A model generated the notes under the pieces. That model did not search any database. It saw nothing but the letters and a program-made list of their open reading frames with translations, and was not told the origin of the DNA. A program made the translations under genes and the position numbers. Shown in pieces: positions 1 to 64,000 of a DNA stretch of 64,000 nt; positions within the stretch are counted from its first letter, which is position 1; every line of letters begins with the position of its first letter. This DNA comes from Ptychodera flava (taxonomy: Eukaryota; Hemichordata; Enteropneusta; Ptychoderidae): positions 47,424,129 through 47,488,128 of the forward strand of contig NC_091932.1 in NCBI RefSeq assembly GCF_041260155.1, in the 5' to 3' direction.

Positions 1-177
1 AGACTTTGAATGCGGAGACATAAGCTTATGTGAGAGAAAAACATTTGATTGCGACGCAGACTTTGAATGCGGAGACATATGTGAGAAAAAAACAATTGAA
101 TGCGACGCAGACTTTGAATGCGGCGACATATGTGAGAGAAATACAATTGAATGCGACGCAGACTTTGAATGCGGAGA
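1..177. repeat. 51-bp tandem repeat at the left edge
   Basis: Just over three head-to-tail units begin at 1, 58, 109 and 160 with the shared start AGACTTTGAATGCGG. Spacings are 57, 51 and 51 bp; the first unit carries a small insertion. The array runs off the left edge, so its size is unknown. I find no matching array at the equivalent place in copies B and C. Confidence 0.9.
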
Positions 178-194
178 ACAGGTAGTTTTGGGCC

Positions 195-1532
195 ACAGTA
201 CTTTTTTGTAATTAGGAAATATGTCCAGACATACTGCAGCAAATTTGATGAAACTCAGTACAATTCTTTGACACACAGGGTTGTAATAGTGCAGAAAAAC
301 ATTTAGTGATATCTTGTCACTTAATTGCTAATTTGTATATTTAATTCCCTAATTAGTGCGCTATTTCGTAGTACAGATGTCAATCTCTTTATTCTCTGAC
401 AGTGTGTGAAGACATTAAGCAGTAGCATGTCAATTACATGACATGATTCTGCTAAATGTCTTTGCATACTGCTACAGCTCTGGTATATCACCATCTGTAC
501 CAAGTTTCATCAAATATGAGTTGGCATTTCTTGACATCACCCTAATTACAAAAATTCTCAAATGCGCAAATTAGCTTCTAATTGACATGATCCTGCTAAA
601 TGGCTTTGTACAAAGTTACAGCTCTGGTATATAAACATCTGTAAGAAGTTTCATATAATTTGAGTCAGTATTTATTGAAGTATTAGAGGAATTATGAAAA
701 TTCATAAAATATGCAAATTAGCAATTAATTGACAAAATACTGACAGATGTCTTTGTGTGCTATTAGAGCTCTGTGTGACCAACATGTGTACAAAGTTTAT
801 CAAACTTTGTATAGTCTCTTAAGAAAGCTCTTTTTCAAAAATCATTATTATGCAAATTAGCACTAACTATGCACGCCACACCAAAAACAACGGGTGTGCA
901 CATGTGCCATAGTGTATTATCCTTGTACCAACTTTTAAAGGAATTGACTCTGGCATGTCTGAGATATCTGCATGGACGGACGGACGGATGGACGGAGCCC
1001 TAACCATTAGTCCAGTGTTGCCGCCAGGACGCGCCCTTGCGACAATGTCCCCAAAACGGAAGCCGTTGTCCCGCACTCTTCTGTACTGCGGGTCACCTCG
1101 GGCGCACTCGTGAGTCGACTGTGAATGTAGTCTACAAATAATATCTGTTACTGACAATGATCTTTGTTTTGCATAATTATTTTGAGGCTTACACTTGCGT
1201 ACTTTTGGAGCTAGCTATATGATTATAAAAGTAATTAAAACGCTGCACTTGATATTTGCTTGATGGTAGTCTGCCTGAGCTCTGATTTGCGGCAGATATG
1301 GTACTGATTTAATTGCCTGAAATTCAAGCATAGCGACGCGGTCCCGTTAGCTTGAATTTTGTTCAGTGCAACTAATGTGTTATGAAATAATGCAAAATTT
1401 GATTGACAACTGCTTGTTGTTCCCAAAATGTACAAAATGTCCCCCAAAATAAATGGTATTGGGACACAGTGTCCCCTGATGTAAAATTCCTGGCCGCAAC
1501 ACTGTTAGTCCCCTGGACTTAGTCCGGGGATT
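195..1532 (+). mobile_element. Helentron-like non-autonomous element, family 3, copy A
   Basis: The element is built of diverged units of roughly 150 bp containing ATATGCAAATTAG and 'accaagtttcatcaaa'-like phrases. A short GGAC-rich microsatellite follows at about 975-998, then a terminal hairpin at 1507-1532 (AGTCCCC...GGGGATT). Core tandem repeats, a microsatellite and a 3' palindrome are the layout known for Helentron-associated elements. The first part (about 195-435) is inverted relative to copies B and C, and a 492-bp transposon interrupts the element just before the hairpin. Confidence 0.6.
1013..1504. mobile_element. CAGTGTTG non-autonomous DNA transposon, 492 bp
   Basis: The ends are CAGTGTTGCCGCCAGGA and TCCTGGCCGCAACACTG, an inverted pair. 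The 6-bp direct repeat TTAGTC flanks it (1007-1012 and 1505-1510), and copies B and C are empty at this site. It shares 'tgtcccccaaaat' phrases with the element at 8700-9913. There is no transposase. A hAT-related group with a 6-bp target duplication is likely. Confidence 0.85.
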
Positions 1533-1730
1533 AAAAAAGTACAGGCACATATGTAAAATATTTAAGTCAAAGTTGTGAAAGCAATATATATTTTAAACTC
1601 TTCAGTCCAATATGAGTATACATGAAACCATGGCTATCAAAACCATGAGTGATCAGAGAGATCGATATCAAGTAAAACCTCAGCAAATGACATGAAAATG
1701 TCTGACAATCAGTTTGTATTGGCTGCAATA

Positions 1731-1864
1731 TTTTACAAGTGGTATAGCCACAAACTGATGATGTCAAATCACCATACACAATACACATTGCCATAATTAC
1801 AAGCCTCTGGGTTTTGTGTACAGCGATTTAACGTCATCAGTTTGTGGCTATACCACTTGTAAAA
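1731..1864. repeat. Snap-back inverted repeat (MITE-like), copy A
   Basis: Two arms of over 30 bp (left from 1731, right ending 1864) containing GGTATAGCCACAAACTGATGA are inverted around a loop of roughly 60-70 bp. The same structure is kept in copies B and C, so it predates the duplication. Confidence 0.8.
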
Positions 1865-2646
1865 TGATGCCATTTTGGCACACTTAGCTGACTGATCACC
1901 TGAAGCTGATTCTAAACATTAAATCAATTCTGGCATTCATACTTCACACAATAGCAGCCAACAAATACATTTCTGGACACATTTTTCCTGTTACAGTTCT
2001 TAGTAAACAACATGAAGTTAAGTGAGTGCAAAGTCAGCCAATTTCCTTCAAGGCGCAGGTCATTTATCAGCCTTACACACAACACACAGAGAAACACATG
2101 TGCACAATGGTTTGTTTGTACCACCATCACATAATTATTTTTGTTAGAGTCTGTAGAACACAATGCATCCTTTTATTCCAGAGTAGAACTATAGACTGAC
2201 TTGATAAAAATTTCAAACAAAAACAAAGGGCTAAAATGTACATACTCAAAGTCTGCAAGAAGTAATCTAAAAACCAGGGATTGAGATCTACCCATAAACA
2301 ATAAATTCTCGATGGGATTCGAATTCACATGTATGGCACCCTGTCAACTAGCAAAGACATCACAGTCCAAAAATGACTTGACAAAAATCCCCGTCCTTAA
2401 AAAGTGTGGTGTGGTTCAAGTAATCATAACATACTTCTTCCATTTTCTCTGACTGTGACCCCCTCCTCCACACTGTAGTTCATTGTAATTCATGCAGCAC
2501 CCCAGTAAAGCTCATACAGTAAGCCTGTGACTTCAGAATTTCAACCCTTCAAAATTAGGTATGAGACTAGTTCAGCTGTACTGTGTTAGGAGGTAGTGAA
2601 TCCTTTCTTAGGCCATTCATTTGACATCAAACTTACTGACACTTAC
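1865..2646. other. Non-coding spacer with a tRNA-like patch, copy A
   Basis: No supported coding region. The minus strand at 2310-2369 carries a TTCGAATCCC box like an internal Pol III B box, with a weaker A-box-like stretch upstream, so it could be the head of a tRNA-derived SINE. All three copies keep it. I cannot fold a clean cloverleaf, so no tRNA gene is called. Confidence 0.4.
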
Positions 2647-2688
2647 CGCAAAACATGGTCAAACTCATAGTCAAGTTGGAATGAAAAT
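2647..2688 (-). CDS. Possible 42-bp exon of zinc-finger gene 1
   Basis: On the minus strand a strong GTAAGT donor follows base 2647, and a weak AG acceptor precedes base 2688. Read in phase 1 it adds 14 codon-equivalents without a stop and leaves phase 1 at its end, so it may be used or skipped without changing frame. The donor is kept in all three copies. One base differs between A and B/C, a Leu to Val change. The acceptor lacks a good pyrimidine tract, so this is the weakest of the exon calls. Confidence 0.3.
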
Positions 2689-2894
2689 CTATTGAGTTAC
2701 AGTATGTACATGCAACAGATCTGAGCATGACAAAATGGCTGCCATATTACAATGTTGCATTGAAAAGCAAAATGATGTAGACATGTGCACTATATGTATG
2801 TAGCATATTCTTGTGTTAGATCCACTTATACAAGCAGACACATATAAACACACCATACCAAACAAAACTCAACTTCTGCCCTGTATACCCTTAC

Positions 2895-3017
2895 CTTTCA
2901 TTGATAATGTATTGTCTTGATATTGTTGACACATCTTTTCAGTCAGTGTCTCTAATGGTTTCACTAGCTCATGCATTTTGTAAACATGTTTTAGACCTTT
3001 GAAAATTGCACAACACT
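2895..3017 (-). CDS. Coding exon of zinc-finger gene 1 (copy A)
   Basis: A 123-bp exon is bounded by a good acceptor (TTTCTTTCAG) and donor (GTAAGGGT). Only one frame is open. It starts with two bases of a split codon and ends with one, so both borders are phase 1. The peptide begins CCAIFKGLKHVYKMHELV and ends with a Gln-rich, charged stretch. I do not recognise a family. The sequence is identical in all three copies while flanks carry substitutions and indels, which suggests constraint. In this unit the matching zinc-finger exon would lie left of the window. It could also be part of an unrelated spliced gene. Confidence 0.6.
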
Positions 3018-3064
3018 CTGAAAGAAATAAAAAATGTTTCAATGTCAAGAAGCTATACAGTTAA

Positions 3065-3428
3065 GCCAAAAAAAAATAAATTGTGCTGTTCCCATAACAT
3101 GGTTTTCAAAATAGGGTAGGTAGGTCGGCAGGAATTTTTTCCCAAAGTATTTTTATTTTAAAAATATGCATTTTTAGGGGGTAAGGGCAGTGAACACAGG
3201 CCACAACATTTCCAGAAAAATGTATCATACAGATAAAAGGAAAAAAAACCAAAAGACTTCCTCGTTCAAGCAAAAATCAAATGCCAAGTAACAAATGTGT
3301 GATGTTTATGGTTTTTTCTTTCTTATAATTTTTACTTCCATGTTTACGAAACTCTGAAAAGTTTAGGGTTGACAGGTAAAAAATAGGGTAAGTCAAGTTA
3401 TAGGAACAGCACGTTGTTTTCTTTGGCC
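3065..3428. mobile_element. Harbinger-type MITE, copy A
   Basis: The ends are inverted around TGTGCTGTTCC, starting GCCAAA and ending TTTGGCC, with TAA on each side (3062-3064 and 3429-3431). A 3-bp TAA target and GGCC-type termini are typical of PIF/Harbinger elements. It is present in A, B and C, so it is an old insertion. No coding capacity is seen. Confidence 0.65.
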
Positions 3429-3659
3429 TAACATTAACAGCAAATCTATGATATTCCCTAACTGAAAAAAGAAAAATGGTCAGATATATTCACTGAAAAT
3501 ATAAACACCATACCAATGTGCTCCAGCACAACTAAGTTTCATAAAACTGCTGGAATCTTAAGCAACCTGAACATTCATAATTTCACCACACTGTGGGAAC
3601 AGCTCTTTCATCACTTCATTGTAAACCTTAAACTTTTAACATAGTTCTATGACTTTAAC

Positions 3660-3791
3660 CAATACACAAATACTGCTCTAAACATCTGATAAAACTCTGG
3701 AAGTCACGTTGTCCTATTGTTGATAAAAGTGATATCTTATTACATGCCTCGATATGAGTGCAAATCAGTGCATTGATTTGAATAGGAACAT
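3660..3791 (-). CDS. Candidate upstream exon of zinc-finger gene 1
   Basis: A 132-bp minus-strand segment has an acceptor CCCCAG before 3791 and a weak donor GTTAAAGT after 3660. It is open in one frame with phase 1 borders, which join in frame to the exon at 2895-3017. The peptide contains QINALICTHIEACNK and DFQSFIRCLEQYL. Between A and B the 132 bases differ at two sites (one silent, one Arg/His), while sequence upstream has several indels. In copy B the acceptor AG is missing but the frame stays open upstream to a Met, so the exon limits are uncertain. Confidence 0.4.
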
Positions 3792-4718
3792 CTGGGGAGT
3801 CAGCGGGCTGTGTGAACGACGTACTGGATTTACAGTTACTCTGTCTATAAGCCGTTCCACTTTTGCAACATCAAGGTAAACGAGACACTTACATGTAATG
3901 CTAGATTTAAAATATCCATGTGTGCACTGCTATTTTGACTTTCGTTACAATCTGTTTAATGCTGTTCAATAATGGTAAAATTGTTTGAGAATGCCGTGCA
4001 TGTAACTATTAAATGCAATATGGCATTAACAGTGAAGAGGCATGTAATGAAAATATTATTGCCTGAATACATGGGTTTATGTGTCCCCTCAGCAGGAGAC
4101 AATGTGCCCTCCTGGTGTCCGGCAAAGTGTCACCTGTTCTCGGGCACATAAACTTATGTACAGTATACAGGAAATACTGTAAATGTATGGGAAAGACTGC
4201 AGAATGGTGGACTCAGTGTGTTTGATTTTTGTTAGTGACCTACGAAGTCCACTCATCTGATTACTTTAGAGCCCCTAAGAAATTCCTGTTTAGTTCGCAA
4301 TCAGTGGTGTGTCCACTATTCTTTACTTGTATCTGACAGAGCTCTGAATTGCCTCACTGGCTGCTGTAATGTAGCTCGAGGTTTTGCCTTGGTATTTGGG
4401 TTGACCTGCACCGCCATCTAACTAAAATACATGTACCAAGGCAAAATCTCAATCCACAGAACTGTAGCTATGGCCTTATTTGGTGAGAGTCCTAAACCCA
4501 GGAACAACACAGCCCTGCCAGGCAGAGCTTGGGGAGCTATCATTATTTATGACTGGGGTGTGATGGGGTCAGAGGAATTTCATCAGAAGCTCCTAAGTTG
4601 TGAATAACCCCTGGCAACCATGATGAGTTTGAGTAACCCCTTTCTCTAAGACAGAAATTTTGACTGAAACCCCCAATACATATAATAGTAAAATTTACAA
4701 AAATACAGCAATAGTATA
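3792..4718. other. Non-coding spacer with conserved hairpins, copy A
   Basis: No gene is supported. A hairpin spans about 4076-4152, with stems around GGGCACATAAA and its inverse. Another lies around 4380-4450, with arms near TTTTGCCTTGGTA. The single unit of the sequence that expanded into a 48-bp minisatellite in copy B is at about 4210-4258. Confidence 0.6.
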
Positions 4719-7700
4719 CAGCGTTTCCGTTAACGCGAAATTACGCGTATTTTACGCATTTCTTGCAGAAATTACGCAAAAAAAATGACGAACGCGTCGA
4801 TCTGTACGCATTGATTTTCGGTCAGCGTTTCATAAGGAACGTGACGCTGAGCGTAGCACACGCGTACACAGGAGTCTCAGTCAGTCAAACAACAATAAAC
4901 GGCGACGCTTTGGAACTAAAATAGACTAACCCAAGACAGGTTAATTTGTTTCATTTTGCATTTTTTTTAGCTCTGCGTCAGAGAACGAAAAAACATCGCA
5001 AACTCTGTTTAATTTACGACAATTTTCATTGGCCATCATTTCTGATACCTGTCATAACAAGACAATGTTACGATGTTTCACTCTGCATGCAACACCGGAG
5101 ACAATGAGTGAGGTGAAGTTCTGAAGCGAAATGTTGTAATGTGTTTTTTTTTATGATGGGTATCACAGACGACCAATAAAACCGTCTTCTCTAATGCCGT
5201 CTTGTGTTTTTTGTAACAATATTTGTGCTGTATAAATGTTTTAGTGGCGTCTCTAAAACACGCTACACACTGAGTACACGGCATTGCTGACGCATGCACT
5301 ACCCTGAAAATATCTTCCATGCATTTTCCTGAAATATGTCGAAAAGGAAAACTATCAACAGTTATTTTTCCGTCTCGTCGACATCGAGAAGACCGCGTCC
5401 ACTACCTGCTGTATTGGTGGAGCCCGACAACTCTATCGCGAGTCGGCCAGCATCTACTAGTACTGCAGAAATTGCAGCCCCCGTAAAACATCATAGTAAG
5501 TTTCGTCAGGAATGGATGCGAGAGTTCAGCTGGTTATACCCCGATTCGGAAGGTCCCTCAACAGACGTCAAAATGCTCTGTAGACTTTGTAAACGTGCTG
5601 GTAAAAATAATTCCTTCACGAAAGGTTGTACTGACATGCAACGTTCTGCACTGATTCGGCATGTTGACACAAGCGACCACCGAGCAGCATGTCAATCAAC
5701 GGGATTGCGAAAGACGATGGAACGATCAATTGAAACCGCTGCAGTTGCGGATTCTGACGGACAGACAGCTGTCATGCGTACCGTTTATGTCATGGCCAAG
5801 GAGGATATCGCGGACAGAAAGTTAACGACTTTGCTGGAATTGCAAAAACTGAATGGTAGTGACATGCTAAAAGCATGTAATCCGTACTCTCATTCCGTCT
5901 CCATCCATGAAATGCAGAGAGCAATAGCAGATATCATACGGCGAGATAATTGTGAAAAGATTAGGCAGAGCCCTTTCATTGGTCTTCTCACCGATGAAAC
6001 CGTCAATATAACGATCGACAAGAAACTGATAATATATCTGCGTGTGATGACAAATAACGGGCCGACTACGTTATTCCATGAAAATGTGACAGTTAGTAAC
6101 GGTACGGCAGAAACGGTGACAAATGCTTTGATAGAATCGCTTCGTAAAAGTGATATAAACGTACAGAAAGTTCTCGGTTTCGGGTCGGACGGTGCCAGTG
6201 TCATGACTGGTCGACTAAATGGCGTTGCAGCCCGTATGAAGAGACTAACTCCGTTTATGACGTCGGTGCACTGCGTAGCTCACCGCTGTGCTCTGTCCGC
6301 CAGTGATGCAACAAAACGAGATAAGGGAGTCATCGATGTAAGCGAATATCGTAGAGACGTAAATAACATTTATAACTTTTACCACTACTCTGCTGTCCGA
6401 ATGAATCGTCTTCGCGAATTGAGTGAGGCACTTGACAACAATGATTTCCGTGCACTCAAAGAGCCGTGCTCTGTGCGGTGGTTATCACTTTCAAGAGCAG
6501 TAAATGCTATAAATAACAGTTGGAATATTCTTGCCCTGGAATTAGAGGAGGAATCTCGTCCCGAAAAACACAATCCTACAGCGAAGGGACTCTTGACACG
6601 CGTATCCTCGTTCAAATTTGTGGCCACGACCAAACTTCTGAAGGATGTATTACCGGTAATGGATAGATTAAATCTGCTATTCCAGCGCGATAACATTGAC
6701 CTTTCGTCCATAGCGCCGATGGTTTCATCAACAGTCGAAACTCTCCGAAATTTATTGGAGACTCCGTACAGCGGTGTACACGAGGCTGGCTTTCTTGGTG
6801 AACTTGACCGCGAGAACCAAACTTATCTGGGAGTGCAGCTTAGAAATGCGGCCGATATTAACGTGAATGCGTTTGCCAACGGTACTCGACGCGAGTTCAT
6901 CCAGGCACTCGTTTACAACTTGCAACACCGTTTCTCGCAGGAAGAAGTCACTGTACTCTCTTCATTAGACGTCCTGCTGAATCCGCGGAAACTTCCCCAA
7001 GACAGAAACGATCTAACGAACTTCGGACAGGTCGAGATTGAGACACTCAGTGACCATTTTGGTCACGACATCGATCGGGATGGAGATATCCACCCGGCTA
7101 TTATAAATAATGATGAACTTCGTGTGGAATACCAACAATTCAAACTTATGCTTTATGGCCTGAGACATATGTCCTTTATTGCCGTTTGTACACTGATGTT
7201 TACCGAGTATCGCGAGATTTATCCCAACATCTCTACGCTCGCCACCATAGCGGCTGTGATCCCTGTCTCTTCTGTACCTTGCGAAAGAGGGTTCAGTACA
7301 CAAAACCGAATTAAAAATTGCCACAGAAACCGCCTAAACGAAGACGTTATCAATGACCTCATGACGATTACTATGGAAGGCCCGGCAGTGGGCAATTTCG
7401 ATTTCAGAGCAGCCATGTTGTTATTTCGACAACAGCGTCAACGCCGAAAGTAGAGAGAAACATTTATAAGTGAATGTCGTCAGTGTTTAGATCGGCTGGT
7501 CACATTGTCAGGACAGCAAAGGTGACCTTCGCTTCGTTTATTGACTGACACGTGCGCGTAAACGCATATATGCAATGTATGTATACAGACCATTACCGAG
7601 CTCCAGGTGTAGACAAAACGAAACAAATGTCTTGATTAGCTTGAAATGAACCTTGTCGTAAGTTGCAACTTAAAAACTATTTCGGTGAATAAAGGAGTTC

Positions 7701-7868
7701 ATTTGAATGCGTTTTGACTATTTGTCAACTGTGTCTTCTATAAACTAATTTGCATATGCTAATTTAAAACACTTTGAAAAGGTTACGCATTACGGCTACA
7801 TTTTACGCAAAAAAAATAGAGGACGCGTACGGCCATACGCAAAGCAAAAAATACTAACGGAAACGCTG
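4719..7868 (+). mobile_element. Autonomous hAT transposon, 3150 bp
   Basis: The termini are CAGCGTTTCCGTTA and TAACGGAAACGCTG, with several subterminal TTACGC/GCGTA motifs at each end that could be transposase binding sites. Copy B has the empty site. The flanks AGTATA (4713-4718) and AGTAAA (7869-7874) fit a 6-bp target duplication with one later change. The element encloses one intact transposase gene. Its absence from B shows it inserted after that duplication, or was lost from B. Confidence 0.92.
5336..7453 (+). CDS. hAT transposase with N-terminal zinc finger
   Basis: A 705-residue uninterrupted frame encodes the transposase that would cut and paste the surrounding element. A C2H2-like finger (C82, C85, H109, H115) resembles the finger of C17orf113/ZBED-type proteins and probably binds DNA. 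The catalytic core shows D220 in GLLTDET, D285 in GFGSDGAS and the HCVAHRCAL motif at about 312-320. Near the C-terminus VPCERGFSTQNRIKN, with E650, is the hAT dimerisation block that likely supplies the third acidic residue. The ATG at 5336 opens the frame, and an AATAAA lies at 7688. No stop or frameshift is present, which suggests a young insertion. Whether it is still active cannot be judged. A domesticated host gene is less likely because the inverted repeats are intact. Confidence 0.92.
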   Translation: MSKRKTINSYFSVSSTSRRPRPLPAVLVEPDNSIASRPASTSTAEIAAPVKHHSKFRQEWMREFSWLYPDSEGPSTDVKMLCRLCKRAGKNNSFTKGCTDMQRSALIRHVDTSDHRAACQSTGLRKTMERSIETAAVADSDGQTAVMRTVYVMAKEDIADRKLTTLLELQKLNGSDMLKACNPYSHSVSIHEMQRAIADIIRRDNCEKIRQSPFIGLLTDETVNITIDKKLIIYLRVMTNNGPTTLFHENVTVSNGTAETVTNALIESLRKSDINVQKVLGFGSDGASVMTGRLNGVAARMKRLTPFMTSVHCVAHRCALSASDATKRDKGVIDVSEYRRDVNNIYNFYHYSAVRMNRLRELSEALDNNDFRALKEPCSVRWLSLSRAVNAINNSWNILALELEEESRPEKHNPTAKGLLTRVSSFKFVATTKLLKDVLPVMDRLNLLFQRDNIDLSSIAPMVSSTVETLRNLLETPYSGVHEAGFLGELDRENQTYLGVQLRNAADINVNAFANGTRREFIQALVYNLQHRFSQEEVTVLSSLDVLLNPRKLPQDRNDLTNFGQVEIETLSDHFGHDIDRDGDIHPAIINNDELRVEYQQFKLMLYGLRHMSFIAVCTLMFTEYREIYPNISTLATIAAVIPVSSVPCERGFSTQNRIKNCHRNRLNEDVINDLMTITMEGPAVGNFDFRAAMLLFRQQRQRRK

Positions 7869-7874
7869 AGTAAA

Positions 7875-8699
7875 GACCTTTCAAATTCTGGTATACCCTG
7901 CTAGATTATCATTGGTTATCTCATGACGGTTGAAAAGGGTGAAATCAACAAAATCAATGTCTAAGTCACAACAAAATGTACATATAAAAGCTCATGGTAT
8001 AACCAGTATCCAATCATATAGTATTGTTTACTTTGTATGAGTATCGTGACAGGGTTTTCACTAAGATATCTGACAGGGCAGAATTTCAAAGTGGGGGGGA
8101 GAACACACAGCAGGCTTAGGGGGGAAAGTGTCAGAGGGGGTTGCATCCTCTCTTGCGTGTAAAATGTTGTAATTGATTCCTGCAATTGTGCAGCCTGGTG
8201 CAATCATAGAGGCGTTTTCAATCGGTGATTTTACAAAGTAAACCTGTCAGAACACCCACAGGGGAGTGCACGAGATGGGGGTGCCCTCTCGCATGGAAAA
8301 TTTTGAGAATTTGATGTGTGAAATGGTGCAGTCTTAGAGGTGTTTCAATTCATATTGCACCCCAAACTGAGTAACCCCCTTATCTCCACATTTGGAGCAA
8401 CCCACCTTGTAGTTTTCAATTTTTTGAGTGGCCCCTTTAGATTCCTCCGATCTCCCAGCCCTAAATAACAACGGCTTCCAAGTGTCTCCCTTAGCCCTGC
8501 AAACGATTCTGTGTGTTTCCAGTGTTGTTGAGGCCATGCAACGCCGTGAACACACACCATGATCCATACGCAGGACTTAATAATTGTGTTGGACCTTGTC
8601 AAATATGCTGACACAGGAGTACCCAGTGAACCATTATTTTAGGGGTGCCCAAAAGGTATGAGGGACTGAATATAGCCATAAGACAATTTGCCTAGCTCA
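7875..8699. other. Non-coding spacer, copy A
   Basis: Aligned to 47695-48550 in copy B. Short open stretches on the minus strand (8334-8614) are not conserved as one frame between copies. No gene is supported. Confidence 0.6.
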
Positions 8700-9913
8700 C
8701 AGTGTTGAATCTAGAGCGCGCCATCGCGGGATTGACGCGTTTCAGCAAAAAATCCCGCTCTGAAATCTACCCAGTGCGTCACTTTGGGCGCACTCACAAT
8801 GAGGGGGGTCTGTAAATAGGTCAACGTGTTTTTTCTTTCATTGTTAAACGTAACCACTTTGCGTGATGATTTGCTATATTTTGCTAGAATGTTACCAATG
8901 ATTTCATTTATAAATACTTAAGCAGCACACGTCCGTTTTGAAATGACATTTGCGTTTGTTACATTGTCAATAAAACTTGTTTGTGAATGTACTGACTGAC
9001 AGCCGTGACGAGAAAAAAAAATTCACGTACGGGAGTAATTTCAAACTAACTCTCACACAGAAAGGTTTTTGAAAAATGTAGCCAACACACCTATTCCATT
9101 CAAAAAGAAAAAACATGTTCTTGATCAAGCGGAAATCAAACCAAATTCCAAAATTTTCCGAAACATTTCATGTGTCCACATGGATCGAGATACTAGACGT
9201 AGCTTGGTTCATGTTGTTTGTCAAAGTCGTTATGCCACGGTCACGCATGCATGGCTTGCCAAGAAATTCGATCTAGCGAGAACAACAGTGAATATCTATT
9301 CAGATCTTATACCAGACGGGTCATATGTCAAGTTCTTCAGTAAGAATGCATTTACTAATACTTGCACGGCTTGCATTGTCAGAGTCGGGACGTTGTGCTG
9401 TGTTTGTTTTGCCTCGAGGCAGCACATGGTGTCGGCCATTTTCCAAACTTGCTTAGGACAAAGCGTCATCACTCTAGACTCCCTAGGTTACCCTTTTATG
9501 TCTATGGGAACTTACTGCTGCAGAGATCGAGACTACTTAGTCATTAAAAAAAGTCCTGCTCTATCAATGAGAGCTGTGAAATGACAAATGAACTTACTTT
9601 TCTCACTGTGGGGAAATTGTCAATTGTATTTTTGCATAATACTGAAAGAATTATCTCTTGAGACTAACAGAATGTGCTGCATCTTTTCTATGAATGTGAG
9701 TGAATTTGTGATACTTTATTCAAAACAATTATATTCTTGAATAGATGTACAAAGACTTCATAGACTTATTTTAAATAAATGCTAATTTAATATGCAGATT
9801 AATATGCAAATTTGCTGCCAAAAAATTGTCCCCCAAATTTTGAAAATGTCCCCCAAAATTTAAGGCAGTGGGCCCAAATGTCCCCCAATCCTAAGATCCT
9901 AGATTCAACACTG
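8700..9913. mobile_element. CAGTGTTG DNA transposon, 1214 bp
   Basis: The ends CAGTGTTGAATCTAG and CTAGATTCAACACTG are a perfect inverted pair. AGCTCA is duplicated on both sides (8694-8699 and 9914-9919), and copy B is empty. Near the right end 'gtcccccaaaat' phrases match the element at 1013-1504, so they are one family. The only open frame of note inside, 9069-9584 on the plus strand (171 codons), has no motif I recognise. Confidence 0.88.
9069..9584 (+). CDS. Unrecognised 171-residue frame inside a transposon
   Basis: The frame opens at an ATG about 370 bp inside the 8700-9913 element. It encodes a Lys-rich start and several Cys residues in the second half, but no transposase triad, zinc-finger spacing or membrane segment that I can recognise. 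It may be a fragment of a lost transposase or a chance frame; I lean to chance. Confidence 0.2.
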   Translation: MKNVANTPIPFKKKKHVLDQAEIKPNSKIFRNISCVHMDRDTRRSLVHVVCQSRYATVTHAWLAKKFDLARTTVNIYSDLIPDGSYVKFFSKNAFTNTCTACIVRVGTLCCVCFASRQHMVSAIFQTCLGQSVITLDSLGYPFMSMGTYCCRDRDYLVIKKSPALSMRAVK

Positions 9914-9939
9914 AGCTCAGTAAGTCATATGTTCTGTTC

Positions 9940-10492
9940 GGTCCTACTAATTACTGCCCGTGACTGCCCGACTGCCTGAGGACTGCCCGAGAACTGCCCG
10001 AGCACTGCCCGAGGAAAAAATGGGCCAAATTTCGCCCATAACACTATGCCAATAGGTTCAGTTCATGTCATGCCCAGCCAACCAAAAATATCATTGATTT
10101 GGCATTAACCTGATGTTTTCTCCGGCAGTTTTGGAACACTGAAGACGCTGAGCTTGAAGGACGTCGCGGGCTTGATAGTGAGATACCATTCAGTCCGAGA
10201 GGTGGCACAATAACCTCACTGAGGGCGTACAGCCTGACAGCCTACCACCCCTTTTACTGAATGGTATAATCTCACAATCAAGATGGGGACGTCTTTCTAG
10301 TCGAAAGCCTGGCATCTTTCTGGTTCTAAAACCGCTACAGAAAACACCAAATCAATAATATTTTTGGTTGACTGGGCATGATACAAGTTCAACCCATTGG
10401 CTAAGTGTTAAAATGGGCGAAAATTTGCCTACTTGCTCCTCGGGCAGTCCTCGGGCAGCTACGGGCAGTCACGGGCAGTAATTAGTAGGACC
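9940..10492. mobile_element. Palindromic Mutator-like MITE, 553 bp
   Basis: Both ends begin with the same 31-bp inverted sequence (GGTCCTACTAATTACTGCCC and onward), followed by several ACTGCCCGNG repeats. The 9-bp direct repeat TGTTCTGTT flanks it (9930-9938, 10493-10501), and copy B is empty. Inner arms are also inverted, for example the 'accattcagt' and 'ccaaaaatat' stretches, so almost the whole element can fold back. A 9-bp duplication with long termini points to the Mutator group. Confidence 0.85.
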
Positions 10493-10501
10493 TGTTCTGT
10501 T

Positions 10502-12287
10502 AACTGTGATGTTTCAGTGGTTCTAGTGGCATCTGGCGGTCAGGTCAAGGGTCTCGCTACAGTACCACTGCGAGCAAACCTATACGCATTTTTGGTAGTT
10601 TACTACTTCACACTGTCGGCTACCCCTAAAAAATAATGATACAGCCGGCTGGGTATTTCTGTCGCAGCATTTGACTAGGTTCTTTGTGTCTATCTCTATG
10701 GTACATTGTATGTTGTGCGTTATTTACAGTGTTTTGAGATACACGCCGGAAAACCAACACCTTTGACCCTGAAAAAACATCTTTTTCTTGGTCACATGGG
10801 CCATCAGAGTGTACCAGATCACAAGTTCTTATATACGGGTGTTTCACCTTAGAAGTGGAACCAAAGCTGCTGTGGTGCATGATGTTTTCGGGCAGGATTT
10901 CTTCCGTTTGTTGGCTGGTTTTGACGTTCACGTTTTTACCGGTAACCCGTGGGCCGTAGGGCAATGGCGGGGTTAAAAACCTGAAAGTCAAAACCAGCCC
11001 ATAAAAGGCAGAAGTCCCGCCCGAAAACACCACAGCTGCGGACCTACTGCTAGTTTCACCTCCGCTTCAGTTCAAATTGACCATACGTACCCTGTTGACT
11101 TAAAACACCCCAGTTGTTGTTGAACTTGAATGACCTGGTACCACCGCCATTAAACTTAAAGTTTGTTCTCTCACAGGGTTCCACATCCGAAAGAAGATGA
11201 TCCTTGTTCATTAGTTCCACCGATTCCATCTTTATAGTGCAAATTTTGCTGAAAAATATATCAAAAAGACGTAAAATTCACTGAATTTGCGGCTAACCGC
11301 GCGGCGACGGCTATGTAATACGGAGCCTGGAGGGAGTACGTACCCGGGAATCCATGTACCACGCTTTGGATGAACTTGTGACCTCTCAACTGAACTTAGA
11401 AACATCCGGGCCGTTGGGGGCGTTTTGCATAAAGACACGGGCTGCATTAAAAAATACTGGAAAATGGGTTGGAGCAATCGCGATTAAAATTTTAATTTTT
11501 TTCAATCCATCCTCGAAACCTCAAAAACCTTTTAAATCACCCTCTACTTGATATAAACTGTTCAAGAAACCCCCTCATAATCATCCTTCGGGCTGTCGGG
11601 TTGTGTGCGACTATATTCATTGCACAATTTTCAAAAGTATCCAACAGTGTCCAATTCTACTAATCACAGGTCATTAAAATCTCTCTATCAGATTTTATCA
11701 GATTGTTAGGTTTTCCAATCAATAACAATGTCAATCTACAATCAGTATCTAAAATTGTTTATCAGTCATCAACAGTTTAGGAAGTATGATTCTCATCTCT
11801 TTTCAAGATATTTTGTCGTCTCCATGGTAGCTTTCTCTGTTGTTTTGCTGATGATGCATGACGAAGGGATGTACGTTTTTTCTGTTTAACAATAACATGT
11901 TCTTTAAAAGCACTTTACAAACAAATATGCTGAAATTCAAATGTACCCACCATGTCAAATACAATCTGTACAATATGTTTATTTGCATCGGTGACAAACA
12001 AATGGGACAGGAGCTACAATTTTGATGATAATATTCTGACACCTTTCTTTTCGCGTATTCTTTCTTTTCCTGTATTATATACAGTCTATATACACTAGTC
12101 TATATCCAATTCAGGTGTTAACACAGTTTGTATTGATATTGGAAGTGAATACTTTACAAAGTAGAAAAAGAAACTCTAGTATGAAGGACATGTCTGCATA
12201 TTTTAATCTCAACAAATGTAGAATTACTTTCTGCATAACAGACATTGTCTATAATTGTTGTCTGCTGGCTTCTACAAGCACGCCACA
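10502..12287. other. Non-coding spacer, copy A
   Basis: Shared with copy B (48560-49516 and 51069-51893). Apart from the hairpin at 10865-11040 I see no gene. Open stretches here come from the hairpin or differ between copies. Confidence 0.6.
10865..11040. repeat. Large imperfect hairpin, copy A
   Basis: Arms of about 70 bp are inverted, with matching blocks such as TTTTCGGGC/GCCCGAAAA and GGCTGGTTTTGAC/GTCAAAACCAGCC. Copy B keeps it at 48949-49113. It looks like an old MITE or an inverted duplication. Confidence 0.75.
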
Positions 12288-12295
12288 AATACTAG

Positions 12296-13495
12296 ACGAT
12301 GCTGAAGTTGGACTCAGTTTCGGATTCGGTTTCGGATTCGGTTTCGGATTCGGTTTCGGATTCGAATAACTGAGAATATTTTTATATTTCCAGCTAATAT
12401 TATTATTTTTTCGGAGGATATGATAACTACTGACACACAAGGAGATATTTTATCAAGATCACCTACCTGCACATGTAGGATGTATTTGATACATGGTAAT
12501 AATCATAATTTATACAGTTCAAAAAACAAAACACTTTACGCAGTAGTGCAAGAAACTGTAGGCATGATTACATCAGACAAAACTGCTGAAAATTACTCAA
12601 AATATACAACTTATGAGTAATTATGGGCATTATGCAGTTTGTACTATTCAAGTTAACTGTAGAACGCAAATGCATTCAATGCAACATTTATTACACAACA
12701 TATTAACTGATAGTTTAGTCATGGAGTTTAGTATGATACATTCAAAATGAGATCTATGTAGCACAACATCAAACAAAACATTAGTATTACACCATGTGAC
12801 ACATATTGTGACATATAAACAAATTAAAGTATGTTTTTGTAAATGTTGTTTTCCTTGCTCGACACTTCCTTTCAAATTAAAGTGCTTTGAAGTTTTCTGT
12901 AATGTATATTTTTTAACCATTTTAATCTTGAATTATGCACATAATTTATGCTGTGAAATATATACTACACTGCGTACATATGCCAACAGGTAATCCATTG
13001 AAAACTTGTTCTCGACAACAAGTATTTATCTTTGTATACGAAAGTACTGTGGACTATTTTTATTTTCACTGGAATTTATGTTAGCTGAAAACAAATTTTT
13101 TGCCAGAGGTCCATATATCTTTCTTTCATGAATATGACTTTGTTTGTGTACCGTCTATTTACTGTCTGTTCTGTTCTGTTTTGTGTCTGTGTTTACAACT
13201 ATTGTCTTACGAATTCTGACCTACTGTCATTGGATTATGGATTGGTATGATTGCGATTATTTCATTGTTTCACTGTGATCTTATTTTCACTTCGTGTAGT
13301 GTGATTGGATTTTATTTTAGCTGAAAAAGGGTCCAGCGGAAGTAACGAAAATATATTCCAAGTGAAAATAAAGTATTCCACAGTAAAACAAAATCGGCTG
13401 AAAATATAAAATTTCTTTCAGTCACTCGAATCCGAAACCGAATCCGAAACTGAATCCGAAACCGAATCCGAAACCGAGTCTAACTTCAGCATCGT
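12296..13495. mobile_element. DNA transposon with 12-bp-repeat termini, 1200 bp
   Basis: The ends start ACGATGCTGAAGTT and end in its near-complement. Each terminal repeat contains a run of the 12-mer GGTTTCGGATTC (12310-12365 and about 13425-13480). The 8-bp direct repeat AATACTAG flanks it (12288-12295, 13496-13503), and copy B has one AATACTAG at the empty site. An 8-bp duplication would fit hAT or P-type elements, but the terminal sequence matches neither that I know. No transposase is present. Confidence 0.85.
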
Positions 13496-13503
13496 AATAC
13501 TAG

Positions 13504-13900
13504 TAACTGCAATATTGAAACATCCGTTGGGGGCGCTTTGCCGGAGACATCATTTTCACTACAGGCATGGCTTTATTTTGGGACTGGATAGAAATTACAC
13601 ATTACTGGAGATGGATTTTGTCTTTCAAAATAATGCTGCACGAAAAATAGTAAAAAATTAAAAGTGTTTGCCATAAAATAAGCAACCCTCCCCAAATTGC
13701 CATGCAATGGCCAATAGGTTTAAATTTCAGAAACGTTCTCAGTAGCTTTGTTTTATTAGAGAAGATTCACTTCTCAAGACCTCAAGATTTTAAAATTGAA
13801 AGTATGTCGATCTACACATTGTGAACAAAATACAACGCCATCGACTATTGAGAATTGAATTAATTCTAATCCAAACTAGAAATCAGTTGTCAACAAAAAA
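13504..13900. other. Non-coding spacer, copy A
   Basis: Shared with 51902-52306 in copy B. No gene or structural RNA is seen. Confidence 0.6.
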
Positions 13901-15451
13901 CATAGGGCCATTGTCCCTGAAGCTACTATAGACATGGATACAAAATTAAGTATTTCCTGACTGTATGAAATTATCTCACTAAGGTCATCCTAGGGACATG
14001 TAAACCAAATATTAAAGCTGTCTGACCAGCAGTTTTGAAAAAACAAGCGGCTCAACAGTTGACAGAGCTCTGCTGTGTTATGTAGAGAATAACCTTTTGT
14101 GACACATGTATTGATGAAGAAGGTGGATATCTTTGATAGCTCATTTCAGGATGGCCTGACCAAAAATGGAAAAAATTCCGTAAAAATACAGATTTGCATA
14201 TTTCATCAGACTATATTAGTCTATAATAGCAAATAAACGAGAGTTAATTACATTCTAATTAAAGTAAACAAGACTTGCTTAAATCAAGATTTACGTCATA
14301 AAAAACAGCATATCTGTCAGGTTATAAAGAATCTTGAGCTGATTATCTTTTAATATCAGTATTTTCATCCTATTAACCAAGCACATTTTAACTTTCAAAT
14401 TAACATTGTAAGTAAGTTCTGTTGAATAAGTTGAGACTGTAGGTACTCAAAGAAAGCACATTGAAGTGACAAATGTTTGTAACTTAAGAAGTTCAAGGTC
14501 ATCAAAAGCATTATAAGGAATCATGTTACACTTTCATTGCACTGTTTACACAGATTGCATAACTGCTATAAATAGCACATGAGAAATCTTACAGCCCAGC
14601 TTTACCATAAAAACCCTATCACTTTGACCACTCTTTTAATTGACCACTCTATTTTTTTCCTCAAAAAGTAATCTTATTTTATCCTTACCAAGTCAACCAT
14701 AAATGGAAATAAGAACTTTCTCTATCTCTATTTATTTGACCACCCTATCATGACAAACTATTATGAGCAATTTCTTTAGGATAACATAAATGGTGGTTCA
14801 GAATATATCAAAGTTGGGATTCAGGAAAGTTGCCTTTACATGTTTTAATCCTCAATTCACTATGAACTGTCAAAAAAAGTTGAACTTTCTGATAATTCCA
14901 CACTATAATTATTTTGGCTTTGATGATTTCCTAATTAATTCAATTATTTAAAATCATATTCATTATTTTTTTCTGGGTGAATTGATATGATTTATACAGT
15001 ACAAGAATTACATACAATGTAAGTCAAACTTTGACCAAAAATGACAAAAAAATTCCTTAAAAATACACATTTGCATATTTCATCAAAATTTGAACAAATC
15101 TAAGTTGGGTTATCCCTAGGGACCTGTATACCAAATAACAAAGGTGTCTGACCAGCGGTTATGAAGAAGAAGATTTTTTACCAAAAACACCTTTTTTGGC
15201 ATTAATTTGCCTATTTTCAACAATATCAAAAAATTAAAAAAAAAGTTTCTCAAAATCATATTTTTCATCTACACAACAAATATCAAATCAGTAAGTACTG
15301 CGGTTCTCAAGATATTTGAGTGGACGGACGCCTCACAAACGGACATACATACATACATACATACATACATACATACAGACTGACGACGGACGCCGGACGG
15401 ATACCCATCCCAATAGCTTCTATAGACTATAGTCTACAGTAGCTAAAAACC
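13901..15451 (+). mobile_element. Helentron-like non-autonomous element, family 1
   Basis: Private to copy A. The 5' motif AGCTACTATAGAC (13921-13933) recurs inverted in the terminal hairpin at 15415-15444, which is palindromic around ACTATAGT. A (CATA)n microsatellite at 15343-15376 precedes the hairpin. The core holds diverged repeats ('gacctgtataccaaata', 'ttgcatatttcatca'). Asymmetric inverted ends, microsatellite and hairpin match Helentron-associated elements. Confidence 0.65.
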
Positions 15452-15610
15452 AATGAATATTAAACATGTATATGCTGAATTGATACGTTGAAGAAATGAA
15501 ATGCACTGCAGCCGATACAGCTTTTATTCGTTATGTTTTGGGGGTTTTTTGCGATTCAAATTTAATTAGCTCCTTTTGTAAATCATTTAACAGAATGTCC
15601 ACGGCGGATG

Positions 15611-18600
15611 TCTACATCTTGTAGATGGCGCTGTTGACCGGCTGCCTTTTTAGTTCTCTCTCAGTTTTTACAACTAATTTTCGTTCTTACGGCGTGTTTT
15701 AAAGCTGGGTTGTCTTAATCTTGCTTTTAAAGTGTCCTAGCATCAAACGTTTCGGAAGAAGACGTCATTTGTCGCTCCAGAGACTGTAAGTTTCTGCTTC
15801 TTTTCTTCGGAGTTTCTGACGCACTTTGTGACCAGTTCAACATGGCAGCGCGTACTCTCCTATTACGTCACAGCCTTTGTTCTTCACTGTACAAAACTTC
15901 CAAACCCCGTGGACGCAAAGCTGGACGGAAACATCCTAAGCCAGTATACCGTATTTCGACCATCGTCACTACAGATCGGACTTCCAGGCTACTACAGAAA
16001 AGTGTTCGAACAAGTGTGCTTCAGCAGATATGTGTTCAAGATATTGTATACGGTGAGCCTAAAGCCATTGAAACTCTCGTTACAAATCGTACCATTCAAC
16101 CAGGTGCAAAGAAGAGGAAACCGGTGCTGTTGAAAATTCCGAAGTTCTCCACATGTTTTCAAAAACTGCAACTGAATGCTGCCCTTTGGAATGCACGTTC
16201 AATGACTGGAAAAATTGGCGTCATTGCGTCAACTCTGATCGAAGATAATCTCGATATCTTAGTCATCACAGAAACATGGCTTAAGAGTCAAACGGACCCT
16301 GTAATCGCCGATTTTCATTCAGCGGTCAGTGGCTACAATGTTCACCACCAGTCTCGCTCAAGTCGAAGAGGCGGCGGTGTCGCTGTGATCGCTCGCTCCA
16401 ATTTGCGTGTTACAGAAAAACATTCTGGTTCATTCAATTCTTTTGAATCTCTGGACATCAAACTTCAATCATTAAGTCAGACAGTGCGTATCATCACCAT
16501 CTACCGCCCGCCGGAATCAAAGAAAAACAGTTCGACTACAAATGATTTTCTCACCGAGTTCTCCACACTACTGGAATCTGCTGTACCGTCACCAGGCTAT
16601 CTTGTCATTGCTGATGACTTCAACTTTCATCTTGATGACGGCAACTTGCCCGATACAGTGAAGTTCACCACCCTACTGCACTCTATGGGATTGCGTCAAC
16701 ACATTCTCTCGCCTACACATAACAAGGGACACATCCTAGACCTAGTTATTATACGTTCAGCAGACCAGATTCTCCACTCCGTCAATATCACTAATTCAAT
16801 GAACTCTGATCACAGTCTTGTACGGTTCGGTTTGACCGTTCAGCGTCCGGCAAACAGTAAGGTGAGGATCTCGAGGCGAAATTTCCGTAACATGAGCACC
16901 GATGACTTGCGAGACGAAATCGCTGCCAAGTTCTACACCTATCCACGTGATATCGACATTGAGCGTCTATCAAAATTCTACATCGACTCAGTCACGGACA
17001 TATTAGACACTCTCGCCCCCATCAAGCAGAAAGTGGTGACTGATAAAGTAAGAGCTCCATGGTATTGTGAAGAGTTACTATTGCTACGGAAAACTGTGCG
17101 ACGACTTGAGACAAAATATCGCGCCACAAACCTTGAGATTGATCGTCAGATTTTCCTGACAAGGCGGAATGAATACTTTCGCCGCTGTGATGATTTGAAA
17201 GCTGACTACCATAGGACTCGCATTGAAGAGGCAGATAGCAAGAGGCTGTTCAAGATCATCGCTGAGTTGACTGATGCGAAGGCAATTCACGCCAAAGAGC
17301 TACCTTGGCAAATTCCATCGAAGGAAAATTCCATCTGAATTCATGAACTACTTCAACACAAAAGTCTCTAAACTTCGCGAAAGTTTACCCAATGTCAGTG
17401 TTGACAGTGACTGCATTTTACCATCCCACACATTTCCAGCTTTCAGCGATGTGTCTGCAGACCAAGTTAACACCCTAATTAAACGAGCAGCGCCAAAATC
17501 ATGTGATCTTGATGTACTGCCAGCGAACTATATCAAGAAATTTGCCATTGTTCTATCGCCATTCGTGGCTCATCTTTTCAATGAATCGCTGTCATCTGGA
17601 AGTGTGCCCAGTAACTTTAAATCTGCCGTCATCCGACCACTGCTAAAAAAACCGGACCTCAACCCAAACATCCTGAAGAGTTATCGACCGATATCAAATC
17701 TACCATTCTTATCTAAAGTTCTTGAGCGCATCGCAGTTGAGCAGTTACCTCAGTGATCACTCTCTGTTTTCCAAGTTCCAGAGCGCATATCGCGCTCATC
17801 ACAGTACAGAGACTGCCCTTCTGCGTGTCCATAATGACATCATGCTTGCTCTCAATGACAAAAACGACGTTCTCCTCATCATGCTAGACTTGTCGGCGGC
17901 TTTTGACACAGTTGATCATGAGATACTACTTCATAGACTTCAATTTCGGTTTGGTGTCACAGGTACAGCTCTATCGTGGTTCAAGTCGTATCTCACCCAT
18001 CGCAATCAGTGCGTCAAAGTTGGCTCTGCAGCATCAGCTAGTACACACTTGAAGTATGGTGTTCCTCAGGGCTCAGTCCTGGGCCCGATTCTTTTTACTC
18101 TGTACACATCACCACTTGAAGACATCATCGTCCAGCATGGTTTTAATCCTATGATGTATGCGGATGATACACAGATTTATGTTGTGTGTAGCAGACCTGA
18201 TGAAGTTCGAGTTTCTGTCGAGGTATGCGCCAACGAAATCCCCTGCTGGATGAAATCCAATATGCTAATACTTAATGATGAGAAGACAGAGGTTGTTCAG
18301 TTTTCGTCTCGTCTCAGATCCGATGCAGTGAAACTTTCAAGTTTAAGGATTGGGGAGTCAGATATTGCCCCTTCTGCTACAGTTCGCAATCTCGGTGTGA
18401 AACTTACCCATGACGGCTCGATGTCAGACCATATCAGCCACATCTGTAAGAATGGATTTTATAGATCCGTCAATTGTTGGACAGACCCACCACAGAAAAG
18501 ATGGTCCATGCATTTGTTACTTCTCAACTGGATTACTGCAACAGTCTTTTGTATGGTGTTGGGAAATTTCAGCTCGGACGCCTTCAGTCACTTCAGAATG

Positions 18601-19268
18601 CTGCAGCTCGCCTTGTCTCGCGTACTCGTAAATTTGATAATATCACAACTGTTTTCATTGATCTACACTGGCTGCCCGTAGAAGCTAGAATTAAATTCAA
18701 AATCTTGTTGACGACCTTTAAAATAGTTCATCATGTTGCTCCACTTTATCTCATGGATCTGATCGAGATATACACCCCTGCCAGAGATCTCAGATCGAGT
18801 GATTCCTTACGCGTAGTGCCACCGCGTGGAATGTTCAACAAGGCATATGGGCAGAGAGCTTTCTCTGTCTGCGCACCTTCTCTATGGAACTCATTGCCCC
18901 CTGAAATTCGTAATGCCAAGTCCGTTGACTGTTTTAAACGCGTTTTAAAGACTCACCTTTTTGTAAAGCACTATTACTAATGTTTTGGAAGGGTCACCAT
19001 TTTACCGTAACCGCTGATGCTTGTTTTATTTTAACGTTTTCTGGTACTTTGTAGAATTTTAATAATGTTTTTTGTAGTTTGACGGTTTTTACTCTGTAGA
19101 AATTTTCATCATTTTTAACCATGTACGTTTTTAGCCTAATTTGATTGTTTTTTACATTTTAGTTTGTTATGCTTTGCTGGTATTTTATCAATTTTAAATG
19201 TGTAAAGCGCACTGAGACGTATGTGTAGTGCGCTTTAAAGAAATAAATATTATTATTATTATTATTAT
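15611..19268 (+). mobile_element. Full-length L2-type LINE retrotransposon
   Basis: Private to copy A; in B the flanks join directly (GCGGATG to AAAGCGG). It has a 5' leader, an endonuclease and reverse transcriptase reading frame, and a 3' hairpin (AAAGCGCACT / AGTGCGCTTT at 19204-19236). A short (ATT)n tail replaces poly(A), as in L2/CR1-group elements. Only an ATG overlap is seen as a possible target duplication. Confidence 0.9.
15842..18980 (+). pseudogene. LINE endonuclease/reverse transcriptase, frameshifted
   Basis: The first section (from ATG 15842) holds an apurinic-type endonuclease with the motifs WNARSM, ITETWL, RGGGVAVIA, DDFNFHL and SDHSLV. After a frame change near 17300 comes the start of the reverse transcriptase (KPDLNPNILKSYRPISNLPF). 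After another near 17740 come the core motifs LSAAFDTVDH, YGVPQGSVLGP and the catalytic YADD (about 18160). A third change near 18465 leads into the L2-type C-terminus (LHWLPVEARIKF, SLWNSLPPEIRN). The enzyme would nick DNA and copy its RNA at the nick. Three frameshifts and no other damage indicate a recent but dead copy. Confidence 0.9.
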
Positions 19269-20742
19269 GAAAGCAGATAAAAGCGTGAATGGTTGAAAAA
19301 TGCTAATAATAACTTAAAATATCAAAGGTTTCATCAGCTGTAATTTTCGATATGTTTTCCCAGATATTGTGCTTGCAGAATTCTGATCCCGATACGTCAA
19401 TACATTTTGCTTGACAACTCAATTTTAATCCCGAAGTTTCGTCTAAGCATAAACATGTATAAAACTGGATTTTGACCAGTTCACGACATATGAGCACGAG
19501 CGATAGCGACTGCATATATAAAGTGGACTGGTCAAAACCGAGTGGTATACCGTTACAGGGTGTGGTTTATTGTTATTATATCATAAACAGTTTGCATATT
19601 GAAATTCTGGCTTCTAATGTCACAAAAGGATTTTTGCTCTTGCCGAGATCTCGCGCATATGCCAACCGCGCTATATTGCTGATATATCACGATATTTTCA
19701 CGTCTCGACTATCAAATCGCAGTATTAATTACATCATCAATATTCTGGTATGATATATTTGTCAATAATAACGTGGTCTATCGTACCTACATTGATAAAG
19801 CCGATGCTTTTTATTTTGATAGACCTCAGAAAAAAAAAAGAAGGAACCGCACTCGGTGAGTGAACATCATCATAGTATCAAAAGTTACGCTTGACTTTCT
19901 GTCGATTGACTTGTCGATTCAGTCAAATATGCTTGCTTCACAACTTTCCCATTTCGCTGTTCAAAATAATATATGGTTTAAAATATATTTAAAATATTGT
20001 GTGAATTTTCATTCTTACACTTTTTGTTGTTCCAGTGTCAGGTGTGTACATTACTCAGGTCGCTTTACCGGACGACTGATGAAATAAACGTGCGCGATAT
20101 CATGCACATAGTCATGGCACTTTTTTGTTGACGGTTCTGAATGAAATCCGAGAACCATGGTCAATGTATTATATCATCTGTTATCATATACCCACCTCCA
20201 TATCGATCAATCTTGGTGACGTTGACCGTAGAATATCACCTGTGATGTTGTAAAGTAAACGTCGATAATGTGCGATAAACGTAATGAGTTTTTGTGTGTT
20301 CCCGAACTACATTTGCAATTTGATTGTCAACAAAGTAAACAAAGAAGATGGCTGCCTCTCTCCATTTTTTACATCCATGCTCTCTCGCCTACGAGACAAT
20401 GTTGCTGCCATGAAAATTTGAACGGCTCTGATGAACAAGGATGTTTTGGGTAGCAAAGGGAGTCGGTTTTTTTACGGGGGGGGGGGGGGTTGGTGAAAAT
20501 CAGGAGGTTTAACTTTTATGAAACCGTTTTAAGGCAAAAACTGAGTTATGACAAGAAAACAGAATTGACCTAAAGGACATAAAACAGAATGCGAACATGG
20601 TTTTACTCTGTCTGAACAGGCAGCATAAAAGAGCACTTTTGTGCACAAAAATAATGTTTTCAAGTTGAACAAGAGAAATAAGTGTCACGGCAATGTTCAC
20701 GATATAACTTTTATAACAATGGGAAAACTAGCTCCAATTTTT
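19269..20742. other. Conserved spacer, copy A
   Basis: Aligned with 52471-54590 in copy B minus its private insertion. It contains a TTTTGACCAGT / ACTGGTCAAAA inverted pair around 19470-19545 and a run of about 15 G near 20477. The 173-codon frame of copy B (52597-53118) is broken here by a one-base difference in a T run near 19637, so no gene is called. Confidence 0.55.
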
Positions 20743-22762
20743 AGCTCCCATATATATGCATATGTATATATGCAAATGGGAGGTATTCGTATAAGGTGGA
20801 AAAATGTCGTCTGTATGTATGTATGTATGTACGTATGTATGTATGTATGTATGTATGTATGTCCGTCCACATCAAAAACTCCTAAACCGTAGCACCTACT
20901 GTCTTAGTATTTGGTGTACAGGTGCACCTAGGGATGGAGATGTGAATTTGTTCAAATGAACATGTCAGTGCCAAAAATATGCAAATGAGGGGAAAAAAAG
21001 GAAAAATCCTGCAAATGGCTAAAACTCAGTAAGCAGTGGTCAGATTTGGTTGAAACTTGGTATGCAGATTTCTCTAGATATTCTAAAGTATGTGTGCAAA
21101 AATTGGGATGAAATTTACATGTTTGTATTTTTAGGGTATTTTTTCAGTTTTTAGTAAAAAAAATCTTGTTCTCTGAAATCGCTTGTCTGATTGCTATGAA
21201 ACTTCATATTCATGTTCCTCAGAATGACCTCAGTCATGCTTGTACAAATTGTATTGATATTGTCATATTTGTAATTTTGGGGCAATTTTCCCAATTTTTG
21301 ATAAAAATTTTTTTATCCCAAAACTGCTGACTTGATAGCTTTGATATTTGGTATACAGGTATCTAAGATTAATCTCAATATAAAGTATTGAAGGTATGTT
21401 GAAACTGGCAATTTTTTTTTAATTTTTGGGGCAATTTTTGCCTTTTTTGGTCAAAAAATTTTACTCCTGAAACTTGTGATCTGGTAGCTTTGATATCTAG
21501 TGTACAGGTTCCTAAGGTTTATGTTAATGAGATATATTTAAAATTAGGATGAAATCTGCAATTTTGTATTTTGGGGGCAATTTTTCTCATTTTTGGTCAA
21601 AAATTTGTTTCTCAAAATTTACCAGTATGATTGCTTTGATATTTAGTAAACCGGTTCTTTAGGTTTTTGTTAATAAGATATATTGAAATTAAGTTGAAAT
21701 CCGGAATTTTGAATTTTGGGGGCAACTTTGTGAAACTGTCAGTTTTACTGGGATATCTTTCATTTTGTATTTTTAAGATTTTTTTTGGTAATTTTATACC
21801 TACTGGAACTAAGAGTATATAATGTGGTGATTTAGTAAGCATTTGATATGGTTAACTTTATTAGGTGTTGAAATGCGGTAAAAAAATCCTGGCAGATTTT
21901 GAAAAAATTCCAAACAAATGCCAATAAAAAATTCAGCCAGAGAAAGTTTGATAAAAAGAAAAGGTGGTAGAGTGGGGAAAAAAGAATGTACAATTGATTG
22001 GATAAAAAAGATAATGTACCTCATCGATCTTCCAGACACCATCCCTTATCAAATGGTCCACCTCGATGTATTTTTGAGCGCAATTAATCATGCAGTGTAT
22101 TTTAGTTTAAGATGTCAAGTTAGGTAAGGATTTGAAAGGAATAGTTAAGTTCACCACAGTTTAACTTTATCTCTTGTGTCATCATCCTTGTGTACTTGGT
22201 TAAGTTTGTAAGTTGTTCCAGATGTGGATGCACCAGCTGTTCTGGAAGAAAACAATGTTTACTTTTCCCTGAATAGGGTTTTCTGAGTTGATGATTTTAT
22301 GTTGAAATTTCTCCATGTATCTGGTGTATGGGCAAAGTGTAAACATTGGTTGCATGTTATGTATTACAGTCCATGTCAAATATTGTAAATGAAAAATCAA
22401 GAACAGTTTACTGTGTGCTTGTAAAAGATAACATATTTTATTTGTCAATACATAAACTGCCTTGCAGATTGATTGTCTTAAAGATTATCACAGAAGTAGA
22501 AAAGGAAAAGAAACTAATCAAATTGCTGTAACATATTCACTCTCAGTGCCTGTATAGGCCTATACTTAACTATTTTATCATTACATTCAGCTGTTTGTTA
22601 TATCTTTATCACTCTCCATGGGCCAAGGCACACTTTGGGTCAATGTCATCACTCTGTGCCAGTCTGTGTATGTCAGTCTGTCTGTATATGTATGTCCATG
22701 TTTCATACAATTGTTAACTTGTTTTGATAACTATATGGGAGCGAACAGTGATGTTGTCACTA
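20743..22762 (-). mobile_element. Helentron-like element, family 4, reversed
   Basis: Private to copy A. Read on the minus strand, the start GCTCCCATATA (about 22731-22745) recurs in a terminal hairpin at 20743-20783 (GCTCCCAT...ATGGGAG). A (GTAT)n microsatellite lies at about 20812-20863. The core has diverged repeats of 150-180 bp. The part at about 21880-22060 resembles host sequence at 24850-25010, which could mean capture or a shared older repeat. Confidence 0.65.
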
Positions 22763-22767
22763 TTTTT

Positions 22768-23135
22768 GAAAATATGGTGTTATATGAAGTGTTTGCAAAG
22801 CTTTTTGAACTTTTTAATTCCATACCGGTACATTTAAACATCCAGAAGACTTTTGGGACAAGTGCCTTTTTTATCAGTATTCCCGACGAGTCACTTTGAC
22901 TGCTTGATGGTAACCCAGTCCAATTTCTGTCAACAGAGGAGTACACGCACACGCGCACACACACACACAGAGAGGCAGTTTTTCCAATCTGTAAGAATAG
23001 CTTCCATTGGCACATATACCACTGTGTATGGCCATATGGAAAATAAAAAACCTGCAATATTTTAGGACGATTTTTGCAGTGTTTGATCCCAAAACAAAAT
23101 GCCACATATCTTCTTCAAGAATTCCCAGCTCAAAT
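22768..23135. other. Spacer with (AC)n microsatellite, copy A
   Basis: Shared with 54596-54958 in copy B. An AC-rich run lies at about 22943-22972. TACCGGTA at 22823-22830 has no CCGG-containing counterpart in B. No gene is seen. Confidence 0.6.
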
Positions 23136-25025
23136 TGCAAAACCTTGTGCCGAGGCATATTTCATCTTTGTATTTGATGTGTACAATAATCACAATCATT
23201 ATAACCTATCCAGAATCATCCAATAATACTAAGTCAATTACATTAATTCCATGCAGTACAACATTACAAGAGGACATCTTCACTTTGATATAATAAATTG
23301 TACCACTGATTTTGAGGTACAAGGAAGTGATTTCTTGGCCATTTTGGAGTGTTTTAACCGTGCAGTTTTCATAAAAACACAAAATTATATTAGACACAAA
23401 ATGATTTCCAAGCATAATGTCTTGTTAGGTTATAGAGACAAGTGAATATCACAATTGAAGAAAAACATGGCAGCAGAAGCTGCAGCATAAATTAGAAGTT
23501 AAAAGGTCAGCACCCATTTGTAAATGCCAAGAAATCCAATACAACTTCGTAATATGTATACACCACAGAAAAAGACGTCCGATTTTTTGTGGACGTGGAT
23601 AAGTATGGGAGCCAAAGTTTTTGACACAATGTTGCATCACCAAGATGACCTTTGACTCACTTTCACAAAATAATCTGAAACTGTAATTTAACAGTTGGAA
23701 TATATCATATTCATAGCATGGTTATAGTCAGCAAAACAACCTCTCTTAGTGCTGACATATCAACCATATAGTGACCACCTGTCACATGTGACATGGAACA
23801 TGCAAGGCAAAATAATTTTCAACCTGTTATTTTAACAGCGCCCTCATATGAGGTGCTGTGATTTTATTGGTAATACTACCAGCAGCATAAAACACATATC
23901 CTTCATTGCAATGTTGTAAAAGAATACAATAGAGCAAATTTATAACACAACTTGTAATTTCACCAAAATGCAGCTAGATATTGTCAGCCATATTCTAAGA
24001 TGCAACTAATGACAGCATTTTTACATCACAATCTCCCATTATTTTTATGAGTATAACACCAACATGACACATCTCTCATAAAGATGACAATAATCTGAAG
24101 ATTAAGTCGGGAACATATTGTAAAAAAGCATGATATTGTTCATTTGTTCTATTTGTTTTCCATGAGGTCAGATACTCTAGTGTAAACACCTTGATATATC
24201 ATGAATGTTTAACATTAAGCAGGGCTTAAAATAATTTTTTTCCTGGTAGTCCACTTGGGCTACCATTTTGTGAAGTTGGTATCCCAATGTGAAAATGGCT
24301 GATAGTTCATGGATTTTGGTTTAGGAATATTTTTTCACCAACCAGACAATGAAAGACCAATTTATCAAGATTCTGCCCAGAAAGTAAGTTTCTCATCATT
24401 TGACAAGAATACTTGCAGGCTTTACCAAATGTAACTGGTATAATGGACAACAGTGACACTCAAAAGTTTAGAGACCTATCGATGATTTGTTCAATACACA
24501 GAGGTTGTACATGTACCGGTATACACTCTTTGCATTTATGTTTACTTATTATTATTATTATACTATTATGTGGTCTGATCTTTTAGTGGGACAACATGTG
24601 CCTTTTAAGACTGCACTTGTGTGTGAATGTTTTACCACACTCTTTGCATTCATGCTGTCTGACATAAGAATGGATCAACATATGGTTGATAAGCTCATCC
24701 TTCCTTTTAAATGTTATACCACACTCTGCTTTTATGTGGTCTGATCTCTAAGTGGATCAATATGTGCTTTAAAGACCGCCTATATATTTCGAATAGACAG
24801 ATGGGCTTACAGGTTTATTGGTAAAATGACAAGCACATCCTACATACATAAGCAAATGTCAACAAAAAAATTAATCACAGAAGGCTTGACAAAAAGAAAA
24901 GGTTGAAAGAGTGAGGAAAAAAGAGCGGGAAATTGTACAAGGGATCTGGTAAAAAGTAATGCTACCTCATCAATCTCCTAGACCTACCCCCTCCTGAACA
25001 TCAAATGTTCCATCCCTTTGTTTAT
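23136..25025. other. Segment present only in copy A: older duplicate of the zinc-finger 3' region
   Basis: Copy B joins directly across this stretch. The part at 23680-24230 resembles 26250-26690 in the same unit (for example 'atagcatggtta' and 'gccctcata' blocks in the same order). It is followed by zinc-finger remnants, as at the main gene. This is probably an older tandem duplicate of the gene's 3' end that copy B has lost. Confidence 0.55.
24575..24780 (-). pseudogene. C2H2 zinc-finger remnant
   Basis: The minus strand shows two to three finger units in the 84-bp rhythm of the main array: 'ttaccacactctttgcattcatg' antisense blocks, meaning CKECGK, with His-rich ends. They have substitutions and no long open frame. 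It matches the family of the gene at 27435-30040. Confidence 0.75.
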
Positions 25026-25029
25026 CATG

Positions 25030-26149
25030 TTTACATAAGGCCAGATGGTAGGAAATATATTTACAACCTTGGGGATTTTTTTAATTAATGCTATGAGTGC
25101 TATCATTCGAATGTAAACAGCACTTAAATTAGTTACAGATAGTGAAATGCCTTCCACTGTGGGGGGGGGGTGATTAGGACATCTGAAATTATCCTGGATC
25201 CAAATTTTTCATTAGTTTTCATTAGTTCTTATGTGTCTTACATGGAAATATTGCAAAAATTGATCCGTAATGAAAAAAATTACCTCAACTTTATCTGGGT
25301 CAAATTTTACTACAAATCGATGCCAAATATGACAAAATTATGTTCACAGCCTTCGAAACTGTCTCACAACATATCCTGGGTTGGTGTAGGTCATTTAAGG
25401 TCACAAACTGAGAAAACTACTTAAAATATAAAATTTGGGGGCTTCCCAACACTTTGAGCAGAAAATTTATCTAATAACATCCCTCAGGACTTTTGTACCA
25501 AATTACAAAGCTATCAGATAAGCAATTTTGAGAACAAGCTTTCTTGACCAAAAATGACAAAATTATCTTAAAAATACAAATTTGTATATTTCAGGACAAC
25601 TTCCATATATCTAACTATTGTCATCCCCGGACATCTGTGTACCAAATATAAAAGCTTTCTGTCCAGGGGCTTTAAAAAGAAAATATTCTTTACGATTTTT
25701 TGACCAAAAATGACAAAAATTGCTCCAAAACAGTAATTTTTCAAAGTCTGTCGTAATTTCAACAAATTAGAAGGGTAAAAAGCCTTTCAAAGATCCAACC
25801 CTAATTTGAAAAAAAATTGGGCTGGAATTTTTACTTAAGAAAACTAACTCAAAATTTCACCAAAAATATAAAAATTAAGATATCTTCATGACATAAAACT
25901 GTTTAAGGTCCACCTCAGGTACTTGCATACCAATTTTCAAAGCAATCAAACCAGCGGTTCTGGAGTTATTGGTTTTTGACAATTTTCACATTAGTTAAGC
26001 TCATTTGCATAATTTGGGCACTGCAAACTTCATTTGAACAAAATCGCATCTACAGCCCAGGAATCATCCACAGATTAAATACCGCACTAAAAAGAGCAGC
26101 GGTTTGTGAGTTTTTGAAGTTGACGGCCATACTGTACATACGTACATAC

Positions 26150-26180
<31 letters not shown>

Positions 26181-26240
26181 CAGACACCACCGACTTCAGC
26201 TTATATGATAATCTCACAATGATTTAATCAAATGTGAGCT
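25030..26240 (+). mobile_element. Helentron-like element, family 5, copy A
   Basis: Core repeats around 'gtaccaaatataaaagc' and 'tgaccaaaaatgacaaa' are followed by a (TACA)n run at about 26136-26182 and a hairpin at 26213-26238 (CTCACA...TGTGAG, then CTAAAAAC). Copy B has the same element, so it is older than the duplication. The left boundary is not clear. Confidence 0.5.
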
Positions 26241-27434
26241 AAAAACAGTCTGAAGCTGTAATTCAATGATTTGAATAATACCATAATCATAGCATGGTTA
26301 CAGTCACCAAATTACCCCTCTCAGTGCTGAAAGATCAGCCATACAATGACCAACCTGTCACAGAGGAACACTAGACATAATATTTTTCAATAATATTATT
26401 CTAACAGTGCCCTCATAAGAGCTACTGTAATTTTATTGGTAGTACTAACAGCAGCATACAAAAATATCCCTAATTTCAGGACCAGATTTTACGAAAAATT
26501 TAGCAGAGCTAGTTTATTACACAGACTTTGCATGAGATGAAGAAAAACATTGTCAGCCGTATGAGTGTAAAACCAAAGATATCAATAATTTCAAGATACA
26601 GTCAGGAACAAATTGTTAACAATCTAGATATCGAAAGCCCAAGTTCATATGTTCTATTGGTATTTAATGAAGTCATGTATTTAAGTGCGTTCACCAAGGT
26701 ATATCAAGGATGGTTTTATTGTTTGAATTATTTTCTTAGTTAACATTAGCAAGGCCTGGTATTTAAAGAGTTAACATGTATATATTACCGTAAGACAAGT
26801 TTACTCCCCTCTGTCTCACACTCTTTGCATTCACAAGGTTTGATATGTTATTGGATCAATTTGTATGCACAAAGATTTTTCTCTAATGAAAATCTTTTAC
26901 CAGCTTACGTTGATGTTTACATGTGAAAAGCTTTTGCATGCATGTCTTACATCATTCTTTGCCTTCAAGAGGTCTGTTCTTCCAAGGGGCATCACATGTC
27001 TCTTATGTCTGCCCTAGGATTCTATAAATAAAACAAACAAAACTCGACAATCCTGTGTAATTGGTGTCAGATTCTTTATTTGATTGCTATGACCCATCGG
27101 GTTTCATCAATATAAGTCTCATAGAATCATTATTTCAAGGTAAAATATCACCATGGTCTTGTAATGTCTAATATCTGAGCTGTTGTGTTCATGTGATTTT
27201 TGAGTGGGTGAACATATGCCTAATAACCCTTTCACCACCATGGTTTGTCCCAAATCCATTGTTTTCTATGGTAAAGTTGGACCTGTATACAGGGAACTGG
27301 GGGTGAAAGGGTTAAGATGTCACTTCAGTGTGAATGTTTTACCACACTCTTTACATTCATGCTGTCTGATGCCAGAATGGGTCTACAAGTGCCTTCTAAG
27401 ATTAGTGTGTAAATGTTTTACACACTCTTTACAT
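26241..27434 (-). other. 3' flank of zinc-finger gene 2 with decayed fingers
   Basis: On the minus strand this follows the stop of the zinc-finger gene. Degenerate finger units continue to about 26810. A possible polyadenylation signal AATAAA (minus) is at 27075-27080, about 360 bases past the stop. TACCGTA at 26786-26792 is absent from copy B. Confidence 0.6.
26786..26792. other. TACCGTA scar (three-base form)
   Basis: Copy A reads TATATTACCGTAAGAC; copy B reads TATATTAAGAC near 56718. Same pattern with CCG instead of CCGG. Confidence 0.75.
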
Positions 27435-30040
27435 TCATGGGGTTTGACACCAAAATGGATCAACATATGCCCATGTGGCATGAAGACCCAGTTTTCTTTT
27501 GAATATTTTACCACTCTTTACATTCATGTGGGCTGATATCAAAGGGTCCAGCATGTGCTTTTTGAGACTGCCCTGCTCTGTGAATGTTATACCACACTCT
27601 TTACATTTATGCTGTCTGACACTTAAATGGATCAACATATGCTTTATAAGACTACCCTTCTGAGTTAAAATTTTACCACAATCTTTACATTCATGTGGTC
27701 CGATCTTTGAATGGGTCAACATGTGCTTTTTAAGAGTGCACTTCTCTGTGAAGGTTTGACCACACACTTTACATTTATGTGGCCTGACAGTAGAATGGAT
27801 CAACATGTGAATTTTCAGACTGCCCTTCTGTGTGAATGTTTCACCACACTCTTTACATTCATGCTGTCTGACACCAAAATGGATCAACATATGCCCAATA
27901 AGACCAGCTTCTCTTTTAAATGTTTTACCACACTCTTTGCATTTATGTGGTATGATCTCTGAGTGGGTCATCATATGCCTGTTTAGAATGCTTTTATGAT
28001 TGAATCTTTTACCACACTCTTTACATTCATGAGGTCTGGCACCAGAATGGATCAACATATGGTCAATTAGACCCCCATTTCTTCGAAATGTTTTACCACA
28101 CTCTCTGCATTCATGTGGTCTGATCTCTGAGTGGGTCAACATGTGCTTTTTAAGACTATCCTTCAGTGTAAATGTTTTACCACACTCTTTACATTCATGC
28201 TGCCTCTCACCAGAATGGATCAACATATGCCCAATAAGATCCTGTTCTTTGTTAAATGTCTTACCACACTTTTCGCATTGATGTGGCCTGATCTCTGTGT
28301 GGGTCAACATCATGTGCTTCTTAAGACTGCTTATGTGGCTGAATCTTTCACCACAATTTATACATTCACGCAGTCTGGCACCAGAATGGATCACCATATG
28401 CCTTGTAACATCATCCTTTCTGCGAAACATTTTACCACACTCTTCACATTTATGTGGTCTGACACCAGAATGGGTCAACATATGCATTTTAAGACTGCCC
28501 TTCTGTTTGAATGTTTTGCCACATTCTTTGCATTTATGTGGTCTTATATTTGAGTGGATCAACATGTGCTTTTTCAGACTGTCCTTCACTTTAAATGTTT
28601 TACCACACTCTTTACATTTATGTGGTCTGATCTCTGAGTGGGTCAACATATGCATTTTAAGACTGACCTTCTGTGTGAACGTTTTCCCACACTCTTCGCA
28701 ACTATGTGGTCTTATATTTGAGTGGGTCAACGTGTGATTTTTAAGACTAACCTTCACTTTAAATGTTTTACCACACTCTTTACATTCATGTGGTCTGATC
28801 TCTGAGTGGGTCAACATATGCATTTTAAGACTGTCCTTCACTTTAAATGTTTTACCACACTCTTTACATTCATGTGGTCTGATCTCTGAGTGGGTCAACA
28901 TATGCATTTTAAGACTGACCTTCAGTGTGAATGTTTTCCCACACTCTTTGCAACTATGTGGTCTTATATTTGAGTGGGTCACCATGTGCTTTTTAAGATT
29001 GCCCTTTAGTGTGCATGTTTTGCCACACTCTTTGCATTCATGTGGTCTGATCTCTGAGTGGGTCAACACATGCATTTTAAGACTGTTCTTCAGTGTGAAT
29101 GTTTTACCACACTCTTTACATTCATGTGGTCTGATCTCTGAGTGGGTCAACATATGCATTTTAAGACTGTCCTTCAGTGTGAATGTTTTCCCACACTCTT
29201 TGCAACTATGTGGTCTTATATTTGAGTGGGTCAACATGTGCCTTTTAAGATTGCCCTTTAGTGTGCATGTTTTGCCACACTCTTTGCATTTATGCGGTCT
29301 GATCTCTGAGTGGGTCAACATATGCCTTTTAAGACTGCTTTTATGGCTGAATGTTTTACCACAGTCTTTACATTCATGTGGTCTGATACTTGAGGGGGTC
29401 AACATACCCTTTTTAAGACTACGCTTCCTTGCAAATGTTTTATAACACTCTTTACCCTCATGGTGTCTGGCATCGTAATGCATCAACATATGCCTTTTAA
29501 GATTGCCCTTTTGCGTGAATGTTTTGCCACACTCTTTGCATTCATGCGGTCTGATCTCTGAGTGGGTTAACATATGCCTTTTAAGACTGCTTTTATGGCT
29601 GAATGTTTTACCACACTCTTTACATGTATGTGCTCTGATATTTGAGTGGGTCAAAGTATGTGTCTCAAGATTGCCATTTGAGACTAATGTTTTACTGCAC
29701 TCAATGCGTCGGAATGGCCTGAGTTCAGAATGGATCAATGCAAGCCCCTCGCATTCACTTTCTTGTGCCCCTGAATAATTCAAGCCATGTGCTCCATCAT
29801 CACTGCTGTTCATATAAATTTCACCACACTCATTGCTGATTTCACCATCATTGTCGTCACCATTATGAGAATGGCACTCCACCAAACTGAAGGAATCTTT
29901 GTGTAATGTAGTTTGGTTTTCAATATGATCACCCTCATGAGGTGGAGTTGGGTCTTCATCCCTGTTCTCTGGTTTGGACACATCATATTCCAATGTAATC
30001 AGCCCACGTAGCACAAGGCTTTGTACAATTATTGATACAT
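27435..30040 (-). CDS. C2H2 zinc-finger protein, last exon of gene 2
   Basis: The acceptor CAG at 30043-30041 opens an exon in phase 1, read as (D)VSIIVQSLVLRG. An acidic region (DEDPTP, NGDDNDGE, SSDDGAHG) is followed from about 29640 by roughly 23 C2H2 fingers in a strict 28-residue rhythm (CKECGKTF x5 L x2 H x3 H). Linkers read HSEIRPH or HSNIRPH rather than the usual TGEKPY. The specificity positions of the helices vary (for example HSSR, QGNR, LDSM, RDDR) between otherwise similar fingers, as in fast-evolving DNA-binding arrays. One finger (around 29430) has lost a Cys and a His. Past about 27560 a frame change turns the final fingers into nonsense before the stop. The frame stays open 5' of the acceptor to an ATG at 30194, but copy B has a stop there, supporting an intron. 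Likely a nuclear DNA-binding repressor; targets unknown. Confidence 0.88.
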
Positions 30041-30501
30041 CTGTTAGTGAAGAGATAAATATCAAACAGTTAAGTAGAGTAAGGTAGTAACATCCATGGC
30101 TCCATATGGATGTACAAATTTTGTACATCCATGGCTCCATAGAGCACTCTTGGGACAGAGAGAGGTAGGCTTTTGATGTTACTGATGACTTCATGTAATA
30201 TTGGACGAAACTTGAACTTTTTCATGGATTTTATTGGATTAGTTAAGAGCACAGCAATAGCCATCATACCAATCTTCAATCCAAACCTTAGGTCACATCC
30301 ATAGCACAGCACAGCAAGGGACAGATTATGATATGAACAAGTCATTGACAATGACATAGTCTCCCTTGTAATTTGGACTTTGTCACTAGAAGTGACTAAA
30401 AATTGAAGTCAATATAATGCGCATGAAAAAAGAAACGCAGGTACCAAAGCCCTGATTTTGACAGATGTTCAATTGGATTGGATTGTAAACAAGTAGACAT
30501 T
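30041..30501. other. Intron sequence upstream of the zinc-finger exon, copy A
   Basis: Lies 5' of the acceptor. It contains a small direct duplication at about 30090-30140 ('catggctccata') not seen in copy B. The empty TA site matching a TACCGGTA in copy B is at about 30195. Confidence 0.55.
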
Positions 30502-31839
30502 ATAGGCGAGCGACGAATCCCCAAAAAGGGCCTTATTTTAGGAGTTTAATGTACCCACCTTACATACGGCCACATCATACGTCATTTCAAAGCTTATTAT
30601 CTCTACTTTCAGAAAATTGACGATGTGGAGCTGCCAAGTAGGGCCATGACCTGCTAATTTGCATAATTAACAAGGGTACCCAAATTACGTAAATGCGATA
30701 TAACATTTGAAATTTATTGTTAACTTCTCTAACGATACGTTTAAACTATCGAGTGATATAGCAAATGAAAGGTCTTTCCATGTAGAATACAAAATGGATA
30801 TTCAAAGAGATATTGAAATTGATTGTACTGAAATATTTTCATGTTTATAAGGAAAACAATATTTTCCCCTTTTGAATAACAATATTTTAAAAAATTTAAC
30901 ACATACAGCCACAACACACAGCCACATCATACATCATTTGAAAGCTTATTATCTCTACTTCAAAATAATTGACAATTTGGAGCTACCAAATCAGGCCATA
31001 ACCCCCTAATGTGCATAATAAACACGCATACCCAATTTGCATAAATGCGATATAGTATTATAAATTTATAGTTAACTTTTCTAAACATACGTTTAAACTA
31101 TCGAGTGATATATCAAATGAAAGGTAGTTGCATGTAGAATACAAAATGAATATTCAAAGAGATATTGAAATTGATTTCACTGAAATATTTTCATATTTAT
31201 ATGGAAAAAATATTTCCCCTTTAGAATAACAATATTTTAAAAATTTTAACACATACAGTCCTATCATACAGCAACATCACACGTCATTTGAAAGCTTATT
31301 ATATCTACTTGAAGAAAATTGACAATGTGGAGCTATCAAGGAAGGCCGTACCCCTTTATGTCCATAAAGAGATTTTGATCTGCATATAGGGGACCTGAAA
31401 ATGTTTTGGTTCCCTTTTACTTTTTACGATTCAAAGGTTTTGAAATTAATTTAATGAAAATTTAATAACATTTAAATGTCATCCGATTTTCTAAAGTTAG
31501 TAATAATTAAACAAGATTTAGAATCGTTTGGTCGCATTTCATTACTTTTATCTCGAAAATATCTTGTATTCTCTATTGCCTTGTTGTTGCATGATTGTTC
31601 TAGTGTATCGTAATGTTTCGCGTTTAACAAGGCCCTTGAATGTTGCCGTTTGGTTTCATGAACCGCAATGTATCTGTTGGTTTTGTGTGTGTTTTGCAGT
31701 CAAGAATGTTCTCTTTGTTCCACCGATGACTTTATAGATAATGAGGTCTAACGATATGATTTCTTGAGAAGAGCTTTCAAAAATTTGAAAGTATGAATCT
31801 CAGTCAGAGCGATATTTGTTCAGTGTGTTGCTGAATTAT

Positions 31840-32187
31840 TCTCATTTCGTCTTTTGAAATGTAATGTCGGGAATTTCTGGTAAAACTGGAGATCTCGTAC
31901 CGCACCCAAATACATGACGATAAAATTCACTGTTGACTTGAAAGTGTTGTTTTTCAAGATCATTTTCAGCATAGCTATCATGTATTTTGTTGTTGGTTGT
32001 TTGATTATGCAATCATTTGATGATCTTTCCTGATTTAATGCTCTGTCAACTGATTCCATTGCTTCATTGTGCGTTGCATTAGTGTACATTGAAACAATGT
32101 CTAGTGTTACCAATGTTGCATTGGCCGGAACTTTTATTGTCTCAATTTTCCGTGTAAAATCTGTCGTATCTTTGATGTATGTTGTTT
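31840..32187 (-). pseudogene. Penelope-like reverse transcriptase fragment
   Basis: The minus strand reads TTYIKDTTDFTRKIE, then LVTLDIVSMYTNATHNEA, the block that in Penelope-type enzymes reads close to YIKDTTDF and LDVVSLYTNIPH. A frame change near 31945 leads to NSEFYRHVFGCGTRSPVLPE, matching the GCAMGSPVSPE block in degraded form. The catalytic YxDD region is absent. Only about 115 codons survive, so the fragment is non-functional. Assignment to Penelope rather than another YTN-motif reverse transcriptase is from motif memory. Confidence 0.7.
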
Positions 32188-32251
32188 ATTTTTTCACAAT
32201 TTATTTGAGAAAATAGTAATGAATTTTGATCTGTGAAAGGTTGGACTGCAT

Positions 32252-32314
32252 CATCCACTTATAATTGGGCGGCCCACGAACTTTCCTCGTGGGCGTCCCA
32301 ACTTGTAAGTGATG
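32252..32314. repeat. GC-rich hairpin inside the foldback element
   Basis: Arms of 28 bases (around GGCCCACGA and TCGTGGGC) pair imperfectly around a 7-base loop ACTTTCC. It sits just 5' of the reverse-transcriptase remnant on the minus strand. It has none of the CTGATGA/GAAA core of a hammerhead ribozyme. Confidence 0.8.
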
Positions 32315-32660
32315 CTAGTATTTACTGTTAACTGGAATAATCGCCATGGCTAATTAACACTTTATATAAAACAACCAAACATAATATACACTGACAATAT
32401 ACACAATATCATACACAAAATGCAAACAACGAAGATATGAACGGTGTGTTGAGTTGCTTTTCCTTCATTATATAACAATAAATACGATAAATGAAATATG
32501 GTGCCTTCCGTCTACATATTCCATATAACTGAACTGAAAATACAGATGTAACACAGATGTAGTAACCAATGATGTCTCCATCAAAACAAGATTTCTAGAG
32601 AAATTGAAACAAAAATGACATCAATAATACAAAAGGGCCATTCAACACACAGCTATTTAT

Positions 32661-32824
32661 AATTGGAACTAATTTGGGATAATTGGATGGTGAAGTAATG
32701 TCGGTTTAATTTGCAAATTTAAGCTCATCTGCTTGTTATACTTCAACACTCAACTATAGAGCACTAAACGTTTTAGAAAATTTGCAAAATATGAAGACCA
32801 AATTATCCGAATTAGTTCCAATTG
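32661..32824. mobile_element. Small MITE, 164 bp
   Basis: Inverted ends AATTGGAACTAATTTGGGAT and its near-complement. The same terminal sequence begins the larger element at 53558-54229, so the two belong together. It is nested in the foldback element. Confidence 0.7.
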
Positions 32825-34475
32825 GTTTTATGTATTCTTGTTGTTCAGCTATATGTGAATTAGAAGGTAAAAGGTTCCAGATTGCGTATCCTTACTAAAC
32901 AAAAAATCAATTGCAAAACAAATTCAGATATTTATCCCCATAACGTTAGCATTATTTGTATTTAGTACACAATATTTTGAATATTAAAAACTAGTCAAGA
33001 TGTTTACGATTTAATTGAAAATATTCGATAAGAATATTTTGAATACACGTTTGGAGTTCATGATTCTATTCTACATGCAAATACCTATCATTTGATATAT
33101 CACTTGATAGTTGAAAAGTAAGTTTAGAGTACTTAACAATGGATTTTAGTAATTTTATATCGTATTCATGCAAATTAGGTACACGTGTGCATTATGCAAA
33201 TTAAATCATTAAAGCCCTATTTGTCAGCTACATATCGTCATTTTTCATGAGGCAGAGATAATAGGCTTTCAAATAACGTTTGATGTGGTTGTGTGATGCG
33301 GTTCTATGTGTTAAAATTATTGAAATATCGTTATTCAAAAGGGGAAAGTATATTGTTCTACATTAGTACGAAAACATTTTAGTAAAATCATTTTAATATC
33401 TCTTTGGATATCCATTTTGTATTCTCCATGCAAATACCTTTCATTTGATATATCACTCGATAGTTTAAAGTATGTTTATAGTAGTTAATAAATTTCTAAT
33501 TTTACATCGCATTTATGCAAATAGGGTATCCATGTAAATTATGCAAATTAAGGGCCACGTCCGTACTTGACAGCTCCACATTGTCAATTTTCTTGAAGAA
33601 GAGATAGTAAGCTTCAAATAACGTATGATGATGCTGTACGATTTGGCTTTTTGTATTAAATTTTTTTAAATATTGTTATTGAAAAGGGGAAAATATTTTT
33701 TCAATATAAATAAGACAATATTTCAGTAAAATGAATTTAAATATCTTTTAGGATGTCTTTTTAGTATTCTGCATGCAAATACCTTTCCTTTTATATATCA
33801 CTCGATAGTTTAAAAGTATGTTTTGAGTGCTGAATAATAAATATCGAATATTAATCGCATTTCTGCAAATTGGATACCCGTGGGACTTATGCAAATTAGG
33901 GGCTAAGGCCCAACTTGACAGCTAAATGTTGTCTATTTTCTTCAAGTTGAGACAGTAGGCTTTCAAATGATGTATTATGTGGCTGTATGATGTGGCTGTA
34001 TGTGTTCAAATTTTTAAAATATTGTTATTCAAAAGGGTAAAATATTTTTTTCAGTATTAATATGAAAATATTTCAGTAAAACCATTTTAAATATCTTTTC
34101 GAATATCAATTTTGTATTCTACATGCAAATACCTTTCATTTGATAAATCACATCATAGTTTAAAAGTGTGTTTAGAGTAGTTAACAATGAATTTCCTAAT
34201 TTTATATCACATTTATGCAAATTGGGTGCCCATGTGAATCATGCAAATTAGGGGGTTATGGCCCTACTTGGCAGCTCCACATCGTCAATTTTCTTAAAGT
34301 AGAGATAAGAAGCTTTCAAATGATGTATGATGTGGCTGTATGTAAGGTGGGTACATTAAGTGTGAAAAATAGGTGAGCCTGCCGCTCGCCTATTAGTAAT
34401 AAACTAAATGTATGTCCTTTAGTATGTCATGCCCTGGCTCATGAAATGTCAAAATTCAACTAATCCACAAGAAAC

Positions 34476-36088
34476 AAGTCCAGGCAATGACTCTTGACAT
34501 AAGAAAATCAGAACACCAGATGTGAACCAAAAATGTCCCCATACAGAAGAGACTTCCTATAATAGCTATTGATACATGTACTGCTAAATTTAAAATGCCT
34601 TTCTTGACTGATAAATCTTTGTATGATCAACATCAGCAGAAAGTGTCATCAGATTTAGTGCCATCATTCAGAATATAGATCTCTAATACAAACATTGTTT
34701 CCCTGTTTAACCAATCTGGGCTGCCACCCTAATGACAAAAGGTCATTAAATAAGTCAAGCAATAATTTATCAACAGGTTGTTGCTGTTCACTTTTACACT
34801 ACTAGTAGAGGATCAACATCAGTACCATGTTCCATAAAATTTGAAGCAGTATATCTGGACATATCACACTAATGAGGAAAGTACATTAAATATACAAATT
34901 AATTAACATGATAGTGATAAAAGTCCTTATACACAGGTAAAGCAACAAGAGCTCAACATCTCTACTAAGTTTCAACAAATCTGATGAAGTATTTTTTGAT
35001 TTATCAGCCTTCTTACAAGAATTCATTTAATATGCAAATTGGCAATTAATTGACATGATACTGCCTAATGTCTTCACACACTATCAGAGAATAAAGAGAT
35101 TGACATCTCTGTACAACGCTTTTTCAATTGTTGTGCAGTATTTCTGGACATAGCACACTAATTACGAATGTTCATTAAATATGCAGATTAATTCACTGAC
35201 AAAATATCACTAATTTTTTTCTGCGCTATTACAACGCTGTGTGCAAAACATCTCTACTGAGTTTCATCAAATTTGCTGCAGTATGTCTAGACATATTTCC
35301 TTAATTACAGAAAAGGATCAAATATTCAAATTAGTGATTAAATGACATGATCCTGCAAAATGTCTTTGTACACAGTTATATCTTTTGGTATATGAATATC
35401 TGTACCACGTTTCATCAATTTTGAGTAAGTATTTCTCGACATATTATACAATGATGAAATTCATTATATCTGCAAATTAGCAATTACACGACATGATTCT
35501 GCTAAATGTCTTTGCATACTGCTACAGCTCTTGTATATCACCATCTGTACCAAGTTTCATCAAATATGAGTCGGTATTTCTTGATATAGCACCCTATTTA
35601 CAAATTCTCAAATGTGCAAATAATAGCTACTAATTGACGTGATCCTACTTAATGACTTTGCACAAAGTTACAGCTCTGGTACATAAACATCTGTAAGGTT
35701 CATATAATTTGAGTCAGTATTTATTGAAGTATTACAGGAATTATGAAAATTCATAAAATATGCAAATTAGCAATTAATTGACACAATACTGAGAGATGTC
35801 TTTGTGTTCTATCAGAGCTCTGTGTGACCAACATGTGTACAAACTTTATCAAACTTTGTGTACCGGTAGTCTCTTGAGAAAGCTCTTTTTCAAAAATAAC
35901 TAATTATGCAAATTAGTACTAATTATACACGCCACATTGAAAATAATGGGCGTGCACATGTATGTCATAGTGTATTATCCTTGTACCAAGTTTGAAAGGA
36001 ATTGACTCAGGCATATCTGAGATATCAGCATGGACGGACCGACGGAAGGAGCCTAAACCATAAGTCCCCTGGACTTCGTCCTGGGACT
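34476..36088 (+). mobile_element. Helentron-like element, family 3, copy B
   Basis: The left motif AAGTCCAGG (34476-34484) recurs in the terminal hairpin at 36063-36088 (AGTCCCCTGGACTT...GGGACT). The core consists of repeated units carrying ATATGCAAATTAG. This is the uninterrupted form of the copy at 195-1532. TACCGGTA at 35861-35868 is absent from A. Confidence 0.65.
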
Positions 36089-36286
36089 AAAAAAGTATGG
36101 GCACATATGTAAAATATTTAAGTCAAAGTTGTGAAAGCAATATATATTTTTAACTCTTCAGTCCAATATGAGTATACATGAAAGCATAGCTATCAAAACC
36201 ATGAGTGATCAGAGAGATCAATATCAAGTAAAACCTCAGCAAATGACATGAAAATGTCTGACAATCAGTTTGTATTGGCTGCAATA

Positions 36287-36414
36287 TTTTACAAGTGGTA
36301 TAGCCACAAACTGATGATATCACATCACCGTACACAATACACATTGCCATAATTACAAGCCTCTGGGTTTTGCGATTTAACGTCATCAGTTTGTGGCTAT
36401 ACCACTTGTAAAAT
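36287..36414. repeat. Snap-back inverted repeat, copy B
   Basis: Same arms as at 1731-1864 (GGTATAGCCACAAACTGATGA and inverse), with a slightly shorter loop. Confidence 0.8.
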
Positions 36415-37133
36415 GATGCCATTTTGGCACACTTAGCTGACTGATCACCTGAAGCTGATGCTAAACATCAATGAATTATGTAAATCAATTCTAGCATTCA
36501 TACTTCACACAATGGTGGCCAACATATACATTTCTGGGCACATTTTTCCTGTTACAGTTCTTAGTAAACAACTTCAAGTTAAATGAGTGCAAAGTCAGCC
36601 AATTTCCTTCAGGGCGCAGGTCATTTACCAGCCTTACACACAACACACAGAGAAACACATTTATTTCCAAAAACATGTGCATATTGGTTTGTTTGTACCA
36701 ACATCACATGATTATTTTTGTTAGAGTCTGTAGAACACATTGCATCTATTTTATTCCTGAGTAGAACTATAGACTGACTTGATAAAAATTTCAAACAAAA
36801 ACAAAGGGCTAAAATGTACGGTATGTACTCAAAGTCTGCAAGAAGTAATCTAAAAACCAGGGATTGAGATCTACCCATAAACAATAAATTCTTGATGGGA
36901 TTCGAATTCACATGTATGGCACCCTGTAAACTAGCAAAGACATCACAGTCCAAATATGACTTGACAAAAATCCCCGTCCTTAAAAAGTGTGGTGTGGTTC
37001 AAGTAATCATAACATACTTCTTCCAATTTCTCTGACTGTGACCCCCTCCTCCACACACTGTAGTTCATTGTAATTCATGCAGCACCCCAGTAAAGCTCAT
37101 ACAGAAGGCCTGTGACTTCAGAATTTCAACCCT
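36415..37133. other. Non-coding spacer with a tRNA-like patch, copy B
   Basis: Aligned to 1865-2560. The tRNA-B-box-like patch is at 36893-36950 on the minus strand. TACGGTA at 36817-36823 is shared with copy C but not A. Confidence 0.55.
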
Positions 37134-37140
37134 TAAAAAT

Positions 37141-40100
37141 AGCGTCAATGATATGACACTGTGCTCCTCCGTGCATTTAGCGGTAGGGATGCAAGGAGAG
37201 GGGTTTGGGGAATGTTGCTGAGAAAGATGCAAAGAAAGGGTGGAAATGACAAACTGTAATAAAACCTATTGTTTTTTTAGCAGTGAGCGTCCAGCTTGGT
37301 ATAAAACATGCCATCTTGTACATGAAGGCAAAAAACATAATGTCCACCAAACTTGGAATTTGCATAGATCAACATAGATCATCCAAATTGATTTATCTAC
37401 AAGATAAATTAGATTTTGTATGTTCCTTGCTACAAAATTCTGACACAATTGAATTATAACAGGAAAATAAGCACGCATGATTGGACAGTGTGGACTGTGT
37501 ATTGCATGCACTACATCTGCCGTGATGATGGATTGCCAGACGACCACACTGCATCAAAGAACTGTAGTTTAAAACGAAAATATAATTCTAAACAAACTTT
37601 CTTCGTGTCATTGATAGCCTTGATTGTCTTTGGATATTGAATGGACACATTTATTAAAGACGTCACTTTAGCTTGTCATTGATGGTGAAATGATTTTTTG
37701 CAGAAACTTGATCGGTCCAGCCAAGTACACATGCTTACTCATAACAGCTAGCTGGACTGCGATGATCACAACATTGTTTTGTGATATTCAAATACAAAAT
37801 TAAAATAATTTTATTAATATGTCGCATTGACTATAAAGTTACAAATGTTTCCTTGGGTGTTGAAACATGTTAGCATAGTGTGTTACATTGAATCAACACA
37901 CCAAACAGCAATGTTCATGTAAGAACAACCTGCTCGATTTCCATGGACTTTCTGGTCCGCCCATCACACTAGTATGTCTGTTTCCCCTCTAGCTACCAAA
38001 AATCCTTAGTAAAGTTTCAAATTCAGTCTCAAAAGTTTTGAGTAAATTTCAAAATTGACTGTATTAATTAAATTGTCAGTTATCAACAAATTCCTTTTGT
38101 ATGCCAATATAGCTCATCTCAGAACCGGACATACTTATATACACACAAGATTTGGCAACACCCTGACAATTAAATAATCTTAAACAGCACTGATTTACAT
38201 TTACAAATTATTCTATGTGAAGTAATTCTTCAATTGCAGATACTATGATAGAAGAGTTCAGCACTGCCAAGATATGAGTATAGCACACTGAATTTTGAAC
38301 CAGAGTTATGAAAATGACTGATCTGTGTCACAATAAGTTTCTTTTATTAAATCAATCGTTTCATTTTTTCTAAGATTGTAGAGACTAAAGGTTAAGGATA
38401 TTAGTAATATTAAACCAGGAAAAAATACCAATAAGTGGAAAGGATCAAAAGAAATCAACTTATTTATTTCTTTACATGTTACAAAACCAGAAAGTAACAC
38501 ATAATTCTAATTTAAGTGATTTAAGGCTAGTTTTACAAGCTTACTTGTCAATGTTTGATGATATAAAAGAAACAAAAAACCACGAATAAACCTCAAAAGC
38601 AACAAAATTCCAAGCATAACATTACACAATGGTTCAGAATGTTCATTTACAAAGTTCACTCAAAATGTACTTTGAAAACGATAGTGTTTTGACAGCTGTA
38701 CCGCGGGTACTTACTAAAAGTCTGTTGAAAAAGTACTAAATATCGTTGTTTTTCAGGTCAACAAGTGATTGAATCAGAAACATGTGTCATGAAACAGTAA
38801 AACAACAACTGATAAATAAGTAACTTTTCTAAAGAGTAACTTGAAACGCCTCGCCTGAAAGAAAATTTCATCCCGTTTCACAGAAACTGACTGCGTATTC
38901 GAGCGCCACAGCAATGAACGGTCGGGGAATCCCCGCGAAAAATCACTCACACGTATGCACTTGTCCAAAACATTGATTGTTCACTTTTTAGCTGCATGAT
39001 TCAGCCTGCCGAAATTTTTTTTTTTTGTAGATAAATAATTGAATTTATTACTTTTTTTTAGTTTGTTAATGAAAAGTCATTTTAATATTTTTAGATGCTT
39101 TAAAAATTTCAAAACCTGCTAAAAAGCGACTATTTGGCCAAAATTCAAACGAAAAACAGGAAAACCAAGCTCGAATCATGGGCTATTTCTCTATGAATAC
39201 TCTCAGTCTCTTTAAGCTTACGCATATTACTCTCGCCGATGCACGATTTTTGCATCGAAATTTTTCACTCATTTTCGTTGGTATGACTTTGAAACTCCAG
39301 GAAGCGATTGAGAAGAAAGGGTTACCTTGAATTATTGAGGTTTTTGCTGATAATATGCCAAGTTAAATGAGAAAAAACACTACGCAAATTTCCACAGGCT
39401 TACACACTGACTGTTTCAGAGGCCGGCCTTTCATGTTCGTGTGGTACTACATGTGGAGGTTGTAGAGACTGAGGTTTCTTGCACGGTCGCGCCGATGAAA
39501 TGGGAAGCTGTAATTTTCGCTCGTAATTTTACAAACGAAATCGTAAATCCACTCAAAACTTCGTATTTTTTGACATATTTGAAACCCATGAGGGACGTAA
39601 TTCATTCTCCCCTGCACAGTAAAAAGGAGATCGAAACGACATGCATGTCCAGGACCAAACGCACGCATGATGTCGAGACTGAGGTGGTTTCTTGCACGGT
39701 CGCGCTGATGAAATGGGAAGCTGAAATTTTCGCTCGTAATTTTACAAACGAAATTGTAAATCCACTCAAAACTTTGTATTTTTTTGACATATTTGAAACC
39801 CACGAGGAACGTTATTCATTCTCCCCTGCACAGTAAAAAGGAGATCGAAACGACATGCATGTCAGGACCAAACGCACGCATGATGTCCGTCAACATCCAC
39901 CAATCTCGTAATTTACACTGACAGAACAAAAACAATTTGATCGAGCATGGACGTTCTAACGTAAATGCATCATTGTCTATCGCATTTTCATGTAAGCCAA
40001 TACACTCACACGTACGCTCTAAGTTCAATTATAATGTCAATTCAACACGATCTGGTATTTTCGCTGATAGTGAGTGTGCAACGTGAATGGTATGCCATGG

Positions 40101-40237
40101 AGGTATGCTAGTGTAGTCGTTAAATAACACTGATCACGTGGTGTGACAAAATAGTTTTACGGAAGTTGTTGACGGAAATGACGTCAATTTTGCCTCTCCA
40201 AACTCTATAAGCTTCCTCAGTTACGTAACTTCGTCGC
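37141..40237. mobile_element. Unclassified insertion private to copy B, 3.1 kb
   Basis: TAAAAAT is present on both sides (37134-37140 and 40238-40244) and once in A and C, so this is an insertion with a 7-bp duplication. The ends (AGCGTCAATG and CTTCGTCGC) are only weakly inverted. There is no long open frame. The right third holds a tandem pair of about 210 bp. It would lie in the large intron of zinc-finger gene 2. The superfamily is unknown. Confidence 0.75.
39465..39887. repeat. Tandem pair of about 210-bp units
   Basis: Units begin GAGACTGAGG at 39465 and 39675 and share long identical blocks ('cacggtcgcgc', 'catttgaaaccca'-type phrases). Open frames here on both strands simply follow the duplication. 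It lies within the 37141-40237 insertion. Confidence 0.85.
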
Positions 40238-40335
40238 TAAAAATTAGGTACGAGACTAGTTCAGCTGTACTGTGTTAGGAGGTAGTGAATCCTTCCTTAG
40301 GCCATTCATTTGACATCAAACTTACAGACACTTAC

Positions 40336-40377
40336 CGCAAAACATGGTCACACTCATAGTCAAGTTGGAATGAAAAT
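40336..40377 (-). CDS. Possible 42-bp exon of zinc-finger gene 2
   Basis: Copy B version of 2647-2688, with the same GTAAGT donor, weak acceptor and phase 1 borders. If used it is the last small exon before the zinc-finger exon at 30040. The intron would be about 10.3 kb and contain the foldback element. Confidence 0.3.
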
Positions 40378-40577
40378 CTATTGAGTTACAGTATGTACAT
40401 GCAACAGATCTGAGCATGACAAAATGGCTGCCATATTACAATGTTGCATTGAAAAGCAAAATGATGTAGACATGTGCACTACATGTATGTAGCATATTCT
40501 TGTGTTAGATCCACAAGCAGATACATATAAACACACCATACCAAACAAAACTCAACATCTGCCCTGTATACCCTTAC

Positions 40578-40700
40578 CTTTCATTGATAATGTATTGTCT
40601 TGATATTGTTGACACATCTTTTCAGTCAGTGTCTCTAATGGTTTCACTAGCTCATGCATTTTGTAAACATGTTTTAGACCTTTGAAAATTGCACAACACT
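40578..40700 (-). CDS. Coding exon of zinc-finger gene 2
   Basis: Identical in sequence to the exon at 2895-3017, with the same TTTCAG acceptor and GTAAGGGT donor. It is phase 1 at both ends, so it joins in frame to the exon ending at 43583 upstream and to the zinc-finger exon starting at 30040 downstream. The encoded 41 codons form a charged, probably helical stretch of unknown family. Identity across three copies, with diverged introns, is the main evidence that it is translated. Confidence 0.6.
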
Positions 40701-40747
40701 CTGAAAGAAATAAAAAATGTTTCAATATCAAGAAGCTATACAGTTAA

Positions 40748-41108
40748 GCCAAAAACTAATAAATTGTGCTGTTCCCATAACATGGCTTTTCAAAATCGGG
40801 TAGGTAGGTCGGCAGGAATTTTTCCCAAAGTATTTTTATTTTAAATATGCATTTTTAGGGGGTCAGGGCAGTCAACACAGGCCACAACATTCCAGAAAAT
40901 GTATCATACAGATAAAAGGAAAAAAACAAAAGACTTCCTCGTTCAAGCAAAAATCAAATGCCAAGTAATAAATGTGTGATGTTTATGGGTTTTTTCTTTC
41001 TTATTGTTTTTACTTCCGTGTTTACGAAACTCTGAAAACTTTAGGGTTGGCAGGTAAAAAATAGGGTAAGTCAAGTTATAGGAACGGCACGTTGTTTTTT
41101 ATTTGGCC
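40748..41108. mobile_element. Harbinger-type MITE, copy B
   Basis: Counterpart of 3065-3428, with TTTGGCC right end and TAA flanks. Confidence 0.65.
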
Positions 41109-41274
41109 TAACATTAACAGCAAATCTATGATACCATTCCCTAACTGAAAAAAGAAAAATGGTCAGATATTTGAAAATATATTTGATCACTGAAAATATA
41201 AACACCATAACAATGTGCTCCAGCACAACTAAGTTTCAAAAAACTGCTGGAATCTTAAGCAACCTGGACATTCA

Positions 41275-43496
41275 CAGTGTTTGATCTAGGACTTCGAAAA
41301 TAGGGGCCATCGTAGGCCCACTCCCATGAAAAAAAGGGGCCATTGGCAAAAAAAGGGGGCCATGCTGGGCCCCTTGCAATTTTTAAAGAGGGCCCTTGTT
41401 GATCCCAACCAGCAGATAAAAAGTGGTCCCCCAGAATTATTAATCAAATTAAAATTGCAATTAATCGTTTTTAAAAGGCTTATAATGGACAGACTGGGTT
41501 GCCAGGCAACATTTGCAAAGACAGATTCCATTGTGCTAAAGGAATTGACAAAAAAGGTGCAGTAGCTGTAACTGTTGATATTTTTCTTTCTGTGTGTCAT
41601 CCAACAACGACAGTTTTCTATTGAGCTTGAAGTTATTTCACTAGCATTCAGTTTGTCAACTACGCTTTAGTTATTCATGTTTTAGTTGTATAGTAAACCC
41701 TTATTGTTCACAATTTAATTTAGATTCAATTGTCAACAATACCACTGCTAGAAATAGAGTGGATATACAGACTTTGTTGACAAACTTGATTTTTTAAGAA
41801 TTACAAAAACCATTTTGATACTCAGAATAAAAACACTGAAAGCAGCCTATTAAAAGTGACAGCTACTGTCCCTTTAATCAAATAATATGAAGTTACTGCA
41901 GTGACTGGCAGTTCCCCGCAAGAAGGATCTCTTCAAAAAGACAGACGTACAGGTGAGTCAACATTTAATAACACACTTTTATTCGGGGTTTTTTTTCAAA
42001 TTTTGACCATTTTCTCAACTCAATACTGATGATTATGCATATGTTTTATTGCAGACATGTACCATCAGCTACCATTCATCATGTCCATAGTACAGCCAGT
42101 GCCATTGTGACAGCCACTTCACCTGAGAGAAGAAAATATGATTTTTTTATTGAGCTGTAAACACTGAAATGCCAAATCTGATTTTAATAAAAATTTCACC
42201 CTAACATGTACCATTTCTGAATCAATTTTAAGTAAAGAGTAAAGGAAAAAAATAAAAGGTGGTGGTAAATAAATTAAAAAAATAAACTATTAAAAATGTT
42301 AAATACTAGATTTTGGTATCCAGAGAAATAATAAACTTAGATTTGAGAGTGTGTCCTTTATCTTACATTTCTTCAAAATTTCAAGTTTAGAGTAAAGGAC
42401 TAAAATAAAATTTGGGGGTTCACGTAAATAAGTTCACGTAAATGAATTATCAAACCTGTAAAATACTAGATTTACGTATACTAGAGAAAAATTAAACTGA
42501 GACAAAAACATTCACTCTCTTCTCCATTTGTTCGATGACAGAAATATGAAATATCTAAACCGTTTTTGTACGACTGGAAACCCCTCGTGGCTACCACGCT
42601 GGTATGCGAATCACTGCCAAACGAATAAATAAACAAGTGACTTGTCCTCGGAAACTCGCAGCCAGTTTACAAACATAACCATTCCCTACCACTCGGATAT
42701 TTTGATCACCCCAAGAAATGTCAGAAATTAGCGGCCACGACACCATGCACTGAATACCAGTCCCGGCCACTCCATCATGTAAAATAGTTATACCGTATAA
42801 GCATTGCTTGCTATTTGATCATAACGTACTACAGTCTAAGCTTACATATGGTAGCCTTACATATCGAAGTTAATGGTAAAATTCCCAAAATTGTATTCAC
42901 CTGCGGGGTCCGGTTGTGTTGCGAACCGGCAACATCAGTCTGCGTGTCAGTTTCTGACACTTCCATCGTTGTACCTCCATCGTCGGGCGTGGGTGAGGAG
43001 ACAACCCGACGGCTTTACAGATATAGCCACGGCAGAGCACAGGTTATCGTAACATTGTTCGGATAGTCGTTCGAGGCGGGCGGCCACAGGTCGCCGTTTA
43101 CTTGGCCAAGTAAACGGCGACCTGCGGCCGCCCGCCTCGAACGACTATCCAAGCAACGTTACGATAACTGTGCGGCAGAGTAACCATCCTACCGTTGGCA
43201 TCGCCATCGTACAGCTGGCATAGCTACGCATGGCCTTCTGCACACGTCCCGTCAAAGACGTCAGCCCAACTTACGTCATTGTCGCAAAATGTCGTGATTG
43301 AATACACACCACGTTACGGTAAATCCTCGTGTTGTCGTAGAGCATGGGCGTAAAACATAGTGGCCTGGCGGAAACAAACTACCAGGCGCCGGTCTTGAAA
43401 TATTGCGCCCGAAATGGCGCCATGGCCTGTGAAAATAGCGCCATAGCTGATTTTTTTGCGCAAAATGCGCAATGGCGCACTCTAGATCAAACACTG
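41275..43496. mobile_element. CAGTGTTTG DNA transposon, 2222 bp
   Basis: The ends are CAGTGTTTGATCTAGGA and CTAGATCAAACACTG. Copy A is empty (CATTCATAATTT). Left flank CATTCA and right flank CTCATAATTT fit a 6-bp duplication that lost two bases. It is related by its ends to the elements at 1013 and 8700. The interior has no transposase but contains a large palindrome. It sits 87 bases inside the intron after the first candidate exon of gene 2. Confidence 0.82.
43037..43173. repeat. 137-bp near-perfect GC-rich palindrome
   Basis: The centre is CTTGG|CCAAG at 43105/43106. The inner 45 bases of each arm match at 44 positions with no spacer. Outer arms (GCACAGGTTATCGTAAC and its inverse) extend the pairing to 69 and 68 bases with few mismatches. 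It is strikingly GC-rich against an AT-rich background. Confidence 0.95.
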
Positions 43497-43582
43497 CTCA
43501 TAATTTCACCACACTGTGGGAACAGCTCTTTCATCACTTCATTGTAAACCTTAAACTTTTGACATAGTTCTATGACTTTAAC

Positions 43583-43844
43583 CAATACACAAATACTGCT
43601 CTAAACATCTGATAAAACTCTGGAAGTCATGTTGCCCTATTGTTGATAAAAGTGATATCTTATTACATGCCTCGATATGAGTGCAAATCAGTGCATTGAT
43701 TTGAATAGGAACATCCAGGGAGTCAGCGGGCTGTGTGAACGACATACTGGTTTCTATAGTTACTCTGTCTAGTGAAGCCGTTCCACTTTTGCAACAACAA
43801 GTAATGGAGACACTGACATGTAATGCTAGATTGAAAATATCCAT
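43583..43844 (-). CDS. Candidate first coding exon of zinc-finger gene 2
   Basis: An ATG at 43844 is the first Met after an in-frame TAA a short way upstream. It opens 87 codons plus one base to a weak donor (GTTAAAGT). The phase 1 end joins in frame to the exon at 40700. The second half (QINALICTHIEACNK, DFQSFIRCLEQYL) is nearly identical to copy A; the first half is frameshifted there. I do not recognise the domain. In copy A an acceptor AG precedes the conserved half, so the true start may differ. An overlapping frame just 3' (43497-43582) is also open but has a stop in copy A and the wrong phase. Confidence 0.42.
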
Positions 43845-44258
43845 GTGTGCACTGCTATTTTGACTTTCGTTACAATCTGTTTAATGCTGTTCAATAATGG
43901 TAAAATTGTTTGAGAATGCCGTGCATGTAACTATTAAATGCAATATAGCATTAACAGTGAAGAGGCATGTAAGGCCAAAAAAAAAAAAAGAAATGTTTCT
44001 GGTCAGGTCTTTCTTTAAAAAATGGTGCGGCGACGCGCATTTTATTTTATTTTATTTTTTTTTTATTTTTTTTCGCTCAAGGGATGGAGGAGGGTCAGTT
44101 TTATAGTTTTATCAATATAGTCACATATATACTGTTCATGCAGTCACTGATCATGCCCCCCACAGAATTTTCTCTTTCTCTTCAGCTATTTTGGTTTGGT
44201 GTCAGCCACAGCCGCCTGCCACAAACAGAAAAAAAAGGGTGACGCGCTGTTGTTCAAG

Positions 44259-46721
44259 CAGGGCCTGAAAAATTTAATTTTTATCCACTTGTCCCCGGAC
44301 AAGTAGCCTCTATTTTTCTACTTGTCCGCAGCAGAAACTCACTTGCCCTGAAAATTTTCCAAAAAAAAATTATTCTGCTCTTACCCAGATTGTGGGACCT
44401 CTTCTACAATGGTTTGTGACAAATTGGTGGTTTTACAGTGTTTAATTGTAAAAAAGGACATTACCATAATGAAATTAATTTAATATGCTTCAGTCTTTTA
44501 TTGGAATTCTTGCCAGTTACCGCATTAGATGTGTTTAACAGAAATAAATACTAGTAAGATGTTTCATCACACTTATGACTACAAAACCAGAAGTGATTGA
44601 AGACAATAGTCTAATGCAGACATTTAACATGGTTTTTTCACTACTGCCGTAAAGTTCACTTCATTTTTATAATTGCCCAAGTGACTAATACTTTTTCATT
44701 GAAATCGCAAAAAAAATAGGTTGAAAACACTAAACATCTGAGAGGAACTCCTTTTTTTTCATAATAGCAATAGCAACTTGCTATACCACGGTTTTGACAA
44801 GCTAGGTGGCTTTTGTTAAGGTCCGCTACAATCAAGATAGGGGGTCTTGACCATATAAGGAATTCAGCATGGTGACCTACACAAGGTTGCTGCGTACGAT
44901 CGAAGAGTGGCATGAGACTCCTTCTGGAGAACTTTCTGACTGCAAAATACTACTTTGAAAGACAGGAATATAGTGCTTCATCAACATTTTGGAGTTACTG
45001 ATATTTTTAGGTATAGTTGTGAGCTTCCATCACACCACATAGTGCCGTTTGATGCTCCATGCAGTGTGGCTAGAAATTTCATTCTCCGTGACACTGTGTA
45101 CTACTATAGCTAGCAGGTTAGTTGGGTCATGGATGTAAAAAATAAAGTTTGCTTTACTGTTTCACTGTCCAAATTGTTTGGTGAAAAGTTAGTTGTTCTT
45201 TTTAAAATAATTAAGGCTTCCGCTTCAAACATTGTCTGGTCATTATCTCGTTACATTTTACATGTAAAATGAGTGGAGTGTACGTGGCCGGGCATTTGCC
45301 CTAGGGTCCAGTGGCTAGTGGACGCACATCGACTTGCTCATACCATGGAGGTAGTAGAGAAGGAGTCACAACTGAGATAATTACGTTTATTACTATTGTG
45401 CACCATTGGTTTAATCCCTTTATGTCCATTGTTTAACACCCCTTTCCCGCCATCTGCGTTGCCGACGGTACCTTCGCAACCGAACCGAGTGAAATTAACC
45501 TGGGTTTGCTAATGCAACTCAGTTTCTCCACAGTGTCATAAGGCATGCGCAAAGACTGTATATGCGTAGCTTGGGTCAAGTGCGTCATGATAGTGTTAGA
45601 ACCGACACGTTCCGTCCACGAAAAGTGAAGTTACAAGGAATTTAAGTTTTTCATTCTCAAAATCTTGGTAATTTTAACGTCGTTTTTTATATACTTTACA
45701 TTCGATCGCAGGAACCTTTCCTTGTTAGAATGAAAGTTCTGATCACGAACTTTTCAATCATGTACTGAGTATGGTGCAGCGGACTGCAGCACTGCCGTGA
45801 GCGTGGGTTAAACTTGCAGCGTTTCCCGGGTGTTTATGACGCGACGCCATTGCGACGCTTTGTTTCAATGCATCGTACGTGTTGTTTTTATGTCGCCACC
45901 ATTCATTAAAGTCATGGACGTAGCAGTTAAAAGCTATGCTTTCTTATTTAACCTTATCATTAATGCCAGTACAACATGATAAAACACGGCAAGAACCAAG
46001 AACTGGATTTGGAAAAAGTTGGCGTGTTAACAATGCTGCTCTACGATGTAGGCCATAGTGGCATTTTTTTTGTAATCGCAAGCTATGATCAACTCAGTCT
46101 CCGCACCTTTGCAGATACCAAAGCTCCCTTCCTCAATTATCTGTTCCTCGACCTCTTTAACATCGTGTACATCAAAATCAGTGGAACGACTCGAACTTCC
46201 CGACGCGACGCTTGGACACGTGACGCCATGTTTGAAGATGTGTCAACTGCCGAGGGACGGCCGAAACACCCGAACGACCCCGAACGAACTTAATCTTGTT
46301 TCCTAAATCCGAGAAAACGCGTTTGCAAGTCCCGTTGGTGCTAATGGAGTAGTTAGTAAGGCAAACAGCGGCAAAACACATGGTCCCTTTGATCTCCGCC
46401 TAGTTGTGACTCCTTCTCTACTACCTCCATGCTCATACCATGAATCGCAAACTGTAACAGAGTAACTGATTTTTCTTTAGTGTTTCGGTTGAGACGAAAA
46501 AAATAAGTCCCGATTTGAGTGCGTCAGAGTGACCCATGTCTGGTACTTTCGAGGGACATTGTTTCTAATTTGCATCAAAAGACGAAAGAACGCACTCTTG
46601 GCAAAACACTGAGTTGACTCTGAACTTTCTGCCCGCGGGCAAGTGAGGGCTAGTTTTGCGCTTGTCCGTATTAGAAATCAGTCTGTCCCGGGCATCGGGC
46701 AAGCGTATTTTTCAGGCCCTG
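44259..46721. mobile_element. hAT-type element nested in the Harbinger MITE
   Basis: The ends CAGGGCCTGAAAAAT and ATTTTTCAGGCCCTG are perfectly inverted. TCAAG is repeated on both sides (44254-44258, 46722-46726). CAGGG...CCCTG is a common hAT terminus, though a 5-bp duplication is short for the group. No transposase is present. Itself interrupted by a third element. Confidence 0.82.
45345..46430. mobile_element. Mutator-like element, innermost nest, 1086 bp
   Basis: A perfect inverted terminal repeat of about 29 bp begins ATGGAGGTAGTAGAGAAGGA. The 9-bp direct repeat GCTCATACC flanks it (45336-45344, 46431-46439). A 9-bp duplication indicates the Mutator group. An open frame at 45976-46293 (plus, 105 codons) has no recognisable domain and may be chance. 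Confidence 0.88.
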
Positions 46722-46799
46722 TCAAGTGACGCGCGCGCTGACCAGAAACATTTCTTTTTCTTTTTTTGGCCTAATACAAATATTATTGCCTGAATACGT

Positions 46800-46880
46800 G
46801 GGTTTATGTGCCCTCGCAGCAGGAGACAATTTGCCCTCCTGGTGTCCGGCAAAGTGTCACCTGTTCTCGGGCACATAAAC
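46800..46880. repeat. Conserved hairpin, copy B
   Basis: Stems of about 32 bases starting TTTATGTGCCC pair with GGGCACATAAA. Copy A has the counterpart at 4076-4152. Confidence 0.75.
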
Positions 46881-46931
46881 TTATGTATACAGGAAATAAA
46901 TGTATAGGAAAGACTTAAGAAAAGTGGACTC

Positions 46932-47219
46932 ACTGTGTTTGAGTATTGTTAGTGACCTAGGAAGTCCACTAATCTGATCACTGTGTTTGAGTATTGTTAG
47001 TGACCTAGGAAGTCCACTCATCTGATCACTGTGTTTGAGTATTGTTAGTGACCTAGGAAGTCCACTCATCTGATCACTGTGTTTGAGTATTGTTAGTGAC
47101 CTAGGAAGTCCACTCATCTGATCACTGTGTTTGAGTATTGTTAGTGACCTACGAAGTCCACTCATCTAATCACTGTGTTTGAGTATTGTTAGTGACCTAG
47201 GAAGTCCACTCATCTGATT
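46932..47219. repeat. 48-bp minisatellite, six units
   Basis: Units start CACTGTGTTTGAGTATTG at 46932, 46980, 47028, 47076, 47124 and 47172. Copy A has one unit, so the expansion is private to B. Because 48 is a multiple of three it yields an open frame with a 16-residue repeat on the minus strand, which I do not regard as a gene. Confidence 0.95.
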
Positions 47220-48948
47220 ACTTTAGAGCCCCTAAGAAATTTCTGTTTAGTTCGCAATCACTGGTGTGTCCACTATTCCTTACTTGTATCTGACAGAGCT
47301 CTGAATTGCCTCACTGGCTGCTGTAATGTAGCTCGAGGTTTTGCCTTGGTATTTGGGTTGACCTGCACCGCCATCTAACCAAAATACATGTACCAAGGCA
47401 AAACCTCAATCCACAGAACTGTAGCTATGGCCTTATTTGGTGAGAGTCCTAAACCCAGGAACAACAGCCCTGCCACGCCGAGCTTTGGGAGCCATCATTA
47501 TTTATGACTGGGGGTGTGATGGGGTCAGAGGAATTTCATCAGAAGCTCCTAAGTTTTGAATAACCCCCAGCAACCATGATGAATTTGAGTAACCCCTTTC
47601 TCTAAGTCAGAAATTTTGACTGAAACCCCCATCACTATTAAAGTTAAATACCAATACATATAATAGTAAAATTTACAAAAATACAGCAATAGTAAAGACC
47701 TTTCAAATTCTGGTATACCCTGCTAGATTATCATTGGTTATCTCATGACGGTTGAAAAAGGTGAAATCAACAAAATCAATGTCTAAGTCACAACAAAATG
47801 TAGATATAAAAGCTCATGGTATAGCTAGTATCCAATCATATAGTATTGTTTACTTTGTATGAGTATCGTGACAGGGTTTTCACTAAGATATCTGACAGGG
47901 CAGAATTTCAAAGTGGGGGGGGGAGAACACACAGCAGGCTTAGGGGGAAAGTGTCAGAGGGGGTTGCATCCTCTCTTGCGTGGAAAATGTTGTAATTGAT
48001 TCCTGCAATTGTGCAGCCTGGTGCAATCATAGAGGCATTTTCAATCTGTGATTTTACAAAGTAAACCTGTCAGAACACCCACACGGGAGTGCACGAGATG
48101 GGGGTGCCCTCTCGCATGGAAAATTTTGAGAATTTGATGTGTGAAATGGTGCAATCCCGGTGTGTCAATTCATATTGCACCCCAAACTGAGTAACCCCCT
48201 TATCTCCACATTTGGAACAACCCACCTTGTAGTTTTCAATTTTTTGAGTGGCCCCTTTAGATTCCTCCAATCTCCCAGCCGTAAATAACAACGGCTCCCT
48301 AGTGTCTTCCTTAGCCCTGCGTACGATTCTGTGTGTTCCCAGTGTTGTGGAGGCCGTGCAACGCCGTGAACACACACCATGATCCATACGCAGGACTTAA
48401 TAATTGTGTCTGACCTTGTCAAATATGCTGACACAGGAGTACCCAGTGAACCATTATTTTTAGGGGTGCCCAAAAGGTACCCAGTGAACCATTATTTTTA
48501 GGGGTGCCCAAAAGGTATGAGGGACTGAATACAGCCATAAAACAATTTGCCTAGTTCAGTAAGTCATACGTTCTGTTAAGTGTGATGTTTCAGTGGTTCT
48601 AGTGGCATCTGGCGCTCAGGTCAAGGGTCTCGCTACAGTACCACTGCGAGCAAACCTATACGCATTTTTGGTAGTTTACTACTTCACACTGTCGGCTACC
48701 CCTACAAAATAATGATACAGCCGGCTGGGTATTTCTGTCGCAGCATTTGATAAGGTTCCTTGTGTCTATCTCTATGGTACATTGTATTTTGTGCGTTATT
48801 TGCAGTGTTTTGAGATACACACCGGAAAACCTACACCTTTGACCCTGAAAAAATATCTTTTTCTTGGTCACATAGGCCGTCAGAGTGTACCAGATCACAA
48901 GTACTTATATACGGGTGTTTCACCTTAGAAGTGGAACCACAGCTGCTG
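47220..48948. other. Non-coding spacer, copy B
   Basis: Aligned with 4259-4712 and 7875-8693 of copy A plus the start of 10502-10864. A 38-bp direct duplication lies at 48439-48514 (GTACCCAGTGAACC start), single in A. No gene is supported. Confidence 0.6.
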
Positions 48949-49113
48949 TGGTGCATGATGTTTTCGGGCAGGATTTCTTCCGTTTGTTGGCTGGTTTTGA
49001 CGTTCACGTTTTTACCGGTAACCCGTGGGCAATGAATGGCGGGGTTAAAAACGTGAAAGTCAAAACCAGCCCATAAAAGGCAGAAATCCCGCCCGAAAAC
49101 ACCACAGCTGCGG
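48949..49113. repeat. Large imperfect hairpin, copy B
   Basis: Counterpart of 10865-11040. The arms keep TTTTCGGGC/GCCCGAAAA and GGCTGGTTTTGAC pairing despite small losses in the loop. Confidence 0.75.
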
Positions 49114-49516
49114 ACCTACAGCGAGTTTCAGCTCCGCTTCAGTTCAAATTGACCATACGTACCTTGTTGACTTAAAACATCCCAGTTGTTGTTGAACTTG
49201 AATGACCTGGTACCACAGCCATTAAAGTTTACACCCGAAAGAAGATGATCCGAAGGCTTGTTCATTAGTTCCACCGATTCCATCTTTATATTTCAAATTT
49301 TGCTGAAAAATATATCAGAAAGACGTAAAATTCACTGAATTTGCGCCTAACCGCGCGGCGACGGCTATGTAATACCACGGTCCTGGAGGGAGTACGAACC
49401 CGGGCATCCATGTACTAAGCTTTGGATGAACTTGTGACCTCTCAACTGAACTTAGAAACATCCGGGCCGTTGGGGGCGTTTTGCACAAAGACACGGGCTG
49501 CATTAAAAAATACTGG

Positions 49517-50956
49517 ACCAGATATAAACTGAAAATGCTCACGTGTTTCATTATATATTGCAGTTATGTGTAAATTCTAACCTTTGCCACATGTTTGCAA
49601 CTTCATTGAAAATATTATGATCAACGTAATGAACAATAATCACCGCCGATTAGGTCATGAAGTATACAAATATGTAATTAGCTGAAATAAAAATATAACA
49701 GTTCCTTTACTGCTGTCATTGTATCACCACTTTATATAGCAAGTGTAATTACCGTTGGCCAAGTCCTTCAAACAATATATGCAGAGCTGTGAAAGCTCAT
49801 TAGACATGCAAATTATAAATTAGCTTACATGAAAATGTGAAATGACTTTTGATATTGTTTTAACCTGGTATAATCATCAATGTACATAGCATGTTTTGCC
49901 AACTTTGATAAAGTAAATCCAGTATATATCCCTATTAAGCAAAGCTCATTAAATATGTAAATTAGGAATTGGCTGAAGTAAAAATGCTTAATGATTTTCA
50001 ACAATGTTGTATCATGGTATCTGCAATATATGTAGCAAGTTTTGTCAACTTTGGTCAAGTTGATTCCAATATGTATCTCTAATTAGGAAAGTTCATTTAA
50101 TATGCAAATTAGGAATTGGCTGAAGAGAAAATACTTAATGACTTTCAATAATATTGTATTATAGTATCTTTAATGTACATAGCAAGTTTCATCAATTTTG
50201 ATCAAATCAATTCAGATAAATATCCCCAATTATGAAAATTCATTTAATATGCAAATTAGAATTTGGCTGAAGTAAAAATGTTTTTTGATTTTCAATAATA
50301 TTATATCACAGTATCTTTGATGTATATAGCAAGTTTCGCCAACTACAATCAAGTTAATTCAGATCCCTAATTTGGAAAGTTTATTAAATATGCAAATTGG
50401 GAATTGGCTGAAGTAAAAATGTTTAATGACTTTCAACAATGTTGTATCATAGTAGCTTCAATTCATGTACCAAGTTTCATCAACTTTGGTCCAGTCAATT
50501 TAAATATATATCTCTAATTAGCAAAGTTCATTAAATATGTAAATTAGGAATTGGCTGCAGTTAAAACGCTTAATGACTTTCGATAATGTTAAATCATAGT
50601 ATCTTTAATATACATACCAAGTTTGGTCGATTTTGATCGAGACAAATCAGACATATATCCCTAATTAGGAAAGTTCATTAAATATGCAAATTAGCAACTC
50701 TCTTTCATGTCACCCCTTAATGGTTCCCACTACTGATATATCTTGGTGTGATCAACATTTGTAGCAAATCTCATCAAATTGTGTGTAGTCGTTTTTAATG
50801 AATATCCGTTTTTTCTAAAATCATCAATTATGCAAATGAGCAAAAAGTATGCAAGCCAGACCCACCAAAAACTAATCAGTTCTTGCCATTTGCTAACTGA
50901 ATCTATGTACCAGATTTGATTTTGATCTGATAAGCCGTTTTTGAGATATCGGACCA

Positions 50957-50987
<31 letters not shown>

Positions 50988-50996
50988 CACGGACAC

Positions 50997-51027
<31 letters not shown>

Positions 51028-51068
51028 TCGCTACGACATATGCTCACGTGTGTAAAAACGTGAGCAAA
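49517..51068 (+). mobile_element. Helentron-like element, family 2
   Basis: Private to copy B. The left motif GCTCACGTG (49537-49545) recurs in the terminal hairpin at 51042-51065 (GCTCACGT...ACGTGAGC). The core has about eight units of about 130 bp around ATATGCAAATTAGGAATTGG. A (CAGA)n microsatellite lies at about 50953-51028. Confidence 0.7.
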
Positions 51069-52596
51069 AAATGGGTTGGAGTAATCCCGATTGAAATTTT
51101 AATATTTTCAATCCATCCTCAAAACCTCAAAAACCTTTTAAATCACCCTCTACTTGATCGAAACTGTTCAAGAAACCCCTTATAATCATCCTTCGGGCTG
51201 TCGGGTTGTGTGCGACTATTCATTGTACAATTTTCAAAAGTATCCAACAGTGTCCAATTCTACTAATCAGAGGTCATTAAAATCTCTCTATCAGATTTTT
51301 ATCAGATTGTTAGGTTTTGCAATCAATAACAATGTCAATCTACAATCAGTATCTAAAATTGTTTATCAGTCATCCACAGTTTAGAAAGTATGATTCTCAT
51401 CTCTTTTCAAGATATTTTGTCGTCTCCATGGTAGCTTTCTCTGTTGTTTTGCTGATGATGACGACGGAGGGATGCGCGTTTTTTCTGTGTAACAATAACA
51501 TGTTCTTTAAAAACAAATATGCTGAAATTCAAATGTACCCACCATGTCAAATACAATCTGTACAATATGTTTATTTGCATCGGTGACAAACAAATGGGAC
51601 AGGAGCTACAATTTTGATGATAATATTCTGACACCTTTCTTTTCGCGTATTCTTTCTTTTCCTGTATTATATACAGTCTATATACACTAGTCTATATCCA
51701 ATTCAGGTGTTAATATATCAATACAGTTTGTATTGATATTGGAAGTGAATACTTGGTATTCCCTTTACTAAGTAGAAAAAGAAACTCTAGTATGGAGGAC
51801 ATGTCTGCATATTTTAATCTCAACAAAATAGAATTACTTTCTGCATAACACACATTGTCTATAATTGTTGTCTACCGGCTTCAAGCATGCCACAAATACT
51901 AGTAACTGCAATATTGAAACATCCGTTGGGGGCGCTTTGCCGGAGACACTACTTCTCCGCCATTTTCACTACAGGCATGGCTTTATTTAGGGACTGGATA
52001 GAAATTACTCATTACTGGGGATGGATTTTGTTTTTCAAAATAATGCTGCGCGAAAAATGGTAAAAATTTAAAAGTGTTTGCCATAAAATAAGCAACCCTC
52101 CCAAAATTGCCATGCAAGGGCCAAAAGGTTTAATTTTCAGAAACATTCTTTTTAGCTTTGTTTTACTGAGATTCACTTCTCAAGACCTCAAGATTTTAAA
52201 ATAGAAAGTACGTCGATCTACACATTGTGAACAAAATACAACGTCATCGACTTTTGAGAATTGAATTAATTCTAATCCAAACTAGGAATCAGTTGTCAAC
52301 AAAAAATAATGAACATTAAACATGTATATGCTGAATTGAAACGTTGAAGAAATGAAATGCACTGGAGCCGATACAGCTTTTATTCTTTATGCTTTGTTTG
52401 CGACTCAAATTTACTTAGCTCCTTTCATAAATCATTTAACAGAATGTCTACGGCGGATGAAAGCGGATAAAAGCGTGATTGGTTGAAATATGCCGATAAA
52501 AACTTAAAATATCAAAGGTTTCATCCGCTGTAATTTTCGATATGTTTTCCCTGATATTGTGCTTGCAGAATTCTGATCCCGATACGTCAATACATT
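51069..52596. other. Non-coding spacer, copy B
   Basis: Aligned with copy A at 11463-12295, 13504-13900 and 15452-15610, with the A-specific elements missing. This stretch provides the empty sites for four A insertions. No gene is seen. Confidence 0.6.
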
Positions 52597-53118
52597 TTGT
52601 TAGTATTTAACATCAAACGCTATCTTGACAACTCAATTTTAATCCCGGAGTTTCGTCCAAGCATAAACCACACAGCGAAGGTATACTACGGGATTTTGAC
52701 CAGTTCACGACATATGAGCACGAGCGATAGCGACTGCATATATGAAGTGGACTGGTCAAAACCGAGTGGTATACCGTTACAGGTAGTGGGTTATTGTTAT
52801 TATATCATAAACAGCATGCATATTGAAATTCTGGCGTCTAATGTCACAAAAGGATTTTTTGCTCTTGCCGAGATCTCGCGCATATGCCAACCGCGCTATA
52901 TTGCTGATATATCACGGTTATTTTCACGTCTCGACCATCAGATCGCAGTATTAATTACATCATCAATATTCTGGTATGATATATTTGTCAATAATAACGT
53001 CGTCTATCGTACTTACATTGATAAAGCCGATGCTTTTTATTTTGATAGACCTCAGAAAAAAAAGAAGGAACCACACTCGGTGAGTGAACATCATCATAGT
53101 ATCAAAAGTTACGCTTGA
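52597..53118 (+). CDS. Unrecognised 173-residue open frame
   Basis: A plus-strand frame from ATG to stop covers a region rich in hydrophobic and aromatic residues (YCYYIINSMHIEILAS, SSIFWYDIFVNNNV) and ends Lys-rich. I recognise no domain. In copy A it is broken by a one-base difference in a run of T and by other changes. It also overlaps an inverted-repeat sequence that looks repeat-derived. More likely a chance or transposon-derived frame than a host gene. Confidence 0.2.
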   Translation: MLVFNIKRYLDNSILIPEFRPSINHTAKVYYGILTSSRHMSTSDSDCIYEVDWSKPSGIPLQVVGYCYYIINSMHIEILASNVTKGFFALAEISRICQPRYIADISRLFSRLDHQIAVLITSSIFWYDIFVNNNVVYRTYIDKADAFYFDRPQKKKKEPHSVSEHHHSIKSYA

Positions 53119-53557
53119 CTTTCAGTCGATTGACTTGTCGATTCAGTCAAATATGCTTGCTTCACAACTTTCCCATTTCGCTGTTCAAAATAATATATGG
53201 TTTAAAATATATTTAAAATATTGTGTGAATTTTCATTCTTACAACTTTTGTTGTTCCAGTGTCAGGTGTGTACATTACTCAGGTGGCTTTACCGGACGAC
53301 TGATAAAATAAACATGCGCGATATCATGCACACAGTCATGACAATTTTTTGTTGACTGTTCTGAATGAAATCCGAGAACCATAATCAATGTATTACATCA
53401 TCCTTTATAATATACCCACCCCATATCGCTAAATCTTGGTGACGTTGACCGTAGAATATCACCCATGATGTTGTAAAGTAAACGTCGATATGTGTACGAT
53501 AAACGTAATGAGTTTTTGTGTGTTCCCTACTACGTTTGCAAATATTAGATAGTAAAC

Positions 53558-54229
53558 AACACGATTGGAACTAAATTGGGATAATTCGATTGGCAGAATT
53601 TCACAAGAATTTTAGAAATTTCTCTAATTTTACTCCATATTAGCTTACCATCTTTAATATTTTATTCAAAATTTACGATGCTGTTGAAATGTTATGAGTA
53701 AGAATCAGTGCATGATAGTATCTAATGCAATATTGTTCAAAACATATGAACAATATTTATATTTGAATTAAAATATGACAGTTTGCCTGTAGTTTCTTCT
53801 TTACTGAAACACTAGTAATAATCTCAGTTTGTCATTTTTCCTCGACCAAAATGAAGTTTTTCGATTGATTTACAGTTAAGTCAGTCAGGGTCTTTTAAAA
53901 TGTTTATGAAGCCTTAAATTCATGAAAAAGTCAGGGGGCATTTCAAAAGTGCCCCAACTCAAAATTCGTCAATTAGAGAAATTTTAAGCATTTTATCTCC
54001 TTTCTTCAGTACATTTACACAAAAATGAACTTATTTTCATAAAAACGAATCCGATGAAAGAGGTATGCAATAAATGTTGTGTTTTCGTTGTTTTGTCGGA
54101 TGAGAACAATATTTCAAATTTTACACTATTCTATCATTTTGTAAAATTTCAGCTGTAAAAATTTCGATTTCCTTACATTTCCTAATAATTACTCTTCTCC
54201 AATTTTCCCAAATTAGTTCCAATCGTGTT
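53558..54229. mobile_element. Inverted-repeat DNA element, 672 bp
   Basis: Private to copy B. The ends are AACACGATTGGAACTAA and the inverse TTAGTTCCAATCGTGTT. AAAC sits on both sides but the target duplication is uncertain. The terminal sequence matches the small MITE at 32661-32824. No transposase. Confidence 0.75.
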
Positions 54230-55000
54230 AAACAGAGTAAACAAACTAGATGGCTGCATCTCTCGCCTACGATACGATGTGGCTGACATGAAAATTTGAA
54301 CGGCTTTAATGAACAAGGATGTTTCGGGTAGCGAAGGGAGCGTTGGTTTTTTACGGGAGGGGGGTGGTGGAAATCAGGAGGTAAGGCAAAAACCGAGTTA
54401 TGACAAGACAACAGAATTGACCCAAAGGATATAAAACAGAATGCGAACATGGTTTCACTCTGTCTGAACAGGCAGCATAAAAGAGCACTTTTGTGCACAA
54501 AAATAATGTTTTCAAGTTGAACAAAAGAAATAAGTGTCATGGCAATGTTCACGATATAACTTTTATAACAATGGGAAAACTAGCTTCAATTTTTGAAAAT
54601 ATGGTGTTATATGAAGTGTTTGCAAAGCTTTTTGAACTTTTTAATTCCATACACATTTAAACATCCAGAAGACTTTTGGGACAAATGCCTTTTTTATCAG
54701 TATTCCCGACGAGTCACTTTGACTGCTTGATGGTAACCCAGTCCAATTTCTGTCAACAGAAGAGTACATGCACACGCGCACACACACACACACAGAGGCA
54801 ATTTTTCCAATCTGCAAGAATAGCTTCCATTGGCACATATACCACTGTGTATGGCCATATGGGAAATAAAAAACCTGCAATATTTTAGGACGATTTTCGC
54901 AGTGTTTGATCCCAAAACAAAATGCCACATATCTTCTTCAAGAATTCCCAGCTCAAATTTTTACATCATGTTTACATCAGGCCAGATGGTAGGAAATATA
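54230..55000. other. Spacer with (AC)n microsatellite, copy B
   Basis: Aligned with 20340-20742 and 22768-23135 of A; family 4 and the older zinc-finger duplicate are missing here. An AC run lies at about 54775-54796. No gene. Confidence 0.6.
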
Positions 55001-56177
55001 TTTACAACCTTAGGGATTTTTAATTAACGCTATGAGTGCTATCATTCGAATGTAAACAGCACTTAAATTAGTTACAGATAGTGAAATGCCTTCCACTGTG
55101 GGGGGAGGGGTGATTAAGACATCTGGAATTATCCTGGATCCAAATTTTTCATTAGTTCTTATGTGTCTTACATGGAAATATTGCAAAAATTGATCCGTAA
55201 TGAAAAAAATTACCTCAGCTATATCTGGATCAAATTTTACTACAAATCGATGCCAAATATGACAAAATTATGTTCACAGCCTCCGAAACTGTCTCACAAC
55301 ATATCCTGGGTTGGTGTAGGTCATTTAAGGTCACAAACTGAGAAAACTACTTAAAATATAAAAATTTGGGGGCTTCCCAACACTTTCAGCTGAAAGTTTA
55401 TCTAATAACATCCCTTAGGACTTTTGCACCAAATTACAAAGCTATCAGATAAGCAATTTTGAGAACAAGTTTTCTTGACCAAAAATGACAAAATTGTTTA
55501 AAAATACAAATTTGTATATTTCAGGACAACTTCCATATATCTAACTATTGTCATCCCCGGACATCTGTGTACCAAATATAAAAGCTTTCTGTCCAGGGGC
55601 TTTAAAAAGAAAATATTCTGTACGATTTTTTGACCAAAAATGACAAAAATTGCTCCAAAACAGTAATTTTTCAAAGTCTGTCGTAATTTCAACAAATTAG
55701 AAGGGTAACACCCTTGCAAACATCCAACCCAAATTTGAGAAAAACTGGGCTGGCGGTTTCAGAGAAGAAGAATGTTTACTTAAAATGAGGAAATAACCAA
55801 AAAATTCAGCAAAAATTTAAAATTCAAGATATCTTTACGACATACACAAAACTGTATAAGGTCTACCTAAGGTACTTGCATACTAATTTTCAAAGCAATC
55901 AAAGCAGCGGTTCCGGAGTTATTGGTTTTTGACAATTTTCACATTATTTAAGCTCATTTGCATAATTTGGGCACTGCAAACTTCATTTGAACAAAATCGC
56001 ATCTACAGCCCAGGATGCATCGACAGACCAAATACCGCACTAAAAAGAGCAGCGGTTCGTGAGTTTTTGAAGTTGACGGACATACTGTACATACGTACAT
56101 ACACACATACATACAGACATACACCACCGACTTCAGCTTATATGATAATCTCACATTGGTATAATCAAATGTGAGCT
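55001..56177 (+). mobile_element. Helentron-like element, family 5, copy B
   Basis: Counterpart of 25030-26240 with a shorter (TACA)n run. Hairpin at 56150-56175 (CTCACATT...AATGTGAG). The left boundary is unclear. Confidence 0.5.
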
Positions 56178-57139
56178 AAAAACAGTCTGAAGCTGTAATT
56201 CAATGATTTGAATAATACCATAATCATCATAGCATGGTTACAGTCACCAAATTACCCCTCTCAGTGCTGAAAGATCAGCCATACAATGACCAACCTGTCA
56301 CAGAGGAACACTAGACAAAATATTTTTCAATAATATTGTAATAACAGTGCCCTCATAAGAGCTTCTGTAATTTATTGGCAGTACTTACAGCAGCATACAA
56401 AAATATCCCTAATTTCAGGACCAGACTTTACAAAAAATTTAGCAGAGCTAGTTTATTACACAGACTTTGTATGAGATGAAGCAAATATTGTCAGCCGTAT
56501 GAGTGTAACAGCAAAGATATCAATATTCTGAAGATACAGTCAGGAACAAATTGTTAACAATCTAGATATCGAATGCCCAAGTTCATTTGTTCTATTGGTA
56601 TTTCATGAAGTCATATATGTAAGTGTGTACACCAAGGTATATCAAGGATGGTTTTGTTGTTTGGATTTTTTTCCTAGTTAACATCAGCAAGGCCTGGTAT
56701 TTTAAGGGTTAATATGTTTATATTAAGACAAGTTTCCCCCCTTTAGTCCTACACTCTTTGCATTCACAAGGTTTGACATGTTATTGGATCAATTTGTATG
56801 CACAAAGATTTTTCTCTAATGAAAATCTTTTACCAGCTTACATTGATGTTTACATGTGAAAAGCTTTTGCATGCATGTCTTACATCATTCTTTGCCTTCA
56901 AGAGGTCTGTTCTTCAAAGGGTCATCGCATGTCTCTTATGTCTGCCCTAGGATTCTATAAATAAAACAAACAAAACTCGACAATCCTGTGTAATTGGTGT
57001 CAGACTCTTTATTTCATTGCTATGACCCATCATCAGATTTCATCAATATAAGTCTCATAGAATCATTATTTCAAGGTAAAATATCACCATGGTCTTTGTA
57101 TTTGTACTGTCTAATATCTGAGCTGTTGTGTTCATGTGA
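56178..57139 (-). other. 3' flank of zinc-finger gene 3
   Basis: Aligned to 26241-27180 of A. A minus-strand AATAAA is at 57008-57013. The TA site matching TACCGTA of copy A is empty here (about 56718). Confidence 0.55.
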
Positions 57140-57800
57140 TCTTTGAGTGGGTGAACATATGCCTTTTAAGATGTCACTTCAGTGTGAATGTTTTACCACA
57201 CTCTTTATATTTATGCTGTCTGATTCCAGAATGGGTCTACAAGTGCCTTCTAAGATTAGTGTGTAACTGTTATACACACTGATTATATTCGTGGGGTCTG
57301 ACACCCGAACTGATCAACAAATGCCCATTAAGACCCAGTTTTCTTTTAAATATTTAACCACTCTTTACATTCGTGTGGTCTGATCTTTGGATGGGTCAAC
57401 ATGTGAATTTTCAGATTGCCCTTCTGTGTGAATGTTTTACCACACTCTATACATTCATGCGGTCAAACACCTGAATTGATGAACATATGCATAATAAGAC
57501 CATCTTCTCTTTTAAATGTTTTACCACACTCTGCATATATGTGGTCTGATCTCTGAGTGGGTCAACATATGCGTGTTTAGATGGCCCTTCTGTGTGAATG
57601 TTATACCACACTCTTTACATTCATGCTATCTGACACCAAAGTGGATCTACATATGCCCAATAAGACTATCTTCTCTTTAAAATGTTTTACCACACTCTTT
57701 GCATTTATGTGGTATGATCTCTGAGTGGGTCAACATATGCCTCTTTAGATTGCTTTTATGATTGAATCTTTTACCACACTCTTTACATTCATGAGGTCTG

Positions 57801-58400
57801 GCACCAGAATGGATCAACATATGGTCAATTAGACCCCCATTTCTCCAAAATGTTTTACCACACTCTCTGCATTTATGTGGTATGATCTCTGAGTGGGTCA
57901 ACATATGCCTCTTTAGATTGCTTTTATGATTGAATCTTTTACCACACTCTTTACATTCATGAGGTCTGGCACCAGAATGGATCAACATATGGTCAATTAG
58001 ACCCCCATTTCTCCAAAATGTTTTACCACACTCTCTGCATTCATGTGGTCTGATCTCTGAGTGGGTCAACATATGCCTCTTTAGATTGCTTTTATGACTG
58101 AATCTTTTACCACACTCTTTACATTCATGAGGTCTGGCACCAGAATGGATCAACATATGGTCAATTAGACCCCCATTTCTTCGAAATGTTTTACCACACT
58201 CTCTGCATTCATGTGGTCTGATCTCTGAGTGGGTCAACATATGCCTCTTTAGATTGCTTTTATGACTGAATCTTTTACCACACTCTTTACATTCATGAGG
58301 TCTGGCACCAGAATGGATCAACATATGGTCAATTAGACCCAAATTTCTTCGAAATGTTTTACCACACTCTCTGCATTCATGTGGTCTGATCTCTGAGTGG
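57801..58400 (-). repeat. 168-bp two-finger unit, four copies
   Basis: Unit marks (GCACCAGAATGGATCAAC) sit at 57801, 57969, 58137 and 58305, spaced exactly 168 bp, meaning two fingers. Copies are nearly identical, so the expansion is recent. Gene 2 has a single counterpart near 28040-28100. Confidence 0.95.
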
Positions 58401-59612
58401 GTAACATGTGCTTTTTAAGACTATCCTTCAGTGTAAATGTTTTACCACACTCTTTACATTCATGCTGCCTCACACCAGAATGGATCAACATATGCCCAAT
58501 AAGATCCTGTTCTTTGTTAAATGTCTTACCACACTTTTGCATTGACGTGGCCTGATCTCTGTGTGGGTCAACATCATGTGCTTCTTAAGACTGCTTATGT
58601 GGCTGAATCTTTCACCACAATTTATACATTCACGCAGTCTGGCACCAGAATGGATCACCATATGCCTTGTAACATCATCCTTTCTGCGAAACATTTTACC
58701 ACACTCTTCACATTTATGTGGTCTGACACCAGAATGGGTCAACATATGCATTTTAAGACTGACCTTCTGTGTGAATGTTTTGCCACATTCTTTGCATGTA
58801 TGTGGTCTTATATTTGAGTGGGTCAACATGTGATTTTTAAGACTAACCTTCACTTTAAATGTTTTACCACACTCTTTACATTCATATGGTCTGATCTCTG
58901 AGTGGGTCAACATATGCATTTTAAGACTGTCCTTCACTTTAAATGTTTTACCACACTCTTTACATTCATATGGTCTGATCTCTGAGTGGGTCAACATATG
59001 CATTTTAAGACTGACCTTCAGTGTGAATGTTTTCCCACACTCTTTGCAACTATGTGGTCTTATATTTGAGTGGGTCAACATGTGCCTTTTAAGACTGTCC
59101 TTTATTTTAAATGTTTTACCACACTCTTTACATTCATGTGGTCTGATATCTGAGTGGGTCAACATATGCATTTTAAGACTGTCCTTCAGTGTGAATGTTT
59201 TCCCACACTCTTTGCAACTATGTGGTCTTATATTTGAGTGGGTCACCATGTGCCTTTTAATATTGCCCTTTAGTGTGCATGTTTTGCCACACTCTTTGCA
59301 TTTATGCTGTCTGATCTCTGAGTGGGTCAACATATGCCTTTTAAGACTGCTTTTATGGCTGAATGTTTTACCACACTCTTTACATTCATGTGGTCTGATC
59401 TCTGAGTGGGTGATCATATGCGTTTTAAGATTGCCCTTTTGCGTGAATGTTTTGCCACACTCTTTGCATTCATGCGGTCTGATCTCTGAGCGGCTTAACA
59501 TATGCCTTTTAAGACTGCTTTTATGGCTGAATGTTTTACCACACTCTTTACATTTATGTGCTCTGATATTTGAGTGGGTCAAAGTATGTGTCTCAAGATT
59601 GCCATTTGAGAC

Positions 59613-59620
59613 TACCGGTA
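59613..59620. other. TACCGGTA scar inside the zinc-finger exon
   Basis: Copy B reads GACTACCGGTAATG where copy A reads GACTAATG. The six added bases keep the frame and add two residues to the protein. It is one of at least seven copy-specific changes of this type. Confidence 0.85.
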
Positions 59621-59974
59621 ATGTTTTACTGCACTCAACGCGTCGGAATGGCCTGAGTTCAGAATGGATCAATGCAAGCCCCTCGCATTCACTTTCTTGT
59701 GCCCCTGAATAATTCAAGCCATGTGCTCCATCATCACTGCTGTTCATATAAATTTCACCACACTCATTGCTGACTTCACCATCATTGTCGTCACCATTAT
59801 GAGAATGGTACTCCACCAAACTGAAGGAATCTTTGTGTAATGTAGTTTGGTTTTCAATATGATCACCCTCATGGTGTGGAGTTGAGTCTTCATCCCTGTT
59901 CTCTGGTTTGGACACATCATATTCCAATGTAATCAGCCCACGTAGCACAAGGCTTTGTACAATTATCGATACAT

Positions 59975-60496
59975 CTGTTAGTTAAGAGATAAATATCAAG
60001 CAGTTAAAGAGTAAGGTAGTAACATCCATAGCTCCATAGAGCACTCTTGGTACAGAGAGAGGTAGGCTTTTGATGTTAATGATGACTTCATGTACCGGTA
60101 ATATTGGACAAAACATGGACTTTTTCATGGATTTTATTAGATTAGTTAAGAGCACATCAATAGCCATCATACCAATCTTCAATCCAAACCTTATATGTCA
60201 AAGGTCATATCTATAGCACTGCACAGCAAGGGACAGATTATGAACAAGTCATTGACAATGACATAGTCTCCCTTGAAATGTGGACTTTGTCACTAGAAGT
60301 GACTAAAAATTGAAGTCAATATAATGCGCATGAAAAAAGAAACCGCAGGTAGCAAAGACCTGATTTTGACAGATGTTCATATTGGATTGGATTGTAAACA
60401 AGTAGACATTGTATGTCCTTTTACCAAGTTGGACAGAATTAGGTATGTCATGCCCTGGCTCATGAAATGTCAAAATTCAACTAATCCACAAGAAAC
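59975..60496. other. Intron sequence upstream of zinc-finger exon 3 and unit junction
   Basis: Aligned with 30041-30501 of A and continuing into unit C. It shows the sequence that the foldback element interrupts between A and B. TACCGGTA at 60093-60100 is absent from A. Confidence 0.55.
60093..60100. other. TACCGGTA scar in the intron
   Basis: Copy B reads CATGTACCGGTAATATT; copy A reads CATGTAATATT at about 30195. A clean six-base difference at a TA. Confidence 0.85.
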
Positions 60497-62131
60497 AAGT
60501 CCGGGCAATGACTCTTGACATAAGAAAATCAGAACACCAGATGTGAACCAAAAATGTCCCCATACAGAAGAGACTTCCTATAATAGCTATTGATACATGT
60601 ACCGGTACTGCTAAATTTAAAATGCCTTTCTTGACTGGTAAATCTTTGTATGATCAACATCGGCAGAAAGTGTCATCAGATTTAGTGCCATCATTCAGAA
60701 TATAGATCTCTAATACAAACATTGTTTCCCTGTTTAACCAATCTGGGCTGCCACGCTAATGACAAAAGGTCATTAAATAAGTCAAGCAATAATTTATCAA
60801 CAGGTTGTTGCTGTTCACTTTTACACTACTAGTAGAGGATCAACATCAGTACCATGTTCCATAAAATTTGATGCAGTATATCTGGACATATCACACTAAT
60901 GAGGAAAATACATTAAATATACAAATTAAAAATTAATTAACATGATAGTGATAAACGTCCTTATACATACCCCCGGTAGGTAAAGCAACAAGAGCTCAAC
61001 ATCTCTACTAAAGTTTCAACAAATCTGATGAAGTATTTCTTGATTTATAAGCCTTCTTACAAGAATTCATTTAATATGCAAATTGGCAATTAATTGACAT
61101 GATACTGCCTAATGTCTTCACACACTATCAGAGAATAAAGAGATTAACATCTCTGTACAACGTTTTTTCAATTGTTGTGCAGTATTTCTGGACATAGCAC
61201 ACTAATTACGAATGTTCATTAAATATGCAAAATTAATTCATTGACAAGATATCACTAATTTTTTTCTGCACTATTACAACGCTGTGTGCAAAACATCTGT
61301 ACTGAGTTTCATCAAATTTGCTGCAGTATGTCTAGACATATTTCCTTAATTACAGAAAAGGATCAAATATTCAAATTAGTGATTAAATGACATGATCCTG
61401 CAAAATGTCTTTGTACACAGTTATATCTTTTGGTATATGAATATCTGTACCACGTTTCATCAATTTTGAGTAAGTATTTCTCGACATATTATACAATGAT
61501 GAAATTCATTATATCTGCAAATTAGCAATTACACGACATGATTCTGCTAAATGTCTTTGCATACTGCTACAGCTCTTGTATATCACCATCTGTACCAAGT
61601 TTCATCAAATATGAGTTGGCATTTCTTGACAGCACCCTAATTACAAAAATTCTCAAATATGCAAATTAGCTTCTAATTGACATAATCCTGCTTAATGACT
61701 TTGTACAAAGTTACAGCTCTGGTATATAAACATCTGTAAGGTTCATATAATTTGAGTCAGTATTTATTGAAGTATTACAGGAATTATGAAAATTCATAAA
61801 ATATGCAAATTAGCAATTAATTGACACACTACTGAGAGATGTCTTTGTGTTCTATCAGAGCTCTGTGTGACCAACATGTGTACAAACTTTATCAAACTTT
61901 GTGTACCGGTAGTCTCTTGAGAAAGCTCTTTTTCAAAAATAACTAATTATGCAAATTAGTACTAATTATACACGCCACATTGAAAATAATGGGCGTGCAC
62001 ATGTATCTCATAGTGTATTATCCTTGTACCAAGTTTGAAAGAAAATGACTCAGGCATATCTGAGATATCTGCATGGACGGACTGACGGAAGGAGCCTAAA
62101 CCATAAGTCCCCTGGACTTCATCCTGGGACT
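60497..62131 (+). mobile_element. Helentron-like element, family 3, copy C
   Basis: Start AAGTCCGGG (60497-60505), terminal hairpin at 62106-62131. Very similar to copy B, sharing TACCGGTA (61904-61911). A further TACCGGTA at 60600-60607 is private to C. Confidence 0.65.
60600..60607. other. TACCGGTA scar private to copy C
   Basis: Copy C reads CATGTACCGGTACTGC; copy B reads CATGTACTGC at about 34578. Confidence 0.85.
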
Positions 62132-63269
62132 AAAAAAGTATGGGCACATATGTAAAATATTTAAGTCAAAGTTGTGAAAGCAATATATATTTTTAACACT
62201 TCAGTCCAATATGAGTATACATGAAAGCATAGCTATCAAAACCATGAGTGATCAGAGAGATCAATATCAAGTAAAACCTCAGCATATGACATGAAAATGT
62301 CTGACAATCAGTTTGTATTGGCTGCAATATTTTACAAGTGGTATAGCCACAAACTGATGATATCAAATCACCGTACACAATACACATTGCCATAATTACA
62401 AGCCTCTGGGTTTTGCGATTTCACGTCATCAGTTTGTGGCCATACCACTTGTAAAATGATGCCATCTTGGCACAAATTGCTGACTGATCACCTGAAGCTG
62501 ATTCTAAACATTAAATCAATTCTGGCATTCATACTTCACACAATGGCGGCCAACAAATACATTTCTGGACACATTTTTCCTGTTACAGTTCTCAGTAAAC
62601 AACTTCAAGTTAAATGAGTGAAAAGTCAGCCAATTTCCTACAGGGCGCAGGTCATTTACCAGCCTTACACACAAAACACAGAGAAACACATGTATTTCCA
62701 AAAACATGTGCATATTGGTTTGTTTGTACCACCATCACATGATTATTTTTGTTAGAGTCTGTAGAACACATTGCATCTATTTTATTCCAGAGTAGAACTA
62801 TAGACTGACTTGATAAAAATTTCAAACAAAAACAAAGGGCTAAAATGTACGGTATGTACTCAAAGTCTGCAAGAAGTAATCTGAAAACCAGGGATTGAGA
62901 TCTACCCATAAACAATAAATTCTCGACGGGATTCGAATTCACATGTATGGCACCCTGTCAACTAGCAAAGACATCACAGTCCAAATATGACTTGACAAAA
63001 ATCCCCGTCCTTAAAAAGTGTGGTGTGGTTCAAGTAATCATAACATACTTCTTCCAATTTCTCTGACTGTGACCCCCTCCTCCACACACTGTAGTTCATT
63101 GTAATTCATGGAGCACCCCAGTAAAGCTCATACAGTAAGCCTGTGACTTCAGAATTTCAACCCTTAAAAATTAGGTACGAGACTAGTTCAGCTGTACTGT
63201 GTACTGTGTTAGGAGGTGGTGAATCCTTTCTTAGGCCATTCATTTGACATCAAACTTACTGACACTTAC
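62132..63269. other. Non-coding spacer, copy C
   Basis: Contains the snap-back repeat at 62330-62456 and the tRNA-like patch at 62925-62982 (minus). It lacks the 3.1 kb insertion of copy B. No gene. Confidence 0.55.
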
Positions 63270-63311
63270 CGCAAAACATGGTCACACTCATAGTCAAGTT
63301 GGAATGAAAAT
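63270..63311 (-). CDS. Possible 42-bp exon of zinc-finger gene 3
   Basis: Copy C version of 2647-2688 with an intact GTAAGT donor and the Val codon shared with B. It would precede the zinc-finger exon at 59974. Confidence 0.3.
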
Positions 63312-63517
63312 CTATTGAGTTACAGTATGTACATGCAACAGATCTGAGCATGACAAAATGGCTGCCATATTACAATGTTGCATTGAAAAGCAAAATGATG
63401 TAGACATGTGCACTATATGTATGTAGCATATTCTTGTGTTAGATCCACTTATACAAGCAGACACATATAAACACACCATACCAAACAAAACTCAACATCT
63501 GCCCTGTATACCCTTAC

Positions 63518-63640
63518 CTTTCATTGATAATGTATTGTCTTGATATTGTTGACACATCTTTTCAGTCAGTGTCTCTAATGGTTTCACTAGCTCATGCATT
63601 TTGTAAACATGTTTTAGACCTTTGAAAATTGCACAACACT
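63518..63640 (-). CDS. Coding exon of zinc-finger gene 3
   Basis: Third identical copy of the 123-bp phase 1 exon, with intact splice sites. Downstream on the minus strand lies the broken zinc-finger exon at 59974, about 3.5 kb away, a shorter intron than in gene 2. The upstream exon would be beyond the right edge. Confidence 0.6.
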
Positions 63641-63687
63641 CTGAAAGAAATAAAAAATGTTTCAATATCAAGAAGCTATACAGTTAA

Positions 63688-64000
63688 GCCAAAAACTAAT
63701 AAATTGTGCTGTTCCCATAACATGGCTTTTCAAAATCGGGTAGGTAGGTCGGCAGGAATTTTTTCCCAAAGTATTTTTATTTTTAAATATGCATTTTTAG
63801 GGGGTCAGGGCAGTCAACACAGGCCACAACATTTCCAGAAAAATGTATCATACAGATAAAAGGAAAAAAACAAAAGACTTCCTCGTTCAAGCAAAAATCA
63901 AATGCCAAGTAACAAATGTGTGATGTTTATGGGTTTTTTCTTTCTTATTGTTTTTACTTCCGTGTTTACGAAACTCTGAAAACTTTAGGGTTTGCAGGTA
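63688..64000. mobile_element. Harbinger-type MITE, copy C, cut by window edge
   Basis: Left end as at 3065 and 40748, running off the window before its right terminus. Confidence 0.6.

Follow-up and report, generated by a model that had tools for sequence, protein, structure and literature searches.

Excision of Tc1/mariner elements has been described as leaving footprints of 2–4 bp (PMC7913693), with 0–4 bp given for Passer (PMC9976928), 1–4 bp of terminal sequence for Stowaway/Osmar5 (PMC1925063), and non-canonical footprints reported for Hsmar2 (PMC3770610). For Sleeping Beauty, the cut is described as leaving 3-base 3′ overhangs (PMC7827188), and the footprint is given as C(A/T)GTA beside TA (PMC3878927) or, printed otherwise in one review, as TAG(T/A)CTA (PMC2874221). 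PIF/Pong elements, by published account, make a 3-bp duplication and generally excise precisely (PMC4561436), and piggyBac is described as using a TTAA target with footprint-free repair (PMC7351741). A survey in rice reported 2.6–2.8 insertions per excision for the mariner class and, over all classes, 8 perfect excisions among 94, the remainder carrying deletions or filler (PMC4423477).

The DNA analyzed here is a stretch of 64,000 nucleotides from Ptychodera flava (the window), in which a unit of about 26 kb is present in three tandem copies (A, B, and C), so that paralogues could be compared directly. A sequence-only reading of the window had proposed recurrent micro-insertions converting TA to TACCGGTA between these copies, and the comparison confirmed them and the coordinates given for them. 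Copy B has TACCGGTA at 35861..35868 where A has TA, an exact 6-bp absence, and C has the same at 61904..61911, which we count as one event with it. Copy B also has TACCGGTA at 59613..59620, inside a minus-strand zinc-finger ORF, and at 60093..60100, and copy C has it at 60600..60607; the paralogue has exactly TA in each case (A for the two B sites, the 34573 region of B for the C site). The three-base form TACCGTA at 26786..26792 of A likewise corresponds to exact TA in B. Two further clean insertions, missing from the earlier list, are TACAGTA at 4159..4165 and, 16 bp from that site, TACTGTA at 4175..4181, both in A with TA in B; the first equals a Sleeping Beauty footprint as published (PMC3878927), and the second is the complementary Sleeping Beauty-type footprint. 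The TA target was thus duplicated around the extra bases in four TACCGGTA events and in one event each of TACCGTA, TACAGTA, and TACTGTA.

At 3 of the 10 micro-insertion sites the other copy has no clean TA, and there the duplication is imperfect. Copy A does have TACCGGTA at 22823..22830, as had been claimed, but B has TAC-ACATTT, a 4-bp difference, rather than TA; possibly the two copies carry two different scars from one insertion. Similarly, TACGGTA is present in B (36817..36823) and C (62848..62854), again one event, but A differs by 5 bp and one mismatch, its counterpart being TACATACTC and not TATGTACTC. The variant suspected at about 60966 is real, being TACCCCCGGTA at 60968..60978 of C, but here B is 9 bp shorter and reads CA rather than TA. 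The number of extra bases stayed within 2–4 (CCGG, CCG, CAG, CTG), with the single exception of 60968, which has 7.

The other occurrences of TACCGGTA had also escaped the earlier list. One, at 10937..10944, belongs to the left arm of the inverted repeat at 10880-11032 and is common to B (49013..49020); by eye, the right arm has TA at the matching place, where the alignment of the arms ends, and an older scar is possible. Another, at 24514..24521, lies in a stretch found only in A, with no usable paralogue, and forms a weak inverted repeat with 22823 (12/16). The occurrence at 6651 was rejected as a scar, as it lies in a hAT transposase ORF where it encodes Leu-Pro-Val needing no insertion; a relative, P0002, has DVLPIMDRLN at this position, of equal length by eye, and the TACCGGTA at 6651 is a coding coincidence. 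The best named matches of this hAT ORF were from Babylonia areolata (39% identity) and Ptychodera flava (43%, a partial match of 60%).

The insertion at 59613 adds two codons (Pro-Val) to a zinc finger, giving KTLPVVSNGN in B versus KTLVSNGN, and by eye the finger in A equals the other fingers in length. The two codons being an addition to the finger, TA is the older state at this site, and here the gain is polarized. Among the matches listed for this ORF, the highest identity was to a Ptychodera flava protein (51% over 60%), and proteins of pocket mouse, hare, and rattlesnake had higher scores than that protein. Differences of this kind could also arise if TACCGGTA were ancestral and TACCGG had been deleted repeatedly, and most sites, having two copies in the window, fit either direction when taken singly. 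We consider such losses extremely unlikely, however, given the direction of change at 59613 and the many chance TACCGGTA sites that would be needed at the start, versus 0.28 expected.

Word counts in the 64-kb window gave 10 occurrences of TACCGGTA versus that expectation of 0.28, with a maximum of 2 in 100 dinucleotide shuffles. Ranked by observed/expected with a small pseudocount, TACCGGTA came first both among the 256 TANNNNTA words and among the 256 palindromic octamers; calculated without the pseudocount, CCGCGCGG (2 versus 0.03 expected) has a higher ratio. Two pairs of occurrences are one locus each (35861/61904 and 10937/49013), leaving 8 independent loci, for which the Poisson P is about 7e-10. 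Chance together with ordinary indels, or selection for TACCGGTA as a functional motif such as a transcription-factor site, might be invoked to explain these numbers. One of the 10 occurrences (6651) does fit coincidence, and TACCGGTA resembles a Grainyhead-type site, a point for the motif. Against both stand the excess of loci, the fact that the copies differ by whole 6-bp insertions duplicating TA and not by base changes, and the placement of one insertion within a coding zinc finger, and we find this explanation scarcely credible. The words TACCGTA and TACGGTA were weakly enriched in the window (7 versus 2.94, a count of 7 being reached by 5 of 100 shuffles); their weight comes from the copy alignments. 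TACTAGTA (6 versus 0.74 expected) and TACATGTA (9 versus 2.08 expected) were likewise enriched in the window, but we claim neither as a scar, since neither gave a clean insertion between copies; the sole TACATGTA case was the 60600 insertion read from the adjoining TA.

Among the independent indels between the copies, leaving out the zinc-finger arrays, 4 of the 8 that span 6 bp were exactly TA to TACCGGTA, a form with a chance rate of 0.0007 among random 6-base segments of the window; 3 of 9 independent 5-bp indels were TA to TACAGTA, TACTGTA, or TACCGTA, and the TA-CNG-TA form has a chance rate of 0.001 among random 5-bp segments. Among 230 comparisons at TA-N4-TA, exactly 6 bp were absent from the other copy in 7, which comprised 5 of TACCGGTA (4 events), 1 overlapping reading of one of these, and 1 near-tandem repeat, so that other 6-bp insertions at TA, whose equal frequency would have told against the proposal, were not equally common. 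Several other candidates were set aside: TATGATA (30327) and TAAAAATTA (60927) as tandem repeats, TACTGTGTA (63195) as a tandem repeat despite its C...G form, TAAACTTA (11151) as a near-tandem repeat, and TATATCAATA (51714) as irregular.

We think it very probable that TA-targeted transposons of the Tc1/mariner type left the micro-insertions as excision footprints, whatever the exact cut. The indel spectrum, the neighbouring CAG/CTG scars, and the scarcity of other 6-bp insertions at TA support the earlier suggestion of scars from a TA-targeted cut-and-paste transposon. A putative element would insert at TA, duplicating it. Its transposase would later cut each end a few bases in from the tip, so that the element's first bases stay behind as 3′ overhangs, and the gap would be closed by end joining. 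In the form that we favor, to which we give about an even chance, the cut would fall three bases inside, and one candidate family would have ends beginning CCG. If such ends joined in register, TACCGTA or TACGGTA would result, whereas a one-base shift, with CG:CG pairing, would give TACCGGTA, the commonest form; a second candidate family, with ends beginning CAG, would give TACAGTA and TACTGTA. When the possible joints were enumerated, CCG gave TACCGGTA, TACCGTA, and TACGGTA, and CAG gave TACAGTA and TACTGTA, which are the clean forms seen, and the observed insertions thus fit the pairing model. The three imperfect sites, the non-canonical footprints of Hsmar2, and the differing account of the Sleeping Beauty footprint speak against the footprint reading.

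A different cut by such a transposon is possible but doubtful. Ends of CCGG with a four-base self-complementary overhang would pair at 4 of 4 bases and give TACCGGTA directly, but the three-base forms would then require trimming. CC ends cut to a two-base overhang and then filled in can yield TACCGTA, TACGGTA, and TACCGGTA, but without base pairing. The variant TACCCCCGGTA at 60968 would be explained by CC from one end and CCCGG from an end starting CCGGG. The two-base cut predicts TACCTA and TAGGTA, which jointly showed no enrichment (4 versus 11.6 and 12 versus 9.4 expected), and in 0 of 204 comparisons at TA-NN-TA were exactly 4 bp missing from the other copy. The retention of two or fewer bases per end, as first proposed, is possible, but a CCG end with a three-base overhang yields all three clean forms through base pairing.

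No element at all would be needed if an enzyme broke TA, fill-in duplicated it, and untemplated C, usually CC, were added to each 3′ end, giving TA-CmGn-TA. The CCGG-class scars, TACCCCCGGTA included, are indeed all CmGn, and TAGGGTA (5 versus 1.82) and TACCCCTA (2 versus 0.45) exceed expectation. These two excesses and that of TAGGGGGTA (1 versus 0.1) count against the footprint reading, which does not predict them. However, a spread of m and n would be expected, yet (2,2) dominates with 10 versus 0.3, compared with 4 versus 1.5 for (2,1), 3 versus 1.18 for (1,2), and 9 versus 7 for (1,1). TACCTA is below expectation; with at least three C before G, (5,2) alone is present in the window (n=1), and (3,1), (3,2), and (3,3) are absent; and the neighbouring CAG/CTG scars require a templated end. 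Untemplated addition of C fits less well than excision footprints, and we regard it as very unlikely; an undescribed process adding CCGG at TA, raised in the sequence-only reading, is not needed to explain the data.

The statement that no intact element is visible holds for our searches of the window for TA-flanked inverted repeats. TA-CCG...CGG-TA pairs at most 10 kb apart (n=93) gave no convincing element; the best, 22823-24521, matched at 12 of 16 arm bases, and a simple insertion is unlikely because its left site lies within sequence aligning with B on both sides. TA-CAG...CTG-TA pairs (n=1215; best 14/16) gave none either, the best five lying inside an inverted repeat at 30547-34358. When TA pairs separated by 40-6000 bp were scanned, 176 had at least 13 of 16 arm bases matching, and the 47 of these with C...G ends were small TA-flanked palindromes (1734-1861, 36290-36410, and 62333-62453; 4068-4160 and 46795-46887), pairs of simple repeats, pairs within 30547-34358, a few weak pairs, and 9945-10487. 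The last, TA-flanked with CT...AG ends, was rejected as a source because its inverted repeat passes the TA (GGTCC/GGACC) and its flanks repeat TGTTCTGTT, so that by eye we judged it an element with a 9-bp duplication. None of the large insertions between copies that we inspected had a TA duplication together with C...G ends, and for this reason the ratio of insertions to excisions in rice counts against excision footprints here. A Pfam scan of 13 ORFs, 10 of them from the 83 minor ORFs with at least 75 aa, gave no match to a Tc1/mariner family, which, like the lack of a convincing element in the searches above, counts against the footprint reading. Copy B carries at 43973-46771 a TAA-flanked, Harbinger-like insertion, its class judged from its ends alone, and the best matches of the RT piece were ENA entries, with Patella caerulea best among the named ones. 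In viral contigs the 18-base end of a local palindrome had 0 matches and TACATGTACCGGTA had 68, both scans being uninformative. Judged by titles and the beginnings of abstracts, none of the literature on the word TACCGGTA was visibly about transposon scars, and TACCGTA, TACGGTA, and TACATGTA were absent from the footprint and mariner literature among the matches listed.

If the window is typical of the genome, the TACCGGTA octamer would mark very many past jumps of a transposon family now absent or rare, and cut-and-paste activity would be better recorded by such scars than by the copies that survive; the intense past activity suggested earlier follows only under that condition. The CCG-end model makes predictions on how the missing element ends, on the mix of its three scar forms, and, given 8 loci versus 0.28, on a genome-wide excess of TACCGGTA, which should be about 30-fold. 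In-frame scars of small size, like the Pro-Val at 59613, also point to a route by which such elements change proteins.

Among known systems, PIF/Harbinger and piggyBac are alike in being cut-and-paste, but neither yields TA-CCGG-TA, because of their 3-bp or TTAA targets and their precise or footprint-free excision. Minos, a Tc1-like element of Drosophila hydei, leaves a 6-bp footprint of TA and four terminal bases, but these bases, CGAG, differ from those here. Stowaway MITEs and Osmar5, mariner-like elements of grasses, are described as leaving 1–4 terminal bp between TA duplications, with several scars per site (PMC1925063); their ends, however, are TACTCC...AGTA versus CCG(G) here, and their intact elements are known. 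Compared with the excisions reported in the rice survey (PMC4423477), the present scars are cleaner. They resemble those of Sleeping Beauty as published in having a TA duplication around three bases with C first and G last, TACAGTA and TACTGTA being identical (PMC3878927), but the main scar here has four bases (CCGG), implying other end bases in an element that is itself putative. This kind of scar is already known, and the novelty lies in its CCGG form and in how densely it occurs where no intact element was found.

Self-comparison of the window, which is animal-like and contains zinc-finger, hAT transposase and LINE ORFs, revealed a unit of ~26 kb present three times in tandem, as copy A (431 to 30504), copy B (34422 to 60413) and copy C (60443 to the window end). 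Large insertions, which differ between A and B, break up the copies; in aligned blocks the ungapped identity was 98-99% between B and C, and 92-98% when A was compared with either of them. The tandem copies thereby provide a natural before-and-after comparison. The zinc-finger-gene unit copies (431-64000), with their many copy-specific large insertions, also make a useful natural record of recent insertions. A 3.8 kb inverted-repeat structure (30547-34358) separates A from B and is absent from the B-C junction (60413-60443); its right arm carries tandem repeats of ~345 bp, and its outer flanks, GGCGAGCG...CGCTCGCC, likewise form an inverted repeat. A 48-bp tandem repeat at 46930-47222 is longer in copy B than in A by 235 bp.

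The sequence-only reading had proposed that TACCGGTA, the word TA-CCGG-TA, recurs in one copy where another has plain TA, and paralogue alignments bore this out at 35861/61904, 59613, 60093 and 60600, each with TA in its counterpart. Among the three-base forms it had listed, TACCGTA at 26786 was exact, whereas TACGGTA at 36817/62848 was imperfect, that is, without a clean TA in the other copy; at 22823 (TACCGGTA) and 60968 (TACCCCCGGTA) the words were present, but the comparison was again imperfect. Two further exact three-base forms were TACAGTA at 4159 and TACTGTA at 4175, and at 10937/49013 one inverted-repeat arm contained the extra bases of TACCGGTA, which, by eye, the other arm lacked. 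The insertion at 59613 lies in a zinc-finger ORF of B and adds Pro-Val (KTLPVVSNGN in B, KTLVSNGN in A); as the length of the A finger agreed by eye with that of the other fingers, TA is the older state there. Elsewhere we infer gain rather than loss, because repeated losses presuppose that many TACCGGTA sites had already arisen by chance.

TACCGGTA occurred 10 times in the window, relative to a mean of 0.28 and a maximum of 2 in dinucleotide shuffles, and ranked first among TANNNNTA words and palindromic octamers (with a small pseudocount). With duplicated copies counted once there were 8 independent loci (P about 7e-10); 8 of the 10 occurrences fell in the 33.5 kb common to the copies and 2 in the remaining 30.5 kb. 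The occurrence at 6651 was rejected as a scar, being an ordinary coding stretch matched at equal length by closely similar residues in the relative P0002, and that at 24514 lacked a paralogue fit for comparison. Also over-represented were TACTAGTA (6 versus 0.74 expected; sites at 5455, 13498, 34800 and 44549) and TACATGTA (9 versus 2.08); neither gave a clean insertion between copies in the paralogue comparison, and they may be scars of greater age left by different types of end.

All 3-12 bp gaps outside the zinc-finger arrays yielded 46 independent indels. TACCGG at TA made up 4 of the 8 6-bp indels, TA-CNG-TA 3 of the 9 5-bp indels, and TACCCCCGG one of the two 9-bp indels; random segments of the same window qualified as TACCGGTA (6 bases) with a frequency of 0.0007 and as TA-C.G-TA (5 bases) with a frequency of 0.001. 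As a second control, which took in the zinc-finger arrays and read each copy pair both ways, TA-Nk-TA words in aligned sequence were scored if the other copy was shorter by exactly k+2. For k=4, 7 of 230 were shorter. Five of these were TACCGGTA, from 4 events; the other two were a near-tandem repeat and a word that overlapped one of the five and read the same gap. For k=3 the 7 of 201 comprised TACAGTA, TACTGTA, TACCGTA, TACGGTA twice (one event, imperfect), the tandem repeat TATGATA and an overlapping reading. No exact-length case was found among 204 comparisons at k=2; 4 of 170 at k=5 were all tandem or overlapping readings, one of 200 at k=6 was irregular, and the one of 267 at k=7 was TACCCCCGGTA. 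Within the window, other 6-bp insertions at TA were scarce, which supports the scar proposed in the sequence-only reading; TACCGGTA dominated the k=4 spectrum. Given these controls, chance is very unlikely as the source of the insertions, and a binding motif under selection gives no account of 6-bp insertions that duplicate TA; we regard it as highly improbable that TACCGGTA reflects either.

In published cases, Tc1/mariner excision leaves behind the TA duplication and a few bases from the element ends. For Sleeping Beauty the element is described as being cut three bases in from its ends, and the resulting three-base 3' overhangs as being end-joined (PMC7827188). An element inserted at TA and cut in this way would leave a TA-flanked scar. 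We enumerated computationally the joints between two identical overhangs. With CCG overhangs, the in-register joint (2 of 3 bases paired) yields TACCGTA/TACGGTA, and a one-base shift, in which 2 of 2 bases pair, yields TACCGGTA; with CAG overhangs, the in-register joint (2 of 3 paired) yields TACAGTA/TACTGTA, and a shift leaves no pairing. The joints of the two overhangs together are the clean forms observed, except that TACGGTA was imperfect only, and the fully paired joint is the commonest. We regard the insertions as probable excision scars of TA-targeted elements of the Tc1/mariner type and, with more reserve, propose that a CCG-ended element would have produced TACCGGTA by the shifted joint and TACCGTA/TACGGTA by the in-register joint, and a CAG-ended element TACAGTA/TACTGTA by its in-register joint. 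The same scar reading may hold with a different cut; however, a four-base CCGG overhang requires trimming to yield the three-base forms, and a two-base CC overhang predicts TACCTA/TAGGTA, a pair of words that is not enriched in the window. Untemplated C addition, with no element involved, would write m C followed by n G between two TA. It accounts for this form, including the five C and two G at 60968, and agrees with the mild excess of TAGGGTA (5 versus 1.82) and TACCCCTA (2 versus 0.45), but leaves the dominance of CCGG and the CAG/CTG scars unexplained, and we consider it quite unlikely.

The CCG excision model predicts an element with ends 5'-TA-CCG...CGG-TA-3'. As the sequence-only reading had found by inspection for CC...GG ends, no convincing one was present in the window: the best of 93 such pairs, 22823-24521, matched at 12 of its 16 arm bases, and the left of its two sites falls within sequence that copy B also has. 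Nor was there a convincing TA-CAG...CTG-TA element in the window, the best five of 1215 pairs lying inside a larger inverted repeat. The 13 ORFs scanned (including 10 of 83 minor ORFs) gave no Tc1/mariner family match, and no inspected large insertion between copies had a TA duplication with C...G ends. Copy A contains a TIR insertion at 12296-13495 (8-bp duplication AATACTAG; tandem repeats of the GTTTCGGATTCG type immediately within each end), a hAT-type element at 4717-7868 (705-aa ORF; flanks AGTA-TA left and AGTA right, not a clean 8-bp duplication) and an element with a long inverted repeat (GGTCCTACTAATTACTGCCCG...) at 9940-10492, whose flanks repeat TGTTCTGTT, a possible 9-bp duplication. 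Copy B has a 2.8 kb insertion at 43973-46771 that is flanked by a TAA duplication and resembles Harbinger in its ends, GGCCAAAAA; a TA-flanked palindromic element with TACAAGTGGTATAGCCAC ends occurs at 1734-1861, 36290-36410 and 62333-62453.

TA-flanked excision scars are already known as a kind; no recurrent CCGG scar was seen in the literature searched, from which absence from the literature does not follow. In a rice survey, mariner-class insertions outnumbered excisions (59 to 21, and 81 to 31), whereas in our window scars outnumber elements. Scars would presumably come to exceed copies if an element were highly mobile and low in copy number. The window's scars are also cleaner than the excisions of that survey, of which, over all classes, only 8 of 94 were perfect and most had deletions or filler (PMC4423477), and than the non-canonical footprints described for Hsmar2 (PMC3770610). 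Reported footprints are generally 2-4 bp for Tc1/mariner (PMC7913693) and 0-4 bp for Passer (PMC9976928), and 1-4 bp of terminal sequence remain after Stowaway and Osmar5 excision (PMC1925063). For Sleeping Beauty one review prints the footprint as TAG(T/A)CTA (PMC2874221), and Table 1 of PMC3878927 gives instead C(A/T)GTA, to which the TACAGTA and TACTGTA of our window are identical.
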